From positions 620,001 through 684,000 of the forward strand of contig NZ_CP018022.1 of assembly GCF_001886495.1 (NCBI RefSeq): a stretch of 64,000 bases of DNA, read 5' to 3'. Shown here one piece after another: positions 1 to 64,000 of the stretch. The stretch's first letter is position 1; the number at the start of each line of letters is the position of its first letter. The position numbers and the translations under genes were made by a program. Below the pieces are notes generated by a model. That model was not told the DNA's origin, did not search any database, and saw only the letters and a list, made by a program, of their open reading frames with translations. This stretch comes from Spiroplasma sp. NBRC 100390. Its GTDB lineage: Bacteria; Bacillota_I; Bacilli_A; Mycoplasmatales; Mycoplasmataceae.

Positions 1-670
1 GACCAACTTTAATCACAACCCCAACGGCACGCCCAGCCGTAATAAAAGTTGACATAAAAGCAATATTTTTCATTTCTGCTAAAATTGTTGTTGCTTCAAT
101 TGGTTTATCTGTCTTATGAACCGGGACACTTTCACCGGTTAAAATTGCTTCATCAATAAAAACATCTGATTGTTCAATAATTCGCAGTTCAGCTGGAACA
201 TATTTTCCAGCTTCTAAAACAACAATATCACCAACTGTTAATTCATGGGCCGGAATTTCTTGTTGAAGATCATTTCGAATGACAACAGCCTTTGGTTTAG
301 AAAGTGATTTTAATGCTGCCATTGATTTTCGGGCTTTTACGGTTTGTACTGTTTCTAAGATTGCATCAAGAATAACAATGGCTCCAATTACAGTAAAATC
401 AACAAAATATCCCCCTCTTAATTTTCAGTTATTACCAACCATTGGTGCAATAACGGAAATTACTGCTGCAGCAATTAAAATTAATTGAAGTGGTTCAATT
501 AAAGCTTTTCCAAAAATGACATATCATGGGGTTACTTTTCCCTTTGGTAACTCATTTTTACCATATTGTTTTTGACGAATTGTAACTTCATCGCTTGATA
601 AACCAATTTCAAAATTAGTTTGTAAAGAAGATTCTAGGTTGTTATTATCCTGGGATATATATTCTTCCAT
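1..670 (-). CDS. P-type cation-transporting ATPase, N-terminal part (cut by window start)
   Basis: About 223 N-terminal residues of a P-type ATPase are visible; the C-terminus lies outside the window. A cytoplasmic N-terminal segment with a QYGKNELPKGK stretch is typical of the cation-ATPase N-domain of P2-type pumps. It is followed by the first transmembrane pair and then the actuator domain, which carries the dephosphorylation motif LTGES. The phosphorylation motif DKTGT is not inside the window. The family hydrolyses ATP to move cations (Ca2+ or Mg2+ type) across the membrane; the ion cannot be told from this part. The ATG at 668-670 is preceded by AGAAAGG as ribosome-binding site. The gene stands alone with a long leader; a TATAAT on the minus strand at 772-777 is a plausible -10. 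Confidence 0.9.
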
Positions 671-785
671 AGTCTTTAACCTTTCTGTTCATTTGCTTTA
701 ATAATTATTATACCTGAAAAATATTAATTTAACATATTAATTCTATATTAGTTATTAACTGATATCTTTGCATTATAATAATAAA

Positions 786-815
786 AAAATGATTTTAATA
801 ACTTAAAATCATTTT
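786..815 (-). terminator. Intrinsic terminator of the small basic-protein gene
   Basis: A perfect 13-bp inverted repeat (arms 786-798 and 803-815, loop taac) is followed on the minus strand by a run of T. It overlaps the stop codon of the gene at 814-1329. Confidence 0.8.
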
Positions 816-1329
816 ATAAATTTTTATGACGTTTATTACTATCTTCTTGTTTTAATCGAAAACTAGTATAATACGGATTCTGTCATTTAATAGCCCCTTG
901 TCCCATACGATTATAAGTATGAGCAGCATTTCGTAATGCCTTAATTTTTTGTTTTGTTAATTCTAATAGATTATTCTGACGAAAAAACGACTGATTTTTT
1001 CTAATATTTGTAATTAGAACTGGTTTCTTATTTTTCTTTGCTGTTGTTTGTTTTTCGACTGTTTTTGTTATTTTTTTAGTTGTTTGTTGTATTTTTTGTT
1101 TTGCAATCCGATGTGGTTTTTGTTGTTTTGCGGGTTGATAGTGGCGATAAGGGTTAGCTTTCATATTATGTTGTTTTCGAAGTAAACCAAGAATTACTGT
1201 TTTTTGATCAAATGTTAATTCTGTTTTAGTTTTTAAAATTCGTTCAATTGAAAGAAAATTTAATTTCAAAGAATTTAAAAAATTAAAAGTTTTTAATGTT
1301 TTTGCATCTAAATTTCCATTTATTAACAT
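814..1329 (-). CDS. Small very basic hypothetical protein
   Basis: The product has 171 residues from the ATG at 1327-1329; an in-frame TTG one codon upstream is less likely. It is rich in Lys, Gln and Thr, with a central low-complexity stretch (QQTTKKITKTVEKQTTAKKNKK) that is probably disordered. No known domain is recognised. The two ends carry helix-like segments, ELTFDQKTVILGLLRKQ near residue 38 and LLELTKQKIKALRNAAHTY near 122. Both resemble the L-[NT]-x-x-Q-x-x-L-L-x-[RK]-R segments of the 670-aa protein at 51699-53711. That similarity is by eye only. The last 23 residues are readable only with TGA as Trp. The gene is monocistronic and ends in a strong hairpin. A nucleic-acid-binding or scaffold role is possible but unproven. 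Confidence 0.75.
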
Positions 1330-1386
1330 CAATAATCCTTCCTTTGCTTTTTCGTTATGGTAAAATTATACCTGTTTTTCTTTAGA

Positions 1387-1845
1387 TTAAAAGTATTTTT
1401 TCATAAAAAATGTTGTAATCTCTTCGTTTTGAGACAGGTGTAAATTCTTTTTAATGGCACTATAATGATGTTTTTGAAAAAAAGCTACTGTTGGCAAATA
1501 AGCATCAACAGTAAGATCTAAAAAACCATTTGCTTGTGCAACTGTTTCTAATTGTTGCAACATTTTTTTGCCAAAATATCATCCTTGATATTCGGGATCA
1601 ACATATAATTGTGTAATTCTATTCTGCTCAGAATGATATGACCCAAAAGCTAAAATTTTATTGTCAAAGACAATAACATAACCTTCTTCTTCACTTAACA
1701 CTTTACAAAAATCTTCGTTTTGTCATCGTTGTAAAATTGCTGTCTGTTGTAACAAACTATAGTCCTCAATGCTAATTTTACTCAATACTTTTTGTCCTAA
1801 TTCTTCAATTTGTTTTTGATCTAAGATTGTTGCGCGTCGAATCAT
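1387..1845 (-). CDS. GNAT-family N-acetyltransferase
   Basis: The 152-residue product has the length and layout of a single GNAT domain, which transfers an acetyl group from acetyl-CoA to an amine. The acetyl-CoA-binding region is recognisable as LYVDPEYQGWYFGKKML, matching the family pattern V-x-P-x-[YF]-Q-G-x-G-x-G-x-x-L. The middle glycine is replaced by Trp-Tyr. The C-terminal AFFQKHHYSAIKKN is the usual F-Y-x-K-x-G-F segment in altered form. The N-terminus MIRRATILD is a normal strand beta-1. The substrate cannot be predicted. The gene lies alone between the basic hypothetical protein and rpmG. Confidence 0.8.
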
Positions 1846-1978
1846 TATCTCTTACCCCTTATTGATTATTTCTATTTAAAATTTTTGGTTATTAAAATCA
1901 TCTGTAAAATTTTATTTTCTTACATTAAATTTTACTCTTAATAATCATAACACAAAATTATCTAATCCTAATGGCATA

Positions 1979-2010
1979 AAAAAATAGCACCTGATAAGGA
2001 ACTATTTTTT
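1979..2010 (-). terminator. Intrinsic terminator after rpmG
   Basis: A 9-bp inverted repeat AAAAAATAG/CTATTTTTT has an inner CCT/AGG pairing. Its 3' arm provides the U-tract on the minus strand, directly after the rpmG stop. Confidence 0.7.
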
Positions 2011-2151
2011 TTCTTTATGTAAAGTATGTTGGTTACATTTTGAACAATATTTTTTTACTTCTAATTTTTCTTGTTGTTTCTTTTTATCACGTTTTGCAAT
2101 ATAGTTTTCTTCTTTACATTGTTCACAACGTAAAATTATTCCTTCGCGCAT
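2002..2151 (-). CDS. rpmG: 50S ribosomal protein L33
   Basis: The 49-residue basic protein has the normal bL33 length and begins [17 protein letters not shown]. It keeps both zinc-ribbon Cys pairs (CEQC near residues 9-12 and CSKC near 36-39), so this is the Cys-containing, zinc-binding form. It also has the family KKYC and H-T-x-H-K-E-K-K ends. It is a component of the large ribosomal subunit. It was short enough to be missed by length filters, but the motif spacing is diagnostic. The ATG is at 2149-2151 with an AGGAG just upstream. It is probably transcribed alone, with its own terminator. Confidence 0.95.
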
Positions 2152-2267
2152 TTACTTACTCCTCTTTTCTGTTCAAACATAATTCTTTGCTAAATTTTGC
2201 AACAAATATATCATAGCAAAATAATTTCCTTTTGCCAATTAATTTTGACTTCTTTTTTTGCAATATT

Positions 2268-3047
2268 TTAATTATCTCATCGAAAAATCCTAATAATTAA
2301 CCATGTTAAAAGTCCTGTTATAAGGATTGAACCCAAAATAATTCCCAAACTAATACTTAAACCAGTTAAGGATAATAAAGCGTGCTTATAATTGCTACCA
2401 AATAAAGCTGGAATAAAAGCTGCGATAATAAATGATCCTCCAACGAACAAAATACTAAAAATTCCTGTCACTAATGATTGCACAGTTCGTGAATTTATTA
2501 AAATGACAGCAATCATCATTAAACTAACTGCAAGAGCAGTAATAAAAATTGAGATAAAGAAAAAGAGAAAAATAACAAAATTATAAACCTCTCCAAAATC
2601 AATTTTTAAAGCAGCAGTAATAATAAAACTAGCAATTAGCACTAACAAATCAGCAATTAATACCAAAGTAAAACAATAGGCATAAACAATAACAATAAAT
2701 CCAAAAGGCTTAATACCTAATAGCCCAATTCGTTTATAAACAACAGACATTTTTAAATCAATTAAAAATCCCATCATCATATACATTGCAACACTAGCAC
2801 CAGTTGCAATAAAAGTAATTCCAATTGATAAAGCCATTACTTCTGGACCATGACGATTAGCAAAAATTGCTTGACAAAGAATTCCAATTGGAATAATAAC
2901 AATGGCAAAAGCCAGAACCAATTTTTGACGGCGTAAATAATTTAGAAAAAAACTATATAGTGAAAATAAATTAATTTTTTCACTAACTAAGCAATTATTT
3001 TTTGTTTTTATCGATGTATTTTGCTCAGTTTTTTGCTCATTTGTCAT
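2268..3047 (-). CDS. ABC-2 type exporter permease
   Basis: The product has 259 residues. After a polar N-terminus of about 35 residues come about six hydrophobic segments (near residues 40-60, 70-100, 110-140, 150-180, 195-215 and 230-255). This is the topology of ABC-2 permeases that pair with a single ATPase. The substrate is unknown. The gene overlaps the 3' end of the upstream ATPase gene by 53 bases, so the two are translationally coupled and probably form one exporter. The ending RIFRWDN is reached only by reading TGA as Trp. It is distantly comparable to the permease half of the fused transporter at 45928-47532, including a KRIG motif after the second segment (VYKRIGLLGIKPF here, LMKRIGATNIKPV there). 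Confidence 0.85.
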
Positions 3048-3795
3048 TTTCTATTGCTCCTGTTCTATAATTTTGATTATAAGCACCAATTTGATATTCT
3101 TTAAATTGATCTTTAACAAATTTTTCAACATTACCATATTCAGCGATAATTTCATCAACTTTTGATATTTTTATAATTTCGCCATCAATCATAAAAATTA
3201 AAGTGTCACAAAATTTTTCAATTTCTTCCATATTATGTGAGATTAATAATAATGCTTTATCTTGATTTGCTAAAAAGGTACTTAATATTTCATATATTTT
3301 ATCTTTAATTTCTAAATCTAATCCCGTTGCTAATTCATCAAGAATAATTAAGTCTGGTTCAACAATTAAGGCTAATAAAATATTAATTTTTTGTTGTTGT
3401 CCACCAGATAATTTAGTAATATCTTTATTCATTATTTTTTCTATTTGTAAGTCTAATAACAATTGATAAATTTCATTTGGTGAAATAAATAAATTATAAG
3501 CTTTTAAATATAAATTTAAAATATCATAACCAGTAACTCCTTTTGGATATTTTGATTCTTGTAATTGCATCCCAATGCGAACACCAAATTTCTTTTCACT
3601 AGTCCCATCCGAAACACGACGAAGTTGTGCTAAAATTTCACATAAAGTTGTTTTTCCAGTTCCATTTGGGCCAACAATTCCAATTCGATCGCCGGTTTTA
3701 ACCGTTAAATTAACATTTTTTAAAACATGTTGTTTGCGATAAAATTTATTGATATTAACACCTTTGACTAAAAAGTCTTCTGTTAAATTAGCCAT
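2995..3795 (-). CDS. ABC transporter ATP-binding protein
   Basis: A single ABC ATPase domain of 266 residues. Walker A GPNGTGKT is at residues 42-49, a Q-loop region contains MQLQESKYP, the signature LSGGQ is at 129-133, Walker B LIILDE at 149-154, and the switch histidine is in LLISHNME. It powers the ABC-2 permease encoded immediately downstream. The reading frame runs past a TGA (Trp) and adds about 14 residues, NDKWAKNWAKYIDKNKK, overlapping the permease start. The QESKYP motif is shared with the ATPase at 45928-47532, so the two transporters are paralogues. The start at 3793-3795 has GGGAG upstream. The exported substrate is not evident. Confidence 0.92.
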
Positions 3796-3843
3796 TTCTG
3801 ATCGCTCCCATTTCTATTTATCAGATTATTAAAATTATATAAT

Positions 3844-3872
3844 AAAAATCAGTCAAATTATGACTGATTTTT
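3844..3872 (-). terminator. Intrinsic terminator after parC
   Basis: A perfect 12-bp repeat AAAAATCAGTCA/TGACTGATTTTT with a 5-nt loop lies one base past the parC stop codon. T-rich sequence follows on the minus strand. Confidence 0.9.
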
Positions 3873-3873
3873 A

Positions 3874-6800
3874 TTATTTTTTATTTTTATCAAGAAGATC
3901 ATTCATTGTTATTTTTAATTCTTTTGTTTCTTCAATTTCCAAATCCTTTTTGAATTTATTTTTATCAATTTGTTTCTTTTTTGGTTTAGTAAAATCAACT
4001 TTTTGCATTGTTTGTTGTTGATTACTTGTCTTAACATCTTTTAATCCAACAATGATTGTTCCTGGTGGTGCTTTTTCAATGGCCTTTAATCGGGCTAAAC
4101 GAGAATCATCTTTTTGTAATGGCTCTTGTTTGATTAATGTTGTTGGTGATAAATGATCCAAGTTTTTACTTTCGGCTTCTTTATCGTTTTTCTTTTTAAT
4201 TAAAGTTTCAACAGTAGTAACTGTTTTGCCAAGATTTGGTTTTATATTCTGATTAGCATTTTGAACTGGTTTGTTTTTCAATACCTGTTTATTTTGTTCT
4301 TCCTCTTCTTGTTTTTTTAATGCTATTTGTGCTTTTGCTAATTCTTTTTTCTCAAGTAAGATATCAACTGTTGTTTTAACCTTACCAAAAGTTTTTAAAG
4401 GAAAAGATGATAATTGTGTTTCAACAAGGATTGGTTCGTTTTCCTTCGTAACTATTGGTAGTTCTTTTGGTGTTTGTTTCACACTTGCTTTTTTTTGAAC
4501 TGGTTTTTTCTTTTTCTTTTGTGATGGTTTAGTAATTTTTAATTCAGGTTCTGGTTTTGTTTGATTTTCTTGGATATCAGGCGTTAATAAATTTATTGTA
4601 GTTTCATCAGTAGAAATTGGATCTATTTTTTCTGCTGGTGGTTCCAAACTTGGTACTAAAACTGGGTTTATTGCAATAACGAGGTGACTTTCATCATCGT
4701 TAGTACTATCGTTTAATGTTTTTTCTTTTTCCTTACTTTCTTGGACAGGAGCTGTTTTATTAACCACGGAATTAACTGTTTTAGGTATATTATCTACTAT
4801 TTTGAAATTATGATGTTGCTTTTTCTGACCATGATGAAAAAGATGATTTTTTGTTGGTTTTTCATCATGATGTTCTACCATCTTTTTAGAATGAATTAAT
4901 TTTAAATTATAATATTGTGGAATGACAATATCAACAATATTTTCAAAACCTAATGCATCTGTTGTGCGATCTAATTTATGAACATGTAATTTATCGGTAT
5001 TAAATAGGACAATTTCATCTTGTTGATTTAACATATGTAAAGTATCATTTGGTTTTGCAATAAAAATTCATTTTACCAATTCTGTTACTTTTTTATTAAT
5101 TATAAACATCCTTGTTCCTTTAACTGGTCGTGTTGATACTGGTAAGTCTTTTATTGTAATTTTCTTACCAGTATTAAGATTTGTAATTAAGACAAGATTA
5201 TCTTCTTTACAATAGCCAGCCCCAACAACAGTATCATCACGTAGATTAATTGATTTAACTCCTGCTGTTCGTAATCCTAATGCTGGGATTTCTTTTGCCT
5301 TATATTTAACAATAAAACCATTTGCTGTTGTTATAACAACAAATGAATGTTTATCAACTAATTGGCTAGCAATAATTTCATCATCACCTTTTAGATTAAT
5401 CGCTTTAATTGCTTTACTAATTCGTGTTGCTTCAAAATCTTTTACTGCTGTTTTTTTAATCATTCCATTTTTTGTTGCTAACATAATATATTGCTCTGGT
5501 TTATTAAAGTCGTTTAGTAAAAAGGCACTAATAATTTTTTCTTCGCCAGGTAATTCAGAAATAGTGTTAACATGTTCACCAATATCTTTAATTCGGACTG
5601 ATTTAATTTTATAAACGGGAATAATAACATAATTTCCTTTTGAAGTGATTAATAAAATTTTATCTAAACTATTAGCTTGAAAATCAGCAATTCATAAATC
5701 ACCTGGTTTACGTTTAAATTCTTCTGTTGTTAATTTTACAAGTTGGTTATTTTCTAACGCTTTTAAATAACCATCACGAGAAACTCAAATATTTAAATCT
5801 TTTTCAATAATTGTTTCTGTCTTTTCAAGTTCGATTGCTTCAATTTCATCTTCAATAACACTACGACGAGGACTATGAAATCGTTTTCTAATTAATTCTA
5901 ATTGGTGAATAATCACCTGATTTAATTTATTAATATCACTTAAAATTGCTTTTAAATTAGCGATTGTGGCAATTAATTCTTTTTGTTCTGCTTCTAATTG
6001 TAAAATGTCTGTTGAAGTTAAACGATATAAACGTAATTGGACAATCGCTTCTGCTTGTACTTTACTAAAGGCAAATTTAGCAACTAAATTATTTATCGCA
6101 TCCGTACGGTCCTTTGAGTGGCGAATTGTGGCAATAACTTCATCTAAAATACTAATTGTTTTAATTAATCCTGCCACAATCTCTAAACGTTTTTCAGCAC
6201 GAGCTAATTCAAATTGTGAACGATTAGTGACAACTTCATGTTGGTGTTCAACATAATAAGTTAAGATTTCTTTTAATCCTAATTGTAATGGTTGTTTTTT
6301 AGCAATTCCAACAATATTAAAATTATATGAAATTTGTAAATTAGTATTTTTTAATAAGAATTTACGAACAATTTCAAAATTAGCTTGTTTTCCTAGTTCA
6401 ACAACAATTCGCAATCCTTCACGGTCAGTTTCATCACGAACTTCTTTAATATTTAACCCCGGTTCATTATATTTAATATCATCAATTTTTTTAACTAAAT
6501 CTTGTTTAACAACTTCATATGGAATTTCAGTAATAACTAAGGTATTATTCTCATTTTTAATTTTGCTTCGAATAATAATTTTTCCTTTTCCAGTTTGATA
6601 GGCTTCTAAAATTCCATTTTTCCCTTGAATAATACCACCCGTTGGAAAATCTGGACCTTTAATATATTTTATTAACTCAGTAATTTTACTTTTTGGTTTT
6701 TTAATAAAATGAATTGTTGCGTCAATGATTTCATGTAAATTATGTGGTGGAATATTTGTGGCATAACCAGCTGCAATTCCAGTCGAACCATTAACTAATA

Positions 6801-7299
6801 AATTTGGAAATAACGCAGGTAAAACAACTGGTTCTTGTTCCGAATCATCAAAATTGGGAGCAAAAGCGACTGTTTTTTTATCAAGATCTTGTAATAAAAA
6901 TGATGAAATTTCACTTAACCGTGTTTCAGTATAACGCATTGCCGCAGCAGGGTCACCATCAATTGAACCATTATTACCATGCATATCAATTAACGGATAA
7001 CGTACTTTTCAATTTTGTGATAATCGAACCATGGCATCATAAACAGAAGTATCACCATGGGGATGATACTTCCCAATTACTTCTCCAACAATCCGTGCTG
7101 ATTTTTTATAACTACTATTAAAAGTTAACCGTAATTCATTCATAGCAAATAAAATTCGCCGTTGCACTGGTTTTAAACCATCACGAACATCAGGCAAAGC
7201 ACGGTCCTGAATAATATATTTTGCATAACGACCAAAACGTTCAGCCATAATATCATTTAAGGTATAAATTAATTCATTTGTCTTTTCACTATTGCTCAT
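3874..7299 (-). CDS. parC: DNA topoisomerase IV subunit A with long C-terminal extension
   Basis: The gene encodes 1,141 residues, against about 750-900 in most relatives. The N-terminal two thirds is a normal ParC. It has [18 protein letters not shown], the quinolone-region [14 protein letters not shown], and the active-site tyrosine in [11 protein letters not shown] coiled-coil and gate region follow, then beta-pinwheel repeats (for example [20 protein letters not shown]). With ParE it decatenates chromosomes. From about residue 790 the sequence changes to a Lys/Gln/Pro/Glu-rich, probably disordered tail of about 350 residues. The tail contains an acidic-helix motif in variants: [22 protein letters not shown] and, at the very end, [12 protein letters not shown]. 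The frame is uninterrupted under code 4. The parE gene lies upstream in the same direction, separated by one unknown gene. Confidence 0.96.
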
Positions 7300-7301
7300 G
7301 T

Positions 7302-8219
7302 TTATATTCCTTTCTCTAATTTAAATTTCATCATGTCCTGATTAATGACAAATTTTGAATAATCAATCTGATAAAATAATTTTTGTCCTAGGGTTGTTAA
7401 AGCTCAACAATCTGACTGCTTGTGATAAATAAATAGTTGTTGGTTATGTTTTAACAATAATAGAAATGTTCGAAAATATTCTAATGTTTGTTTATTGACC
7501 GTATTAATTAACCTAATTAAAGACAGTAATTGTGCTAACATTTTTCTGTTGTTGGTCATTGCAAAATCAGTCTGATAATAAATTGTGGAATTTGTTTTAA
7601 TTAAATAACTACCCTTCTGTTCTGACCAGTTGACTTCACATTGATAAGCAAGACAACCTTCAATTAACATCAATTTATAAATTGTTGTTTTCATTAATGC
7701 TAAATTTTTCTTAATTTCTTCAATAAAGTTGTTTTGACCAGTGTCTTTTTCTGGTTCCAAAATACTAAAATTATTAATTTTTTGCAACGATATTAAAATC
7801 GTTAAAATATTATAATTATAATAATTTAATTCTTCTTCAATCGTATTATTTTTAAAAAAATTAATTCCTTTCTTTGTTAATAAATATATGTTACTACTTG
7901 GTTCTAAATGATAAAGAGCCCGATCTTGTTTCATAAGCTTAGTTCAAAAAACTTCTTTTGCTATTGTTTGTTGTTTTACTAAACTTAAACTTTCATAACA
8001 CCAAGTTAAAGTGTCTTGGTCATCTAATATTATGTCAATTGTATTAACAATTTCATAATCACTATCTTCACTATCATTTGATGTTAATAATTCTAATGTG
8101 ATAGTATTCCCTTTTTCTTTAAGGCTAATAATTCATAACTGAAAATTTTGATATTGACTAAGTTTGACATTAGTTTGATTCAAATCAGTAATTAATGTTT
8201 TAATTGCTGGTAGTAACAT
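7302..8219 (-). CDS. Hypothetical protein inserted between parE and parC
   Basis: A 305-residue protein of unknown function. The reading frame starts at either of two adjacent ATGs (8222 or 8219); 8219 gives the better spacing to AAGGA. It begins 8 bases after the parE stop and ends 2 bases before the parC start, so the three genes are almost certainly one transcript. No motif or transmembrane segment is recognised. The protein is mostly polar with alternating hydrophobic helices (for example [20 protein letters not shown] and [26 protein letters not shown]). A segment [18 protein letters not shown] near residue 103 looks like a winged-helix or linker fragment but is too weak to call. Location suggests a topoisomerase-linked role; this is inference only. 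Confidence 0.8.
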
Positions 8220-8227
8220 CATCGTCC

Positions 8228-10168
8228 TTATCGATTGATAATTGGTTGAAAATCATCTTCTAACGTAAACTTAACATTTTCATCAATTCAATCTTTTCGT
8301 TTTCTAGCATCATCACCCATTAAAGTTACAATTCGTTTTTCAGCCATAAGAGCATCATCAATTGTTACTAAAATTAATTGGCGTGTTTCAGGGTCCATTG
8401 TTGTTTCTCATAACTGTTCAGCATTCATTTCCCCTAATCCTTTGTAACGTTGTAATTCAAACTTATCTTTTAAAGTACTTAGTTTTGTTTTCAATTCATT
8501 TTCATCTCAAGCATAATCAATTTTTTTATTTTTAGTATTCAAAATTTTAAATAATGGTGGTAAGGCAATATAAACACGATGATTTTCAATTAATGGACGC
8601 ATATAACGATAAAAGAATGTTAATAATAATGTTTGAATATGAGCCCCATCGGTATCAGCATCAGTCATAATAATAACTTTCCCATAATTAGCATCTTCAA
8701 TATCAAAGGCATTTCCAACGCCAGCGCCAATGGCATTAATCATTACATTAATTTCTTCATTATTCATTAAGTCTTGCATTTTTGCTTTTTCAGCATTAAT
8801 AACTTTTCCTCGCAACGGTAAAATTGCTTGGAAACGACGATCACGTCCTAATTTTGCACTTCCGCCGGCTGAATCTCCTTCCACTAAAAAGATTTCATTG
8901 CTTAATTTATTCCGGTTTTGGGCTGGTGTTAATTTTCCAGTTAATAATCGATCACTATTCCCCCGTTTTTTATTGTTTCGTGCTGCTTCACGAGCTTTTC
9001 GCGCTTCTTCACGAACATTTCGTGCTAATAATGCCTTTTCAATAATGGCATAAGCACTTGTTTTATTTTCTGTTAATCAAAAACCAAATTGTTTTGTGAC
9101 AATTATTTCTACCGCTGTTCGTGCATCATAAGTTCCTAATTTTCCTTTTGTTTGTCCTTCATATTGAATTAAACTTTCTGGTACTTTTACGGAAATAATT
9201 GCTGTTAAACCCTCGCGAGTATCGGTTGAATCCAAGTTTTTATCTTTTTCTTTTAATAATCCTTCTTTTCGCGCATAATCATTAATAACTTTTGTTAGTC
9301 CGCTACGAAATCCAACAACATGACTTCCTCCTTCACTTGTTTTAACATTATTGGCAAAACTAAGTAAATTTTCATTAAATTCAGTTGAATATTGTAAAGC
9401 AACTTCAACTTCAATTTCCTTTTCGAGACCTTTCATCATTACAATTGGGGTAATGTTTTTTTTTCCTTCATTCATATAACTGATGAATTCTTCTAAACCA
9501 TTATTAAATAAATATTCTACTGTTTTGTCAGCGCGATCATCAGTTAACGTAATTTTAACCCCACTATTTAAAAATGCTGATTCACGAATTCGTTCTGAAA
9601 TTGTTGAAAAAGAAAAATCAATTACTTTAAAAATCTTTGAATCAGGTAAAAAAGTAACCGTTGTTCCTGTTTCATTTGTTGTCCCAATTTGTGTTAATGG
9701 TTGTTTTACTTGACCACCATTACCAAATTTAATATGTCAAATTTTTTGATCACGATAAATTTTAACATCAAAAACGGATGATAAGGCATTAACAACCGAA
9801 GAACCAACCCCATGTAATCCTCCCGATGTTTTATATCCGTCACCACCAAATTTTCCCCCAGCATGAAGAACTGAAAAAATAATTTCAGGGGTTGATTTTC
9901 CCGAAGCATGTTTTCCCGTTGGCACACCACGACCATTGTCTTGAACGGTAATGGCATTGTTTTTATGAATAGTAACATTAATTTCAGTACAATACCCGGC
10001 TAATGCTTCATCAATTGAATTATCAACAATTTCTCATACTAAATGATGTAATCCACGTACATCAGTTGACCCAATATACATCCCAGGACGTTTCCGAACA
10101 GCATCTAATCCTTCTAGAATTTGAATTGATGATTCATCATATTTTAAAGTGTTATTTTCTGTACTCAT
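8228..10168 (-). CDS. parE: DNA topoisomerase IV subunit B
   Basis: The 646-residue protein has the ParE/GyrB order. The GHKL ATPase has the ATP-lid and [11 protein letters not shown] motifs and the Gly-rich [22 protein letters not shown] transducer domain follows, then the Toprim region with [10 protein letters not shown] and the metal-binding DADTDGAH, and the C-terminal [21 protein letters not shown]. The [17 protein letters not shown] and [13 protein letters not shown] wording is nearer ParE than GyrB, and the neighbouring parC supports the assignment. The protein ends [11 protein letters not shown], a classical ParE C-terminus. The start at 10166-10168 lies downstream of a minus-strand TATAAT at 10216-10221. 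The neighbouring region is divergent with plsY. Confidence 0.96.
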
Positions 10169-10292
10169 ATTTTAATCATTCCTTTTAATTCTAATTTTCA
10201 CTATAACTATCATATATTATAATAGTTTTATTTACAATTATTTACAAAATTATTTCTAATATACTATATAATAGTAAAAGAGAGGTGACAAA
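10169..10292. promoter_or_regulatory. Divergent promoter region parE/plsY
   Basis: This 124-bp AT-rich intergenic stretch serves two divergent genes. A TATAAT on the plus strand at 10267-10272 lies 21 bp before the plsY start. A TATAAT on the minus strand at 10216-10221 is about 48 bp before parE. The -35 boxes are weak (TTTACA near 10241 for plsY). The plsY ribosome-binding site is AGAGAGGTG at 10280-10288. Confidence 0.5.
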
Positions 10293-11093
10293 ATGACATT
10301 ATATGGATATCTAGGAACAATAATTGCTGCAATTATTGGATACTTAATTGGATCTTTTAGTTGATCAATTTTTATTAGTAAAACCCTTTATAAAATTGAT
10401 GTTCGAGAATATCATTCAAAAAATGCTGGAGCCACAAATACTAGTCGTGTCCTAGGCAAAAAATGAGGTTTTGGGATTATGTTTTTAGACATGTTGAAAG
10501 TGACAATAACAATGTTTATTGCGTTTGGAATTAGTTGTATTAATATTAACGGTGTTAATTTTGGGTCAACTAGTTATTATATTCCAGCTTTTTTTGTTTT
10601 AATTGGACATTCATATCCAATTTATTATAAGTTTAAAGGAGGGAAAACAGTTTCTTCTTTTTTGGGGTTATTATGAATGACTAATCCTTACTATTTTTTA
10701 ATTGCAACTGTCGTATGATGAACTACAATCTTTATTTGAAAACGTGTTTCTGTTTCTTCAATTTTAGCTGCTTTATTTACGGGTGCTTTATGCTGAATTC
10801 CTCAATTAAGTGGAATTGATATTATTAATTTTAATGGTGATTTATTACAGAATTCACATGTTGTTTGAATGAATTACTTACATTATGTTAATTATCATAA
10901 TTATTATGATAGTTTAGCATTAATTAATATTGTTATTACTTTAAGTGCTATTTTCTTAATTTTTAAACATCATCAAAATATTGTTCGTTTATTCAAAGGA
11001 ACTGAAAAGCCTTATGATTTTAAAGGTAAATCTGATTTAGCAGCAGGAAATATTACAACCAATAATGAAAATAATTCGGTAAAAAAAGCATAA
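10293..11093 (+). CDS. plsY: Glycerol-3-phosphate acyltransferase PlsY
   Basis: PlsY transfers an acyl group from acyl-phosphate to glycerol-3-phosphate, the first committed step of phospholipid synthesis, in the membrane. The 266-residue product carries the three signature loops: GYLIGSFSWSIFISK at the N-terminus, NAGATNTSRVLGKKWG near residue 50, and GHSYPIYYKFKGGKTVS near 110 (the KGGKxV motif). There are about six hydrophobic segments. It is longer than the usual 190-220 residues because of an insertion around residues 170-215 and a polar C-terminal tail of about 30 residues ending NNENNSVKKA. It is divergently transcribed from parE and closed by a strong hairpin. Confidence 0.95.
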
Positions 11094-11097
11094 TTAA

Positions 11098-11128
11098 TAA
11101 TTGTAAATTACTTAGTAATTTACAATTA
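11098..11128 (+). terminator. Terminator between plsY and the convergent lipoprotein gene
   Basis: A perfect 13-bp inverted repeat (11098-11110 with 11116-11128, loop cttag) is followed on the plus strand by a T8 run. The left-facing lipoprotein gene ends inside it (stop at 11126-11128), so it may serve both genes. Confidence 0.85.
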
Positions 11129-12685
11129 TTTTTTTTGGACTGTAGTTTTATCACCATAATGATAAAATGGCGTATAATGAAACACTGCTTTGCCAAAAGT
11201 AAAAGTACCATCATAGCCCCCACCATTAGCAAAAATACGATCAATACCATTATAATTTCAATCGGTATTGTATCATCCTGTTACTTGCTGATAATTAAAT
11301 AAATTAAGATCTAATATTTTTTTATCCTTTTCAGAATTAATAAAAATATTAAATAAGGTTTTTGGTAATTGAAAATTGCTTAAACCATTGGTAAGGATTT
11401 GCTTAAATGTAGTTTCATCAACCATAAAATTAAATCATGTTCCATCACTATTTAAATTATAAAATCTTAAAAAAGCAATAATTAAATTAGCAAAATTAGT
11501 TAATTTTTGATCTAAAGCTACTTCTGACAAAGTGATTGTTGTTTCAAAAGTCATGTTTTTATTATTTTTAACAATACCTTTTAAAGTCATTCCGTAAACA
11601 TTAAGATAATCTAAATTTAATGTTGCCTTTGCTAAAGTCAATGTTTGATTTGTAATTTCATTTAATTTTGGTGCAATTCGTTGTTTATATTGTTGCACAA
11701 AATTATTGACATTAGCTGTTTCAATATTTTGCCCACCTCAATGATATAATCTACTATTTTCTCAATTTACTCGGTTATTATAGTAATAACCTTTATCGTT
11801 TCTATTATTAAATAAGGTATTTATTGTATTTACAAAATTCTTTTCTTCATTATAAGAAATATCAATATGGTTTAAGCGTTGATGACCTTGAATAAAATCT
11901 TTTAACATGATTTTATAGTTTTGATCTAAAGCAGTGTTATTGTTGGTAAAATCAATATTAAACTCATCATATAACGGTTTAAATAGTTTATTTTCAGTTA
12001 ATTCAATAATTTCAATGTTTGATATTCATTGCAATAAATAATCTTGAAATTGCAGAATTGCCTTATCATTTAGTTTATTAAACAAAGCAAGATCATTTGT
12101 CATATTAAAGTTCGTTTGGTATGGTTGGCGTGCTGTTAAACCTTTAAACTGCACTTGGTATCAAACCATAAATTGAATATTAACAATTTTTAAATTTTCA
12201 ATTCCATTAATTTGTAATCCTAAGCGAGTGTTAATTTCATTAATATCAACAAATTGCAAAGTAATATTGTGATCAATTTCTTGAAACATTAGTGGCTGAC
12301 TATTTGGATAATAATTAGGATATTGATTGACAATTTGACGATTAACATTATCAAAAACAGCACGGAAAATAGTTAAAAAATGATTAATAACATAGCGATG
12401 ATCAAGATTATTGAATTGTAATGTTAGTTTGGGATTATTAGTTTTATCAACTCATTGGTATGCTTTTAATAAGTCCGGATTATTGCCTAAAATAGCTTCT
12501 TGAAATAGAGCACTTTCAAAACTTTTTTGAGCAGTTTGAATAATCTCATTAAAAACTTCAAGATCATTAACAGGACTATCAGCTTTATCTTCATTTAAAT
12601 TTGGGTTTGGAATGCAACTAATAATAGAAGTTGTTGCAGCAGTTGGTATCAGAGTTACACCGAATAAAATTAATAGTTTTTTCAT
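11126..12685 (-). CDS. Spiroplasma-type lipoprotein (tandem paralogue 1)
   Basis: A 519-residue protein that starts MKKLLILFGVTLIP. Its type II signal peptide ends at a lipobox SIISC, with Cys at about residue 24, so the mature protein should be lipid-anchored on the outer face of the membrane. No catalytic domain is recognised. It is a paralogue of the next gene upstream (12800-14380). Both have an N-Y-x-N-Y-Y-x-x-[SN]-x-P-L segment, an [NK]-x-[KR]-x-x-[NR]-I-[QD]-F segment followed by a QVQFK motif, and a late A-x-[FL]-x-[VL]-[NL] repeat. The promoter has an 18-T tract in its probable spacer (12731-12760), so expression may be phase variable. The ribosome-binding site is AAGGAG at about 12690-12700. 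Confidence 0.88.
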
Positions 12686-12730
12686 TGTGTATTATTCTCC
12701 TTAATAATTGTTTCTAACAAACATATATTA

Positions 12731-12760
12731 ATTTTATTAAAAAAAAAAAAAAAAAGCAAA
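12731..12760 (-). promoter_or_regulatory. Poly-T-spacer promoter of lipoprotein 1
   Basis: Read on the minus strand: TTGCTT (12755-12760) as -35, a T18 tract (12739-12756) filling the spacer, AA, then TAAAAT (12731-12736) as -10. The spacer is 18 bp. The -10 lies about 46 bp before the ATG. The tract length is the likely switch by slipped-strand pairing, as in Mycoplasma hyorhinis vlp promoters. The same bases also form the U-tract of a hairpin, so termination is an alternative role. Confidence 0.55.
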
Positions 12761-12779
12761 GGGGTCCCCCTCGCTTTTC
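12753..12779 (-). terminator. Intrinsic terminator of lipoprotein 2
   Basis: Minus-strand hairpin with AAAAGC/GCTTTT outer stem and GGGG/CCCC inner stem, running straight into the T18 tract. It lies just downstream of the stop at 12800. It overlaps the probable -35 of the next gene. Confidence 0.75.
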
Positions 12780-12799
12780 AATTTTAAATTAATTTAGTT

Positions 12800-14380
12800 T
12801 TATTTTCTTTTAGCATAAAAATTACCAAAATAAACAGCAGATCAAGGCGAATAAGCAATTGAACCATAGAAAGTTTTATCTCCAAACATAAAACTAAAAC
12901 TATAACCTTTTCCACTAGCATTAATTTTTAAAGTATCATTGTCTTCTACATTTCATGTTGGATAGGTTTGTTTTAATTTACTAACCGCATCATCAATATT
13001 AAACAAATTAATACCTGGCAATTTATTAATTTCAGGACGATTAACAAAATCTTGCACTAATGGTTTTAACGAATTCATATAATTATTTGCTGCTTTCATT
13101 TTGTCAAAAACACTACTTGGAATATGAATAATTTGATGATCAGAATATACCTCAATTTGATATGTTTCGAAAAATTTTATAACAATTTGACTATATTCCA
13201 TTAATTTTGTTTTTAATCCCTCTTTTGAAATTGCAATAAGAACTTCCAATGGTTTTCCGGTATTACCTTCAATTACACCATTTAATGTTAACCCAGCAAC
13301 AGTTATTTTCGATAAATTAACAGTGAAACTAGCTAATTGTAAATCATTACCACTAATATTAAAAACATTTAATAGTTTCATTAAAAATTGATAAAATGTA
13401 TCTACACTAACCTTATTAGCATTAAAACGGCCCTCTCCTGCTCAAACATAAGCTGTATTCTCTGGCCGTGATGGAACAGCAACCCCACTTGTAACATCAT
13501 TTAATGCTCCCGTTTGTAATAACAATAACTCTTGGTCCGCGTTCCATGTAATATAATCTTTAATATTTGTTAATTCAGGGTCCTTATTGATTAAGGTTAT
13601 TAACTCTCTTTGAATAATATTGTCTAAATCATCATGGCGTTTTGAATAATTAATATAAAAATTATCATATAAACTAGTAAATTCTGGTGCTTTATCTAAA
13701 ATAATTTTGCCTTTTTCATTAAAGAAATTAACAATAACTTTTGATAATTTTGAAATAATTCCACTTTGTAATTCTTTTATTTTTGCAATATCATTTGAAA
13801 TGGTATATTGAATGACATAATCAGATGTCACAACATATGTTTTAAACTGAACTTGAAATCGAAATTTAAAGTCGATTCGTGTTGCTTTTAAACCTTTTAA
13901 ATTAGTTTCACCATTAATTTTTCCTAATGTTACAAGATCAATATAATTCAAAGTATAACTTGAATCATTTAATAATGTTAATGGTTTTGAATCAACATAA
14001 TAATTTGAATAATCGTTAATAATCGCATTATTAATGTTATTAAAAATAGCATTAAATTTAGTATCTAAAATATTTAAAACAGGTATAACATCAGGCATAT
14101 TTTTGTCTAAAACTTTTGTTGGTGATTCTTCAGTAACTAACGGGTATAATTTATCAAAGTCAACTTCAGAATAATCATTAGTATCAAGCATTGAACTATT
14201 TTGTGAATATTGTAAAAAAGCATTAGTTGCTCGTTTAGAAATTTTATCTAAAATTTCAATATCCTTAAAACTTCCTGTATTGTCATCAGATGATGTCTCA
14301 TGATTAACACAGGCAATAAGAGTTGTCCCAAAAACCCCACTTAAATTAGCAATTGCTAATAAACTTAATAATTTTTTCAT
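12800..14380 (-). CDS. Spiroplasma-type lipoprotein (tandem paralogue 2)
   Basis: A 526-residue protein with a signal peptide MKKLLSLLAIANLSGVFG and lipobox LIAC (Cys about residue 24), followed by a polar linker with a DDN cluster. It is predicted to be anchored on the cell surface. No known domain is recognised. It matches the adjacent gene at 11126-12685 in several blocks (NNINNAIINDYSNYY here against DNVNRQIVNQYPNYY there; FQVQFK against YQVQFK). The pair therefore arose by tandem duplication and has diverged strongly. The repeated long alpha-helical and beta segments suggest two similar halves. The promoter has a T17 tract (14432-14463). Function in adhesion or nutrient capture is possible but not shown. 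Confidence 0.88.
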
Positions 14381-14431
14381 TTGATATTTCCTCTAAAAAG
14401 TAATATACTTTTTTCTTTTTTATAAATAATG

Positions 14432-14463
14432 ATTATATTAACAAAAAAAAAAAAAAAAAGCAA
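14432..14463 (-). promoter_or_regulatory. Poly-T-spacer promoter of lipoprotein 2
   Basis: Minus strand: TTGCTT (14458-14463), a T17 tract (14443-14459), GT, then TAATAT (14435-14440), spacer 17 bp. An overlapping TATAAT sits 3 bp further on (14432-14437). The -10 lies about 55 bp before the ATG. A weak CAAGTA/TACTTG hairpin abuts the tract on the upstream side. Confidence 0.5.
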
Positions 14464-14519
14464 GTACAAATTTAAAAATTACTTGAAAATTACTGCGTCC
14501 AATTTTGTCCACTTACATT

Positions 14520-14680
14520 TTATCCTACGTTTATTAGTGACGATCCATTTCATTTACTATGAATACGTTCAAAATTATAAAAATGAACATATAATTTAAT
14601 ATCACTTATTGCTTCATCTATACTTTGATATTCATCACAATGTATTTTCAGATAATGCATTATGACCAATTTTTTAATAA
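14520..14680 (-). pseudogene. IS3-type transposase C-terminal remnant, frameshifted
   Basis: The minus strand encodes a decayed end of a DDE integrase-type transposase. One frame gives LKIHCDEYQSIDEAISDIKL continuing into YVHFYNFERIHSKWNG. This matches the IS3-family end pattern LK-x-x-x-...-Y-x-FYN-x-x-R-x-H, with Trp from TGA. A short preceding block NALSEN, equivalent to the D-N-A-x-x-E-S catalytic Glu region, is in another frame, so a frameshift separates them. There is no start codon, no upstream catalytic domain and no visible terminal inverted repeat. It lies between lipoprotein 2 and mtnN and marks a past insertion, perhaps of an IS or of a spiroplasmaphage carrying an IS3-like gene. 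Confidence 0.65.
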
Positions 14681-14694
14681 TAACTCCTTATTAT

Positions 14695-15366
14695 TTAATC
14701 TTTTAAAAATTTCATAATTAAATCACGAATTATCAAACTAACTTGGGGTAAATTTTTTTCAAATTGACTAGTTGCACTATCCCCGCTTGATTCTAAATAA
14801 TCACTGACAATCTTAATACTAATCATTGGCAAATGGTGCTTTGCAGCAACTTGAAAAAAAGCAGTTCCTTCCATATCAACAACATCAATTTTATCTTTAA
14901 ACTTTGTTTTAATATGGTTAAAATATTCTGCTTTATCAATGAAAATATCACTACTCCCTAAAACAGCTTGTTGACTATCTAATATTTTTGTTTCAGCTAA
15001 TGTTAACAATGTTTCATTACTATGATAACTACTTACTTCTCCAGGAATTTGTCCAATTGCATATCCAAATGCTTGTGCATCAGCAAAAGTGTAATATGCT
15101 TCGGAAATAAGCAAAACAGTTAATGGCGGTAACCGTTTTTTTAAACTCCCAACAGTTCCAATATTATAAATTGTTTTAATGGCATAATCATTAATTAAGG
15201 TTGTTAAACTCATCGTGGCATTTACTAATCCAATTTTACTAATTGCAAATAATCATGTTCCCTTTTGATATAATTTAATATCATCATACTTAATGATTTC
15301 AGTTGGTTGTAAAGCTACTATTGTTGCAGATAATTCAGCTTGCATTGCACTAATAACTAAATTCAT
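14695..15366 (-). CDS. mtnN: 5'-methylthioadenosine/S-adenosylhomocysteine nucleosidase
   Basis: The 223-residue product has the length of MTA/SAH nucleosidases of the PNP/UDP phosphorylase superfamily. These cleave adenine from MTA and SAH, removing by-products of SAM-dependent reactions. Recognisable are GTVGSLKKRLPPL (equivalent of the G-T-A-G loop), the FADAQAFGYAIGQIPGE segment matching D-x-T-x-FGY-x-x-GQ-x-P, the substrate-binding DMEGTAF, and the catalytic Asp region IVSDYLESS (family S-D-x). The start at 15364-15366 gives a full N-terminal beta strand (MNLVISAMQAEL). The gene ends 4 bases downstream of the nadD-HD stop codon (TAA 15371), so the two are probably cotranscribed. Confidence 0.88.
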
Positions 15367-15370
15367 CGTA

Positions 15371-16468
15371 TTATTTTCCTCGCTTTCATTCTTGATAAGT
15401 TAATTTAAGTTTATTTCCTAACAAAGCAAGACCCGTTTGCATCACAGCACGTTCAAATTGCATTGTTAATAATGCTTGAAATGCCTTCATTAAATCTTGC
15501 TCTGCTAAAGCACGATAACTTTCAATACCAGGATAATTTCGTTCCGCACTAATTTTATCAGCAACAAAAATTATCATTTCAAAGGGTGTCATTTGACGAT
15601 GACCAACAGTATGCCATTTTATTGCTGATAAAATTTCTTTATCAGTAAATAAAAGGTCATATTTTAAATAACAATATCCTGTATATGAATGTCAAGTTGG
15701 AATTGGTTCTTTTAAGAAACTTGGCAAATATTTTGTTAAATAAACCTCTTGTTTTTCTTTTGCTCATTGTTTTGTAATATCATGATAAGTTCCCGCAATT
15801 AACGCTTTGTGAGAATCAAAGCCATGTCGTAATGCCAATTCCTGGGCCTTTTTACCAACATTTAAACAATGTTGATAACGCTCAGCATCCATATTTTTAG
15901 CTAACCGTTCTGGCAAATATAATAAGTTATTATTGATATAATTTCTAATTGCTGGTAATTGTAAATTAACTTTTTTTCCTTCTCGTAACAACGTTGAAGA
16001 TAAATGTAAATTATTAGTAAAAGGAATTAAAAGTGCTTGATATTGTTGCAGAACACTTTGTTTAATCTGATCATCTCGTTGAAAAATAATAAATGTCTGC
16101 ATTTTTATTAGTTCAGCAATATTATTTCATTTCCCTAATGTTTGTAATTGATCAGACCCAATCATAAAGTAAAACTGATGCATAGGAAATTGTTGTTGTA
16201 ATTTTAAAACAGTATCGTAAGTTGTACTAGGTTTTGTGTTTTCTAATTCAATTAAATTAATTCTAACATATGATAATTTGCTAATTGCTAATTTAATCAT
16301 TGCTAATCGATCGTTAGCGGGAGATAGTTTTCGTATTTTAAAAGGGTTTTGATTTGTTGGAATAATTCATACTTCATCAATATCTGTTTTAGTTTTAACC
16401 AATTTAATCATTGCTAAATGATCAGTATGAAATGGATCAAAACTACCCCCAAATAACGCTATCTTCAT
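15371..16468 (-). CDS. nadD: NadD nicotinate-nucleotide adenylyltransferase fused to YqeK-like HD phosphohydrolase
   Basis: One 365-residue polypeptide. Residues 1-190 are an adenylyltransferase of NAD synthesis: GGSFDPFHTDHLAMI holds the nucleotidyltransferase GxFDPxHxxH motif, then WIIPTNQNPFK and FMIGSDQL. The ISSTxIR equivalent is LSSTLLREG. Residues about 200-365 are an HD domain with metal ligands in HCLNVGKKAQELA and AGTYHDITK, then KWHTVGH and VADKISAERNY. The latter set is typical of YqeK, a hydrolase of diadenosine tetraphosphate. The same NadD-YqeK fusion is common in mollicutes, while in Bacillus the two are adjacent genes. Start at 16466-16468 with GGAGG upstream; stop 5 bases before mtnN. 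Confidence 0.93.
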
Positions 16469-16530
16469 AATCCTTGCCTCCATCACCTAATTCTTTTTTA
16501 ACTTCCCCCAAAATGAAAAAGAAAGAATAA

Positions 16531-17229
16531 TTATTCATCTTTGTTTTTAATTCCTAATTCAACCAAAACATCTTCAACAGTGTCACGAACAATATGTTGA
16601 AATTGTTCAACGGATAAAGTAATTGTAAAATCATTATGTTGTTTTGAAACAGAATAATCTTCGTGCGATAATTTTTGTTTAATTTTAGTAATTTCTTTTT
16701 TATTCCCAGTAATTGCAATATTATCTTCTTTTGTTTGGTTTAACTCTTTCTTCTTTTTTGGTTCACCTTTTTGATCTAATTCTAACTTATGATCATCACG
16801 ATGTGAAATTTTAATTCGATCCATAATATATGCCATTCGATCATTAAAATTACGTTCTTTAATTTGATTTAACATTTGTTGGAATTCATTTGGCTTTGAT
16901 TGCGAACTATCACGAAGATGTTTTAATCGCTCTAACCGTTCTAATAAATTTTCATGTTCATTAACATTGTTTTCTTCTTTATACTTACTTATTTGACTCC
17001 GAGCGTTTTGAACAAGACTATGAATATTATTAACATTTTTTTGATCAACAGTTGGTTTTGTATTAATTTCTAAATTATCATCTTCTATAGCTGATAATGG
17101 TGTTTCACTAACAAAATTTTCTCTAAAATCAATGCCACTTGCTGCTTCAATATCATCATCAAAACTACTAGCTGACGCTAAATTAACAATTATATCCTGT
17201 TTTTTCTTTCTTCTAAATCATTTAAACAT
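16531..17229 (-). CDS. Hypothetical charged coiled-coil protein
   Basis: A 232-residue protein beginning MFKWFRRKKKQD, a basic amphipathic start that could touch the membrane. No transmembrane segment is seen. Residues 10-70 are acidic and probably disordered. Residues 80-160 are strongly helical with heptad-like Leu/Ile spacing (ENLLERLERLKHLRD, FQQMLNQIKERNF). A Lys/Glu-rich linker follows. The last 40 residues (TITLSVEQFQHIVRDTVEDV and on) look like a small folded helix. No family is recognised. The gene lies upstream of nadD in the same direction, 62 bases away with a GGAGG site for nadD in the gap, so it may head the nadD-mtnN transcript. Confidence 0.8.
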
Positions 17230-17320
17230 ATCTTTTCCTCTAACTTATATTATATATTATATAATAAATTATAAAATTTCTTGAAGTTTTTTCTAACAAT
17301 GTTATGATTATAATGTAATT

Positions 17321-17402
17321 GACAGAGGTAGCTTATTATTTTTAATAAGTTTGAGAAATACTCTTAGAACCTGATCTAGTTAAAACTAGCGGAGGGAGTT
17401 CA
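17321..17402 (+). ncRNA. TPP riboswitch (THI element)
   Basis: The conserved THI-box core is directly readable. A P3-type stem CTTATTA/TAATAAG (near 17332-17349) is followed by TTGAGA (17351-17356, consensus CTGAGA), then GAACCTGATC (17367-17376), a CTAGT/ACTAG stem, and GCGGAGGGA (17389-17397). This matches the RF00059 aptamer, which binds thiamine pyrophosphate. It lies about 95 bp before the thiamine transporter gene. A tataat at 17309-17314 is a possible -10. Downstream, CACAGAT and ATTTGTG (about 17448-17477) can pair just before the AAGGAGA ribosome-binding site. This may be the expression platform (inference). No strong terminator is seen in the leader, so translational control is favoured. 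Confidence 0.92.
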
Positions 17403-17496
17403 AATTGATTATTTATTAATTCAATAAATTTAGTTTGATCCTCATTTTCACAGATGTTAATTATAAAGTTATTTGTGTAAGGAGATTTTTTTATAT

Positions 17497-18522
17497 ATGG
17501 AGCAAAATCTAATTTTTAAATGTACTGTAAAACAACAACGAATTGTTTTATGATACAATAAATTAACAATTTTTATTCCAATTAGTTTATATTTAGCTTT
17601 TTTAATCACTCTTAGTGTTTTACCATTAGCAACACTAAGTACCATTTTGCACTTAGCAAATGATCAAAATTTTAAAAATATATCAATTTTTTTCATTGCA
17701 ATTTGTGTTCTTGGTTTAATTTTTAGTATTATATATACCATTAGTACTTGATTAACTACTTATGAAGAATATATTAATTATAAAATGCAATTTATTATTT
17801 TAAATATTATTAGTCTTAATATTCTTACTTTAATTAGTAATATTATTATTTATAGTTATGAAGTCAAAGTTAGTGATGTCCTTTTTTCAAAAGCAAGCAA
17901 GAAAAAACGATTCTTAATTAATTTAGGAATTTGAAAATGAAAAACATTTGATTTTGTGATTATTGCAATGTTTGCCGCAGTAACCCTTGTCTTAGCTTTT
18001 TTAGAAACACTTATTCCGATTTTACCACATGGTGGAAGTATCGCTTTAAAATATATTCCATTAACAATTATTGCTTTTATTCACTCAGCACTAGCTGGAT
18101 TTATCACAGGAGCAATTAGCGCATTAATGTCGCTTTTATTTATTTCGTCAGGTTTTATTGTTTCACCGTGATCATATTTATTAGATTACTTTATTCCAAT
18201 GATTGTGCCTATGATTGCTGGATTTATGCGTTTTAAGGTTAATAACGATAAAAAGTACATTACATATATTAATTATATTATTATTTGTTTTAGTATTATT
18301 AGTTTAATTTATGTTTCACAAGTTGTAGTTGGCGCTCTAATTTGAACAACGTTATTCCCTGATTCAGTTTGACCAGGCTATACTAATTGATTATATTCAA
18401 TTGTTTATAACTTTATTCATAATTTTATTTTCACTTATCCAATTATGCAAATTGTGATTCCGCTAGCGTTGCGGGGTTTAACTCCCGTCTTTTGACAACG
18501 TTATTTGAAATATGAAGGTTAA
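17497..18522 (+). CDS. thiT: ThiT-like energy-coupled thiamine transporter with N-terminal membrane extension
   Basis: The 341-residue product has a C-terminal half (about residues 150-341) matching ThiT/YuaJ. It has the FETLIPILPHGGSIAL-type loop (LEIPI...P-x-GGS in the family), a G-x-x-G-x-x-x-A-L-M helix, and about six membrane segments. ThiT is the substrate-binding S component of an ECF transporter that brings thiamine into the cell. The shared ECF module is not in this window. The N-terminal 150 residues hold about four extra hydrophobic segments not usual in ThiT (normally about 190 residues). A TPP riboswitch precedes the gene, which independently supports thiamine as substrate. Start 17497 has AAGGAGA about 11 bp upstream; closed by a strong hairpin. 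Confidence 0.88.
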
Positions 18523-18530
18523 AAAACTTA

Positions 18531-18562
18531 AAAAACTAGGTGTTTTTTTCCCTAGTTTTTTT
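18531..18562 (+). terminator. Shared terminator of thiT and the convergent membrane-protein gene
   Basis: A perfect 10-bp repeat AAAAACTAGG/CCTAGTTTTT with a 10-nt T-rich loop. The minus-strand gene stop (18536-18538) lies in its left arm, so it can serve both directions. Confidence 0.85.
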
Positions 18563-19306
18563 ATTATTATGAAGGTTTATTTTTTTTAATAATAATTCTC
18601 ATCATGTGTCATGCAATTTGACTTTTGTTTGTTGATGATAAATTGGTTTAAATAAATAAATGAGTAACAATCCTAACCCAATAATTGGAATTCCTAAAAT
18701 AAAACTAATTAAGAACTGTCATGGTCGTGCTAAATCTTTTAATCCCAATGCTCAAGCAATATCACCAACAATATAATTCTCACCAAAATATTGGTTAAAT
18801 AATTCCACTGTGACAATAATAATAATTCCGGTGATAAAACTAGTTTGAATTGTTTTTCGTGAAAACTGATAATTTGTTAAACCATATAAATAAACATACA
18901 TAAAACCAAATAAAGTAAACGTATGACCAAAATAAAAAACATAATAACTTCATTCTAATATTGTTGGTTGTTTACTTGGAAAAATTAATGTTAAAATTGG
19001 TCCCATAATTCCTAATGGAAAAAAACAATCTAAAAAAATTTTATTTGGGTAAAATAACATTATTAATGCTACTCAAGCGACAATCGTACAAGAATATAAG
19101 GTAAAATAATTTGAAAAATGTTGTCATCCGCCATGACTTAACATTTCTCACATCCGATCTGCTTCCACAATGACTAGCCAAATTGCAATTCCAACTCGTA
19201 AATAACAATACTTGGTTGTTTTTGCATAAAAATTTGGAAAAATTCATAACGTTGTTCATAACAAAACGGATAAAATAATTGCTAAAACCCACGAAAAAAT
19301 AACCAT
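18536..19306 (-). CDS. YwaF-like (TIGR02206) polytopic membrane protein
   Basis: A 256-residue integral membrane protein with about seven hydrophobic segments. It has the pattern of the TIGR02206/YwaF family: an early acidic-basic pair in a helix (IVEADRMWEML), a HTFTLFGFMYVYLYG segment, and a late NQYFGENYIVGDIAWALG-like motif (family N-[YF]-[ML]). The molecular function of the family is unknown. The C-terminal tail is basic (LLLKKINLHNNKKTREKNT), and its end runs into the shared terminator. The frame is read with several TGA Trp codons, including a WW pair. Convergent with thiT; start at 19304-19306. Confidence 0.75.
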
Positions 19307-19356
19307 TTAATAAACTCCCCTTTTAGTTTTTTCTATGTCATTAATATTTTATCTTA

Positions 19357-19884
19357 TTATCATGTTAATTGATATAAAACATGTTTTGATAATCAATTAG
19401 TTTTTGCTAAATTTGGATGATAAAACTCTTGTACTTTTTGCATCCCAAGTTTTTTCATAACATTTTCTGATCGATGATTAAAAACACTGGTAAAACTATA
19501 AATTGTTCGAAAAGGTAAATTATTTTTAGCATAATTTAAACATCCTCGTGCTGCTTCAGTTGCAAAGCCTTGTCCTCAAGCTGATTGTTTTAACCTTCAT
19601 CCAATTTCAACACAGGGGGTAAAATCAACAGGGAAAGTAACATTATTAAAACCACAAAAACCAAGAAATTCATGTGTTGATTTTGCTTCAACAACATATA
19701 AACCATAACCGTTGGTTTTAAAATCAGTTTGAATTTTAGCATAAAAATCAGTTGTTTCTGCAGCTGATAAGACCTTTGGAAAATATTTCATTACCATTTG
19801 ATCAGCATTTAATAATTGAAATGCTGATAAATCAGTAGGTTTTCACATTCGAATTATTAGTCGGGGTGTTTCAAATAAAATCAT
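19357..19884 (-). CDS. GNAT acetyltransferase, RimJ/RimL type
   Basis: A 175-residue protein with the layout of the RimJ/RimL branch of GNAT enzymes, which acetylate protein N-termini or small amines. It begins with a strand ETPRLIIRMWKPTDL, the family start E-T-x-R-L-x-L-R. It also has FLGFCGFNNV, EIGWRLKQSAWGQGFATEAARG as the acetyl-CoA site (Q-G-x-G-x-A-x-E-A), and IYSFTSVFNHRSENVMKKLGM as the N-x-x-S-x-x-V-x-x-K-x-G-M motif. All key positions are present, so it is probably active. The substrate is unknown. It lies downstream of transketolase but separated by a hairpin, so it is likely expressed on its own. Confidence 0.9.
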
Positions 19885-19917
19885 TTGGTACTCCTATTTC
19901 TAATTAAATCATAAATA

Positions 19918-19953
19918 AAAATGTAATTATCATTATTTTGATAATTGCATTTT
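19918..19953 (-). terminator. Intrinsic terminator of tkt
   Basis: A 15-bp stem (19918-19932 with 19939-19953, one U-G type mismatch, loop ttattt) with A/T flanks. It contains the tkt stop codon (19933-19935). Confidence 0.85.
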
Positions 19954-21900
19954 TTTACTAATGGCATTAACAATATTTTCAACATTAAAACCAAAATATT
20001 CTAACACATCGTGGAATGGTCCTGATTGACCAAAAGTATTGATTCCAAAGTTTAATCCCGTATTTGAAGTATAACGTTCTCAACCAAAGGTTGTTCCTAA
20101 TTCAATCGAAGCAATTAACGCTGTTGGTTCCAACAATTTTGTTTTATAAGTAATATCTTGCTTATCGAATAATTCTCATGATGGCATTGAGATTACTTTT
20201 ACATTGATCCTTTTATCATGCTCTAATTTTTTCGCAACCGCAATAGCCATACTTACTTCACTACCTGTTGCAATTAAAACAACATCATTATGATGCTCTG
20301 AACCATAAACTTGATATGCTCCCTTTTTGACCATTTCAACGCTAGAATGTTCCAACTCTGGTAAATCTTGACGTGTAATTAAAATAGCACTTGGAGTATG
20401 ACGAGACTGCAGCGCAAGATGATAAGCTCCTAGTGTTTCATTAAAATCTGCTGGACGAAAAACATTTAAATTTGGTTGACTTCGTAACATTGCTAATTGC
20501 TCAATTGGCTGATGTGTTGGTCCATCTTCACCAACAGCAATAGAATCATGTGATAAAACATAAATAACTGGGATTTCCATTAGTGAACTTAACCGAATTG
20601 CTGGTTTCATATAATCAGCAAAAACAAAAAAGCCACTAGCAAATGGTAATAAACCACGATGTAAACATATTCCATTATTAATAGCTGTCATTGCAAATTC
20701 ACGAACTCCATAGGCTAGATTACGTCCCTTGCGATTTTCTGCGCTATAAACACCATCTGCTCCTTTTGCTTTGGTACTCCCACTTAAATCAGCACTACCA
20801 CCAATTCAATTTGGAATAATGCTTGAAATGCGTTCAATAATAGCACCACTACTAATGCGGGTTGCTTGCGGTTTCGTTGGTTTTAAGTCAAGAAATTGTT
20901 GTGGATCAAAAGTAAAGTTCCCGTGAATTGCTTCATCGACTTCTTTTCCTAAAGCTGGGTTTTCCTGACAAAATGCTTCATACATTTTTAACCATTGTTC
21001 ATATTTTTTAATTCCACGATTTTTAACATTAACTTCAAAATCATCATAAATTTCACCAGGAATTTCAAATGGTTTTTCGGTTCATCCTAATAAATTACGA
21101 ACGGTTTCAATATCTGTTCCTAACGGTGCACCATGAACTGCTGGTGTCCCTTGTTTGGTTGCTCCAAATCCAATTATTGTTTTTACTTCAATTAAAGTTG
21201 GTTTATCACTATTTTTTGCTTTAATAATAGCTTCGTTAATTGCTTCAACATCATTACCATCTTTAACAAAAAGATAATTTCAATTTGCTGATTGAAAACG
21301 ATCGCCAATTTTTTCACTTTGTGCAACATTAACCATATTATCTAATTGAACATCATTTGAATCAAATAGGACAATTAATTTATTTAACTTTCAATGTCCG
21401 GCTAAAGAAATTGCTTCTTGAGTTACCCCTTCTTGTAAATCACCATCACCACATAAAACATAAGTATAATGATCAAAAAGCGAATATTTTTTCGTATTAT
21501 ATTTTGCTGCCAAATGTGACTCTGCTAATGCTAAGCCAACTGCCGTTGCAATTCCTTGTCCTAATGGGCCAGTAGTAACATCAACCCCTGGTGTTAAATA
21601 TGACTCAGGATGACCAGGAGTAATTGAATCAACTTGACGAAAATTTCGTAAATCTTCAATGTTAAGGTCAAATCCTGATAAATGTAATAAAGAATATAAT
21701 AAAGCACTCCCGTGTCCTGCCGCTAAAACGAACCGATCCCGGTTAGTTCATTTATCAACTTGCGGATTAACATTTAGATGCTTAGTAAATAAAGTATAGG
21801 CCATTGGCGCAGCCCCAAGAACAATGCCCGGATGCCCTGAATTAGCTTTATTAATTGCTTCAATTCCTAACATTCTAATTGCATCAATTGATTTTTTCAT
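19933..21900 (-). CDS. tkt: Transketolase
   Basis: The 655-residue protein has the standard transketolase length and motifs: [15 protein letters not shown] at the start, [13 protein letters not shown], and the TPP/Mg site [14 protein letters not shown] with [12 protein letters not shown]. The pyrimidine domain follows with [15 protein letters not shown], then the C-terminal domain with [10 protein letters not shown]. It interconverts sugar phosphates between the pentose phosphate pathway and glycolysis using thiamine diphosphate. In a mollicute without an oxidative branch it supplies ribose-5-phosphate. Its stop lies inside a terminator hairpin, so the gene is probably monocistronic. The neighbouring thiamine transporter and dxs share the need for TPP. 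Confidence 0.96.
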
Positions 21901-22389
21901 TCTGTATTCTCCTTTTTTTATACACTGTTTAATTAATATTCATATTAACATTGTACAACGAATTAAAAGAAAGATATTTATAATTTGCAAAATAATTATT
22001 TAAATCTTACTTTTTTCTAATTATTAATTTATAATAAGAAAAAGTTGGCATTTCAAAATAGAAAAAGAGTGATGGTAATGGTTAAATATTTGTTTAAGAG
22101 TCGTGATGATGTCCTTTAGCTTTGCCAGAAGGAAGCATTTTAAAATACATAATAATGAATGGAGAACGTTATATGCAAAAGATGTTAAATAATATTATAT
22201 TTGAAACAATTCACTCTTCTTTTTGGTTGATAATCTCAAATTTTATTTTTGATTATAAAAAATAAAAAATTTTGATGATGCAAAAAAGAGTTAAAAAACA
22301 AAGCTATTATTTCTTAAATAATAGTAAAATTAATTTATATAAAATAACACCGAAAACAAAACAAGAAAGCAAAGGATGTGATAACAAAA
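21901..22389. other. Intergenic region between divergent tkt and MFS genes, no convincing gene
   Basis: This 489-bp stretch holds the upstream regions of two divergent genes. A plus-strand open stretch (about 22121-22266) reads PLALPEGSILKYIIMNGERY and on but has no credible start. Short ATG-led frames before it close after 17 and 28 codons. It may be a decayed gene. AAGAGTGA near 22066 and TCACTCTT near 22206 are inverted and could close a long RNA stem. Confidence 0.5.
22304..22324. promoter_or_regulatory. Inverted repeat upstream of the MFS transporter gene
   Basis: A perfect 9-bp repeat CTATTATTT-ctt-AAATAATAG lies 66 bp before the MFS start codon. It has no T-run, so an operator or leader hairpin is more likely than a terminator. 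Confidence 0.4.
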
Positions 22390-23616
22390 ATGACAACTAA
22401 ATTACGTAGTTGAAAAACAGCCTTAATTATTCAAGGCATTTTAATGGGAGCCCTATTTTCCTTTTTACCTTTTGAAATTTATCAAAAATTTGGACTATCA
22501 AAAATTTGATTTTTCCTATTACTTCCGACCGCAATGTTCTTTTTTACACCCCTATGAGCAAAAATAAAAAAGAACAAAGATAATATATTTATTTTACAAA
22601 TTAACAGTTTTTTTCTTTTTCTTTTTGTTTCTTTATTAATGATGATTAATTTTTTTGATAACAAATTAATTATTTATTTTTATCCACTTTTACTTTTTAC
22701 CACCGGGATTTTTGTTGCCGGAATGGTTCCTTTTACAATGGAAATCATTCGTAGTTATGCTCGGCAACATCAATTAAAAACAAATCCAAGTCTTTATTTT
22801 ACCTTAGGTAGTGTTTTTACTATTATTATTCCCTTTTTATTTCAATATTTCTTAAATGACTTAGGAACTAATATTGCTTTACAAGCATATTTTACTCTTA
22901 TTACTTTAACTAATTTTAGTTTAATCTTTTTTAACCATGACTTAAAAACTGAGGAAGTTACCTTTAAAATTAATCCAACAAGTTGAAAAACCTTGAAAAA
23001 AAATAAACAATTTTGAAGTTATTTATATTCATCAAGTTTTTTATATAGTATTAACGAGGTATTTGGTTACTTATTACCAGTTTTAATTTTTAAAGATACA
23101 AACTTAATGATTATTGCCGTTGGAGTTTTATATGTTATTCGAAAACTAAGTTATTTCCTTGGGTATTTGATTAAAACTAATACTACGACTATTAAACGAG
23201 ATGTTTGTTGCAATACTATTATTGCCATTATTGCCGTTGGCCTATTATTAGGATTAACAATCGCTTATCTTATGCAACCACCACTATTAAATCATCTTTT
23301 ATATCTAAGCGTAGGGTTAGGAGGAAGTCAAATTTTAATTGGTCTTTGTTTAGGACATTTAAGCCGAATACAAAAAAACAATATTATTAGTTTAGTTGGA
23401 ACTGAACATTTAACATTAGCTTTAATGTTTGAACATGTTTTTGGCCATGCTATTTTTAGTTTATTGTTAAGTATTATCATTATCCCAGTTATTATTAATT
23501 TCCATACAATAATGTTAACCTATATAATTATCTATAGTGTTATTATCTTAATGTTAATATTAGGTTTTTGTTTTATTTTTACAAAACCAAAACTAGAAAA
23601 TAAGACAAACCAATAA
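22390..23616 (+). CDS. MFS-like transporter
   Basis: A 408-residue polytopic membrane protein with about twelve hydrophobic segments in two halves of six, separated by a polar loop around residues 185-205 (FNHDLKTEEVTFKINPTSWK). This is the size and shape of a major facilitator. The typical loop 2-3 motif is only weakly kept (PLWAKIKKNKDN), so family membership rests on topology. The start of the second half, FWSYLYSSSFLYSINEVFGYLLPVL, resembles drug or sugar MFS proteins. The substrate is unknown. It is divergent from tkt, has an AAAGGATG site about 10 bp before the ATG, and is closed by a very strong hairpin. Confidence 0.75.
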
Positions 23617-23638
23617 ATTATAATTTAATTTTATAATC

Positions 23639-23683
23639 AAAGTAAAAACATCTTTTCAATTTAGCAAAAGATGTTTTTACTTT
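23639..23683 (+). terminator. Bidirectional terminator between convergent genes
   Basis: A perfect 18-bp inverted repeat (23639-23656 with 23666-23683, 9-nt loop) ends in AAAG/CTTT. It lies between the convergent MFS gene and the unknown membrane-protein gene and can serve both. Confidence 0.9.
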
Positions 23684-23724
23684 ATTAAATTTATCCTCTT
23701 TTAACAATAAGAATCATGTCTAAA

Positions 23725-24948
23725 TTATTTTCTCATAACTGACTTAACTGATTCGTCAACAGTTGATTTTAATGTTAACTCATACATTACCGTATCATTA
23801 ATGTGCCGTGGAACAACTAAAACAATCTCATATTCAACACCATTATCAATCATCCGATCACCAACTTGGTAAATAGTTTGAAATTCAATGGCATTGATAT
23901 CATTTTCAGTTGTATAATCATAATCATTTAAATCAAAACCAACTTTTTCACGAAACACTTTATCTTCAATAACTGTTGGATCATTAAATTCTAATGGAAA
24001 AGCTTTGAAAACTTCTTCATTCTCTGTCTGATTATCATCTAATTCTTCTTCATTTTCTGTTTCTAATTCTTCTTTAACTTTTTTCCGATCAAAAATTGAA
24101 CTTAAAGAAAGTTTTTTTTCACTTTTTGTTTCTGATAACATTTTTGTGGACAAAAATTGTTGCGTTGGAAAATCATTAACAAAATTTGTATCACGTTTTG
24201 GCATAATATACTCTGTTGGTTTAACCAAACTAATTGGTCGTTCAATGCCACTATTTGTTCGTTCAAACTCATCACGATCAACTGTTTTTAACATTTCAGC
24301 GTGCTGCTGTTGTCCTAGTTTTTCTTGAATCACATTTAAATCATGTCCAAAACGTTCAACTTGTTCTTCACTAACTTGTGTTGAAGGATTCTTTGTTTTG
24401 GGGGTAATTAATCCCGTAAATTTTTTTAAAGCTTTGATATCATTATGCAGTTTAATTAAATAATCTTGGATTTGGTTCATATTCGTTTTTAAGTCATTTA
24501 ATAATTGATTATCTGCGTTTTTATCAACTGGTGTTGACGATAACGCTGTTCTTGCTGTTTTTCGCAATGTTAATAACCAGATTACTATCGTAATTAAAAA
24601 ACTAACACCACATATAGGAACAACGATTAATAAGAAAGCATAACCGATTTGGTATAAAATTATAAAATTAGTTGTTAATACTTCCATATTGTTTTGATCA
24701 ATAATTTTCATTGAAAAAACAAAGTTAATTCCATATTGGATTAATCAAAATGCTGATGGAAAATCTGCAACAACAATATTCTCTTTACCATAAGCATTAG
24801 TCCCTGATAAAACATATATCTGATTATTAACAAGTAATTTATGTATTTGATTTCCAGCAATTACAATTAAGATGATTGATAATAATAGAAACAAAAGCAT
24901 GAAAATAAAAAAGATAAGAAAAGTAATTTGTGTTTTGGTTAGTTTCAT
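23725..24948 (-). CDS. Hypothetical membrane protein with long cytoplasmic acidic tail
   Basis: A 407-residue protein. A strong N-terminal transmembrane helix (residues 8-32), a short extracellular-looking loop with GTNAYGKENIVVADFP, and a second helix pair around residues 90-130 are followed by a long polar C-terminal part. The tail contains a helix predicted to be coiled (NQLLNDLKTNMNQIQDYLIKLHND), then acidic stretches (ETENEEELDDNQTENEEV), and ends with a compact beta-like domain (QVGDRMIDNGVEYEIVLVV). No family is recognised. Its ATG overlaps the pepP stop by one base (TAATG), so it is translated right after pepP. A topologically similar anchored adaptor role is possible but only inferred. 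Confidence 0.8.
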
Positions 24949-26045
24949 TAAATTAAAATTAAATCACGCTTTGCTTCTGTTAAAAGTTCATAACCAGTTT
25001 CTGTTACTAAAATATCATCTTCAATTCGAACACCACCAACATCAGGAATATAAATTCCTGGCTCAACAGTAATAATCATTCCTGGTTCTAATGAAACATT
25101 ACAAAATGGTGATACTCGTGGAAATTCATGAATTTCAATGCCAACTCCATGCCCAGTTGAATGCGTAAAATATTGCCCATAGCCTTTACTTGTAATATAA
25201 TCACGACAAATTTTATCAATTGTTGCAGTGCTAACACCTGGTTTGATTGCTTCAATCCCTAATTTTTGGGCTTGATAAACAACATCAAAAATTTCTAACA
25301 TTTGATCAGAAGGTTTTCCTAACCCAATAGTACGAGTAGTATCAGAACAATACCCTTTATAAATACAACCAAAATCAATTGTAATTAATTCATTATTTTC
25401 AATAACTTTATCTGTTGCACGCCCATGTGGTAAAGCACCACGTCATCCTGATGCAACAATTGTATCAAAACTTGGCTTATCTGCTCCTGCTTCAATAAAA
25501 CTATTAATAATAATTTGTTCAACTTGACGTTCAGTCATTCCTGGTTTAATTGTCTTAATAACATTATTAATAGCAATATCGCCAATTGCACATGCTTGTT
25601 TTAAAGCATCAATCTCTTGATTTGATTTAATTGCTCGTAATTCAGAAAAATCAACAGGTTTTAATTCAATTGTTGATAAACTTTTGGCTAAATTTTGATA
25701 AGTTAAATATGTTAAATAATCACTTTCGAAAGCTAATACTCTTACCTTATTTTTCGCTAAATCATCTTGCAACATTCCAAAAAAACCACCAGCATTATTT
25801 GTTATCATTTCTTTAATGTGCGTTACATTTTTAGCTTGTTTTTTTCCAGCGGTAATATATCTACCATCTAAATACAAAATTGATTCATTTTTTGTAAATA
25901 ACAAATATCCTTCTGATGATTCAAATTCAGAAAATCAAAAACGATTAATCGTAGAATGAAATAAAACCCCATCAACTTGATGATTTTCTAAATACTGCGC
26001 TAATTCTGTTTGTTTATTTAATTTAAATTTAACATATTCTTTCAT
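24948..26045 (-). CDS. pepP: Xaa-Pro aminopeptidase (M24 family)
   Basis: A 365-residue protein with an N-terminal creatinase-like domain and a C-terminal pita-bread metallopeptidase domain. All five metal ligands of family M24 are visible: Asp in ITIDFG, Asp in YCSDTTRTIG, His in HSTGHGVGIEIHEFP, Glu in TVEPGIYIP, and Glu in GVRIEDDI. It removes N-terminal residues preceding proline in the cytoplasm. The length matches the short PepP/YpdF-type enzymes. The start at 26043-26045 follows an AAGGAG site. It is the first gene of a two-gene unit with the membrane protein downstream; dxs lies upstream after 66 bases. Confidence 0.93.
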
Positions 26046-26111
26046 ATTACTTCTCCTTTTTCTTATATATAAATTTAACCCTTATTTTTCTAGAATACAA
26101 GGTTTTTTTAT

Positions 26112-27890
26112 TTAATTAATTAAATTTTGTAAAATTTCTTCCAGCTTATTGTCCTCATTTTTACCCAACCCATTTTGATAACCATAATGGGTAATGTTTG
26201 TTTTCTTACTTGGTAAAAAATCAATAATTTTAGCATATAAGCCTGTTTGATTAATCACTTCTTCAAAAATAATAATCTGTTGATAATTATTTGTGCTAAT
26301 TTGCTTTAACATTGGTTTATCAACTGGATTAATAAATCTTGCATTAATAACATCAATTTTATTTGTTGCTAATTTAGTAATAATGCTTTGAGCTTTTGTA
26401 ACATTATTACCATAAGTTATTAAGAGAATAGATGCTTCTTTATTGTTAATAACATGTTCTCATTGCCCAAGATTAAATTCTTTTTTTAAAGGTTGTATAA
26501 TAATACCTCCTTTTGGATAACGAATAAAAAATGGATCTTGCTTATTTACAAGTGCTAATTTAAATAAATGGTCAAATTCACCACTAGTTGCTGGTTGACT
26601 AATAATTGGAATATCACCCATACTATTTAAAAAACCAACATCATAAATCCCATGATGACTATCACCATCACCTGGTGATAAAGCAGCCCGATCAATTAAA
26701 AAAATAACAGGTAATCGATTACGAACAACATCGTGTAAAATTTGATCATAAGTTCGTTGCAAAAAACTAGCATACATGCTAACAACAACTGGTTGATGAT
26801 CTAATGCAAAACCAGATGCTAATGTAATCGCATGTTCTTCAGCCAACCCAACATCAATGCAATATTTTTCATTTTTTAACATAAACTCTTCTAAATAGAT
26901 TGAAGCTTGCATTGCCGCTGAAATAAAATAAAATTTTTCATGAACAGTATGAAAAACTTTTTCAACTGTTTGCGCAACATAATAACTTCATTCACTAGTT
27001 TTAGTATCTTTTAAACTATACGAATGATACTTTTCTTGCTCTGTTTGAGTCAAACCATAACCATAACCCTTTTTTGTTTTAACATGGACAATAACACTAC
27101 TTGAACTTTTTTTTGCTTGGCGGAAACTTTTGTTTAGTTTTCGAAAGTTATGACCATCAACAGTGCCAATATAATCTAGGTTAAATCCAGCAAATAAGCC
27201 TGGGATTGCAAAACTACGAATAATTTTTTCTACTAATAAATGTGCTAATCATAATAATGTCAATGGTGGAATGTATCGTAATACTTTAGAAACCTTACTG
27301 GCACTACGATATAATCATCCTGTTCGAACCTTACTAACTGTTGTATGTAAGATATTAACATTTTTTGAAATACTCATCCCATTATCATTCAAAACAACAA
27401 TAATTTTATTTGAAATCAACCCCAAATGAGTTAAAGCTTCTAACGTTAAGCCATTAGTAAAAGATGCATCACCGATTACACAAATAATATTATTGTATTT
27501 TGGATTATAACTATAAGCAATAGCTGTTGATAAACCAGTTCCCGCATGACCATTTGAAATATAATCATATTTGCTTTCGTTAACATGTTGAAATGCCGCT
27601 AAACCATCTGGCAAACGAATTGTTGAAAAATGTGTTTTTCGATCAGTCAAAATTTTATAAGCATAGGTTTGATGACCAGTATCAAAAATAATAATATCAT
27701 TATTATCAATATCAAAAATCTTTAGTAAACTAATTGTTAATTCAACTGTCCCTAAGTTACTAGCCAAATGGCCCCCATTTTTAGTTACTGTTGCAATAAT
27801 CAGTTGGCGAACATCATTGGCTAATTCAATTAATGCTTTTGTTTTTAAATCTTTTAGATCATAATGACTCTGATAATCTCTTAACTTCAT
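26112..27890 (-). CDS. dxs: 1-deoxy-D-xylulose-5-phosphate synthase
   Basis: Dxs condenses pyruvate and glyceraldehyde-3-phosphate using thiamine diphosphate, the first step of the MEP isoprenoid pathway. The 592-residue product has the N-terminal GGHLASNLGTVELTISL, FDTGHQTYAYKIL and GHAGTGLSTA. The TPP site is VIGDASFTNG and VLNDNGMSIS. The central block is DRAALSPGDGDSHHGIYDV, and the transketolase C-terminal domain is recognisable. It is slightly short but all catalytic motifs are present. The upstream genes are xseA, xseB and an unknown gene, echoing the xse-ispA-dxs order of Firmicutes. The MEP pathway is present in spiroplasmas but absent from most mycoplasmas, so this is informative for taxonomy. 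Confidence 0.94.
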
Positions 27891-27903
27891 CCTCTAACCT
27901 CGC

Positions 27904-28578
27904 TTAATATTTTTGTAAAAAATAATTAATTTGCTGCACAAAATTATTGAAATATAATGGGGTAATTTCACCAATTAAATAATGACAATTAGCTGTTACA
28001 TCTAATTTAATTTTATAAATTTCAACATTAGCACTATCCTTAAATAGTTTTTTCATTACTGTTAAGTTAATTAAAAAAACAAGATAATATCCATAGTCAA
28101 AATATAATTCAGCATTTTGTTTTTTTATAAAGGGCTGATAGAAAATATTTGCAATAAAATTATATAACAAATCAAAACGATAGTATTTGATAATCTTTGA
28201 ATCATCAATTTTAACATTTGCAAAAATTTCTTTTTCATAATTTGTAGCAATTTTATTAACTAAAATTTTTTGTTCTAATTCCTCAATTACCTTTAAAATT
28301 TGAATTTCTTCACGTTTCACCCTAGGATGACGAATATATTGCATATGATAATAAATTAAAACTAACTTAATTAAAATAATACTATCAAAGTATTCTTTTT
28401 CATCAAAATTATTTAAGCGTAGTAAATAAACAAAATTCTTAATTAAAATATCTTTTTCATCAAATGTTTTAAAATCCTTTAAAACAACTCGACTTAATTT
28501 TAATTTAAATAATTTTTTCCTAATTTTAATATTGTTTTTTTTAACTCAGCCACTTCGTTCAAAAATTTGTCCTGCCAT
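27904..28578 (-). CDS. Hypothetical protein between xseB and dxs
   Basis: A 224-residue protein of no recognised family. It begins MAGQIFERSGWVKKN and is rich in Lys, Phe, Tyr and Ile, with predicted helices (IKYYRFDLLYNFIANIFY). There is no clear signal peptide; FDYGYYLVFLINLTVMKKLF is moderately hydrophobic but probably buried. The start codon is 6 bases after the xseB stop and the stop is 13 bases before dxs, so it is part of the xseA-xseB-X-dxs unit. In Firmicutes this slot normally holds ispA; this protein lacks the DDxxD motifs of prenyl synthases and is not a homologue by eye. Its role is unknown. Confidence 0.8.
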
Positions 28579-28584
28579 AATAAA

Positions 28585-28806
28585 TTATTCTTCATCAACT
28601 TTAAAATCAGTTGTATTATTATCTTTCACAATTTTAGTGACTTTATCTTTAATATCTCGTAATTTAGTTTCTGCTAATTTAGTTAATTTAATTCCCGTTT
28701 CAAAAGCATCAATCGCTTGATCTAATGGTAACTGATTATTTTCTAAATCATTAACGATTTGTTTTAATTGTTCTAAAACTTGTTCAAATGATTTATTCTC
28801 TGCCAT
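28585..28806 (-). CDS. xseB: Exodeoxyribonuclease VII small subunit
   Basis: A 73-residue protein with the XseB consensus: [32 protein letters not shown], then [13 protein letters not shown]. The helices form the small subunit that binds XseA in exonuclease VII, which degrades single-stranded DNA in mismatch repair and other processes. The last residues are a short polar tail ending KVDEE. The start codon lies inside the end of xseA, a 14-base overlap in another frame, and it ends 6 bases before the next gene. This gives tight coupling with xseA. Confidence 0.93.
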
Positions 28807-30088
28807 TTTCTTCACCATCCTTTTTAATTGTTTGTACAATTGACTCAATAATTCCATCTTGCACACGTGTCATTATTATATCATTATTCGTTACTTCTTG
28901 AATTGATGTTAACACATTTTTATCATTATTATAAGTAATACTATAACCTCGTGTTAATGTTTTCAACGGACTTAATAAGTCTAATTTACTTAATAAATTA
29001 TTTTTCGTATATTCAATTGCTAAAATTTGTTGTTGGATTAATGTGGTTAATCTTTGATAATAAGTTTGAATAACATTCTTGTTGGCCAGGAAAAAAGTTT
29101 CTTGGCAAACATTAAACTGCTTTACTAATAATTGATAAGAATGTTCTTGTTGACCATACAATGCTTGGGGTTTTGTTAAAACATAACTATTTTTTAATTC
29201 TGTTATTTTATCAACAAATTTATCAACTTTTGTTTTAATCGTTGTTATTAAAGTACGTTGTTGATGGTTTAAAAAATTCATTAACTCTTTTTGATCGGGT
29301 GTTGCTAATTCAGCTGCTGCGGTTGGGGTTGGTGCTCGTAAATCACTAACAAAATCTGCTAAAGTAAAATCAATTTCATGTCCTACCGCTGATATAACAG
29401 GAATTGTTGCTTGAAAAATTGCTTCAACAACTTCCAATTCATTAAAAGCTCATAAATCTTCAATACTACCCCCACCACGACCGACAATCAAGGTATCAAT
29501 TTTAGGCTCAAAAGTTAAGGCTGCTTTAATATTTTTTCGAATATCATGCTTTGCTTCACTACCTTGAACTAAACTTGGAAATAAATAAATATTAGCTTGT
29601 GGATAACGCCGATGAATCGTGGTAATAATATCACGAATAGCTGCTCCAGTTGGGGCTGTTATTACTCCAATATTGGTTGGAAACTGAGGAATTGGTTTTT
29701 TTAATGATTGATCAAATCATCCTTTTTTGCTTAATTCTTGCTTTAATGCTTCATACTTTAAAAACAAGTCCCCTACCCCATGTAAAGATAAAGAAACAAC
29801 TTGTAAACTATACGTTCCCTGCGGTTCATATACTTTAATTGAACCTGTTGCAACAATCTTTAATCCTTCTTTTAATTTAAACTGTAAATTTTTAGCATTA
29901 AAAGCAAACATAATTGCCCGAATTTGGGCCTTATCATCTTTAATTGTAAAGTAAATATGTCCTGACGAATGGTTTGTAATATTAGAAATTTCACCTTGTA
30001 GAGAAATATTAATAAAATTGGGATTTTGTTCAATTGCTGTTTTTAAATATGCGTTAACTTCACTAACAGTATAAATGTTCTTACTCAT
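28793..30088 (-). CDS. xseA: Exodeoxyribonuclease VII large subunit
   Basis: A 431-residue protein. The N-terminal OB fold has [18 protein letters not shown] and the glycine-rich [21 protein letters not shown] (consensus VxGEISN...SGHxYFxLKD). The catalytic part has [11 protein letters not shown] and the [15 protein letters not shown] motif, both read with TGA as Trp. Then [22 protein letters not shown] is followed by long coiled-coil helices. With XseB it forms exonuclease VII. The ATG at 30086-30088 has a GGAGGGG site and is preferred over an upstream in-frame TTG-type start. It precedes xseB with a 14-base overlap and is probably the first gene of the unit extending to dxs. Confidence 0.95.
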
Positions 30089-30142
30089 AAAACCCCTCCA
30101 TATGCCATTATCTTCCAATTAATAATATCACTGAAAAGAATA

Positions 30143-30170
30143 AAAATTAGTTTAAAATTAAACTAATTTT
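30143..30170 (-). terminator. Terminator of the five-gene surface operon
   Basis: A perfect 12-bp repeat AAAATTAGTTTA/TAAACTAATTTT (loop aaat) overlaps the stop of the last gene by two bases. T-rich sequence follows on the minus strand. Confidence 0.8.
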
Positions 30171-31389
30171 AATAAATATTATTTACTTCTTCTAACTGAT
30201 CATGATTAATTCGAAACATTTTGTTATTTTGTTCGTCAATAATATAACTATGAATATTATTAGTTGTTTCTTTTTCATTAAGAATTTTTTTTAATAAAAA
30301 AGTTTGGTTTAAATAATCAATTTGATATAAGTTACCAAGTGTTGTCATAACATAAGTTACGCCTTTAACAGCAAATAATGAATTTGTTGCTAAATATTCT
30401 TCGCCAGGAATAAAACCTTGTTTTAAATTAAGAAAAATTGGGGCTGTTAAATCTAACATTCAATCTGAACCATCATATTGTAAATTAAATAAAATTGGAT
30501 CTAAGTTTTCTGTTGCCGGATTAATAACAGCAACATATAATTTATTGCGAATTTCAATTACTTGAATTAAAGCAACCGTTAACAAATCTCATTGATCATT
30601 TCCTTGTACTTTAATTGCCTTATATTTTGGTTGAGCTAATTGACCATTATTAACTGCTTGTGTTACCATATATAACTGTCTGTTATTTGGATAATGTTGA
30701 ATAACATTAATTCGCATTGTATTATTTGGAATTTTGTTAATGTTTTTTGGAAATATCATTCGTCCAAGCTGTAATAAGTTTTGATGATTAACAGTATCAC
30801 AATCTCACTGTAATAATTCTTGATCTGTTGTTTGATAACCCGTCGGTGTTTTTTCAATTGCAATTGCACCTTGACTACCAATTCCTAACATACTATTCTT
30901 AGTAATTTGAAAAGCACTGCTTACTGTAAAAACTAAATTATTTTTAATTATTTCATCAGGAGTTAAATATTTTAATGATAATCAGAATGATTGATTAGTT
31001 AAAAATTCAAAACTATTATTAATATCATATTTTACTTCAAAAACAATTCCAACCGAAAAACTATGATCATCAAGAATTTGACCATCACGATCTAAAACAG
31101 TTGTAATTTTAATGTTCTGAGGGGTAACACCATAAATGTTGTTATCGCCCCCCAAAACATTATAAATAGTATTTACTGCATAAATTTTACCTTCAGTTAA
31201 AGTTACTTTATTCTTATCAATTTCAATTTCTTGATATGTTTTAACTGTATTGGTAACCTTTTGAACTGCCAATGCTAATGTATTTTTTTGTTCGGGATAT
31301 AGATTATCATTCTTTGTACAACTTATTAATGTTAAAGGTAACCCTAACATTAACGTTCCAACTGTCAAAATTGTTCATATTTTTTTCAT
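30169..31389 (-). CDS. Lipoprotein downstream of giant FtsX-like permease
   Basis: A 406-residue protein with a type II signal peptide (MKKIWTILTVGTLMLGLPLTLI) and a lipobox LISC at about residues 21-24, so it should be anchored outside the membrane. The rest is beta-rich with repeated short strands around aromatic and Asn residues (for example MRINVIQHYPNNRQLYMV, LYVAVINPATENLDPI). This looks like a propeller or a beta-sandwich, but no family is recognised. It starts 12 bases after the permease stop with an AGGAG site inside the gap, so it is translated from the same mRNA. A role as ligand-binding partner of the permease is inferred from position. Confidence 0.85.
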
Positions 31390-31401
31390 TGGTTCTAACT
31401 C

Positions 31402-34400
31402 CTATTCATCACTTAATGTGACAATTGTTTGAATTGGTAACTGGTTAATTTTTCTTGTTGATAAAACAAATGTTAAGGCAAAAATCACACTAATAATTCC
31501 AAAAATCGCAATAAATAATAATCACGGCATTGGTAAACTTAATGGCAAACTAATCGCTTGTAACCCCATTTTAACGGCAAAATAAACCGCTGTTCAAACT
31601 AAGAAAAAGCCTAGTAATCAACCTAAAATGGCAAAGGGAATAAAAATTGCTAATGTCATACTATTAATTTCTCCACGCCGGTAACCAAAAACTCGCATTA
31701 AAGCAATAAATTTTGTATATCGTTCCATAAAAACATCTGTTACTAAGAAAATAATAATAACTGCTGTTAAAATAATAATCGATACCATTGCTCCTGCTAA
31801 CACAGTTGTAAAATAACTTAACTGATTAACAACTTGTTTCTTATTATATAAATAATCAACTTTACCAACTGCCGAACTGAAAAAAGTTAAACCATCATTT
31901 AGCGAATTATCCGCGCTAACAGAAGATAACACATAGCGTTGAAATTGATCAGCAGGTTGGATTGCTTTCGTATATTTACCATTAAATCATTGGGAACTAT
32001 CTTGATATCCAAGAACATGATTTGCTCATTTTTGATCTAAAAAAATTCGAGCTTGATCATAAGAATGTTGGACTCCAACCACCTTAAATTGATAATTAGA
32101 TAAGACATTAAAATTAGATGTTGTTACTCGCAACAGTCCTAATTTCAAAGCTTGCCCATACCAATTTTTAGCAAAACCACCATTTACTAAATCAATCAAT
32201 GATTTTAAAGGATGGTCAAAATCTAAATCATATGCACCTATAACATAGTTATTTTGTTCAATTTTAGTTACTTTATTATTTAATAAATCAACTTTCATTG
32301 GACCACTTTCTGGATTAATATCAATCTTGTCTTGACTTCAAGCATGCGCATCAATCATATTAACTGGTAAATTTAATTTTAAACCACTAATTGAAGCATA
32401 TGGCTGATTAACATTTGTTCCTCACTGGTCATTATTAGTCCCCGTTAATAAAGAATTTGTTAAATGTGATAGATTTAAAGTTCAAGGGTTATTTGTAATA
32501 TTACCATTTTGATAAGTTCATCATTCAGGTTTAATATCATAATATTGTTGGTCTTTACCTAAATATTGCAGTCGTGGTTGATTGGTATAAAAATTAATAA
32601 TATCATTCAATCTTAAATTATATTTTACCGCTGCTGAATCATTAATTGCAATTGGAATTGTTTTATTCTGTTTTGAAGGAACTTTTTGTAATTTTGTTTT
32701 TAAGTCATTTGTAAAAACAACTTGGTTATCATTGACATTAAGACCATATGATGAAATTTGATTTTTTGCACTATCACGGATAATTCCATTGACAGCAGCA
32801 ATTTTTGTATCAAAACCGGTAAATAAACTATCTGTTTTTTGATCATAAGCCATTGAGTTGAACCCAAAGTTAAAGCGTAACTGATATTTTTCATTTGCTG
32901 CTCATTTTTCCTTAATAACAGTTGGTAAAATTGTATTAGTTGCTTGTTCAATACAATACGACCATTTATGTCATGTTGTTCCTGCTGCTTCTGAATTTGA
33001 AACTGGTGATTGACCAAATAATTGAGGTAAAAAAGTACATGTTACTAATGATAATTGATTATCAAGCCGAGTTTTAATATTACTATCCGTTGGTAAATCA
33101 TATAAATAGCGTAATAACCCAACTGAAATATTGCTGCCTTTAAATACCGTCATATTTTGTACTAACATATTAACAACAAACAACGGATAAGAGGCACTAT
33201 AGTTAGGATTGGTCGCTAATTCTTGCAAAGTAATTCATTTTGTTGTATTATCTGCACCTCGTGCATATACATACGGTGCAATTGGGACATTTTCTAACTT
33301 TTGATAAATTGGGTCATTAACTCCACCATAATCTGGAAGATCTTCACTAGGACTATCATAAAGTTCATAACGACTTAACGGATTATTATAAATAATATTT
33401 TGATAATTTAATTCATTGGCATAATTTAAGTTTTGATAATATTGTTTGCTTAAGGTTTTGATACTATTTGGAACCAAGGCTGCTAACGTAATTGTGCCCG
33501 TAGCAATAAAAGTTGTTACTAAGAACATAATAACTGCTTTTCAACTAGCTCCTAATAGGACTAACCGGAATCGGGTCTTAAATGACCGCTTAGTAAAATA
33601 TAATGATAATTGACTAATTAATTTGTTTGGTTTAAAATCACGATTTGGATTTATTAATGCTAACACTTCTCGACCTAATATGACATTACATTCAATCACA
33701 ACAAGAATAAAAATAATGCTTCCTGCTAAAAGGAAAAACAATAATAACACTTGCCAATTAATGACAAAAGTACTTGGTAAGATAAAATATTGTCCAAATA
33801 AATTAATAATTGGAACCTGTAAGCCCAAACCAAGTAATCACCCAATTGGAGTAGCAATTATTAAAGCCGTCAAAAAATACATCACATAGGATAATGAAAT
33901 TTTAAAATTATTATAACCATTTGCCTTTAAAATCCCAATTTGACTCCGTTGCTTTTCAATCATACTTTTTAATTGAATAAATAAAATAATCATAATAATT
34001 ATGGCAAAAAAGATTACAATTCCAATTATTACTAAATGATAAATTTTAATTGCATTGTTTAATAATTGATATCGATTATTAATCAACTGGTTAGCATCAA
34101 ATTTACTAAAACTAACATTATTAATAACATCCGTTTTATTTTGAAAAATTGCCTCTACTGTTTTTCCCAAACGGTTAATATTATCAGCTAAATAAACACG
34201 ATAATAACTTAAATCAGTTTCCTTCTTATTTTGATTATCACCATAATATGTTAATTGAACTGTACTAACATCTTGATACTGTTGACTAGTAAAACCTTCA
34301 TTATTGTAACCAAATAAACGATTAAACATTTGAGGATGAACATAAACAATTGATTCATTTTTTGCATCAGGTAAAAAATCAGTATCATAAATTGTTGGAT

Positions 34401-35865
34401 AAATATTTTGTGTATCGCCTCCAACAGCTTCAATATAAAGTTTTAATTGATTAACTAGAATCGTATCATCAAAACGCAAATGATTTGCTTTAAAATACTG
34501 TGGTAACACAATTGCCGTATCAACCATTTCATTTAAACCCCGATCAAATCATTTTGATTTTTGTAATATTTTTAATTGTCCTGAATTATAAGGCTGCGTT
34601 CAGTCAATAAACTTATATTTTTTCCCATCAGTTGTTCACGCAATTGCTTGGTTACGATTAACAACTTGAAAATTACTAATCATTCCAAGCATATCTTGAT
34701 AAGTTGTTAAAAAATCATTATTAATAAATTTATTATTATAATCATACTGACCAAAAAAGTCATATGTACTTAAATTACGAACCTTATAACTACCGTTTAA
34801 CAAAAAGTTTTTAGTAACATTACTATGATCATTTTTATCATTTAAAAGTTGCACAATATTATCATTTTTAGCATCAGTTAAAAAATAACGATAATTTTCG
34901 ACTCCTGTACAACCAGTGCTATTCTGACATTCAAGTTCTTTTAACCCCAAAGTATTATTTGGATCATAAATTGGAAAACCTATTGTTCCCCGCATCCCCC
35001 AATATTTATCGGTTGCTGCTGTTGGGGTTAAAAAAATTCGATCTGCTCGAGCAACATTTTTACCAGGATTATCAATTCCTAAATTTTTTGTTTGCCAATG
35101 TTCACCTAAGTTTGCCCCGTTAATAAACTGATTTAAAAGGTCAGTATCTGTAGTATTATTTTTTAACGCATAAACTTCAATGTTTTTATACACTAAATAA
35201 GTTAACCGTGACTCTAAAATAAAATGCATATAACGTTTTACCAAATTAATTGCTTGTGTTTTAACAGTTGAATCAATACTATTATTAAAAATAAAACGCT
35301 TGTATAATTGTCCTAATAATGATTTTTGAAATGAATACGCATTAAAATTAAACCGATATAACTGTGAAAATTCTCCCGTTAAAACATTATTATCAGTCAG
35401 GTTAATTGCATTATAATCTAATAAAATATTTTCAAATGGTACTCAACTACCACTTTTTGCAATTTGCAAATGGTTTTTATCAATTTTAAATTGGTATTTT
35501 TCCCCTTTTAAACCCGTACCTAAATCAAATGGTTTTAAAACATCATCTGGACCCCCAATTGTTAAGGTTCCATAGTTTTTTTCAAAAAAACCATTTCCAA
35601 TCCCAGCATAATCAACGTCAAAAGCAAACCAAGGTGTAATGGTTTGTTGATTGTTTGCTTCATAATTAGTTGAAATATAATTATAGTTATAATCAATATT
35701 TAATGTTCCATATCCCATTGTTTTATTTGCTTTTTGCAACCGATCAAAAGAAGTTAAACAAACAGTTGAAAATAGTGCTGTTAAAACAATTAAAATAACA
35801 AAAATAAAAACTTGTGTTTTATTTTTAAAAGTATTTAAAATTCCTTGTTTCAACAATAATCACAT
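31402..35865 (-). CDS. Giant FtsX/MacB-like ABC permease
   Basis: The reading frame of 1,487 codons is unbroken under code 4 but is split at more than ten TGAs in standard code. The architecture is a transmembrane helix at residues 10-32 and a very large extracellular domain of about 580 residues. A cluster of three helices around residues 610-720 carries SMIEKQRSQIGILKANGYNNFKI, an FtsX-type loop (E-x-R-x-x-I-G-x-L-x-A-x-G). A helix follows near 760-800, then a second large extracellular domain of about 480 residues. The last helices, from about 1,325, contain FMERYTKFIALMRVFGYRR (second FtsX loop), and the chain ends in two more segments. This is a duplicated LolE/MacB-like permease in one chain. 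No ATPase is adjacent. It probably moves or senses lipids or peptides. Confidence 0.85.
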
Positions 35866-35904
35866 TTTTCTGTCCTCTTTCGTTAAAAGTGTTATTAATT
35901 CTTT

Positions 35905-36411
35905 TTATTTAGTAGTTAAATATTGATAAGTTTTAGAAAAACGAAAAATAATTGTAAAAAAAATTTTATTTCGATAAATTAAGACATGTTTATTTGCAAT
36001 AATTTTTTTATTTTTATTTTGATCAAAATAACTGTCAAATAAATAAACACGATCATTTTTTTGATAAATCGTAAAATATATCGAGCAACTACTTAAATAA
36101 ATAATTCATAATATTGCTAAAATTAAAGTACTTATGCCAAAATAAGCAATGTTTAATAATGTTGCTTCGTTAGAAATATCACCATTTCCAAAAATAATTG
36201 GTTCAAAAATTGCTAAGAGCGATAAAATTACTAAGATTAATAATATTACTGTTGTTCCAACATTAACTCCAAAAAAAATCCACGAAATAATTCGGTTTTT
36301 CCGAAGAAAGCTTTGACAATAACCGTAAATCAAATATATTGTACCAATAAGTCAAATTGCTAATGCTAAATAAATAAAGATTTCAAGAATAACTAAATAA
36401 AATGGAACCAT
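35905..36411 (-). CDS. Small membrane protein of the surface operon
   Basis: A 168-residue protein starting MVPFYLVILEIFIYLALAIW. It has four hydrophobic segments: residues 3-30, 43-70 (FFGVNVGTTVILLILVILSLL), 82-105, and a shorter one near 105-115. A basic polar C-terminus of about 50 residues with FDSYFDQNKNKKIIANK follows. No family is recognised. Its start follows the stop of the DUF4091-like gene by one base (TAAGATG) and shares that gene's AGGAGG site. It lies 39 bases before the giant permease. The arrangement suggests an accessory subunit of the same membrane complex. The N-terminal and middle helices suggest both ends face the cytoplasm, but the topology is only inferred. Confidence 0.8.
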
Positions 36412-36412
36412 C

Positions 36413-38554
36413 TTAACCTCCTAAATATGTTGTTACAACTTTATTAATGATATTTTCAAATGTTTTAACAACCATTACTTCATCAATATTATTTCGTGTT
36501 AAAAAGCGATATAAGAATGAATTTGATAATTTAATATCACTTTCTGCTGTTAACGCATTGTAATTAAAATTGAACTTACTATGACTAGTTGGTTTACTTA
36601 ATTTAACATTGCTATTAACATATGACATCATTGTTACATAATTTGGTAATAAGTTTAATTTTTTTAAGTACATAATTTTATTGTTCATATTAACTCCGTA
36701 GGCAATGGCATCTAATCGTGTTGAGGGATTAAAATCAGCAACAACATTATTGTTTGGATCAGGATTTGCAATTGAAGGATAAGCAAACATTGTATCACCA
36801 GCAATATAAATTAAACCAGTATGTTCATCATAATCAGCTGATCAATATGCTGTTTCGGTCCATCCATTTAAAAGATAACGCATATAATGTGGAGCATTTT
36901 CTTTTAATAAAGCTAATTGAATATAAGAACTTACCCCGGGTTCAGAACGAATTAAATTAAACGTATTATCAGCATCTAATGAATACTGACCCGTAATATA
37001 TCCTTTATCATTTCGTTGTTTTACTAAATTCATAAATTTACTATTTTGTTCATTATAAATATCTAAAAAATAAATATGTAGAATATCAACCTCATATGTT
37101 GCTGGATCATTATAATCAATATCACGTTCTCAATCACAAGCTGCTAATTTAATATATTCACGGTTAGGATCATATTTCTGAATTAATGTTAAATATTTGC
37201 CAATTGTTGAACCGGGTAATTCATCAATATAAAGATATGGAGTAACAGTTTGTGTTCATTTCGGTTTAACTGTTTTAATATGATTTAACAATTGTTTTAA
37301 AAATCATTCGTTATTTCTAATCCCGTCTTCAACATACATATTCATACTAATTGGCATATAGTCTTGTTTATCTTCATCTCAAACATTATTAGTTTTATAA
37401 GTTTTATTTCAAGCGGCTTGTCACCCACTTAATAAAGCTTTTGTATAACCAACCTCTGCCATTTTGTTCATATAATGATCTCATGCTTTTCAATCTTCAT
37501 CCGCAATGTATAATCTTTTTTGCTGATTATACCGTCATGGTAAAAATGTTTGAACTTTGTTTCCATCCAATCAATTATTATGCCATTCGGTATTTTTTCG
37601 TTCATTTAATGAAATTGAACTTTGAAAATAATCCATCCCTAAAACATTATGTAAATAAGTGTTCTCTTGTTTTCAATAACGATCTCAATTATAATCAATA
37701 TATTCGATATTATCATATTTGTTTTTAATAATATTTGGAACTTGATAATTATTATAGTAAGCAGCACTTCAACCAAAAAATGAATAAATATTAAAATCAG
37801 ATTTTTTTTGTTCTGTTGGCAATAATAAGTCAGCAACTTTAACTTGAATTTCATTTTCACTTAAAAGTACATTAGTTTGTTTTGTTCCCGGAACATCACC
37901 AGTTAATTGAACATTAACAGTATAATTTCCTGGATTAGCCACAACTTTATCTTTAAAGCTCATAATTTTGATTCATAAAATATAAACTTTATTTTTATAA
38001 GCATTTTTTTCAATTGAATTTGTAGTAATTGCATCAGGAACTAATAATTTTTCATTAATTCCATATGGATTTGGAATTCGTTGAGTTGTTAACGAATATG
38101 ATGCATAAATAAAACGATTAAAACCAATCTGAATTGTCAGATTGTTTTTTTCTAACTCAGCAGCATTAGTAACAGTTGCGGTTAAATTAGTAATATCATA
38201 GTTGTTTGTTTTCAGAACTAATTGTGTATTAATAAAATCTTGTTTTCATAATTGCAAATTAACATTAGGATTAATACAATTATTATAATTTTCTAAATTA
38301 CCATAAAACTTAGCATTTTTTAAATCATTGCTTAATTCATTTGGCTGATATAAAGCATAATTATCATGTTGACTACCAAAAAAAGTGTGAACATAAGGAG
38401 TTTTATCTTTACTTTGACTTTGCGTTGTTGGTTGACAACCCTCTAATCAAACACTTCGCATAAAACTATCCTTTTTCACAAATAAAACAATTGTCACTAC
38501 AGTAGTAAAAATAGTTAAAAATAAAATTAATGACATTGCAATCTTTTTAAACAT
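36413..38554 (-). CDS. DUF4091-like extracellular glycan-processing protein
   Basis: A 713-residue protein anchored by one N-terminal transmembrane helix (MFKKIAMSLILFLTIFTTVV). It has no lipobox Cys, so it is probably a signal-anchored extracellular protein. The N-terminal 250 residues are beta-rich. The following region looks like a TIM-barrel glycosidase: YIDELPGSTIGKYL (family YxxDEP), VDILHIYFLDIYNEQNSKFM, KGYITGQYSLDADN, and ENAPHYMRYLLNGWTETAYWSADY as the barrel end. This is the layout of DUF4091 proteins, which are related to glycoside hydrolases. Many Trp codons are TGA. It is the second gene of the five-gene operon, 30 bases after the lipoprotein. The catalytic residues cannot be proven by eye. 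Confidence 0.6.
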
Positions 38555-38584
38555 TTATAAATTCCTTTCATATTTTTTACTTAA

Positions 38585-40756
38585 TTAATATAAGAAATAA
38601 ATTTGTTTTCACGCTCCACTTTGAGTTGACCCAATTCCGTTCGTAATTTCACCAGAACGAACATAATTATCAATTTTTGTAATAATTCACATTGGTTGTT
38701 CTAAATTACCAACATTAGTTCATTCAATATGGTATTTATGACTAACTGGTTTTAAATTATCTGACAATCCCAATCCGCTATATGCAATGTTTTCCTGCTT
38801 ATTATCAATACTATAAAACTGTTTTGGATTGTAATGATCATCATAAAATTGATCATTAACATTAATTTGATTAGTATGACTTTCAGTATACAATTTTGTT
38901 ACTGAACTATCACCAACACCATTATATTCAAAATCATATGATAAACGTTCTTCTGCTCCTACCACTTTTTGTGTATATTGTGGATTACTTACTTTTCAAT
39001 ATTTATCATCAACAACATATTGTAATACGTTTTCATGTAAAGTTTTCATAACATTATTAACACCAGCAAAGAAAGGACTATTACTATTAAAAAATAAGTA
39101 ATTATAATCTTGATAAGCAATAGCGGTTGGATCAGAAATAGCAACTAGTAAATGTTGTAATAATGAATTTTTTTCAAACTTGTTTGTACTATTATTTCAA
39201 CCCATTGTTTTTAAAACATTATTTAAATTAGTTGTTGTTAACTCTTCAAAAGAATTTGCTAAGTTTTGATAACCACTTAGAGTTGTCAAAATATCATTAT
39301 CATTTGTTAAAGTCTTAATTAAATCTGTTAAATCAAAGAAGATATTTGATAAAGTAAATTTAAAATTAACTTTATCACCTTGTAAAGCTAATAAAATATC
39401 TAGTAATTGTTGTAAACTTGTTTTTTGTGCTTGCTCTGAAGCTCACCAAATTGCAGTTTTTATTTTACTAGCCAGACTATCAATAATATTATTTGTTATT
39501 TTAAGATTTAATGCTTTTTGGGTTGCTGGGGATAATTTTTTCCAAATATTTAGTAGTAATTCACCAACATGACCAATATTTTGATAGTTTCCAGCAAGAT
39601 TATTATCATTATAAGTTTTAAAATCAGGAATTTTTTTATTCATAATGGCATTTGTTAAATTAAAATTATGATATCCTTTGCTTGTTTCATCTTTTAACTT
39701 TGTTAATAGTTCTTTTGTTTCCGGACTTTGTTCCACTAATTTTTTTAATTCATCATTAACTTCACCACTTGATAAAAATCCTCAAAAACCACTATCAATT
39801 CCCGCCAAAGAATTAATTTGTGCTAAAAATTCACTAATAATTACTCGCAATAAAACATAAATTGGATTTGTTTCTACTTGAGCATCTTTACCAATAAAGT
39901 TAAAAATATTATTTAAAAACATTGCCCCAATTTGAGCACCTAATGGATTTTCATCAACTTGATTTAACATTGATAAAAATTGCGCCGTTTTACCATAAAT
40001 TGCCGTTAAAGTTGAGGTTTTTTCAATTGTATATTCATTATCACCGAATTCATATTGTGGTTTTAAACCAGTACTTTGTTCAGTATCAATAAATAAATTT
40101 TTTTCTTTAACACCAACATGTTGGTTATTATAGAAAGGATTGGTTGATAAGCCCATTCCTCCTGCGGGATAACTAACATAGAAAGCACGCGTTGCTGGAA
40201 TTCAGAACTTAATACCAACATTGTTCATTAAAGCTGACAAAGCACCCATATCATAGTTATAACCTAATAATTCACTACGATTAGCATCAATTTGTTGTTT
40301 TGCAGGGTCAAAAAAACCATTCGCAAGAAAATCACGATAATAAGTATTATCATACATTCCAATATAATATTGTGGTAACAATTGTTCACGGGTTGACTTA
40401 GGATCAGCATTTTTTGTGTGTGCAATCATTTTATTGTAATTGTTGTTAAAATCTTGAATTAATTTTGATAAATTAATTTTTTGATTATTGTAAGTATAAA
40501 TACTTGGAATTGATTTTCAATATGCTGCTGGAGCATATAAACTTCGCACAAGTTCACTTGGATTAAAATTTAAATTTTCATGACGTGCTAATAAAGTAAT
40601 TTTTGTTAACAGTCCTGTTGTATTAATCATATTACGAAGTTTTTCAGGAATATCATTGTTATTATCATTATCACCCTTATGACGACAAGCTAATAACGGC
40701 ATACTATTTCCAACCACAACAGTTGAAATAGCAAAAAAACTTAATAATTTTTTCAT
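38585..40756 (-). CDS. Large lipoprotein heading the surface operon
   Basis: A 723-residue protein with signal peptide MKKLLSFFAISTVVVGNSM and lipobox LLAC (Cys about residue 24). A low-complexity DNDNNND linker follows, then a mainly helical extracellular region containing repeated Leu-rich helices (for example LLILLALQ-like blocks, TNNIIDSLASKIKTAIWWAS). The last 150 residues are beta-rich (YDFEYNGVGDSSVTKLYTESH). No family is recognised. It is the first of five genes in one direction (38585 back to 30169) with gaps of 1-39 bases. Its promoter carries a T17 tract at 40811-40827, so the whole operon may be phase variable. A groEL terminator hairpin overlaps that promoter. Confidence 0.85.
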
Positions 40757-40802
40757 AAGATAACGCCTTTCCTTTGTACATTATAAAAATACATACTTTT
40801 CT

Positions 40803-40830
40803 ATTTTAATAAAAAAAAAAAAAAAAACAA
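40803..40830 (-). promoter_or_regulatory. Poly-T-spacer promoter of the surface operon
   Basis: Minus strand: TTGTTT (40825-40830), a T17 tract (40811-40827), AT, then TAAAAT (40803-40808), spacer 16 bp. The -10 lies about 47 bp before the ATG. A second TATAAT occurs near 40782-40787. The tract is also the U-run of the groL terminator hairpin. Confidence 0.5.
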
Positions 40831-40846
40831 GTAAAACTTGTTTTTT
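40822..40846 (-). terminator. Intrinsic terminator of groSL
   Basis: An 11-bp hairpin AAAAAACAAGT/ACTTGTTTTTT with a 3-nt loop runs into the T17 tract on the minus strand, 22 bases after the groL stop. It overlaps the probable promoter of the lipoprotein gene. Confidence 0.85.
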
Positions 40847-40868
40847 GTTTAAATAAAATTCCTGTTTA

Positions 40869-42497
<1,629 letters not shown>

Positions 42498-42504
42498 TTA
42501 AAAT

Positions 42505-42780
42505 TTATTCTTCAATAATACCTAAAACATCTTCTACAGAAATTAAAACTAATTTTTTATTATTATATTCAACTTCGGTTCCAGCATATTCACGATAAAG
42601 AACTTTATTATTGATTTTTCCTTCAAATGTTTGTTCCTTTTCAACTTCGGTACTAATTGCAATTATTTTTCCGATATGACTTTTGCTTTTTTCATCTTCT
42701 TGTAAATAAATTCCATTAATGAAAGTTTCTTCTTTTTCTTCTTTTGCTAAGACAATATTTTTGCCCAATGGTTTTATCAT
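42505..42780 (-). CDS. groS: 10 kDa chaperonin GroES
   Basis: A 91-residue co-chaperonin starting MIKPLGKNIVLAKEEKEE, with the beta-barrel pattern NKVLYREYAGTEVEYNNKKLVLISVEDVLGIIEE at the C-terminus. The mobile loop that binds GroEL is atypical: TFINGIYLQEDEKSKSHIGKI replaces the usual G-G-I-[VY]-L-P-[DS] (IYL-Q matches in part). It is slightly short (usual 94-96). It sits directly before groEL, sharing one transcript. The start ATG 42778-42780 has GGAGGG upstream, so the in-frame extension toward 42903 is not used. No CIRCE element is seen. Confidence 0.93.
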   Translation of the reverse strand: MIKPLGKNIVLAKEEKEETFINGIYLQEDEKSKSHIGKIIAISTEVEKEQTFEGKINNKVLYREYAGTEVEYNNKKLVLISVEDVLGIIEE

Positions 42781-42917
42781 CAAAAATCCCTCCTTATTTA
42801 TAATTTTTAGCAAATGGCATATGTAACTGCCAATAATATATTTAACAAATTTTATTAATAAATGCAAGCATTTTTGTCTCATAAACAGAAAAAAATAAAT
42901 CATAATTTTTGAGAAAG

Positions 42918-42959
42918 AAAAAAGAATTAAGTAATTTAAAAATTACTTAATTCTTTTTT
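42918..42959 (-). terminator. Strong intrinsic terminator upstream of groSL
   Basis: A near-perfect inverted repeat of 19-20 bp (42918-42937 with 42940-42959), AAAAAAGAATTAAGTAATTT and its complement, with a very short loop. It closes the membrane-protein gene at 43063-43803. Confidence 0.85.
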
Positions 42960-43062
42960 AAAATATAGTTCTTAAAGAAATATTTGTTAAATATTCTTAA
43001 TAATAACATTTTAAAAACTATCAATAAAATTAAATATTCCAATAATGTCATATTGTCAAAAC

Positions 43063-43803
43063 TTATAATACTTTTCCTTTTTTATTTCGAAGATTACTTA
43101 AATAATTCAATATAATTGCTAAACCAACCACAATAATCAATAAACTAATAATACCAACAAAAAAGATTGGAAAACCAACTTCAAATGGATTTAATTGATC
43201 ATATGGAAACGGAGTAAATGCTTTTTGTCCTTCAGAGATAAAGTTTACTAGCATTATGCCTCGTACTGAAACATAAAGTAAATAAAAGATAATTAAAATT
43301 AAATTATATCAACTATACTTTTTACAATACTGTTTTGTTCCAACACTTTTTGTTGTAAACAAAAAATAATAAACAATGACAATAATTGGCACTAACATAT
43401 GTTCTAAAACTGATTTTAAAATTTTATATCATGTATTAAAACCAACCACATTTGTCGGTGAAATTAATAATGTGGTATTAAAAACAATAAAGCTTATTAC
43501 ATTTAAAGTTGTAATTCGAGTCAAATTATTTTTTCCAGTAATTCAGTCTGGCATATTTTTGGTATGGTAATGAATCCAGTTTAAAATTCCATAACCTGCT
43601 GTTGCTAAAGCTACTCATACAGATAAATAAATTGACTGATTAATAATTGAGAAATCAAAATTTCTTGTTGCATCACCATATTGTGGATCGGGTTGAATTG
43701 TTGAAAAAAATAAGTCCAATAATACACAAAACAACGGAATAATCGCAAATATAACATAAAAACAATACTTTATTTTTAAAGATCTTTGCCCTATTTGTTG
43801 CAA
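43063..43803 (-). CDS. Polytopic membrane protein, possible Pr6Pr-like family
   Basis: A 246-residue integral membrane protein with about six to seven hydrophobic segments. Between them lie short loops containing NTWYKILKSVLEHMLVPIIVIVY (an H-x-x-[VL]-P segment as in Pr6Pr-type proteins) and a C-terminal basic tail NKKGKVL. The family assignment is uncertain and no function is known. There is no in-frame ATG at the start; TTG at 43801-43803 is the best start, with AGGGGG 11 bases upstream. Its promoter contains a T18 tract at 43860-43877. The gene ends just before a strong hairpin. Confidence 0.65.
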
Positions 43804-43851
43804 TTTAAATGGCGCCCCCTTTTTTTATATTACCTTAGTAATATATTTTTT

Positions 43852-43882
43852 ATTATGCCAAAAAAAAAAAAAAAAAAGACAA
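43852..43882 (-). promoter_or_regulatory. Poly-T-spacer promoter of the membrane-protein gene
   Basis: Minus strand: TTGTCT (43877-43882), a T18 tract (43860-43877), GG, then CATAAT (43852-43857), spacer 19 bp. The -10 lies about 48 bp before the TTG start. A weak hairpin GGCAA/TTGTC abuts the tract. Confidence 0.45.
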
Positions 43883-43972
43883 TATTTTTGCCTTAATTTT
43901 TAAAAATTTTAATAAAATATAATTTTGTCATTATTTAATTTACTTTGAGTTTTTTATCCATTATTTTTATAA

Positions 43973-44480
43973 TTAATGATTATTTTGTTCATCTTCGGGT
44001 GGTTCCACAACTGTAATTTCAGCTGAAAACTTGCTTCCTGAAACATATTCTTGATATTTTTTTACAGTCTTCAATTCTTCAACTGATAATTCTTTACCAG
44101 TTAGTGCTATTAAACTAGCATTAATCTCTTTATCAGTAGTTTTTTTAGTAATCGTAATGGTGATTTTATCACCTTCCTTTAATGGAAAACTGACATCCTC
44201 TCCTAATTTATAGTTAAAACTAAATCCAAAAATAAAAAATGCTGTTTCCTCCTTATTACTAATTTCTTTTTGTTGTACTTCAGTTAAAGCATTTATAAAA
44301 AAAAGTATACAAAATAATGGCAGATACTTCGTCATCACTTTTAGCACAATATAACTTTGTACTAAAAATAGTTGCTTTTAATCCTTTGATTGTTTCATCA
44401 GTATTTTTACAAGCCATAACAGGCATTACACTAGTGGCAGTTAAACCAAAAATCCCTAATATTGCAAGAATTTTTTTCAT
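43973..44480 (-). pseudogene. Lipoprotein gene interrupted at an A8 run (phase variable or decayed)
   Basis: The first frame starts at 44478-44480 with MKKILAILGIFGLTATSVMP and lipobox VMAC. It runs to a TAG at 44260 and encodes SDDEVSAIILYTFF before the run of eight A (44297-44304 on the plus strand). The following frame, without its own start, continues NALTEVQQKEISNKEETAFF and on to a TAA at 43973. It carries repeated [KR]-x-TT-x-KE-[IL] and GKELSVEELKT elements and ends EPPEDEQNNH. Changing the run by one base (A7) joins the two frames into one lipoprotein of about 168 residues. This fits either slippage-controlled on/off expression or a simple pseudogene. The gene lies between the membrane protein and the chitinase. 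Confidence 0.65.
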
Positions 44481-44652
44481 TTTATTTTCCTTCCTAAAAT
44501 ATTTCTATTAGTAAATTGTGTCTAATTAATAATCAAATCACGTTCTTTCATCTCAAATTATAACATAAATATAAAACCCTTGATATTAACTTTTATTTTT
44601 CATTTATCAGTTTAAGCATTTTAGAAACACAGTTATAAAAAACAAATAACAT

Positions 44653-44677
44653 AAAAAGAACCCAATTTTCGGGTTCC
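44653..44677 (-). terminator. Intrinsic terminator of the chitinase gene
   Basis: A GGAACCC/GGGTTCT-type stem with loop GAAAATT and a following T5 on the minus strand, about 40 bases after the chitinase stop. Confidence 0.85.
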
Positions 44678-44713
44678 TATTAATGATATATTAATTAGTA
44701 GTTTACTAATATT

Positions 44714-45781
44714 CTATCGATAAAATTCATTTTGATATGTTTTAACAAACTCTCAATCTGTAACTGCATCTCAGTTAACTGATCAAGTCATCATTCCTTT
44801 TAAATAAATGTTTTGTTCTTTTAATAAGTCAGTTGCTTTTTTAATATCCTGAGCTTTAATTTGACCATTTGCTGCTGCATCATTGTTTGCTGGTAATCCT
44901 CATAATAATTGGTTGGCTGGAATTTGAAAAAAATTATCTTTTCCTTGCACAATATATTTTGCAATTAAATATAAGAATTCTGCTTTATATTTGGTATCAT
45001 TTTGTGTCAACCATCAACCATTAAAACCTAATGCTTCTTGTTCTTCAATTGGAACATTAACTCCATCCCCAGCTTGATTATAAAATTGTGGAGCAATAAA
45101 ATCAAGGTGTATACTTAAACCTCGCAAATATGGTAAATATTTTCCTTGACCTGCACTTGTTCGTAAATATGGAAATTCTGGTGCCATTGTAATTAAAAAT
45201 TCTTTGTTATAGAACTCTGCATAATAATTTTTAAGAAGCACTAAAACTCTAGGAATAATATCCTCATTTTCTCCAGCACTAATTGCTGATTGTTCTAAAT
45301 CAATATCAATTCCATCAAACCCAAACATACTTACTAACTTTCTAATTTCTTGAGTAAAAGCTAGTTCGTCATCAGATTTTAAAGAAATATGTGCATCAGC
45401 ACCACCTAATGATAAAATAACTTTTTGTCCACGCTCTTGTACTAATTGAACTTGATTAGCAAAATAATCATTTTTTTCATCTTGCGTAAAGTGCGGTTTA
45501 TGTGGTACTTCTGGAATAAAAGTTGGAATTTCACCAGTTTTATATGATTTCATAAATGAAACATTAATAAAATCATATTCCTGATTAACATCAACTAAAT
45601 CAATATATTTGGCGGTCCCGCCTTGATATCCAGCACCATTATCTCAGTTATGTCAGTAACCAACTAAAATTGGTTTGTGTTCTTGCGAATTATGATAAGT
45701 AGTAAAATTACTATTTGCTAATGATAACGGAGCACTTGTAACTAACGTCAATGTACTCATTAATGATATTAAACCATTCAT
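44714..45781 (-). CDS. Secreted GH18 chitinase
   Basis: A 355-residue glycoside hydrolase family 18 enzyme that cleaves beta-1,4-GlcNAc polymers such as chitin. It has a signal peptide (residues 1-25, NGLISLMSTLTLVTSAPLSLA) without a lipobox, so it is probably secreted. The catalytic DxxDxDxE motif is intact as DGIDIDLE at about residues 156-163, with E163 the acid. LSLGGADAH is the SxGG motif, and FIAPQFYNQAG and MTWSVNWD are the later strands. The start at 45779-45781 is preferred over an upstream ATG because AAAGGA is then 10 bases away. Monocistronic, with its own terminator. It points to an arthropod-associated life. Confidence 0.93.
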
Positions 45782-45927
45782 AATGATCATATCCTTTCAT
45801 TGTATAGTATTTTCAGTGGCTTTCCCTACCTTAATTTTACTAAGGAAAAATAAAAAAGTAAATAATAAAATCTTTTTAAAATAAGAAAGATTATAATTAT
45901 TTACTTACAATAGAAAGTTTTGTTGTT

Positions 45928-47532
45928 TTATGCTTGTCAACGTAGTTTTCAACCAGCAACTCCAATATAGGCTCCAATTAAGCCTAACGAAACCCCCAGA
46001 TAAATACCATAAGTTGGTGTAAAAACAAAATCTTGTCCACTTCATGCTTTTAAGAAGGGATCCATTGTATATTTAAATGGGTTAATATAAGTAACATACT
46101 TCAATACATCACTACCATTAATTAATTCTGCTGGAATAAAAGCCCCACTTAAGAAGGCAATCGGCATAAAAATAACATTTGACCCAGCAATAAATGAGGT
46201 TGTTGATTTAAAAATTGAAGATAACATCATTCCTAATGAAATTGTTGAAATAAAAACTAACACAACAAACGGAACTGCTGGTCCAAAGTGATTTGGCGCC
46301 GCAACTTCTTTTCAACCAAAACTTGGTCCAAAGAAAATTCCTGCTCATAATAATGTTCACAAAAACGATATAATAATAAAAATTAATCCAACGAACATTA
46401 CTGATAAAACAAAGAAAACTGGTTTAATATTTGTTGCTCCAATTCGCTTCATTAAAACACTATTTTTAAATTCTAAAATTGTTTGTGGAATAATAAAAAT
46501 TCCCACCGACATTGCTTGTACCATAGCAATTGAACCAACTAAAGTATGAATATTTTGCCCTGGATTGTCATTTAATTGTTTAAAAGCAAATCCGTTTAAA
46601 AATAATAATAAAATAGGATATACAATTAAAAAGAATGGTACAAAGAATCCTTTATAATAGTATTTTAACATTAAGTCAATTAATGGTTTGTTTTTACCAC
46701 GAACACGACCATCGCAAATTCATTTATCGACTTTATTTACCCGTGTGCTTTGCTTGCTTTGTTTGACCATTTTTTGAAATTGCTGATCTAAATCAGTTTT
46801 CTTGTTTTGTTCAAACATTTGTCAAGTAAAGTTATGAACTGAACCATATTTTTTTACAATATCTTTGACCATTCCGGCCTCTTTAATTTCACCATTATGA
46901 ACATAAATATATTTTTCACAAAATTCTTCAACTTCACTCATCATATGGGTTACTAAAAACATTGCTTTTCCTTTTTCAACAATGTTCTCGCGTAAAAAAT
47001 GAAAAATTTCTGACCGAACCTCAATATCTAACCCGGTTGAAATTTCATCTAAAATAACTAAGTCTGGGTCATGGATTACTGACAATAAGATATTTAACCG
47101 TTGTTGTTGTCCCCCAGAAAGTCCTTCGACAAATTTGTTTTCCATTCCAATTAGTTGATATGTCCGTAATAATTCTCGTAACTGACTATCAGTCATTGGA
47201 ATATTAAATGTATTTAAATAGTATTTAATCATATCCATAACTGAAATTCCAATTGGATATTTTGATTCTTGGAACTGAAGACCAATGGTTAAGTTTTCTT
47301 GACGAACTACTTTTCCGGCCGTTGCATGCCGAATCCCACCAATAATTTCACTTAACGTTGACTTCCCACTTCCATTAGCACCAATAACCCCAATTCGATC
47401 ACCAGGATTAATAACTAAATTAACATTATTTAAAGCAACTTTATTTTTGTACTTTTTTGTAACATCAATTACTTCAACTAACGGTTTGGACGCATCAATC
47501 GCTTTGCGTTCTTTTACAACTGTTTGCTTCAT
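45928..47532 (-). CDS. ABC-2 exporter with ATPase and permease fused in one chain
   Basis: A single 534-residue open frame. Residues 1-236 are an ABC ATPase: Walker A GANGSGKS at 51-58, QFQESKYP, LSGGQ at 138-142, Walker B LVILDE at 158-163, and switch LVTHMMSEVEEF. A charged linker (about residues 237-287) crosses in-frame TGA Trp codons. The last 250 residues are an ABC-2 permease with about six membrane helices, LMKRIGATNIKPV, and FLSGAFIPAELINGSDVLKYVTYINPFKYTMD, the classic ABC-2 block. The family usually has these on two genes, as at 2268-3795 here. The promoter has a T17 tract (47597-47613). The exported substrate is unknown. Confidence 0.9.
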
Positions 47533-47588
47533 AGTTTCCCCTTTCCTAGCTATATTTATTCAATTTTAATTAATAAATATGCTTGTTT

Positions 47589-47619
47589 ATTTTATCAAAA
47601 AAAAAAAAAAAAAGCATAA
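47589..47619 (-). promoter_or_regulatory. Poly-T-spacer promoter of the fused ABC exporter
   Basis: Minus strand: TATGCT (47613-47618, weak -35), a T17 tract (47597-47613), GA, then TAAAAT (47589-47594), spacer 18 bp. The -10 is about 57 bp before the ATG. A weak hairpin after nusB abuts it. Confidence 0.45.
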
Positions 47620-47675
47620 CCTTACCTTTTTTTCGTTGATTTATGACTTTTTATTTTATCAGATAGATAAAAACA

Positions 47676-48056
47676 TTAAATTTGATCTAAAACTGAATTA
47701 ATATAACTAAAATCAGTATCTTCACTATAAAGTTTTAGAATTTCTAAACTTTCATTAATAACAATTGCCTTTGCTAATCCTTGATAATGAATTGCATAAA
47801 CACCATACACTAAAACAGCTTTATGATAATTACTTAATCGTTCAAAACTTCATCCTGATTTTAAATGTTGATTAATAAGCCCAATAATTGTTGTTAAATT
47901 ACCTAAAATATCATCAATTTGTTCTGATTCAATGCTAGTTGTTACAACTTGTGAAAAATCATAAGCCTCTTGTTTTGTTGTTAAAACATCATGTTGCAAA
48001 ATAAAATGACGATATAACAAATTAATAATATTAATCCGTTCTTGGCGTTTTGACAT
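47676..48056 (-). CDS. nusB: Transcription antitermination protein NusB
   Basis: A 126-residue all-helical protein with the NusB pattern. It begins with the MSKRQERINIINLLYRHFI helix and ends with ERLSNYHKAVLVYGVYAIHY, AIVINESLEILKLYSEDTDFSYINSVLDQI (consensus VxInExVxLaKxYsxxxSxxFINGvLxxI). It is part of the complex that prevents premature termination in rRNA operons. The length is slightly short, with the middle region reduced. The start ATG at 48054-48056 has AAGGAG eight bases upstream. It lies 15 bases downstream of the NERD-like gene, likely the same transcript. Confidence 0.85.
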
Positions 48057-48071
48057 GTGACATACTCCTTT

Positions 48072-48737
48072 TTAAATATAGTGATATAAACAAAATAAAC
48101 TTCGTTTTTGTAACCGAGAATTATGACGATGACTATGAACTCCAAATAAATGATGTAACATTAAAATTGTTTCATCAGCTAAGAGATCATTTGTTAAATC
48201 ATCGTTCTTTTCAATATGTTTTATTATATCACTTCAATGATATTCTTGTTGATTAATTATTTGAATATTATTATAATTTTTAGCATCTGTTATTGTAAAT
48301 GGTTCTTTACTATTAATGACAACCAAATTAATGGTTGCTGTTCGTAAGAATTGTTTCGCATTAATCATTTTCATCATTCGATTAATCATGAATTGTTGTG
48401 TTACAACGGGAGAAGTAATTAAAGTATTATTTTGTTCTCACACTGGGGCTGCCATTGTTGTACTAACTGACCCATTTAATGTTTGTATTTTTAGAAAATA
48501 AAGATTCTTACGAGTTAAAATTAACCGGGGAAAATAATATGTTATTTTGCTAACATCATCATAAAAAGCAACATTTTTAAAATATCACATATAATTAACC
48601 GTTTTAACATATCGTTCAATAATTTTATCAAAATAACGATATTGCTCTAATTTTAATTCTTGTTTTCAATTTAACGCTGGTAATCCTAATTCCTGACGAA
48701 TTTTTGTTAAATAATGTTGATTCTTATGAGTTAACAT
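48072..48737 (-). CDS. NERD-like (nuclease-related domain) protein
   Basis: A 221-residue protein. The middle region has the NERD outline: a hydrophobic strand set (YFPRLILTRKNLYFLKIQTLNG) where NERD proteins place I-D-x-x-G-x-x-x-I-E-x-K, then W-E-Q-N-N and SPVVTQQFMINRMMKMI (family W-x-x-x-x-x-x-x-NP-x-x-Q-x-x-x-N), and a closing strand INLVVINSKEPFTI. The catalytic E-x-K is replaced here by K-I-Q, so activity is doubtful. The N-terminus is a basic helix. It lies directly upstream of nusB and downstream of a terminator, 15 bases before nusB. DNA binding or a degenerate nuclease role is a guess. Confidence 0.5.
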
Positions 48738-48766
48738 TATTTCCCCTCCTTTCTCTTAAATTAAGT

Positions 48767-48789
48767 AAAAAAGAAACCTACGGTTTCTT
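48767..48789 (-). terminator. Terminator after the 150-aa unknown gene
   Basis: An 8-bp stem AAGAAACC/GGTTTCTT with a 3-nt loop and a T-run on the minus strand. The stop codon of the gene lies in the loop side. Confidence 0.8.
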
Positions 48790-49230
48790 ACGATGTCAAA
48801 AGTGACTAGTTCGTTTTTGATGTTGATAACGATATTGTATTTCATCTTCAGCAATTAGCTGTTCAATTAAAACATCGTTGTCTTTCCGTGTTAATGCTTC
48901 TTGATAATCAAATGTTTTTTCATGAACACGAACATGAATGCCATTAAGTAATAATGGTGCTTTAATTTCTGCTAACTTTAAAAACCTAATTTCTTTTGGA
49001 TATAAATACAATAATTTCCCATGTAACTTAACATTTCGTAATAAAATAAAGTCATTTTTACTCGGGGAGTTTGCGACATTATCTTCGGTATAAACATTAT
49101 AACTAAGATAATGATTATAATCTTGTTCATTGCCAGCAAAAAACATTTGATTTTTATGCATTCGATCAATACAAATAATTTTCCCATTATGTAAAAAATA
49201 TAAATGTCCGGTTTTAATATCTCTTATCAT
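48778..49230 (-). CDS. Hypothetical protein, 150 aa
   Basis: A 150-residue protein with no recognised family. It opens with a beta-rich segment (MIRDIKTGHLYFLHNGKIICID) that looks like a small barrel. It contains a KNDFILLRNVKLHGKLLYLYPKEIRFLKLAEI stretch and ends in a charged helix (YQEALTRKDNDVLIEQLIAED) with a basic RYQHQKRTSHFWHRKKP tail. The tail crosses one TGA read as Trp. It has a strong AGGAGG site and its own terminator. It lies 75 bases downstream of the coiled-coil gene at 49306, separated by a short spacer in which no promoter is evident. It may be part of the same unit as the three coiled-coil proteins. Confidence 0.75.
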
Positions 49231-49305
49231 TTCTCGTTACCTCCTCTTCTATCTCTCTTTTATTGCTAATTTTGGTTGATAGTTAACGAGTTGATAATTA
49301 ATACG

Positions 49306-50943
49306 TTATTTGTTGTTCCGTGCTTCTTGCATCAATTGTGCTTGCACTCGTAATGATTCAATTAAAGCTTGGCGATTTTCTTTCACTTCGTCACGAATTC
49401 GTAATAATCGTTGAAATTCTTTTTGGCGTTTAATAAACTCTTCAATATTTCCTTTTGTGTTTTTATATTTAAGAACTTGTTTATCTAACAACTTAATTTC
49501 AGCATATTGCTTCTGGTTTAATAACATAACATGTTTTCGTAACAGCGCAATTGATTTATTACGATTTTCTAAAATTGCCGCATTTAATTTATCATCATTT
49601 GTTTTAATTGTTCGTGATAAATTGATTGCCCGGTTAAAATCAGCTAATTCTTGTGAAATTTGGCGATTATAACCTTGTTCATATTGTTGTCGAACTTCTA
49701 ATAAATACTGCAACATTTTTTGTTCATAGACTAAACGTTGATCAATATTAGGTCGTTTCTTCTCATCATACTGATGATTATAATTTGTTTTTTTATAACG
49801 ATCTTCACTCAGTAATTCTGCTTGTTCATTAGCAAAGTCCATTGTTGAGGTTTCTCCTTTTTTGTTCTTTGCTTTTAGTGCAGGACTTTCTTTTTTATTC
49901 TTTTTTTGCTTTGTTTTAAAAGCAAATGTTTCTTTTAAATGTTCTAATTGTGTTTGTTCTTCCGCATTTAATTTATAAAAACGTGCCTTATTTTCTAACC
50001 GTAAAATTAATCGTTCTTCCATTGATAATGGATCTTCAGCAGTACGAATTATTTTAACTGGTTTTGGTTTTGGTGGTACAATATCTCTTGCCGCAAATTC
50101 ATTTAAGTTAATTTCAACTTGATTTTGTTTAATTAAGCGAACAAGGATTTCTTCGTCCCCTTTTTCAATTTCAATTTTATCATCAGAATCAACAACAAAG
50201 TCAACAACTGATAACCCATTTTGTTTTATTTGTGAAATCTGGTGGGCTAAAATTGGGCGTAAATCACGACGAATTGTTGTTACTTCTTCTGTTTCAGTTC
50301 GCCGAATAATTGTTTTCATTTCGTTTGTTTCTGGTTCTGATGACCCTAATTTTGTTTTTACACGATCAACATCTAAACTATTTCAATTCGAGAAAGTATT
50401 AAATTGATCATTAATTAATTCACTGTCTTTTAACGGTGGTTTAATTAAATTAGTTGTTTTCGGAATGGCATTTTTAGCAGACCTTTTTGTTCTACTAACA
50501 GTTTTATTAGTTTTTGGTTGATCTAATGGTGTTGAAATTAGGATATCTTGCTGAAGTGGCTGCTTCACTTTTGCTGCTGGTTTTTTACTAGCTGCTTGTT
50601 TTGCTTTATGATTGTTTAATCTTGCAAAAACTGGAATTTCTTTGTCACTACGATAACTATAATCAATGAATTTACTTTTATTTTTTTGTTCTTCTCAAGC
50701 ATTATCTTTATCTTTTAAACGAATAACTCCCTTTTTTTTGGTTCCAACAACTTCAGTTAAATATTTTTGTTTTAATGCTTGATACTCTGGGCTATTTTCA
50801 TCTAATTGTCTTAATAAAACTTTAATTGTTGCTGGAGTTAATTTTTTATCCATTAGTTCTGCTGCATCTCGTTCTGAATCAACAATGCTACCATAATTAG
50901 CACGAGTAACGACAACAGTTTCTGAGTCTTTTTCTTTTGCCAT
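49306..50943 (-). CDS. Long charged coiled-coil protein (545 aa)
   Basis: The 545-residue frame is continuous with TGA as Trp. The N-terminal block has NYGSIVDSERDAAELMDKK and LTPATIKVLLRQLDENSPEY. A Lys/Pro-rich segment with TNKTVSRTKRSAKNAIPKT follows, then a beta-like region (VVDFVVDSDDKIEIEKGDEEI). A long C-terminal helical rod ends the chain (EQTQLEHLKETF, LVYEQKMLQYLLEVRQQYEQG, LLDKQVLKYKNTKGNIEEF, LRIRDEVKENRQALIESL). It holds one DEKKRPN motif near residue 397, also found in the two following genes. No known domain or signal peptide. The low-hydrophobic, high-charge make-up suggests a filament or scaffold in the cytoplasm. Spiroplasma has internal cytoskeletal ribbons, but a link is only a guess. 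Confidence 0.8.
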
Positions 50944-51097
50944 TTTTTAATCCTCTTATTTGCTTTCTCATTTTTAATACATATATATATTATATAAAAT
51001 TTTTAAACTTTTTTAAATAGTTTTAGCAAAAAACCTTGCTTTTTTTAATAAATTATTTATAATATTATTTCATTATTTTAATTAAACTCTATCACCT

Positions 51098-51685
51098 TTA
51101 TTTGAGACCTTTTTTATAAATTAACCGCTGTCATTTTGTTATTTTCGGAACAACCCCTTGCTTAATTGGTTTTTCAATTTGCACCGGATGATATATCTCA
51201 TATTCATTAGCTAACGCTTGTCCAATTTCGCGCATTAAAATTGTGCCATAATTATCTTCTTCATAGGAAGGTGTCATTTTGTTATCTTTTGCAAAAAATG
51301 ATTTTGGAAGTGAATCTTTTGCTTCAATCTCACTATTAAGTATTTTTTTATTTATCTTTGGTAGTTTAACTGGCTTTGCTAATGTTGCTAAATATTCTTC
51401 TCGTTTTTTTAGTTCGACTAGTCGTGATTGTTGCAAATCACGCAAAATTAATTCTTGTTGACGATGCAACTGTTGCGCTTGAACTTTTTGATTAATTTTT
51501 AACACTTGTAACAATTGTTGTTGCATTTTAGCATCAGTTTCTTGTGCTCAGAGCTCTTTTTCTTGCGCTCATTGAAGAACAACATCTGGTCGTTTTTGCG
51601 GATCAATCCCACTTGACGTAACAACTTCATCAAAATATTTTCGAATTAAATCTGCTGTTGGTAATGTTGTTTGTTTTGCTCCCAT
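51098..51685 (-). CDS. Charged coiled-coil protein with KRPD motif (195 aa)
   Basis: A 195-residue protein starting MGAKQTTLPTADLIRKYFDE. Near residue 28 lies the motif IDPQKRPDVVLQWAQEKELW, matching the DPKKRPN motif of its neighbours. From about residue 55 it is a long helical coiled coil (QQQLLQVLKINQKVQAQQLH, LRDLQQSRLVELKKREEYL). The C-terminal 60 residues have a KLPKINKKILNSEIEAKDS stretch and a small folded end with NYGTILMREIGQALANEYE. The NYGTI element echoes NYGSI in the 545-aa protein. There is no signal peptide or known domain. It is separated by 13 bases from the 670-aa gene upstream (stop 51699) and 154 bases from the 545-aa gene downstream. Confidence 0.8.
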
Positions 51686-51698
51686 TATTATTCCCTCA

Positions 51699-53711
51699 CT
51701 ATTTTTTTTGATGCTCCTCGCCAGTTTTATCTTCTACTGAGTCAACTAAAAAACCATTAACAACTTTTTTTCCTTCTGCAAGATATTTATTAATTAAAAT
51801 CTGTGGTAATGGTTTTGGTTTAATTTTTCGATGACGCAGTTTTTTTTGATAGCGTACTTCTTTACGAATATTCTTTTGAATTAATTTTTCTTTTACTAAT
51901 CGTTCATGAAGTTGTTCTAATTGTTGTCGTTCAATTTCACGAATTTCGCGAGGATGATAACCAGCAAAAGTATATTGGTTTCCTGCTAAATTTATTGTTA
52001 AATCAGGTGTTTTTGTTGGATCAAGATAGTTAATCTGATAATCTTTTAACTCTTTTTGAGTATATAATGTTAAATCAATTAATCGTGCTTTCTCATTAGC
52101 ATCTTTTTTTATTTTCATATTATCTAATGAAAGTTGTTCTTTCGTCATTGTTATGACATCTAGTTTTTTCATTCTTTTTTCTTCGTAATTATTACCAAAT
52201 TTTAGTTTTTTTAAATTAGGTCGTTTTTTAGGATCAACTGTTGAAATATATTTTTCTTGCGGTGACATTGCAGGAAGAACTGTTGTCTTATTTGGTGTAC
52301 TTTCTTTTGCTGCACCATTTAATTGTGTTAAGTTATTACTACTTGGCGCTGAAAATGAGGTATTTGCTGGATTTGACATTACGTTAGTAGTTACAAATTT
52401 TGATAAAACTGTTGGTTTTGGTTTCTGAATTGCTTTAACAAACAATGGTCTAATTTGATTAGTAATTGCTGTGTCTAAATAAAGATCTGTTTTAAAAATT
52501 GGTTTTCGTTGTGGCTCATCAGTGATGAAATTTCGAATATATTTACCCCCAATTTGTTTTTTTGTTTTTCCTAAACTACGAGATAAACTTTCTTGCACCA
52601 TTTGATTACGTTTTTTAATAACATTTTCTGGATCAATCACAACTTTTTCTTCATTATCATCCTTCGACAAAGTAATTTCTTTCATATATTGTTTTCATTC
52701 TGACGGATGTGAATCACGACGAGACAATAATTCTAATTGGTTTTTACTTAAATTCATTTGTTCTTTAATTTCATCAAGAGAGCGTGGTTTAACATCACTA
52801 TTTACACGAGAGTAGTCTTCTTCAGGATGATACACACCTCGGGCTCGATTTAAGTAAGGATGTTCATCATGATTCGTCGCATCACGTCGTGCTAATAATT
52901 CAATTTGATTTTGATTTAAACCTCAACTCTTTGCATGTTCTTTAACTTGGTTATTAAAAGTTTTTAATATTTCACCAGTATATTCATCATGATGTTCAGA
53001 AATGTTTTTTTCTCGTTCACTATGATAGCGACCATATTGTTCATTCCGTTGCCGAATTAAACGTTGTTGATTTGGATTTAATTTTCTAATTAAATCTTCA
53101 ACTTCTTTTGGTGTTGATTTTCCGGTTATATTTTCAACCGCCAAATTATCATCTTCTGTTTCAAAAGTAAGGTTGACTGTTGAAATTAATCCTACTTCTT
53201 TTTCTTTTTGATCAACTGCCAATGCATTAATATTATTATTTAAAAAACTTTCTCGTGGTTCTTTTAATTCTGATTCAATTGCTTCTTGTGATTCTTGGTA
53301 TCCTCTTACCACTCGGGCTGGAAATAAATCTTCTGAACGATATAGTTTTCGTTTTGCTAAAAGATCTAATTGTCCGGGATTTAATCCCATATTACTTTTT
53401 TTACTCGCTGTTGTTTTTATTTTTTCTATTGGTCTTGATGCTTTTTTAGTTGTTGTTTTTTTAAAGTTAACATTTTCTCCCAGAACTGCTTTGATAAATT
53501 TTTCGTATTCTTTTTCATAACGATTATCTCAATCAACCGTACTAGTTGCATTTAATGTTTCATATTCTGTCATTAACTTTAAATACGGTTCTGATTTTTT
53601 TCAAGCTTTTGTTAAAGCTTTAATAACAGTTGTTTCATTAACCTTCATTTTTAAACTGTTGTTAACTTCTTGTAGTTGTTTTGTTTCATTTAGTTTCTTC
53701 TTAGCCATCAT
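51699..53711 (-). CDS. Repeat-containing charged coiled-coil protein (670 aa)
   Basis: A 670-residue protein. The N-terminal 100 residues are a basic helical domain (MMAKKKLNETKQLQEVNNSL). Four copies of a helix-turn repeat L-[NS]-x-x-Q-x-x-L-[LI]-x-x-R follow, near residues 109 (GLNPGQLDLLAKRK), 210 (LNPNQQRLIRQRN), 264 (GLNQNQIELLARRD, then EHPYLNRARGVYHP) and 320 (LSKNQLELLSRRD). Then come a low-complexity S/T/N linker, a DPKKRPN motif near residue 490, and a C-terminal helical rod (QQLEQLHERLVKEKLIQKN). No family is recognised. The gene is the first of the three-gene group, with a normal start and no signal peptide. ATG at 53709-53711 or 53706-53708 is possible. Confidence 0.8.
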
Positions 53712-53819
53712 CTTTACCTCAATTTTATTTATAACCATAAGTAAAATGCTTTCCATAAAATTATATCATTTTTTTCTTGCTTTTTCTATCGATACTTGTA
53801 TGATAATTAATTAAAAAAT

Positions 53820-53840
53820 AAAAGAGAAGTTCTCTTTTAT
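53820..53840 (-). terminator. Intrinsic terminator after ruvX
   Basis: An 8-bp stem AAAAGAGA/TCTCTTTT with a 3-nt loop followed by T-rich sequence on the minus strand, overlapping the ruvX stop. Confidence 0.75.
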
Positions 53841-54256
53841 TTTTGTTGAAGAAATGTTTCTAAAATTAATTGTGCTGCTAAACTATCTTTTTTACTTTTT
53901 CGCTTTTGCCGCGATAAATTAGCTTCTAACATAATTTGATGTGCTTGTCGTGTTGTTAAACGTTCATCAATTAAGTGAATCTCAATAATAACACTTAACA
54001 TTGGTTTTAATAAAGCAATGAATTCATCCACCATGATTGCTCGTGGTCCAATTGTATTATTCATATTTTTAGGATAACCAATTACAATATCAGTAATCTT
54101 TTCATTTGCAATTAAGGTTGCTAAATATTGTGCTGCATTTAAAAAATCATGATCAGAAAATTGATAAACACCATAACTTGTTGCGATCACGCCATGACTT
54201 GTGGCAAGTCCTAATGTTTTTGTCCCTAAGTCAATTCCTAAATAATATTTAGCCAT
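53837..54256 (-). CDS. ruvX: Holliday junction resolvase RuvX/YqgF-like
   Basis: A 139-residue protein of the YqgF/RuvX family with an RNase H-like fold. It is implicated in Holliday-junction resolution or pre-16S rRNA processing. The motifs are clear: YLGIDLGTKTLGLATS at the N-terminus with the first catalytic Asp, IVIGYPKNMNNTIGPRA, and DERLTTRQAHQIM near residue 95. The last helix holds SKKDSLAAQLILETFL with the third acidic residue. Its start codon lies inside the end of alaS (8-base overlap), so it is translationally coupled with alaS, an order common in Firmicutes (alaS-ruvX). Start at 54254-54256; an upstream in-frame extension is alaS sequence in another frame. Confidence 0.92.
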   Translation of the reverse strand: MAKYYLGIDLGTKTLGLATSHGVIATSYGVYQFSDHDFLNAAQYLATLIANEKITDIVIGYPKNMNNTIGPRAIMVDEFIALLKPMLSVIIEIHLIDERLTTRQAHQIMLEANLSRQKRKSKKDSLAAQLILETFLQQK

Positions 54257-56999
54257 GTTGTTGTAAAAACAACAGTGGGTCGGCCAGCAATTCTGCAATA
54301 ATAGTTTTATTTTTGAAACCACTTTGTGCCACGCTGTTGTTTCCTCCCCCCTTGCCATCAAGTAATGAATTTAGTTGTTGAATAATACGTCCCGCTTGGT
54401 AACGATCATGTAAAGTATCACTAACACCAACCACTAATTTTTGTTGGGTTGAATCAGTAATATCAACAAAAAAAATTAAAATATTAGAATACCGTGCTTT
54501 ATAATCATCAATTAATACTTTCAAAGCATTAACATCAACTTTTGTTGGAAATTGATAAGTCAAAACTTGAATGCCATTTTTTTCTTGCAATGGTAAAGCA
54601 TGATATTGCTTCACAAAATCTTGCATAATAACATTATCATATTGTTTTTGTCAATGTTTAAAACTCTCTTTAAATTGATTTACTAATTGTTTTAATAATT
54701 TTCAGTTTTCTTTTGAAACAGTTAAATTACTAATTTGGTTTCAAATTTGCTCTAACTCTTGATTAGTTAAAACTGCTTTTCCTTGATTATATTTTTCAAA
54801 ATAATTAATTGCCTCTGTTTTTTCTTTTAGAAATTGTTCATTTAAATAACTAGCAATTGTTCTATTTGATGTAATGGCATGAATTCGAAAGGTTCCTACC
54901 CCTTTTGATTCAATTCCAGTTACTAATAAATCTTCGACATCTTGTGAATTAGCAACATGCGTTCCTCCACAAAGCTCACATGAATAAGTTCCAAATTTAA
55001 TAATTCGTACTTCTTCATCATATTTTTCAGTAAAGAAAGCTAATGCTTGATGTACTTCTAGTGCTGTTTGCATATCAGTATAAATTATTTCACAAGGAAT
55101 TGCCGCACGAATAGCTTTTCTTACGGACGCTTCAACAGCCATAATTTCTTCAGGAATAATTGGTTGATTATGGGTAATATCAATTCGCAATCGTTCATCA
55201 TCATTATAAGAACCAGTTTGCATAACATGGGTTCCTAATACTTCTCGTAATGCTGCATGAATTAGATGCGTTCCAGAATGGTTTTTACGCGTATAAAATC
55301 GACGATCACTATCAATTGAAGCATTTACTAAATCACCACTTTTTAAAGTTCCTTCCACTCTTACAAAATGCAAGTGTTGTTTATTTGGTCCTTGTTGTAC
55401 ATCTAAGACATAAGCAGTGTTATTATCTTTTAAGATTAAACCACGGTCGGTTGCTTGCCCACCCTTTTCTGCATAAAAAGGTGTTTCTGCTAAAATAAGA
55501 TATCCCGTTGTATTTGTTAATTCAGAAACTGGCTGATCATTTGCGAACATAAAAACAATTTCTGTATTATTAACTTGTTCATGTTCATAACCAACAAATT
55601 TACTAACAACATCTAACTGCGTAAAAAGTTCACTTTGTAAATGAATTGCTTTAATATCTTTACGATTGGTTCGTGAAATTTCTTTTGCATTTGCTAATAA
55701 TTCTTCAAAACCAGTTCGGTCAACTTTTATTCCTGCCTCGTGAGCTTCTTCAACAATTAATTCAATTGGAAAACCGTAACTTTCAAATAAGCGAAAGGCA
55801 TGTTCTTTTGAAATTATTCCATACTTTGTTTTAACTTCGTTAAATAATTTGTTCCCTTGTTCTAATGTTTTTAAAAATTTATTTTCTTCATCTAAAACAG
55901 CTTGTTCAATAATTGGTTGTTTCTCAATTAAATAAGTATAATATTCACTCATAATGGTAATTACTGTTTGTACTAATTGGTATAAAAATGGTTGTTCTAA
56001 TCCTAATTTTTTTCCATATAGACTAGCACGACGAATTAACCGACGAATAACATAACCACGATCCTTGTTACCCGGAAAAGCACCATCCGCAATTGCAAAT
56101 GTTACTGCTCGTAAATGATCAGCAATTACTTTAAACGCTGTATTAATTTTAATTTGATGCGCATCACTAGTAAACAATGCGGTTTGATCATAATGATATT
56201 TCCCCTGCACTAATTTTTCAACTGCTTTAATAATGGGCATAAATAAATCTGTTTCAAAATTAGTTGGTGTTTCTTGAATAATAGAAGTAATTCGTTCTAA
56301 TCCAGCCCCCGTATCAATGTTTTTTCGCGGTAAATCGGTATAAGTTCCATCCCCATTATTATTGTATTGAGAAAAAACAATATTTCAAACTTCTAAATAA
56401 CGATCATTTTCTAGGTCTTCTTGTAATAACCTTATCCCAACATGTTCAGGGTCATATTTTTCACCGCGATCATAAAAAATTTCGGTATTTGGTCCACATG
56501 GCCCTTCTCCAATTTCTCAAAAATTAGTATCTTTATCCCCCTTAATAATTCGTTCAGGACTTAACCCTATAACATTATGTCAAACCTCATATGCTTCTTG
56601 GTCATCTTTATAAACAGTAACATATAATTTGTCAGGACTAAATCCAATTCATTTTTTATCAGTTAAAAATTCTCAAGCATAAACAATTGCTTCCTTTTTA
56701 AAATAATCACCAATTGAAAAGTTACCTAACATTTCAAATAACGTATGATGACGGGCCGTATGTCCTACATTCTCAATATCATTTGTCCGAATTGATTTTT
56801 GTGAATTTGTTAACCGTGGTGCTGGCGGTGTTTTTCGACCATCAAAATATGGTTTTAATGTTGCCACCCCGGAATTAATTCATAATAATGATGGATCATC
56901 AACGGGAATTAATGATACTGATGGCAATTCGTAATGATCTTTACTCCGAAAAAAATCTAACCACATTTTTCGAATCGCATTTGCTGTAAGTTTTGTCAT
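54249..56999 (-). CDS. alaS: Alanyl-tRNA synthetase
   Basis: A 916-residue class II synthetase that charges tRNA-Ala. The N-terminal catalytic domain has [61 protein letters not shown] and ERITSIIQ, read across several TGA Trp codons. The editing domain has [17 protein letters not shown] and [19 protein letters not shown], with the zinc-binding Cys residues in [10 protein letters not shown]. The C-terminal part has [14 protein letters not shown], the classical GGGR-type end (GG-[KR]-[PA]). The length is slightly above the 870-880 typical. It overlaps ruvX by 8 bases. The start at 56997-56999 is the first ATG with [17 protein letters not shown]. Confidence 0.96.
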
Positions 57000-57052
57000 C
57001 CTAACTTTCCCTTCTTTTTAATAATTAATTAATAGAATTATAGCATACGAAA

Positions 57053-57082
57053 AGAAAAAAACTTCTTTATTTCAAAGAAGTT
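57053..57082 (-). terminator. Intrinsic terminator after the 408-aa membrane protein gene
   Basis: A 9-bp stem AACTTCTTT/AAAGAAGTT with loop gaaat, then a T7 run on the minus strand, just past the stop at 57095. Confidence 0.85.
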
Positions 57083-57094
57083 AAAGACCAATTC

Positions 57095-58321
57095 TTATTT
57101 TCGATAACCACGAACTAGTAAATAAAATGAAACTAATAGAATGTTAATAAAGAAGAAAAGCATAATAACTGGTACCACTGCTGGATATTGAAAATATTGT
57201 GTAAACTCAGTTCACATTAAAATTTGTCAAATTAAACCAATCACTAATCATGTCAACATTTGTATAAACATTAGTAAATTATAAGAAAATTCTTGTAAAC
57301 GAGCTAAACAAAAGAGCATAAAATAAAGCGGAATAAAACTAATAATCATTAACACAATCGCAATTCCTAAAATAACTCAATTGGCTGTCACATAATGAGT
57401 TGTTGAAGTAAAGGCTGGAAAAATCATAACAACAAGAAAACCAATCATTAATAAAATCATCCCAATATTGCTTCCTAATCGTTTACGTAATTCACGACGA
57501 GAAGAAATATTAATATATCCTAATCATTGGACAAAACTTGCTCCAAGACCACCACGATGGCTTGATGACGATGGTAATAATAATTCAATTGCAATCCGAA
57601 TTGCTAAACCAACCGTTAAGATTGCAACCGCAATTGGGGCAATGAAAATAATGAAAACCGCCCCAACTTGTAAAACTCCAGGCGCTTGTGCTAAGAAGGT
57701 ACTTAAACCAGTTTGATTAATACTTAATCCTAACACGGAAAAAACATTTGGTTGATACTGAACATTATTAGTTCATGTTACTAAACCACCGTTTGTTAAA
57801 TTATATCAATTTTTTTCTTGTCCATTAACAAAATTTGAATTATCAGCAATTGCAACTAAAAATAACCCTAGGAATAAAGCAACATATAATGTAATCCCTC
57901 CTCCTATTGTTAAAATTTTTCCAACTAACAAGCGAGCATTCCATTTTCAATGCGCAGCAGTTGCATTTGTTAGTAAAACAACAACAAAAATTGCTGTCCC
58001 AACAGCAAACACACTTAAAATAGGAACAAAAATATATAAATCAATTACTCAAAATTTAAAAAGACCAAAACCATCCAAACTAAAAATTGCTTGAAATGAT
58101 CCATATGATAATAAAAAATTTAAAATATTATAAGCACTATCACCTTTTAAACTTTCTAAAGGATTGGGTGTCAAACCATTAACACTTAATGATTTAATAA
58201 TTTCTTCTTTTAACGCACCTACCTGTTGGTTTAAAGTTGGAACAACTGCTCCGGCCATAATAATTACAATTCCTGCTAAAAATCATATGCTACTAAATTT
58301 TAGCCAAGACTTTATTGTCAT
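57095..58321 (-). CDS. Hypothetical polytopic membrane protein (408 aa)
   Basis: A 408-residue protein with about eight hydrophobic segments. The first is near residues 10-28. An extracellular-looking stretch of about 60 residues (LNQQVGALKEEIIKSL, PNPLESLKGDSAYNILN) follows. Helices lie near 85-115, 130-160 and 205-240, then a polar loop with LPSSSSHRGGLGASFVQW and RRELRKRLGSN. Four C-terminal helices end with a short basic LVRGYRK. It is not a recognised transporter or known Spiroplasma spiralin-type protein. TGA codons supply several Trp. The ATG is at 58319-58321 with AGGAGG upstream, and the terminator follows directly, so it is probably monocistronic. Function unknown. Confidence 0.8.
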
Positions 58322-58410
58322 AACTTCCTCCATTTTCTATTTTCTTAGGTATCTTTATTATACCAAGAAAACTAATAACCGTATATAGTGTTTGTGTTCC
58401 AAAGTTGTTG

Positions 58411-60660
58411 TTACATCATAACTCGTTCCACAATTTTAATATCGGGAATTGCTAACAACGACGAACGAATTTGTTGAAATCGATCAGCATTACTAATTTT
58501 AATAATTGTCTTAATGGTAATATTCATTAAATCACTAGAAATATTAGCTGTCATCATTTGAACTGAAGCATTTAAATGACTTAACACTTTTGTGACATCA
58601 ACTAACAAAGCGGGACGATCAATTGCTTCAATCCGAATTGCACAATCATACTGTTTATTTTTACAAACCGCTTCATTTCAACTAACTTCCACTTGTCGTT
58701 CTTGTTTTTCACTGCTTTGTAAATTACGACAAGTTTTTAAATGTACTTTAATTCCTTCTGCTTTTGAAACATACCCTGTAATTTCTTCATATGGCAATGG
58801 CAAACAACATTGTGAAATCACAACCTTAATACTTGAAATTCCTTGCACAATAATATCATCTTTTAACTGGGCTTTTTTATATTGTTTGTCTTGTAGTTTT
58901 TTTAGAATTTTTTCATTCTGACTTGTTGCTTGATCTAAATAAATTAAATTAATTGCTTCTTCCAACGTGTATTCATCGTTAGCAACATCTAATAAAAAAT
59001 CTTCAATATTATTATAGTTAATCGCATGCAATCGTTCTAGTTGCGTTTCTGAATCAACTAATTTTCATTTTAAATCTTTTTTAGCAATGTACTCTTCAAT
59101 TTGTCCTTTTGTTTGTTTAATTTTTTCTAGGTTAATTGATTTTGTATCATTGGTTGCTTCTGCTAGTTCTTTTTTTAAATATTTTTTAATTTTTTGTAAT
59201 GCTGATGATGTTTTAGCAACCACTAGCCAAGAATGATTTGGCTTTTGAGTCGCCGCTGTTTTAATGTCAACAACATCTCCTGATTTTAAAACTGTTGAAA
59301 TTGGAGAGAATAAACCATTGATTTTAGCCCCAATTGTTTTCTCTCCAATTTCAGAGTGAATTTTATAGGCAAAATCAAGCACCGTTGAACCAAATGGCAA
59401 CGTAACTACTTTCCCGTTTGGCGTTAAAACATAAATTAACGAAGAAAAAATGTCATTTTGAATAATCTCTTCCATTAATTGATCAGGTTTATAAACTTCT
59501 TGTTGAATTTCATCTCGTTCTTGCACGGAAATATTTTCTAAATCCAAAATTCGTTTAAAAATATCTAAGCGATCATCAATATCTTTTTGTTTTTTAGCAA
59601 TATCATAATTTTCGCCTTCTTTATAACGTCAATGAGCAGCAACTCCTTGTTCTGCTAACTCATCCATTTCTTCAGTTCGAATTTGCACTTCAAAAATAAC
59701 ACCATCATCAGCTGCAATTGTTGTATGTAATGATTGATATAAATTATGTTTTGGAGTTGCAATATAATCTTTAAAACGATTATTTAACGGAGTATAATGT
59801 TGGTGGACAAATCCTAATACTTTATAACATTCATCAACACTATTTGTAATAATGCGAACTGCTAAAATATCATGAATATCATCAAAGTTTTTTCCAAATT
59901 GATTCATTTTACGATAAATTGAATAAATTGATTTGCTCCGACCATATACTTTGACTGACATTTTTTTTTCAGTAATTAAGATTTGTTTTAATTCTTCAAT
60001 TTTTTGATTAATAGTATTTTCGCGTGCTTTATTACTTGATTCTAGCAACGAAACAATTTTATTATATTGAACCGGATTAATAATTTTAAAACTAATATCT
60101 TCAATTTCCTGTTTAACAGCCTTCATTCCTAACCGATGGGCAATTGCTGAATAAATTTCTAAACTTTCGCGGGCAATAATTTGCTGACGTTCTGGTTTTA
60201 AATAACCAATTGTTTTTAAATTATGTAACCGATCTGCTAACTTAATAATAATAACACGAATATCTTTTGCCATTGATAAATATAATTTACGTAAATATTG
60301 TGCCTTAATTTGTGTTCGGTTTTCTTTCGCAAAATAACTAACTTTTGTTACTCCTTCAACTAAATTAGCAATTTCAATTCCAAACCGTTCTTGTAACTCT
60401 TCAAATGTAGCTGGGGTATCTTCTAAAACATCATGCAATAATCCTGCAATTAATGTTTTTGGTCCCATTCGTCATTGTGCCAAAAAAAAGGTTGTTCATA
60501 ATGGATGATTAATATATGGTATTCCGCTATTACGAACTTGGCCTTGATGTTTTTCTTCTGCATATTCATATGCTTTCTGAATTTCTTTTAATGTTGTCGC
60601 ATCTTTGATGTACAACTTAATTTGGGCTAAGACCTCTTCGTATTTAATATCCCGATCCAC
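58411..60660 (-). CDS. rel: Bifunctional (p)ppGpp synthetase/hydrolase Rel
   Basis: A 749-residue RSH protein that makes and degrades the alarmone (p)ppGpp. The HD hydrolase domain has HDVLED at residues 76-81 and IKLADRLHNLKT. The synthetase domain has GRSKSIYSIYRKM and RFKDYIATPKHNLYQSLHT near residue 295; the RFKD (RxKD) motif is typical of bifunctional Rel/SpoT, not RelA. A TGS domain (VYVLTPNGKVVTLPFGSTVLDFA), a linker, and a C-terminal ACT/RRM region (CCLPLPYEEITGYVSK, RPALLVDVTKVLSHLNASV) follow. All motifs look intact. The start is probably GTG at 60658-60660, as no ATG is near and AAAGGGG lies about 10 bases before. apt lies upstream. Confidence 0.95.
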
Positions 60661-60705
60661 TATAAACAACCCCTTTTCTTTATACTAATTATAATTATAT
60701 ACCGA

Positions 60706-61224
60706 TTAAGCTGAATATTCAATCAGGGTTTTAATTGGATATCCACCTAAATCTTTTTTACCATTTAAATATGTTAAATCAACAACAAAGGCTAATCCAA
60801 CAATTGTTGCCTGTTTATTTTGAACAAGTTGACAAATTGCTTGTGCTGTTCCTCCTGTTGCTAAAACATCATCAACAATTAAGACACGATCATTTTGTTT
60901 TAAATCTTCAACATGCATTTCTAACTGATTAGTCGCATACTCATAACTATACTTAGCGCTAACAACTTGGCGCGGTAATTTCCCCGGTTTTCGAACCGGA
61001 ACAAAACGCAAGTTTGCAGCATAACTAACTGCTGGTCCAAATAAGAACCCACGTGCTTCTGGAGCAATAATCACCGTTGCTTGTTGTGTAATTGCATAAG
61101 CTGCCAATTGATCAACAACCATTTTAAAAACAGAAGGATTATTTAAAATTGGTGTAATGTCCCGAAAAATAACCCCTGGTTTTGGATAATTAGGAATGTC
61201 AACAATAAAGTTTTTTAGTTCCAT
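60706..61224 (-). CDS. apt: Adenine phosphoribosyltransferase
   Basis: A 172-residue type I phosphoribosyltransferase that converts adenine and PRPP to AMP in purine salvage. It starts MELKNFIVDIPNYPKPGVIF, then RDITPILNNP, PEARGFLFGPAVSYA (adenine site), FVPVRKPGKLP, and the PRPP loop VLIVDDVLATGGTAQA. The length is normal (170-180). Purine salvage is essential in mollicutes that lack de novo synthesis. It lies 45 bases upstream of rel and 30 bases downstream of secDF, all in one direction. This apt-rel order is shared with Firmicutes. Confidence 0.97.
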   Translation of the reverse strand: MELKNFIVDIPNYPKPGVIFRDITPILNNPSVFKMVVDQLAAYAITQQATVIIAPEARGFLFGPAVSYAANLRFVPVRKPGKLPRQVVSAKYSYEYATNQLEMHVEDLKQNDRVLIVDDVLATGGTAQAICQLVQNKQATIVGLAFVVDLTYLNGKKDLGGYPIKTLIEYSA

Positions 61225-61254
61225 TTTTTCAAAATACCTTTCTTGGTTAATAAT

Positions 61255-64000
61255 TTAATCATTAATACCAATCACAGTTTGTTCATCAATTTCAACACGT
61301 TGTGAATCTAAATAATTTTTAACACGGATTTTATTTAAAGCCCGATATTTTTCTAAGGCTACTCAAATTGGAATTCCAACAAATAATGTTGCAAACATTC
61401 CAGCAATTAAACCAATTAAAATCACAATATTAAAGCCAAACCATGTTCCTGAAAAAGCAGCTAAAGTAATTAATAAAACTGCAAACATAATTCCTAGTGT
61501 CAAACAATGTTGTAGCATTTGTTTAATCGTAATATTAGCAACTTTTTGCAAAAAGTTATGTTCATAATTATAAACTCTAAAGTCTTTACGAACTTCACGA
61601 ATTACTTTATTATTTTTACTTTTAATATCTTTTGCCGCTAATTGTGTTCGTTTTAATTGATCATGATATTGTTTTTTAATTTCTCGTAAGGTTAATTCAG
61701 GATGTTTGATTGCTAATTTCTTTAATTCTTCTTGATAATAAGCTTTATGTGCCCGACGTAAACGTTTAATTTGTGAACGGTGCTCTGACATATAGGTGAA
61801 AAATGTTTCATATTCACGAATATTAATCGCTTTTTTATTTTGTTTTGCCCGAACCATTACCATTGTTGCAAAGGCAATTGCAAAACCAAAAATTGCTAAG
61901 AATGCGATTGACATTTCAAAAGTAATTAATACTTGAGTAATAATTGCAATTGCAATAGTTGTGACTAAAGCAAATAAACTAGCTAAAACCATTCCTACAA
62001 ATTGCGCTCAGTCTAAACGGAATAAAGTATAAACAAAGATACATGCTAATCCAACACCAATACTAATTGCGGCATTTTTTAGAATATAGCCTTCCATAAC
62101 CGGATCAGTCTGTTGCAATGCTAATGAAGGGTCATCGGGGGTTGCATTATAAAATGATGCAATGGCTGTTAACAATTCTCGTTCAAAAGTCCCCTTTGTA
62201 ATATTGGTACTAACAACTAAAATTCGGTTATTAACGCCACTTTCTTGTTTTTTAAGAATATAAATATTGTAACTAAAATTATAACGCGCTGTTTTGCGAA
62301 TACTTTCTAATTGCGTTGATAACTTTGCAATTGCTGTTTCATCGTTATTCGTTCCTCATAAATCTTGATTAATCGTAAAATTAATTCCTGGCTTAATTGA
62401 ATTAGCAACATTTGCTTTTCCAGCAAAAGCAATTGCTAACGCAACAATTAATAAAATAATTCCAACGACTGGTGTTCATTTTGTAATATTATAAAATGTT
62501 CACTTTCCTACTTTATATTGCTTTCCTTTTTTTGGTATTACAGTTGCAACATTATCATTCGCTGCTATGACAGGTTCACTTGTTTCTGGCATTTGCAATT
62601 GAGCACTAGCAGCTAATGCGTCTGGTGCTGTTGTTAGTGCAACTCTTTTTTTCATGAATAATTTTCATAATGAAAAACGTGAAACATCTAATCAAGGGTG
62701 TTTTTCTTGTCAACGTAATTTAATAACAATTCAGTACATTAAACGCGCAACAGCAAATACCATTACAATGGAAATAATTAATCCAACTAGTAAAATTGTG
62801 GCAAATGAATTAATATTATTTGTTCCTAATCAAAACAATGATAATCCTAAAATAATTAAAACTACTAATGCATCAATAAAGACCGCAATTGTTTGTTTAT
62901 TAGCAATTTTCATTGCCGGTTCAAATGGAATTTGATTTTCGTACCGCTCACGTTTATACCGTGAAAAGAATAACAAGTTTCCTTCAAGTGCTAAACCAAA
63001 TGCAATCATTAATGCCGCAATACTTTCTGGCGAAATTTGAACTTTCAATAGCGAAGAAAAATATAATGTTGCAATTATTGTAAACAATAACGTTAAAATT
63101 GCAATAAAACCAAATAAACGATAATAAACTAATAAAACAACGAAGATTGCTAATACTAATACTCCTAAAATGATTAAAGAAATTTTAAAAACACTAGCTG
63201 AAACAACAGGTGGAATTTCACGATAACCACGAATAACAAACTCTAAACCACTTAAGCCCCCATTAATTAAATTACTAATTTGACGAGATTCAGTTTCAGT
63301 TGAAGTTGTAATTTGATTTGAATTTTCAGCAGCTCCTGTCCCAAGTTTAATTGAATTTCAATTAATGATATGTTCTTTATATAAATCTGTTAATGCAGTA
63401 TTATATTCAATAATTGTTTGTAAATATGGTCGTAACGGATCAATAAACTGATTTGTTGTTGCTGTTTTATCATTTGGGTCAATTAATAACCTGTCGAGTG
63501 GTACAGAAGTAAAACGAAAACGGGCATCTTCCATTCAAGTTTGAACTTGCGAAATTGGATAACTTAAAGCTAAATCTAGTAAATTACCAGTGCGAAGTTG
63601 TGAAGTTCCAGCATCATAATATTCAACATTAAAAATTTGATAAATATTACTTCAATCACTCGCCGAAACTTTACTACGAATTTCAGCATTAAAAACAGTT
63701 GCAATTGCTGGAATATTTTCAGTATCATGACGTAAATCATCAATAAATTGACCAATATCAGTTCAAATATACAATGGTTGTGCTTGACCCCCACCTTCTG
63801 ATGGTTTTAAACTATTAATAATACTATCTCATTTTGCTTGATCTTTAATTTTTAAAGTAATAATTGGGCGACGATTTTGATCAACCCCTGTTGTTGAACC
63901 TGAAATAACATCACTTAATGGTGTTCGTTCTTTTGTTCCATTGTTATCACCAACTAGTAAGTCTTTTCCTTTACTATCTGTTAAGTAAATTGCTCCTAAG
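61255..64000 (-). CDS. secDF: Fused protein translocase SecDF, C-terminal part (cut by window end)
   Basis: About 915 residues are visible; the start lies past the window end. The protein joins SecD and SecF in one chain, as in Bacillus and many mollicutes. The SecD part ends with the periplasmic-type domain and helices such as SPESIAALMIAFGLALEGNLLFFSRYKRERYE (family block A-L-x-I-A-x-G-x-x-V-D-x-x-V-x-x-x-E-R-x-R-E, with D-x-x changed to EGN). A long linker of low complexity (LTTAPDALAASAQLQMP) precedes the SecF part with its own two-domain layout: IKPGINFTINQDL, then VGLACIFVYTLFRLDWAQFVGMV and a cytoplasmic insertion of about 100 charged residues (KRLRRAHKAYYQEELKKLA). SecDF uses the proton motive force to help protein export. 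It is followed by apt. Confidence 0.9.

Follow-up and report, generated by a model that had tools for sequence, protein, structure and literature searches.

T-tracts of 16–18 bases at putative surface-gene promoters of Spiroplasma sp. NBRC 100390: a candidate set of slippage switches

Five long T-tracts and the genes behind them

The window, by which we mean the whole 64-kb stretch analysed (bases 620001–684000 of the 1,199,621-bp genome of the insect-associated Spiroplasma sp. NBRC 100390), contains five minus-strand runs of 17–18 T (A on the plus strand), each followed by two bases and then by a −10-like box. The first-pass annotation had described this layout and had seen no other homopolymer of such length in the window; both statements hold, the next longest run being of 9. 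Read on the plus strand, the runs are A17 at 12739–12755, A17 at 14443–14459, A17 at 40811–40827, A18 at 43860–43877 and A17 at 47597–47613. Four of these coordinates had been given correctly, the first run having been extended to 12756. In the same order, the boxes on the minus strand are TAAAAT, TAATAT, TAAAAT, CATAAT and TAAAAT, and the start codons follow at 53, 62, 54, 56 and 64 bp from the tracts. At the other edge, four runs indeed abut a TTG-type motif (TTGC, TTGC, TTG and TTGTC) and the fifth abuts TATGC. All the window features detailed below lie on the minus strand.

The first tract (T17, 12739–12755) has TTGC at its 5′ edge (12756–12759) and TAAAAT two bases on (12731–12736), with an implied spacer of 17. 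It is directly abutted by a GC-rich hairpin, GCGAGGGG...CCCCTTTGC (12756–12774, −10.0 kcal/mol), a terminator-like element which overlaps the putative promoter. One lipoprotein gene ends 44 bp before this tract, which seems to start the next one, encoding 519 aa (MKKLLILFGVTLIPTAATTSIISC, 11126–12685). The second tract (T17, 14443–14459) is bordered by TTGC (14460–14463) and by two overlapping boxes, TAATAT (14435–14440) and a perfect TATAAT five bases after the run (14432–14437), giving a spacer of 17 or 20; the lipoprotein gene behind it encodes 526 aa (MKKLLSLLAIANLSGVFGTTLIAC, 12800–14380). The third (T17, 40811–40827) lies between TTG (40828–40830) and TAAAAT (40803–40808), with a spacer of 16, and is likewise T17 in a related species, G005. 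It precedes a lipoprotein gene of 723 aa (MKKLLSFFAISTVVVGNSMPLLAC, 38585–40756).

The fourth tract (T18, 43860–43877), between TTGTC (43878–43882) and CATAAT (43852–43857) with a spacer of 19, is T22 in G005. It stands before a membrane protein gene of 246 aa (43063–43803) with a TTG start and about five transmembrane segments, a paralogue of which, at genome position 492812, has a T17 tract as well. The fifth (T17, 47597–47613), between TATGC (47614–47618) and TAAAAT (47589–47594), is T20 in G005 and, with the same flanks, T8 in another species, G002. The gene that follows encodes an ABC exporter of 534 aa with an ATPase and an ABC-2 permease part (45928–47532), and T17 (T34 in G005) is also found upstream of a paralogue of its ATPase, at genome position 983541. 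The gene types first proposed were thus borne out, with clear lipoboxes in the three lipoproteins, about five membrane segments in the fourth product and ABC_tran and ABC2_membrane domains in the exporter. The genes had also been called unrelated, which applies only in part: the lipoproteins of 519 and 526 aa belong to one paralogous family of 15 tract-bearing genes, the rest of which are found outside the window, and the third lipoprotein is not a member.

A genome-wide tract population and its surroundings

Code table 4 and the spiralin family are both present in the NBRC 100390 genome, in which 44 runs of 16–18 could be counted (2, 30 and 12 of length 16, 17 and 18, respectively) and none longer than 18. 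A first-order model of the window gives about 0.09 expected runs of at least 16 in its 64 kb, as compared with five seen, and about 1.7 genome-wide from window composition, as compared with 44. The same model expects more than 200 runs of at least 10 genome-wide, yet only one run of 10–15 is found, so that the length distribution has two modes. The tract population is far too long for chance and is sharply set apart from ordinary runs. An assembly artefact is an unlikely source, since the tracts recur in G005 at conserved orthologous positions. Spread of a single element or copied cassette was rejected, because most tract flanks are unrelated to one another and tract length is the main difference between orthologous sites.

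A −10 box was called when a hexamer with at most one mismatch started on the sense strand at offset −1 to 5 relative to the end of the tract, and a TTG when it lay at most two bases from the tract 5′ edge. A −10 is found in this way beside 26 of the 44 tracts, most frequently at offset 2, against 18% of control runs of T6–9, and a perfect TATAAT beside 15 of 44 (1.4% of the control runs). TTG accompanies 19 of the 26 tracts with a −10 and 2 of the 18 without. The two motifs thus stand at opposite edges of 19 of the 44 tracts, as compared with 1.4% of 2385 T6–9 control runs (p ~8e-24), and implied spacers range from 14 to 20. In these tracts the repeat lies between −35 and −10, the −35 being recognisable in its TTG part only, as TTGCTT agrees at three of six positions. 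A consensus promoter scan did not single out the tract sites. Both the TTG side and the −10 show locally high conservation against G005 and G002 (34 pairs), a modest signal that is partly an edge effect of the anchoring. The TTG/−10 pair presumably forms a working promoter. A switch of the coding frame is not supported, the tracts lying at least 36 bp upstream of start codons wherever a gene is recognisable. A collection-wide scan for TTGC-T14-N1-6-TATAAT returned no other Spiroplasma, but 17 scattered matches in other phyla and one Mycoplasmopsis, and a looser version gave a few matches in G004, G005 and G012.

Mostly surface-protein genes stand behind the tracts, as they do behind promoters known to be switched by slippage. 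Over 463 kb sampled from the genome, with a simple gene caller and predicted lipoproteins, a T run of at least 15 lies within 130 bp upstream of 13 of 46 lipoprotein genes but only 6 of 293 others (odds ratio 19, p = 1.5e-8). Most of the tract-bearing lipoproteins come from the 15-member family. In sampled stretches, 12 of the 15 clear members in NBRC 100390 and 10 of 13 in G005 have the tract, with lengths of 16–36. Other tract genes encode membrane proteins, ABC exporters, a spiralin-domain lipoprotein, PTS components, an MFS protein and MraZ. Canonical spiralin was rejected as the main example, its promoter having T8 here and T8–9 in six relatives (seven genomes of the citri/poulsonii clade were checked); the gene at 742098, which does carry a tract, is a paralogue with a spiralin domain.

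The 18 tracts without a −10 have the same length as the rest; some stand before mraZ or PTS genes, or lack a downstream gene. About 25% of the tracts are preceded by a hairpin at least as stable as −5 kcal/mol, as compared with 4.5% of shuffles and 10% of T7–9 runs. The GC hairpin stands directly before the T-run in roughly this quarter, to which 12739 belongs, and is absent from the rest. Hairpin and promoter boxes coexist at the window tract 12739 and at genome sites 493972, 722342, 1111123 and 1164305. On the mraZ side, the T17 found here corresponds in relatives to a plain terminator hairpin with T7–8. At least one third of the tracts are thus not recognisable promoter spacers, and some are terminator tails.

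Tract-length variation and its possible causes

Variation of tract length is well supported. By a flank-anchored comparison, NBRC 100390 and G005 both have a long tract at 21 orthologous sites, and its length differs at 18 of them. The respective lengths (NBRC 100390/G005) are 17/16, 18/23, 17/18, 17/19, 17/16, 18/21, 17/19, 17/17, 18/22, 17/20 and 17/19 at sites 1–11, and 16/17, 18/19, 18/17, 17/16, 17/20, 16/21, 18/18, 17/20, 17/34 and 18/18 at sites 12–21. The tract is retained at these sites while the 60-bp flanks diverge by roughly 10–30%. Tracts are mostly of 16–24 (up to 36) in G005, and of at most 9 in the 400 kb sampled of G002. At the same sites G002 keeps genes and boxes with 7–8 T or interrupted runs, for example T8-G-T7 before a family lipoprotein and, at the ABC exporter, T8 with a nearly identical flank downstream; depending on how G002 was sequenced, its short runs could partly be base-calling artefacts, the interrupted ones could not. 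Near-identical lipoprotein genes with T16–18 ending close to TATAAT are found in G012, and similar tracts in G007 and G004, a smaller share of them being promoter-like in G007.

Length changes in homopolymers have also been described between isolates. The NBRC 100390 sequence, called by mapping to its near-identical sister isolate TU-14 with a short-read consensus that is uncertain by about one base at T17, differs from TU-14 by two SNPs, one 12-bp deletion, eleven 1-bp deletions and four 1-bp insertions, all fifteen 1-bp indels being in homopolymeric intergenic regions (PMC5347229). These differences sum to exactly the 19 bases that separate the TU-14 genome of 1,199,640 bp (PMC5256206) from the 1,199,621 bp of NBRC 100390 (PMC5347229). 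As the individual sites are not named in that report, we infer that the indels fall in the very tracts described here. The 44 tracts are by far the longest homopolymers of the NBRC 100390 genome. For the tsetse symbiont sGff (98.5% ANI to TU-14), isolate indels were mostly homopolymeric as well, and the authors suspected that they might be artefacts of assembly (PMC12408004). A search for mutS found none in 21 of 21 genomes (NBRC 100390 and 20 relatives) and recovered it in 11 of 14 controls, in agreement with a previous report (PMC8208695).

The uniform length of 16–18 looks like a genome-wide slippage equilibrium rather than a length set at each locus by promoter spacing, since non-promoter tracts are equally of 16–18 and the length mode shifts by species. 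Promoters would then be exposed to this length secondarily. Such an equilibrium would also explain the gap between 9 and 16. Promoter spacing alone was rejected as the cause of the length, which non-promoter tracts share.

The explanation that best fits the tracts, and which we consider rather probable, is promoter-spacer slippage leading to stochastic surface variation of the vlp/maa2 kind. The tract of about 17 T would be the hypermutable spacer of a sigma-70-type promoter, between a TTG-containing −35 region and the −10, mostly before surface lipoprotein and membrane genes. DNA polymerase would slip on it in a genome devoid of mutS, T's would be gained or lost, and the −35/−10 spacing would shift around its optimum of about 17 bp, raising or lowering transcription. 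With dozens of such loci, a population would become a random mix of surface types. Tract length may thus alter transcription and surface variation may be useful to the cell; random variation of the bacterial surface, as known from mycoplasmas, is thus probable. A switch by promoter slippage had been suggested from the window alone. The position from box to box, the link to lipoproteins, the length differences at orthologous sites and the homopolymeric 1-bp indels between isolates speak for it, and it does not extend to the third or more of the tracts that are not promoter spacers. Against it stand the −35 match limited to TTG, the 18 tracts that have no −10, and G002, which retains genes and boxes with almost no long tracts. 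The strength of this reading is held down because a T-tract in the same position does not switch vpma of Mycoplasma agalactiae. A broader version, with about 40 poly-T switches genome-wide, some being both the terminator of one lipoprotein gene and the promoter of the next so that one slip would alter read-through and initiation together, is proposed only tentatively and seems rather doubtful.

The tracts may alternatively be a by-product of mutation: where a genome is AT-rich and lacks mismatch repair, T-runs past about 9–10 would grow to an equilibrium near 17, which surface-gene promoters would tolerate with little regulatory meaning. The shared 16–18 length of the non-promoter tracts, the shift of lengths by species genome-wide rather than by locus (for the most part 16–24 in G005, with a maximum of 36, but no more than 9 in the sampled 400 kb of G002), the T17 found beside mraZ where relatives have T7–8 and the vpma tract, which does not switch, all agree with this explanation. 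However, it does not account well for the strong enrichment before lipoprotein genes and between TTG and −10, for the retention of the tract at 21 sites despite the divergence of their flanks, or for the comparable T16–18 lipoprotein set of G012, and it is considered unlikely.

A terminator function, in which the tracts would be intrinsic terminator tails of upstream genes and their length would act on read-through or on slippage of RNA polymerase, and not on initiation, could apply where hairpins precede the runs (about 25% of tracts, five sites having promoter boxes too), but as a general explanation it is improbable, since a hairpin is missing from most tracts and a −10 is present at 26 of 44. 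A fixed structural element, bending DNA or acting as a rigid spacer for constitutive expression with little influence of length, would suit the narrow 16–18 range in NBRC 100390 and the conserved position beside the −10, but is very hard to reconcile with orthologous tracts of 7, 8, 16, 20, 22, 23 and 34, with the T8–9 of canonical spiralin promoters and with the indels between isolates (PMC5347229).

Comparison with known phase-variation systems

Spiroplasma are insect symbionts and pathogens of plants and arthropods; their lipoproteins touch the host, and fast evolution and loss of phenotype have often been noted. No phase variation in Spiroplasma was found in the literature searched. Should the broader version with about 40 switches hold true, it would give the genus its first phase-variation system, and its symbionts one source of the fast phenotype change observed in them. 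If the indels between isolates (TU-14/NBRC 100390, sGff) reflect slippage at lipoprotein promoters, existing reads and RNA-seq data already hold the answer, and the long-tract species G005 and the short-tract G002 offer a natural comparison.

In Mycoplasma hyorhinis, the on state of vlp corresponds to a poly-A of 17 A. The vlp genes encode surface lipoproteins in multiple copies, switched ON and OFF through random insertions and deletions in a promoter homopolymer (PMC10502178, PMC2268961). Multiple surface lipoprotein copies and a homopolymer in the promoter are found here too. The tracts differ from the vlp locus proper in genus and in strand, the sense strand carrying poly-T here and poly-A there. 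Tract genes are moreover spread over the chromosome, in contrast to the vlp locus, and include several unrelated families and membrane or transport genes, their switching being proposed by analogy. The genome G018, from another family of the order, has variable sense-strand tracts of A13–17, mostly 50–80 bp before paralogous lipoproteins and beside GATAAT-like boxes. This layout, with the homopolymer on the strand opposite to that of the Spiroplasma T-tracts, is that of M. hyorhinis vlp, of which G018 is an independent example.

The M. agalactiae vpma genes share with Spiroplasma a poly-T immediately upstream of the −10 of surface lipoproteins, which plays no part in their switching, this being due to Xer1 recombination (PMC2268961). 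More than any other case, vpma cautions against reading function from layout. At maa2 of M. arthritidis and vmm of M. mycoides, indels in the spacer between −35 and −10 do switch transcription of surface proteins (PMC2268961). Both are single loci, in contrast to the dozens of Spiroplasma. The vmm repeat is a dinucleotide. The kind of system proposed here is a known one. Within the literature searched, what appears to be new is the genus in which it occurs, how many loci it comprises and how it overlaps with terminators.

Tract-bearing genes of NBRC 100390

One lipoprotein gene of the 15-member paralogous family (L022, genome position ~698423) has its frame broken after about 79 codons, with a T17 still present upstream; paralogues with a whole reading frame exist. 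A T18 tract also precedes a short gene (L019 1629-1895, genome 532960) encoding an 88-aa peptide (MTKLTIKQTKQLSGGKISGAF...), which found no match in a Pfam search and looks, from its sequence, like a double-glycine-leader bacteriocin-type peptide. Separately, this mollicute has a TPP riboswitch (Rfam RF00059, 63 bits) on the plus strand at 17314-17414 of the window.

Tract length in related genomes

The near-identical MKRLLTLFSVFVLGFG lipoprotein genes of G012 (L228, L231-L233) each carry a T16-18 run ending a few bases 5' of TATAAT, and its length differs from copy to copy. The canonical spiralin genes (L180, L176-L179, L181, L182) have a T8-9 run, three bases and then TATAAT, kept in seven genomes; this arrangement is a short form of the long-tract promoter layout. 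In G002, no homopolymer of at least 10 was found in 400 kb sampled (L095-L114), and orthologous sites carry T17-20 in two relatives. Either G002 has really lost its long tracts, or their absence is an artefact of sequencing.

Poly-A lipoproteins in another family

G018, a relative from another family, contains about 19 A13-17 tracts (L245-L263), most followed by paralogous lipoproteins. These loci would form a variable lipoprotein set resembling vlp of Mycoplasma hyorhinis, the likeness lying in poly-A tracts ahead of paralogous lipoproteins.

Follow-up and report, generated by a model that had tools for sequence, protein, structure and literature searches.

LolCDE and LolF are built on two four-helix FtsX cores with outside domains between the first and second transmembrane (TM) helices, and MacB has an FtsX-type core with a coupling helix, a fused nucleotide-binding domain, and MacA and TolC as partners. 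LolCDE hands lipoproteins on to an outer membrane through LolA and LolB; mollicutes are without an outer membrane or a Lol acceptor. Giant FtsX permeases are annotated in other mollicutes, among them MG_064 and MG_468 of M. genitalium; like the permease described below, these are very large duplicated FtsX proteins of wall-less bacteria, and their genes presumably adjoin an ATPase gene. The GH123 enzymes CpNga123, BvGH123 and NgaDssm have in common a beta-sandwich, a barrel, a C-terminal DUF4091 region and adjacent catalytic Asp-Glu residues. Phase-variable promoters with a homopolymer spacer are known, for example that of Helicobacter pylori sabA, where a poly-T run differs in length between relatives. 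Features related to all of these meet in a Spiroplasma operon, of which, as of a Spiroplasma GH123 enzyme, no report was found in the literature searched.

Calling open reading frames with genetic code 4 in the window (the whole stretch of 64,000 nucleotides that was analysed) gave five co-directional, tightly packed minus-strand genes at 30169-40756, with gaps of 30, 1, 39 and 12 bases. The five genes, their order and gaps of 1-39 bases had been described in an earlier note on this DNA and are borne out. The features, in the direction of transcription, are as follows.

40803-40830, minus strand: candidate T-tract spacer promoter, TTGTTT (-35)-16 nt-TAAAAT (-10), with T17 at 40811-40827
38585-40756, minus strand: LP1, lipoprotein of 723 aa, lipobox LLAC
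36413-38554, minus strand: predicted GH123-type protein (GH) of 713 aa, N-terminal TM helix, without a lipobox Cys
35905-36411, minus strand: SM, 168 aa, 3 TM helices
31402-35865, minus strand: FtsX permease of 1487 aa, two FtsX domains
30169-31389, minus strand: LP2, lipoprotein of 406 aa, lipobox LISC
30143-30170, minus strand: A/T-rich hairpin with T-rich DNA after it (RNAfold, -8.3 kcal/mol)

A/T-rich hairpins with T-rich stretches flank the block on either side, between groEL and LP1 and between LP2 and xseA, and the one at 30143-30170 is probably the end of the operon ahead of xseA. The five genes recur in identical order, at 83-93% identity, in S. poulsonii (G002) and in one relative (G005), except that G005 has a broken LP1, its remaining four genes being seemingly intact.

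By its sequence, the giant permease is a single-chain, duplicated FtsX-type (type VII ABC) protein. A Pfam search found PF02687 twice in its 1487 residues and no ABC_tran domain, and each half runs through TM1, an outside domain of ~550 aa, TM2, a coupling helix, TM3 and TM4, giving 4+4 TM helices; the earlier description of a duplicated FtsX/MacB-like permease was thus correct. The coupling motifs QIGILKANGYNNFKI and KFIALMRVFGYRRGEI, one per half, are kept in 17 of 17 aligned permeases, including one that is adjacent to an ATPase gene. The profile match to LolF is weak (E 0.02). Unlike in LolCDE and LolF, the two halves lie in one chain, the outside domains reach ~550 aa and LolD is not adjacent. 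The FtsX-type core and coupling helix are shared with MacB, but here the core is duplicated and is without a fused nucleotide-binding domain, MacA or TolC. In contrast to the MG_064/MG_468-type permeases, its partner is the lipoprotein LP1, and the ATPase is encoded ~600 kb away.

The 713-aa membrane-anchored protein, likened in the earlier note to DUF4091 proteins and credited there with a possible glycosidase barrel (DUF4091 is PF13320; PMC11087588), is predicted to be a GH123-type beta-N-acetylgalactosaminidase. Searched singly against Pfam, it stays below every threshold; other members of its family match PF13320 at 1.9e-19. A profile of 11 homologues matches CpNga123 (5fqe, E 2.3e-18) and BvGH123 (5l7r, E 1.2e-17) across profile positions 97-671, which span the N-terminal, barrel and DUF4091 parts, with the Asp-Glu pair aligned; this pair, Asp444-Glu445, is invariant in all 11 homologues. 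The structure model is of moderate confidence (pLDDT 71), and its top 20 Foldseek matches are all GH123 enzymes or related beta-NGAs (best E 2.3e-28, TM-score 0.54). The assignment is firm because the profile match, the fold match and the invariant catalytic residues support it together. CpNga123, BvGH123 and NgaDssm are the nearest systems by both kinds of match, from which the predicted enzyme differs in its low identity (16%), its N-terminal membrane anchor, its setting in a mollicute beside an FtsX permease, and a conserved 3-TM partner gene, SM, which is separated from it by 1 base.

The lipoproteins are more restricted. The LP1 family is confined to Spiroplasmataceae, where its partners are giant FtsX permeases, and its lipobox Cys24 and an HENxN motif (59-63) are invariant in 15 homologues. 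Neither LP1 nor LP2 matched Pfam or NCBIfam, an LP1 profile had no match in the PDB, and the LP1 structure model (pLDDT 54) was left out of the fold search. LP2 was found only in the Spiroplasma genome analysed, S. poulsonii and G005. A 394-aa lipoprotein encoded near a second type of GH123 gene was considered as a relative of LP2 and rejected, the similarity being confined to the signal peptide.

Judged from gene order across genomes, LP1 with the permease and GH with SM are separate modules, and the five genes are no ancient unit. LP1 and the permease are both present in 33 genomes, a degraded permease is found alone in one, and neither occurs in 26. Of the 34 genomes with at least one of them, 33 thus carry the pair, usually as adjacent genes. 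LP1 lies at most 1.6 kb upstream of 34 of the 51 permease matches, and GH and SM intervene at a further three loci of the type seen in the window, an arrangement limited to the Spiroplasma genome analysed, S. poulsonii and G005. What the earlier note took for one five-gene set therefore holds as a common order in three genomes; elsewhere its modules are apart and LP2 is missing, so that the scatter of homologues, named in the note as grounds for refutation, is half borne out. It is quite possible, if on balance improbable, that two independent modules merely share one transcript, a nutritional or adhesive GH123-SM pair having been inserted by chance without any joint complex. Most LP1-permease operons indeed have no neighbouring GH gene, and GH with SM is found without a nearby LP1-permease locus in G007, G022 and G023, so the pair need not act with the permease. 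However, the insertion between LP1 and the permease has been kept in three genomes, GH directly follows LP1 again in another genus (L112), and in four genomes an LP1-permease locus has a member of a second GH123 subfamily no more than ~10 kb away, all of which argue against mere chance.

The window contains exactly five A/T runs of at least 12, each of 17-18 T's on the minus strand and 53-64 bases before a start codon, and one of them heads the operon at 30169-40756, in agreement with the earlier note, whose proposal of five T-tract promoters gains further support from comparisons across the genome and between orthologues. Here, T17 fills the spacer between -35 and -10. The genome has 44 tracts of length 16-18, including 30 of T17, and 20 of the 38 tracts with an ORF downstream precede lipoprotein genes. 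All three LP1-permease operons of the Spiroplasma genome are headed by T-tracts, which recur in other genera; in 34 LP1-permease loci, 16 of 21 T/A runs of at least 14 head the operon. Between orthologues the tract length differs inside conserved flanks (16/19/21, 17/18/17/18/10 and 17/16/17, with a range of 10-21 among relatives), as would be expected of a phase-variable promoter, homopolymer lengths in assemblies being error-prone and each species being represented by one sequence. The likeness is to the sabA poly-T, from which the Spiroplasma tracts differ in clustering tightly about 17-18 and in being candidate switches. A hairpin immediately upstream makes the site terminator-like for groEL as well, and a promoter scan lists TTAAAA-TATAAT at 40809-40780. 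The tract could accordingly be a mere groEL terminator tail, the operon being transcribed from the downstream TTAAAA-18-TATAAT with no phase variation, which we regard as unlikely: TTG, the T-run and TAAAAT are kept in both S. poulsonii and G005, the latter with T17 and with the downstream TATAAT (40785-40780) lost; transcription from the downstream promoter would start on the ribosome-binding site; and the TTG-T17-TATAAT layout is found at many unrelated genes of the Spiroplasma genome.

No ABC ATPase gene adjoins the permease in the locus and window inspected, as the earlier note remarked, which is true locally; elsewhere, the genome encodes exactly one MacB-type ATPase (G000:C1:18883-19533), for about eight FtsX permeases. 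This ATPase scores with MacB, LolD and DevA, and the second-best TIGR02982 match in the genome is PotA. The nearest ABC gene (45928-47532) was rejected as the missing ATPase, having its own ABC-2 membrane domain and scoring far from MacB and LolD. In 10 genomes, there is one ATPase per genome with 212-216 bits to TIGR02982, as against 10-25 FtsX domains. Elsewhere, LP1-permease operons are tied to the operon of the ATPase by an accessory membrane protein that ends in an ING(W/Y) tail, and this protein is absent from the five-gene operon; M246 (43063-43803), considered as a displaced operon head, was rejected because it does not resemble what heads LP1-permease operons elsewhere. With one such ATPase for some eight permeases and both coupling helices kept, an ATPase acting in trans and common to several permeases is likely. 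The lack of an adjacent gene would also suit a permease that dispenses with ATPase altogether and serves as a surface scaffold or adhesin, its FtsX cores being relics; conservation of both coupling helices across all homologues and retention of a MacB-type ATPase with intact motifs in every genome tested make this rather improbable. A BceAB-like role in defence against, or sensing of, host antimicrobial peptides, to which the FtsX-type BceB (10 TM helices and one domain of ~200 aa) and the insect haemolymph habitat of Spiroplasma-type bacteria might point, is very unlikely, as the permease here has 4+4 TM helices and two ~550-aa outside domains, neither a sensor kinase nor a BceA-like ATPase is adjacent, and the operon encodes a predicted GalNAc hydrolase.

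The reading that we put forward, tentatively and with somewhat less than even confidence, is that of a phase-variable surface operon whose GH123 enzyme trims host beta-GalNAc for an LP1-permease machine driven in trans. In this organism of the citri/poulsonii group, the operon pairs the permease with its standing partner LP1, and the genome's single MacB/LolD-type ATPase, serving several such permeases, would drive it. By mechanotransmission, the outside domains and LP1 would be moved at the cell surface with no channel formed. The enzyme would remove terminal beta-GalNAc from host glycoconjugates, for which the arthro-series glycolipids and LacdiNAc glycans of arthropods are obvious targets, and trimming may expose or free a ligand to be captured or moved by the LP1-permease machine. 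Slippage in the T-tract would alter the promoter spacer and turn the operon up or down; the joint complex and the switching as a unit that the earlier note proposed are inferred as well.

A more far-reaching version, which we hold to be doubtful, has spiroplasmas deploying a whole family of phase-variable giant type VII ABC machines at their surface, which share one MacB-type ATPase and each have their own lipoprotein and tools; here the GalNAc hydrolase would unmask arthropod glycolipids or glycoproteins for the uptake of haemolymph lipid or glycan. We know of no lipid uptake machine in S. poulsonii. Growth of this species is limited by haemolymph lipid (PMC4123717). The operon, which is conserved in S. 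poulsonii, is a concrete candidate for the acquisition of host lipid or sugar by wall-less insect symbionts, its candidate parts being a predicted GalNAc-cutting enzyme, a putative ATP-driven surface machine and a slippery-T promoter. One ATPase for many permeases would, if shown, mean that type VII ABC systems can run on a common motor.

The five genes of the surface operon do not have one history. When translated with the mycoplasma code, they have the order and strand that the earlier note described, with gaps of 30, 1, 39 and 12 bases:

38585-40756, minus strand: LP1, a lipoprotein of 723 amino acids
36413-38554, minus strand: GH, a GH123-type enzyme of 713 amino acids
35905-36411, minus strand: SM, a three-helix membrane protein of 168 amino acids
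31402-35865, minus strand: the duplicated FtsX permease of 1487 amino acids
30169-31389, minus strand: LP2, a lipoprotein of 406 amino acids

groES and groEL lie upstream and xseA, xseB and dxs downstream, all on the common strand, and a hairpin is found at each boundary of the five-gene block. S. poulsonii MSRO_BK (L094) has the same 18 kb, and its versions of the five proteins are 84-93% identical to those here. A gene for a GH18 (chitinase-like) glycosidase also lies near the GH123 operon, upstream of groESL (44714-45790).

Sixty genomes of the family were searched for LP1 with profile A3 and for the giant permease with profile A5. LP1 is present in 33 genomes; all of these also have the permease, of which one further genome has a degraded copy. 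For 34 of the 51 permease matches, LP1 lies immediately upstream on the same strand, within 1.6 kb; only GH and SM separate the two in this genome, S. poulsonii (G002) and the relative G005. At four loci LP1 follows the permease, and in one clade (G068, G072, G073, G080) LP1 is encoded away from the permeases. GH and SM also occur as a pair of their own, with neither LP1 nor the permease, in G007, G023 and G022. A gene order with GH directly after LP1 is seen again in another genus (L112), and LP2 is limited to three genomes. Given this distribution, the operon is composite, with a GH123-SM pair placed between the members of an old LP1-permease pair and a private lipoprotein as the last gene. 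The five-gene surface set of the earlier note stands as an observation; the idea that it is a single conserved complex holds only in part. In G005, LP1 (L024:3018-4539) is broken into two ORFs with the middle part missing; the other four operon genes look intact there.

GH alone matches no Pfam family. A profile built from 11 homologues finds GH123 enzymes of solved structure, CpNga123 (E 2.3e-18) and BvGH123 (1.2e-17), and aligns with their catalytic Asp-Glu pair; other members match GH123_cat at 1.9e-19. The first 20 PDB matches of its AlphaFold2 model (pLDDT 71) are GH123 and related beta-N-acetylgalactosaminidases. Invariant residues include D444, E445 and R613, and the N-terminal helix is kept uncleaved. 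The earlier hint of a DUF4091-like protein is confirmed: DUF4091 (PF13320) is part of GH123-type beta-N-acetylgalactosaminidases and the DE motif is their catalytic pair (PMC11087588). A second GH123 subfamily of this genome is a lipoprotein (L021:1994-4195), 5.5 kb downstream of another LP1-permease pair; it is paired with a 382-aa protein (L021:1994-5358), with its own T17 tract at the head.

The permease has two FtsX domains, eight transmembrane helices (4+4) and two outside domains, each about 550 residues long. Among solved structures its profile comes closest to LolF chains, with an E value no better than 0.02. The coupling-helix motif of each half is kept in all 17 aligned permeases, the ATPase-adjacent one included. 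At the operon locus no ATPase gene is adjacent. The genome, one contig of 1,199,621 bases, encodes about eight permeases with 15 FtsX domains in all, against one MacB/LolD/DevA-type ATPase with intact motifs (G000:C1:18883-19533; L107:4656-5591), which suggests that the orphan permeases share it. Ten Spiroplasmataceae genomes show a similar pattern; G004, G005 and G029 among them also carry a second MacB-type ATPase, a weaker one, beside small FtsX genes. Sharing is further supported by a C-terminal ING(W/Y) tail, common to the five-helix protein between this ATPase and its permease and to membrane proteins that accompany nearly all LP1-permease pairs of the genus:

L107:5684-6535: tailed gene of the ATPase stretch
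L021:16409-17284: accessory gene
L022:15376-16284: accessory gene
L025:1730-2617: accessory gene

The tail occurs in 22 of 851 ORFs, and the only two outside the accessory-membrane kind are one lipoprotein in two sister genomes. No ING(W/Y)-tailed protein is encoded in the present operon. A TPP-x-F tail takes its place in another genus and at this genome's 504-kb permease; both tails are possibly docking peptides. A single-chain ABC-2 exporter (ATPase plus membrane domain) is encoded at 45928-47532; by description, gene L032:11342-12934 of G029, which immediately follows an LP1-permease pair, is alike in its N-terminal ABC motif and several transmembrane helices.

The operon has a T-tract promoter. 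T-runs in the window are:

12739-12755: T-run
14443-14459: T-run
40811-40827: T-run
43860-43877: T-run
47597-47613: T-run

Genome-wide, 44 distinct T-runs are 16-18 long, and 30 of them are T17; an ORF follows 38 of the 44, in 20 cases a lipoprotein gene. In many of them the layout is TTG(C)-T17-(n)TATAAT, with the run filling the -35/-10 spacer. Such a run heads all three LP1-permease operons here, and two of the only three runs of at least 16 in S. poulsonii head its two. Across 34 LP1-permease loci, 16 of 21 T/A runs of at least 14 are coding-strand runs at the head of the operon (binomial P 6e-17, which ignores relatedness). Orthologous promoters differ in tract length with flanks kept (17/16/17; 16/19/21; 17/18/17/18/10), homopolymer lengths being the least reliable part of assemblies.

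The sequence establishes the gene content, the enzyme's place in GH123, the duplicated FtsX architecture, the partnership with LP1 and the T-tract promoter. Beyond that, the five genes would be read as one transcript, which slippage may switch. The ATPase would act on the permease in trans, the permease would work by mechanotransmission at the surface, and the enzyme would take host beta-GalNAc. Arthropods have plentiful terminal beta-GalNAc (arthro-series glycolipids, LacdiNAc). Haemolymph is a lipid source for S. poulsonii (PMC4123717). A role of the operon in handling glycolipid or lipid would be an attractive possibility.

Follow-up and report, generated by a model that had tools for sequence, protein, structure and literature searches.

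A short peptide motif, D-x-x-K-R-P-[N/D]-phi, shared by dissimilar charged proteins of Spiroplasma and its possible role in docking to a common partner

Four Spiroplasma proteins (here P1 to P4) share an eight-residue motif with the consensus D-x-x-K-R-P-[N/D]-(L/I/V). We interpret it as a short linear docking motif by which P1-P4 would plug into one shared site of a single conserved Spiroplasma protein and be gathered at one place, and we put the probability of this interpretation at roughly 0.6. It is preferred because the motif is short, specific and maintained at the protein level, and because it occurs in dissimilar proteins at varied, sometimes terminal, positions. A search by topic of the open-access literature, outside which most subscription journals lie, returned no report of P1-P4 or of the motif.

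Results

The window, a stretch of 64,000 nucleotides (G000:C1:620001-684000) of a 1.2 Mb Spiroplasma genome that reads with code 4, holds the genes of P1, P2 and P3 as three minus-strand open reading frames exactly where the initial annotation had placed them (Table 1). The gene order is alaS and ruvX, then P1, P2 and P3, two neighbour genes of no assigned role and nusB; by their coordinates, P1 and P2 are separated by 13 bases and P2 and P3 by 154, and the three are adjacent with their order kept in most genomes of the genus. Charged residues make up 30-35% of P1-P3. In agreement with the annotation, these proteins have no known domain (no Pfam or NCBIfam family was over its cut-off in P1-P4) and no membrane-like segment (19-residue hydropathy peaks at 0.7). 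P1-P4 gave 0 matches in PHROGs, so that phage and mobile-element protein families were not matched, and a PDB sequence search with P1 and P3 returned no relative at E<0.1. An NYG[ST]I element said to be common to two of the proteins is present in P2 (residues 145-149) and P3 (residues 16-20); it is too short to carry weight.

Table 1. Features of the motif-bearing genes and their surroundings (window positions, except for P4)
Feature	Position	Strand	Description
P1	51699..53711	(-)	670 aa, charged, soluble; two motif copies and four LNxxQxxLLxxR-type repeats
P1 repeat 1	53349..53384	(-)	residue 110; LNPGQLDLLAKR
P1 repeat 2	53046..53081	(-)	residue 211; LNPNQQRLIRQR
P1 repeat 3	52884..52919	(-)	residue 265; LNQNQIELLARR
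P1 repeat 4	52716..52751	(-)	residue 321; LSKNQLELLSRR
P1 motif copy 1	52212..52235	(-)	DPKKRPNL (in VDPKKRPNL); residues 493-500
P1 motif copy 2	51999..52022	(-)	degenerate DPTKTPDL (in YLDPTKTPDL); residues 564-571
P2	51098..51685	(-)	195 aa; motif in predicted loop between helices; AlphaFold mean pLDDT 69
P2 motif	51581..51604	(-)	DPQKRPDV (in IDPQKRPDV); residues 28-35
P3	49306..50943	(-)	545 aa; model mostly low-confidence/disordered, then three long helices (residues 400-544)
P3 motif	49744..49767	(-)	DEKKRPNI (in YDEKKRPNI); residues 393-400, directly before the three-helix part
Conserved neighbour	48778..49230	(-)	150 aa, no motif, function unassigned; in P1-P3 gene block
Conserved neighbour	48072..48737	(-)	221 aa, no motif, function unassigned; in P1-P3 gene block
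nusB	47676-48056		after the 221-aa neighbour gene
P4	G000:C1:487533-489320 (genome coordinates)		596 aa; ~180 kb from P1-P3; motif DITKRPNL

The motif is highly specific. When phi was written in the DNA pattern as a codon with T in the middle, DxxKRP[ND]-phi had five matches in the whole genome (reversed control 0), namely P1, P2, P3, P4 and an antisense reading of dnaK (DNWKRPNV); this last is ordinary sequence and not a member, as is the similar NLLKRPNI of MnmG. The exact DNA pattern for DPxKRP[ND] matched twice in the 1.2 Mb (P1 and P2), and its reversed control did not match at all. A scoring matrix trained on other genomes only, with the source genome left out, gave the four motif copies of the window 22.7-26.5 bits and everything else at most 13.3 bits. 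The fourth protein, P4, is encoded immediately upstream of what looks by eye like mnmA. Its N-terminal part is charged and carries the motif, and about four C-terminal hydrophobic segments (also judged by eye) follow.

Whole proteins were then compared as family profiles in 8-mers, the region not being chosen beforehand, and each of the six pairings of P1-P4 had the motif as its best match; the score was reached by 0 of 300 column shuffles in five of these pairs and by 5 of 300 in P2-P3. For the 15 pairs in which P5 (see below) or either of the two neighbour proteins took part, the best score was reached in no fewer than 22 of 300 shuffles. A chance resemblance among lysine-rich, low-complexity proteins, which the high charge of these proteins and the MnmG peptide might suggest, is hardly credible in the face of the shuffle, genome-wide and cross-species tests. 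It could also be supposed that P1-P4 descend from one ancestral protein, of which the motif is the last recognisable piece, kept for folding; P3 and the second copy of P1 do have a slightly longer pattern in common, [ND]Y....[YF][DN]xxKRP[ND]. However, the best match between families is an 8-mer only and the motif positions are very different, extreme termini included, and we consider such descent quite improbable.

The motif was found in all 14 genomes of the genus, where the pattern had 53 matches (reversed control 0), 44 of them by coordinates in P1-P4 genes or their remnants; the other nine comprised five spelled like the antisense dnaK match (identified as such in G000 alone), two in P5, one in an ATPase and one at G004:983530. 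The search of this genome and related spiroplasmas that the initial annotation had proposed therefore found the motif neither common in unrelated proteins nor unconserved between species, and the shared docking motif that it suggested appears well supported by specificity, by conservation between species and by occurrence in otherwise dissimilar proteins. The first copy in P1 is exact in 10 of the 11 orthologous open reading frames holding the motif (the eleventh has DPKKCPNL), and the second reads YYDESKRPNL or YFNLEKRPDL in distant orthologues; the description of one motif per gene thus holds for P2 and P3 but not for P1. DxxKRP is present in 11/12 orthologous P2 frames with the region, DxxK[RK]PN in 12/12 of those of P3 (R is replaced by K in two genomes) and DxxKxPN in 9/9 intact aligned copies of P4 (one with W for R), the motif being kept even where identity of P4 to that of G000 falls to 23-32%, in two more distant groups. 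Ranked by conservation among all windows of its protein, the motif window was 1st of 663 for P1 copy 1, 9th of 589 for P4, 24th of 188 for P2 and 117th of 538 for P3, so that the P3 motif is not unusually conserved within P3. Where intact, the P1-P4 genes are under purifying selection, with dN/dS values between G000 and G005 of ~0.33 (P1), 0.31 (P2), 0.23 (P3) and 0.27 (P4) as compared to 0.07 for alaS. Within the motif the synonymous codons differ (the K-R-P codons of orthologues include CGT, CGC, CGG and AGA), so that selection acts on the protein, and a DNA-level element was rejected; the similar DNA spelling noticed earlier, ggtcgttt, is present and merely spells K-R-P, but it is not kept in orthologues, which use other codons.

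AlphaFold inputs were shallow (three sequences for P3 and four for P2), giving models of low to moderate confidence. The P2 model (mean pLDDT 69) has a short helix (residues 10-24) and a 70-residue helix (residues 33-102), with the motif in the loop that connects them. The P3 model (mean pLDDT 50) has pLDDT 64-86 over most of its helical part, and in this shallow, low-confidence model the motif lies in or at the edge of sequence with pLDDT<50. Foldseek of the P3 model against the PDB gave nothing better than E 0.39, the matches being generic helical bundles. The helical rod that had been described beside the motif is borne out for P2 and P3 as long adjacent predicted helices, and a rod anchored by one end would fit a motif loop that immediately precedes long helices.

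Relatives of P1, P2 and P3 each occur in 13 of the 14 genomes of the genus and were absent from the others searched (65 for P1, 26 each for P2 and P3); P4 is likewise present in 13/14 and in none of 36 others. In G008, homology searches did not detect P1, P2 or P3, although its AlaS is 84% identical, and the stretches of this genome that were read are full of insertion-sequence-like genes; it has P4 with an intact motif. Conversely, P4 is broken in G001, G002, G003 and G013 and was not found in G011, and motif-bearing genes of the cluster persist in G001, G003, G013 and G011. Decay is also seen in P1 (interrupted in G002 and G003), P2 (interrupted in G001, truncated in G003) and P3 (interrupted in G013, split in G004), and the module is therefore dispensable in some hosts.

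These patterns bear on whether the proteins bind one another or a common partner, both of which had been proposed. The motif may hold P1, P2 and P3 together if one of them contains the domain on which it docks, such as the three-helix part of P3; the three genes are neighbours in a widely kept order, and the modelled P3 helices would make a plausible receptor. However, P4 retains its motif in G008 in the absence of detectable P1-P3, and the P1-P3 genes persist where P4 is broken or not found. Mutual binding is thus unlikely, and a common third partner is the likelier of the two because P4 keeps the motif without P1-P3 and vice versa, an argument that holds for G008 only if enough time has passed there for P4 to shed a motif no longer in use.

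Outside P1-P4, P5 was considered as a further member. It is found in 13/14 genomes of the genus; in G009/G007 it has DFSKRPNL or DFAKRPNF, and most of the remaining genomes show related KRP[STN]L tails, but it was rejected as a full member since its tail is without the motif in G000, G002 and G005. As a single case, in G013 only, a conjugation ATPase has a C-terminal DPSKRPNL; the other conjugation ATPase C-termini compared are without the motif, that of G005 ending in a degenerate DKDKQPTSL.

The 46 other genomes of the family gave six pattern matches (control three), three of which lie in long reading frames of genus g12 and have the form DxxKRPN. In two related proteins there, the last residues are DLSKRPNL or DLSKRPNI; the third protein carries DISKRPNL close to the N-terminus. 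Placement therefore ranges from internal (P1-P4) to the N-terminal tail (a G036 protein) and the extreme C-terminus (two g12 proteins and the conjugation ATPase). The two g12 proteins with C-terminal motifs belong to a cluster of four genes, A-B-C-D, flanked by efp-asp23 on one side and tig-lon on the other (names by eye), and a g11 genome, G082, has a cluster at the same place in which A has DYAKRPSM and B ends near DINKIPSF. A further G082 gene is probably the P4 orthologue, because it lies between dnaJ and mnmA (names by eye), carries DIAKSPNF and has a NANSHFFK that matches GENSHFFN of P4 (0/200 shuffles). In the 8-mer test of P1-P4 against A and B, the motif was the best match in seven of eight pairs, six at ≤3/200 shuffles; the weaker pairs were P1-A (19/200) and P2-A, which had its best match elsewhere. 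Comparisons of 17-mers were given little weight since a control (the neighbour protein at 48778 vs C) also yielded 0/200. Full-length homology of P1-P3 to A-D was rejected (hhalign probability ≤3.4%), several of the best local alignments falling on the motif. The A-D clusters are likely the counterpart of P1-P3, a lead that is unproven because hhalign found no significant full-length homology; the cross-genus homology draws on three genomes and short matches.

The position of these clusters beside tig and lon, together with terminal placement in some proteins, would be expected if the motif were a sorting or degradation signal and its reader were not a scaffold but a protease, chaperone or adaptor. 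Its placement in four proteins is, however, internal and conserved, and the P1-P3 loci inspected in the genus had neither tig nor lon next to them. We know of no degron of the D-x-x-K-R-P-[N/D]-phi form, and regard this explanation as at least as improbable as common descent.

Discussion

Under the docking interpretation, the motif would be displayed in flexible or helix-flanking parts of dissimilar charged proteins, whose best reading is as fast-evolving, scaffold-like proteins. P1, to which two motifs and four repeats would be suited, may be a multivalent scaffold, P2 and P3 would be helical rods and P4 a membrane anchor; their partner is expected to be a conserved Spiroplasma protein. We infer that the motif binds a protein, that P1-P4 have this partner in common and that they thereby form a cytoplasmic scaffold linked to the membrane. 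Short linear motif hubs are familiar in bacteria from the SSB C-terminal tail, the beta-clamp binding motif and the FtsZ C-terminal peptide. As in P1-P4, a short conserved peptide is found there in flexible regions of several unrelated proteins, and those hubs have one reader; the partner here is predicted, and D-x-x-K-R-P-[N/D]-phi differs from all three peptides. We rate docking peptides as an already known kind and the sequence as new. It is conceivable, if doubtful, that Spiroplasma has a docking code of its own, in which D-x-x-K-x-P-[N/D/S]-phi is recognised by one conserved hub, perhaps belonging to the internal cytoskeleton or the cell pole, that brings in fast-evolving scaffolds together with a membrane anchor; in one genome a conjugation ATPase with the tag at its C-terminus would also be brought in.

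To our knowledge, little is known of what organises the spiroplasma interior beyond fibril and the MreBs. The motif provides a direct handle, as a synthetic peptide (e.g., YISTVDPKKRPNLKKL) could serve as bait for the partner and further members could be listed by scanning for the motif; were the partner cytoskeletal or polar, a dark part of the classic problem of shape and motility would become accessible.

The initial annotation suggested a filament as a possible partner and a comparison with the fibril and MreB gene neighbourhood. We take G004 to be S. eriocheiris; it has a P1 of 540 aa, a P2 of 209 aa, a P4 of ~560-568 aa and the split P3. The Triton-insoluble internal structure of S. eriocheiris comprises 16 proteins in Table 1 of PMC5289999, and none of those tabulated fits P1-P4 by length and annotation; the table covers stained bands only, and minor proteins would therefore be missed. 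As far as that table goes, the internal-structure proteome does not support a fibril/MreB link. Nor are P1-P3 found everywhere that MreB genes are, the exception being G008, which keeps MreBs without them (six PF06723 matches, one of DnaK length). The ribbon and dumbbell, composed of fibril and MreB1-5 (PMC5289999 and PMC13310574), resemble P1-P4 in being made of Spiroplasma-restricted, charged or helical, possibly cytoskeletal proteins. Unlike them, P1-P4 have no MreB or fibril-like domain over the Pfam/NCBIfam cut-off and have lengths absent from the tabulated list of PMC5289999. A further difference is the absence of P1-P3 in G008, whose MreBs are present. The attachment organelle of Mycoplasma pneumoniae has charged coiled-coil proteins, and these are like P1-P4, by description alone, in being lineage-specific, scaffold-like and from a wall-less bacterium.

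Motif-bearing proteins beyond the cluster

The motif D-x-x-K-R-P-[N/D]-(L/I/V), carried by the three neighbouring proteins P1, P2 and P3, recurs in further proteins (see table). P4, a fourth such protein encoded elsewhere in the NBRC 100390 genome (G000), is conserved at its N-terminus (MKSNDIKILKIKPIKQ) and in an NSHFF stretch; it has about four C-terminal hydrophobic segments, and mnmA lies directly downstream of its gene. In the G013 conjugation ATPase, whose plasmid relatives are annotated as Mbov_0397 family or VirB4, the motif forms the extreme C-terminus, and none of the other conjugation ATPase C-termini compared with it ends in this way. The G036 protein has a core that resembles, by eye, a tail-less protein of G008.

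Most genus members carry a KRP[NST]L variant in the C-terminal tail of P5, a protein found in 13 of the 14 genus genomes and also in genera g7, g8, g11 and g12. The exception is G008, in which P1-P3 were not found either; five MreB-like genes are present there. The stretches of G008 examined (L102, L185, L266, L267) are also full of insertion-sequence-like genes.

Features and locations
Feature	Location	Description
P4	L128:610-2400 = G000:C1:487533-489320	motif-bearing
Conjugation ATPase, G013	L182:493-3321	ends in ...MNYDPSKRPNLTNK
G036 protein	L272:6067-7080	337 aa; DISKRPNL in N-terminal tail
G008 protein	L268:12641-13372	tail-less
P5	L206:6391-7134; also L188-L205	about 247 aa
Four-gene cluster, g11 and g12	L270:4007-8803; L271:3851-8675; L273:1389-6602	charged proteins
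Two proteins adjoining P3	window 48072-49230	150 and 221 aa
Chitinase-like gene	window 44714-45790	glycosyl hydrolase family 18
P1 repeats	residues 110-332 (gene 51699-53711)	LNxxQxxLLxxR-type; n=4

Probable counterparts and neighbours

The g11/g12 cluster, flanked by efp-asp23 and tig-lon, is probably the counterpart of P1-P3. Within the genus, the two genes adjoining P3 are kept beside it; neither the motif nor a family match was found in their products. The window also holds a chitinase-like gene. The P1 repeats, present in its orthologues too, are possibly a second, repeated docking element.
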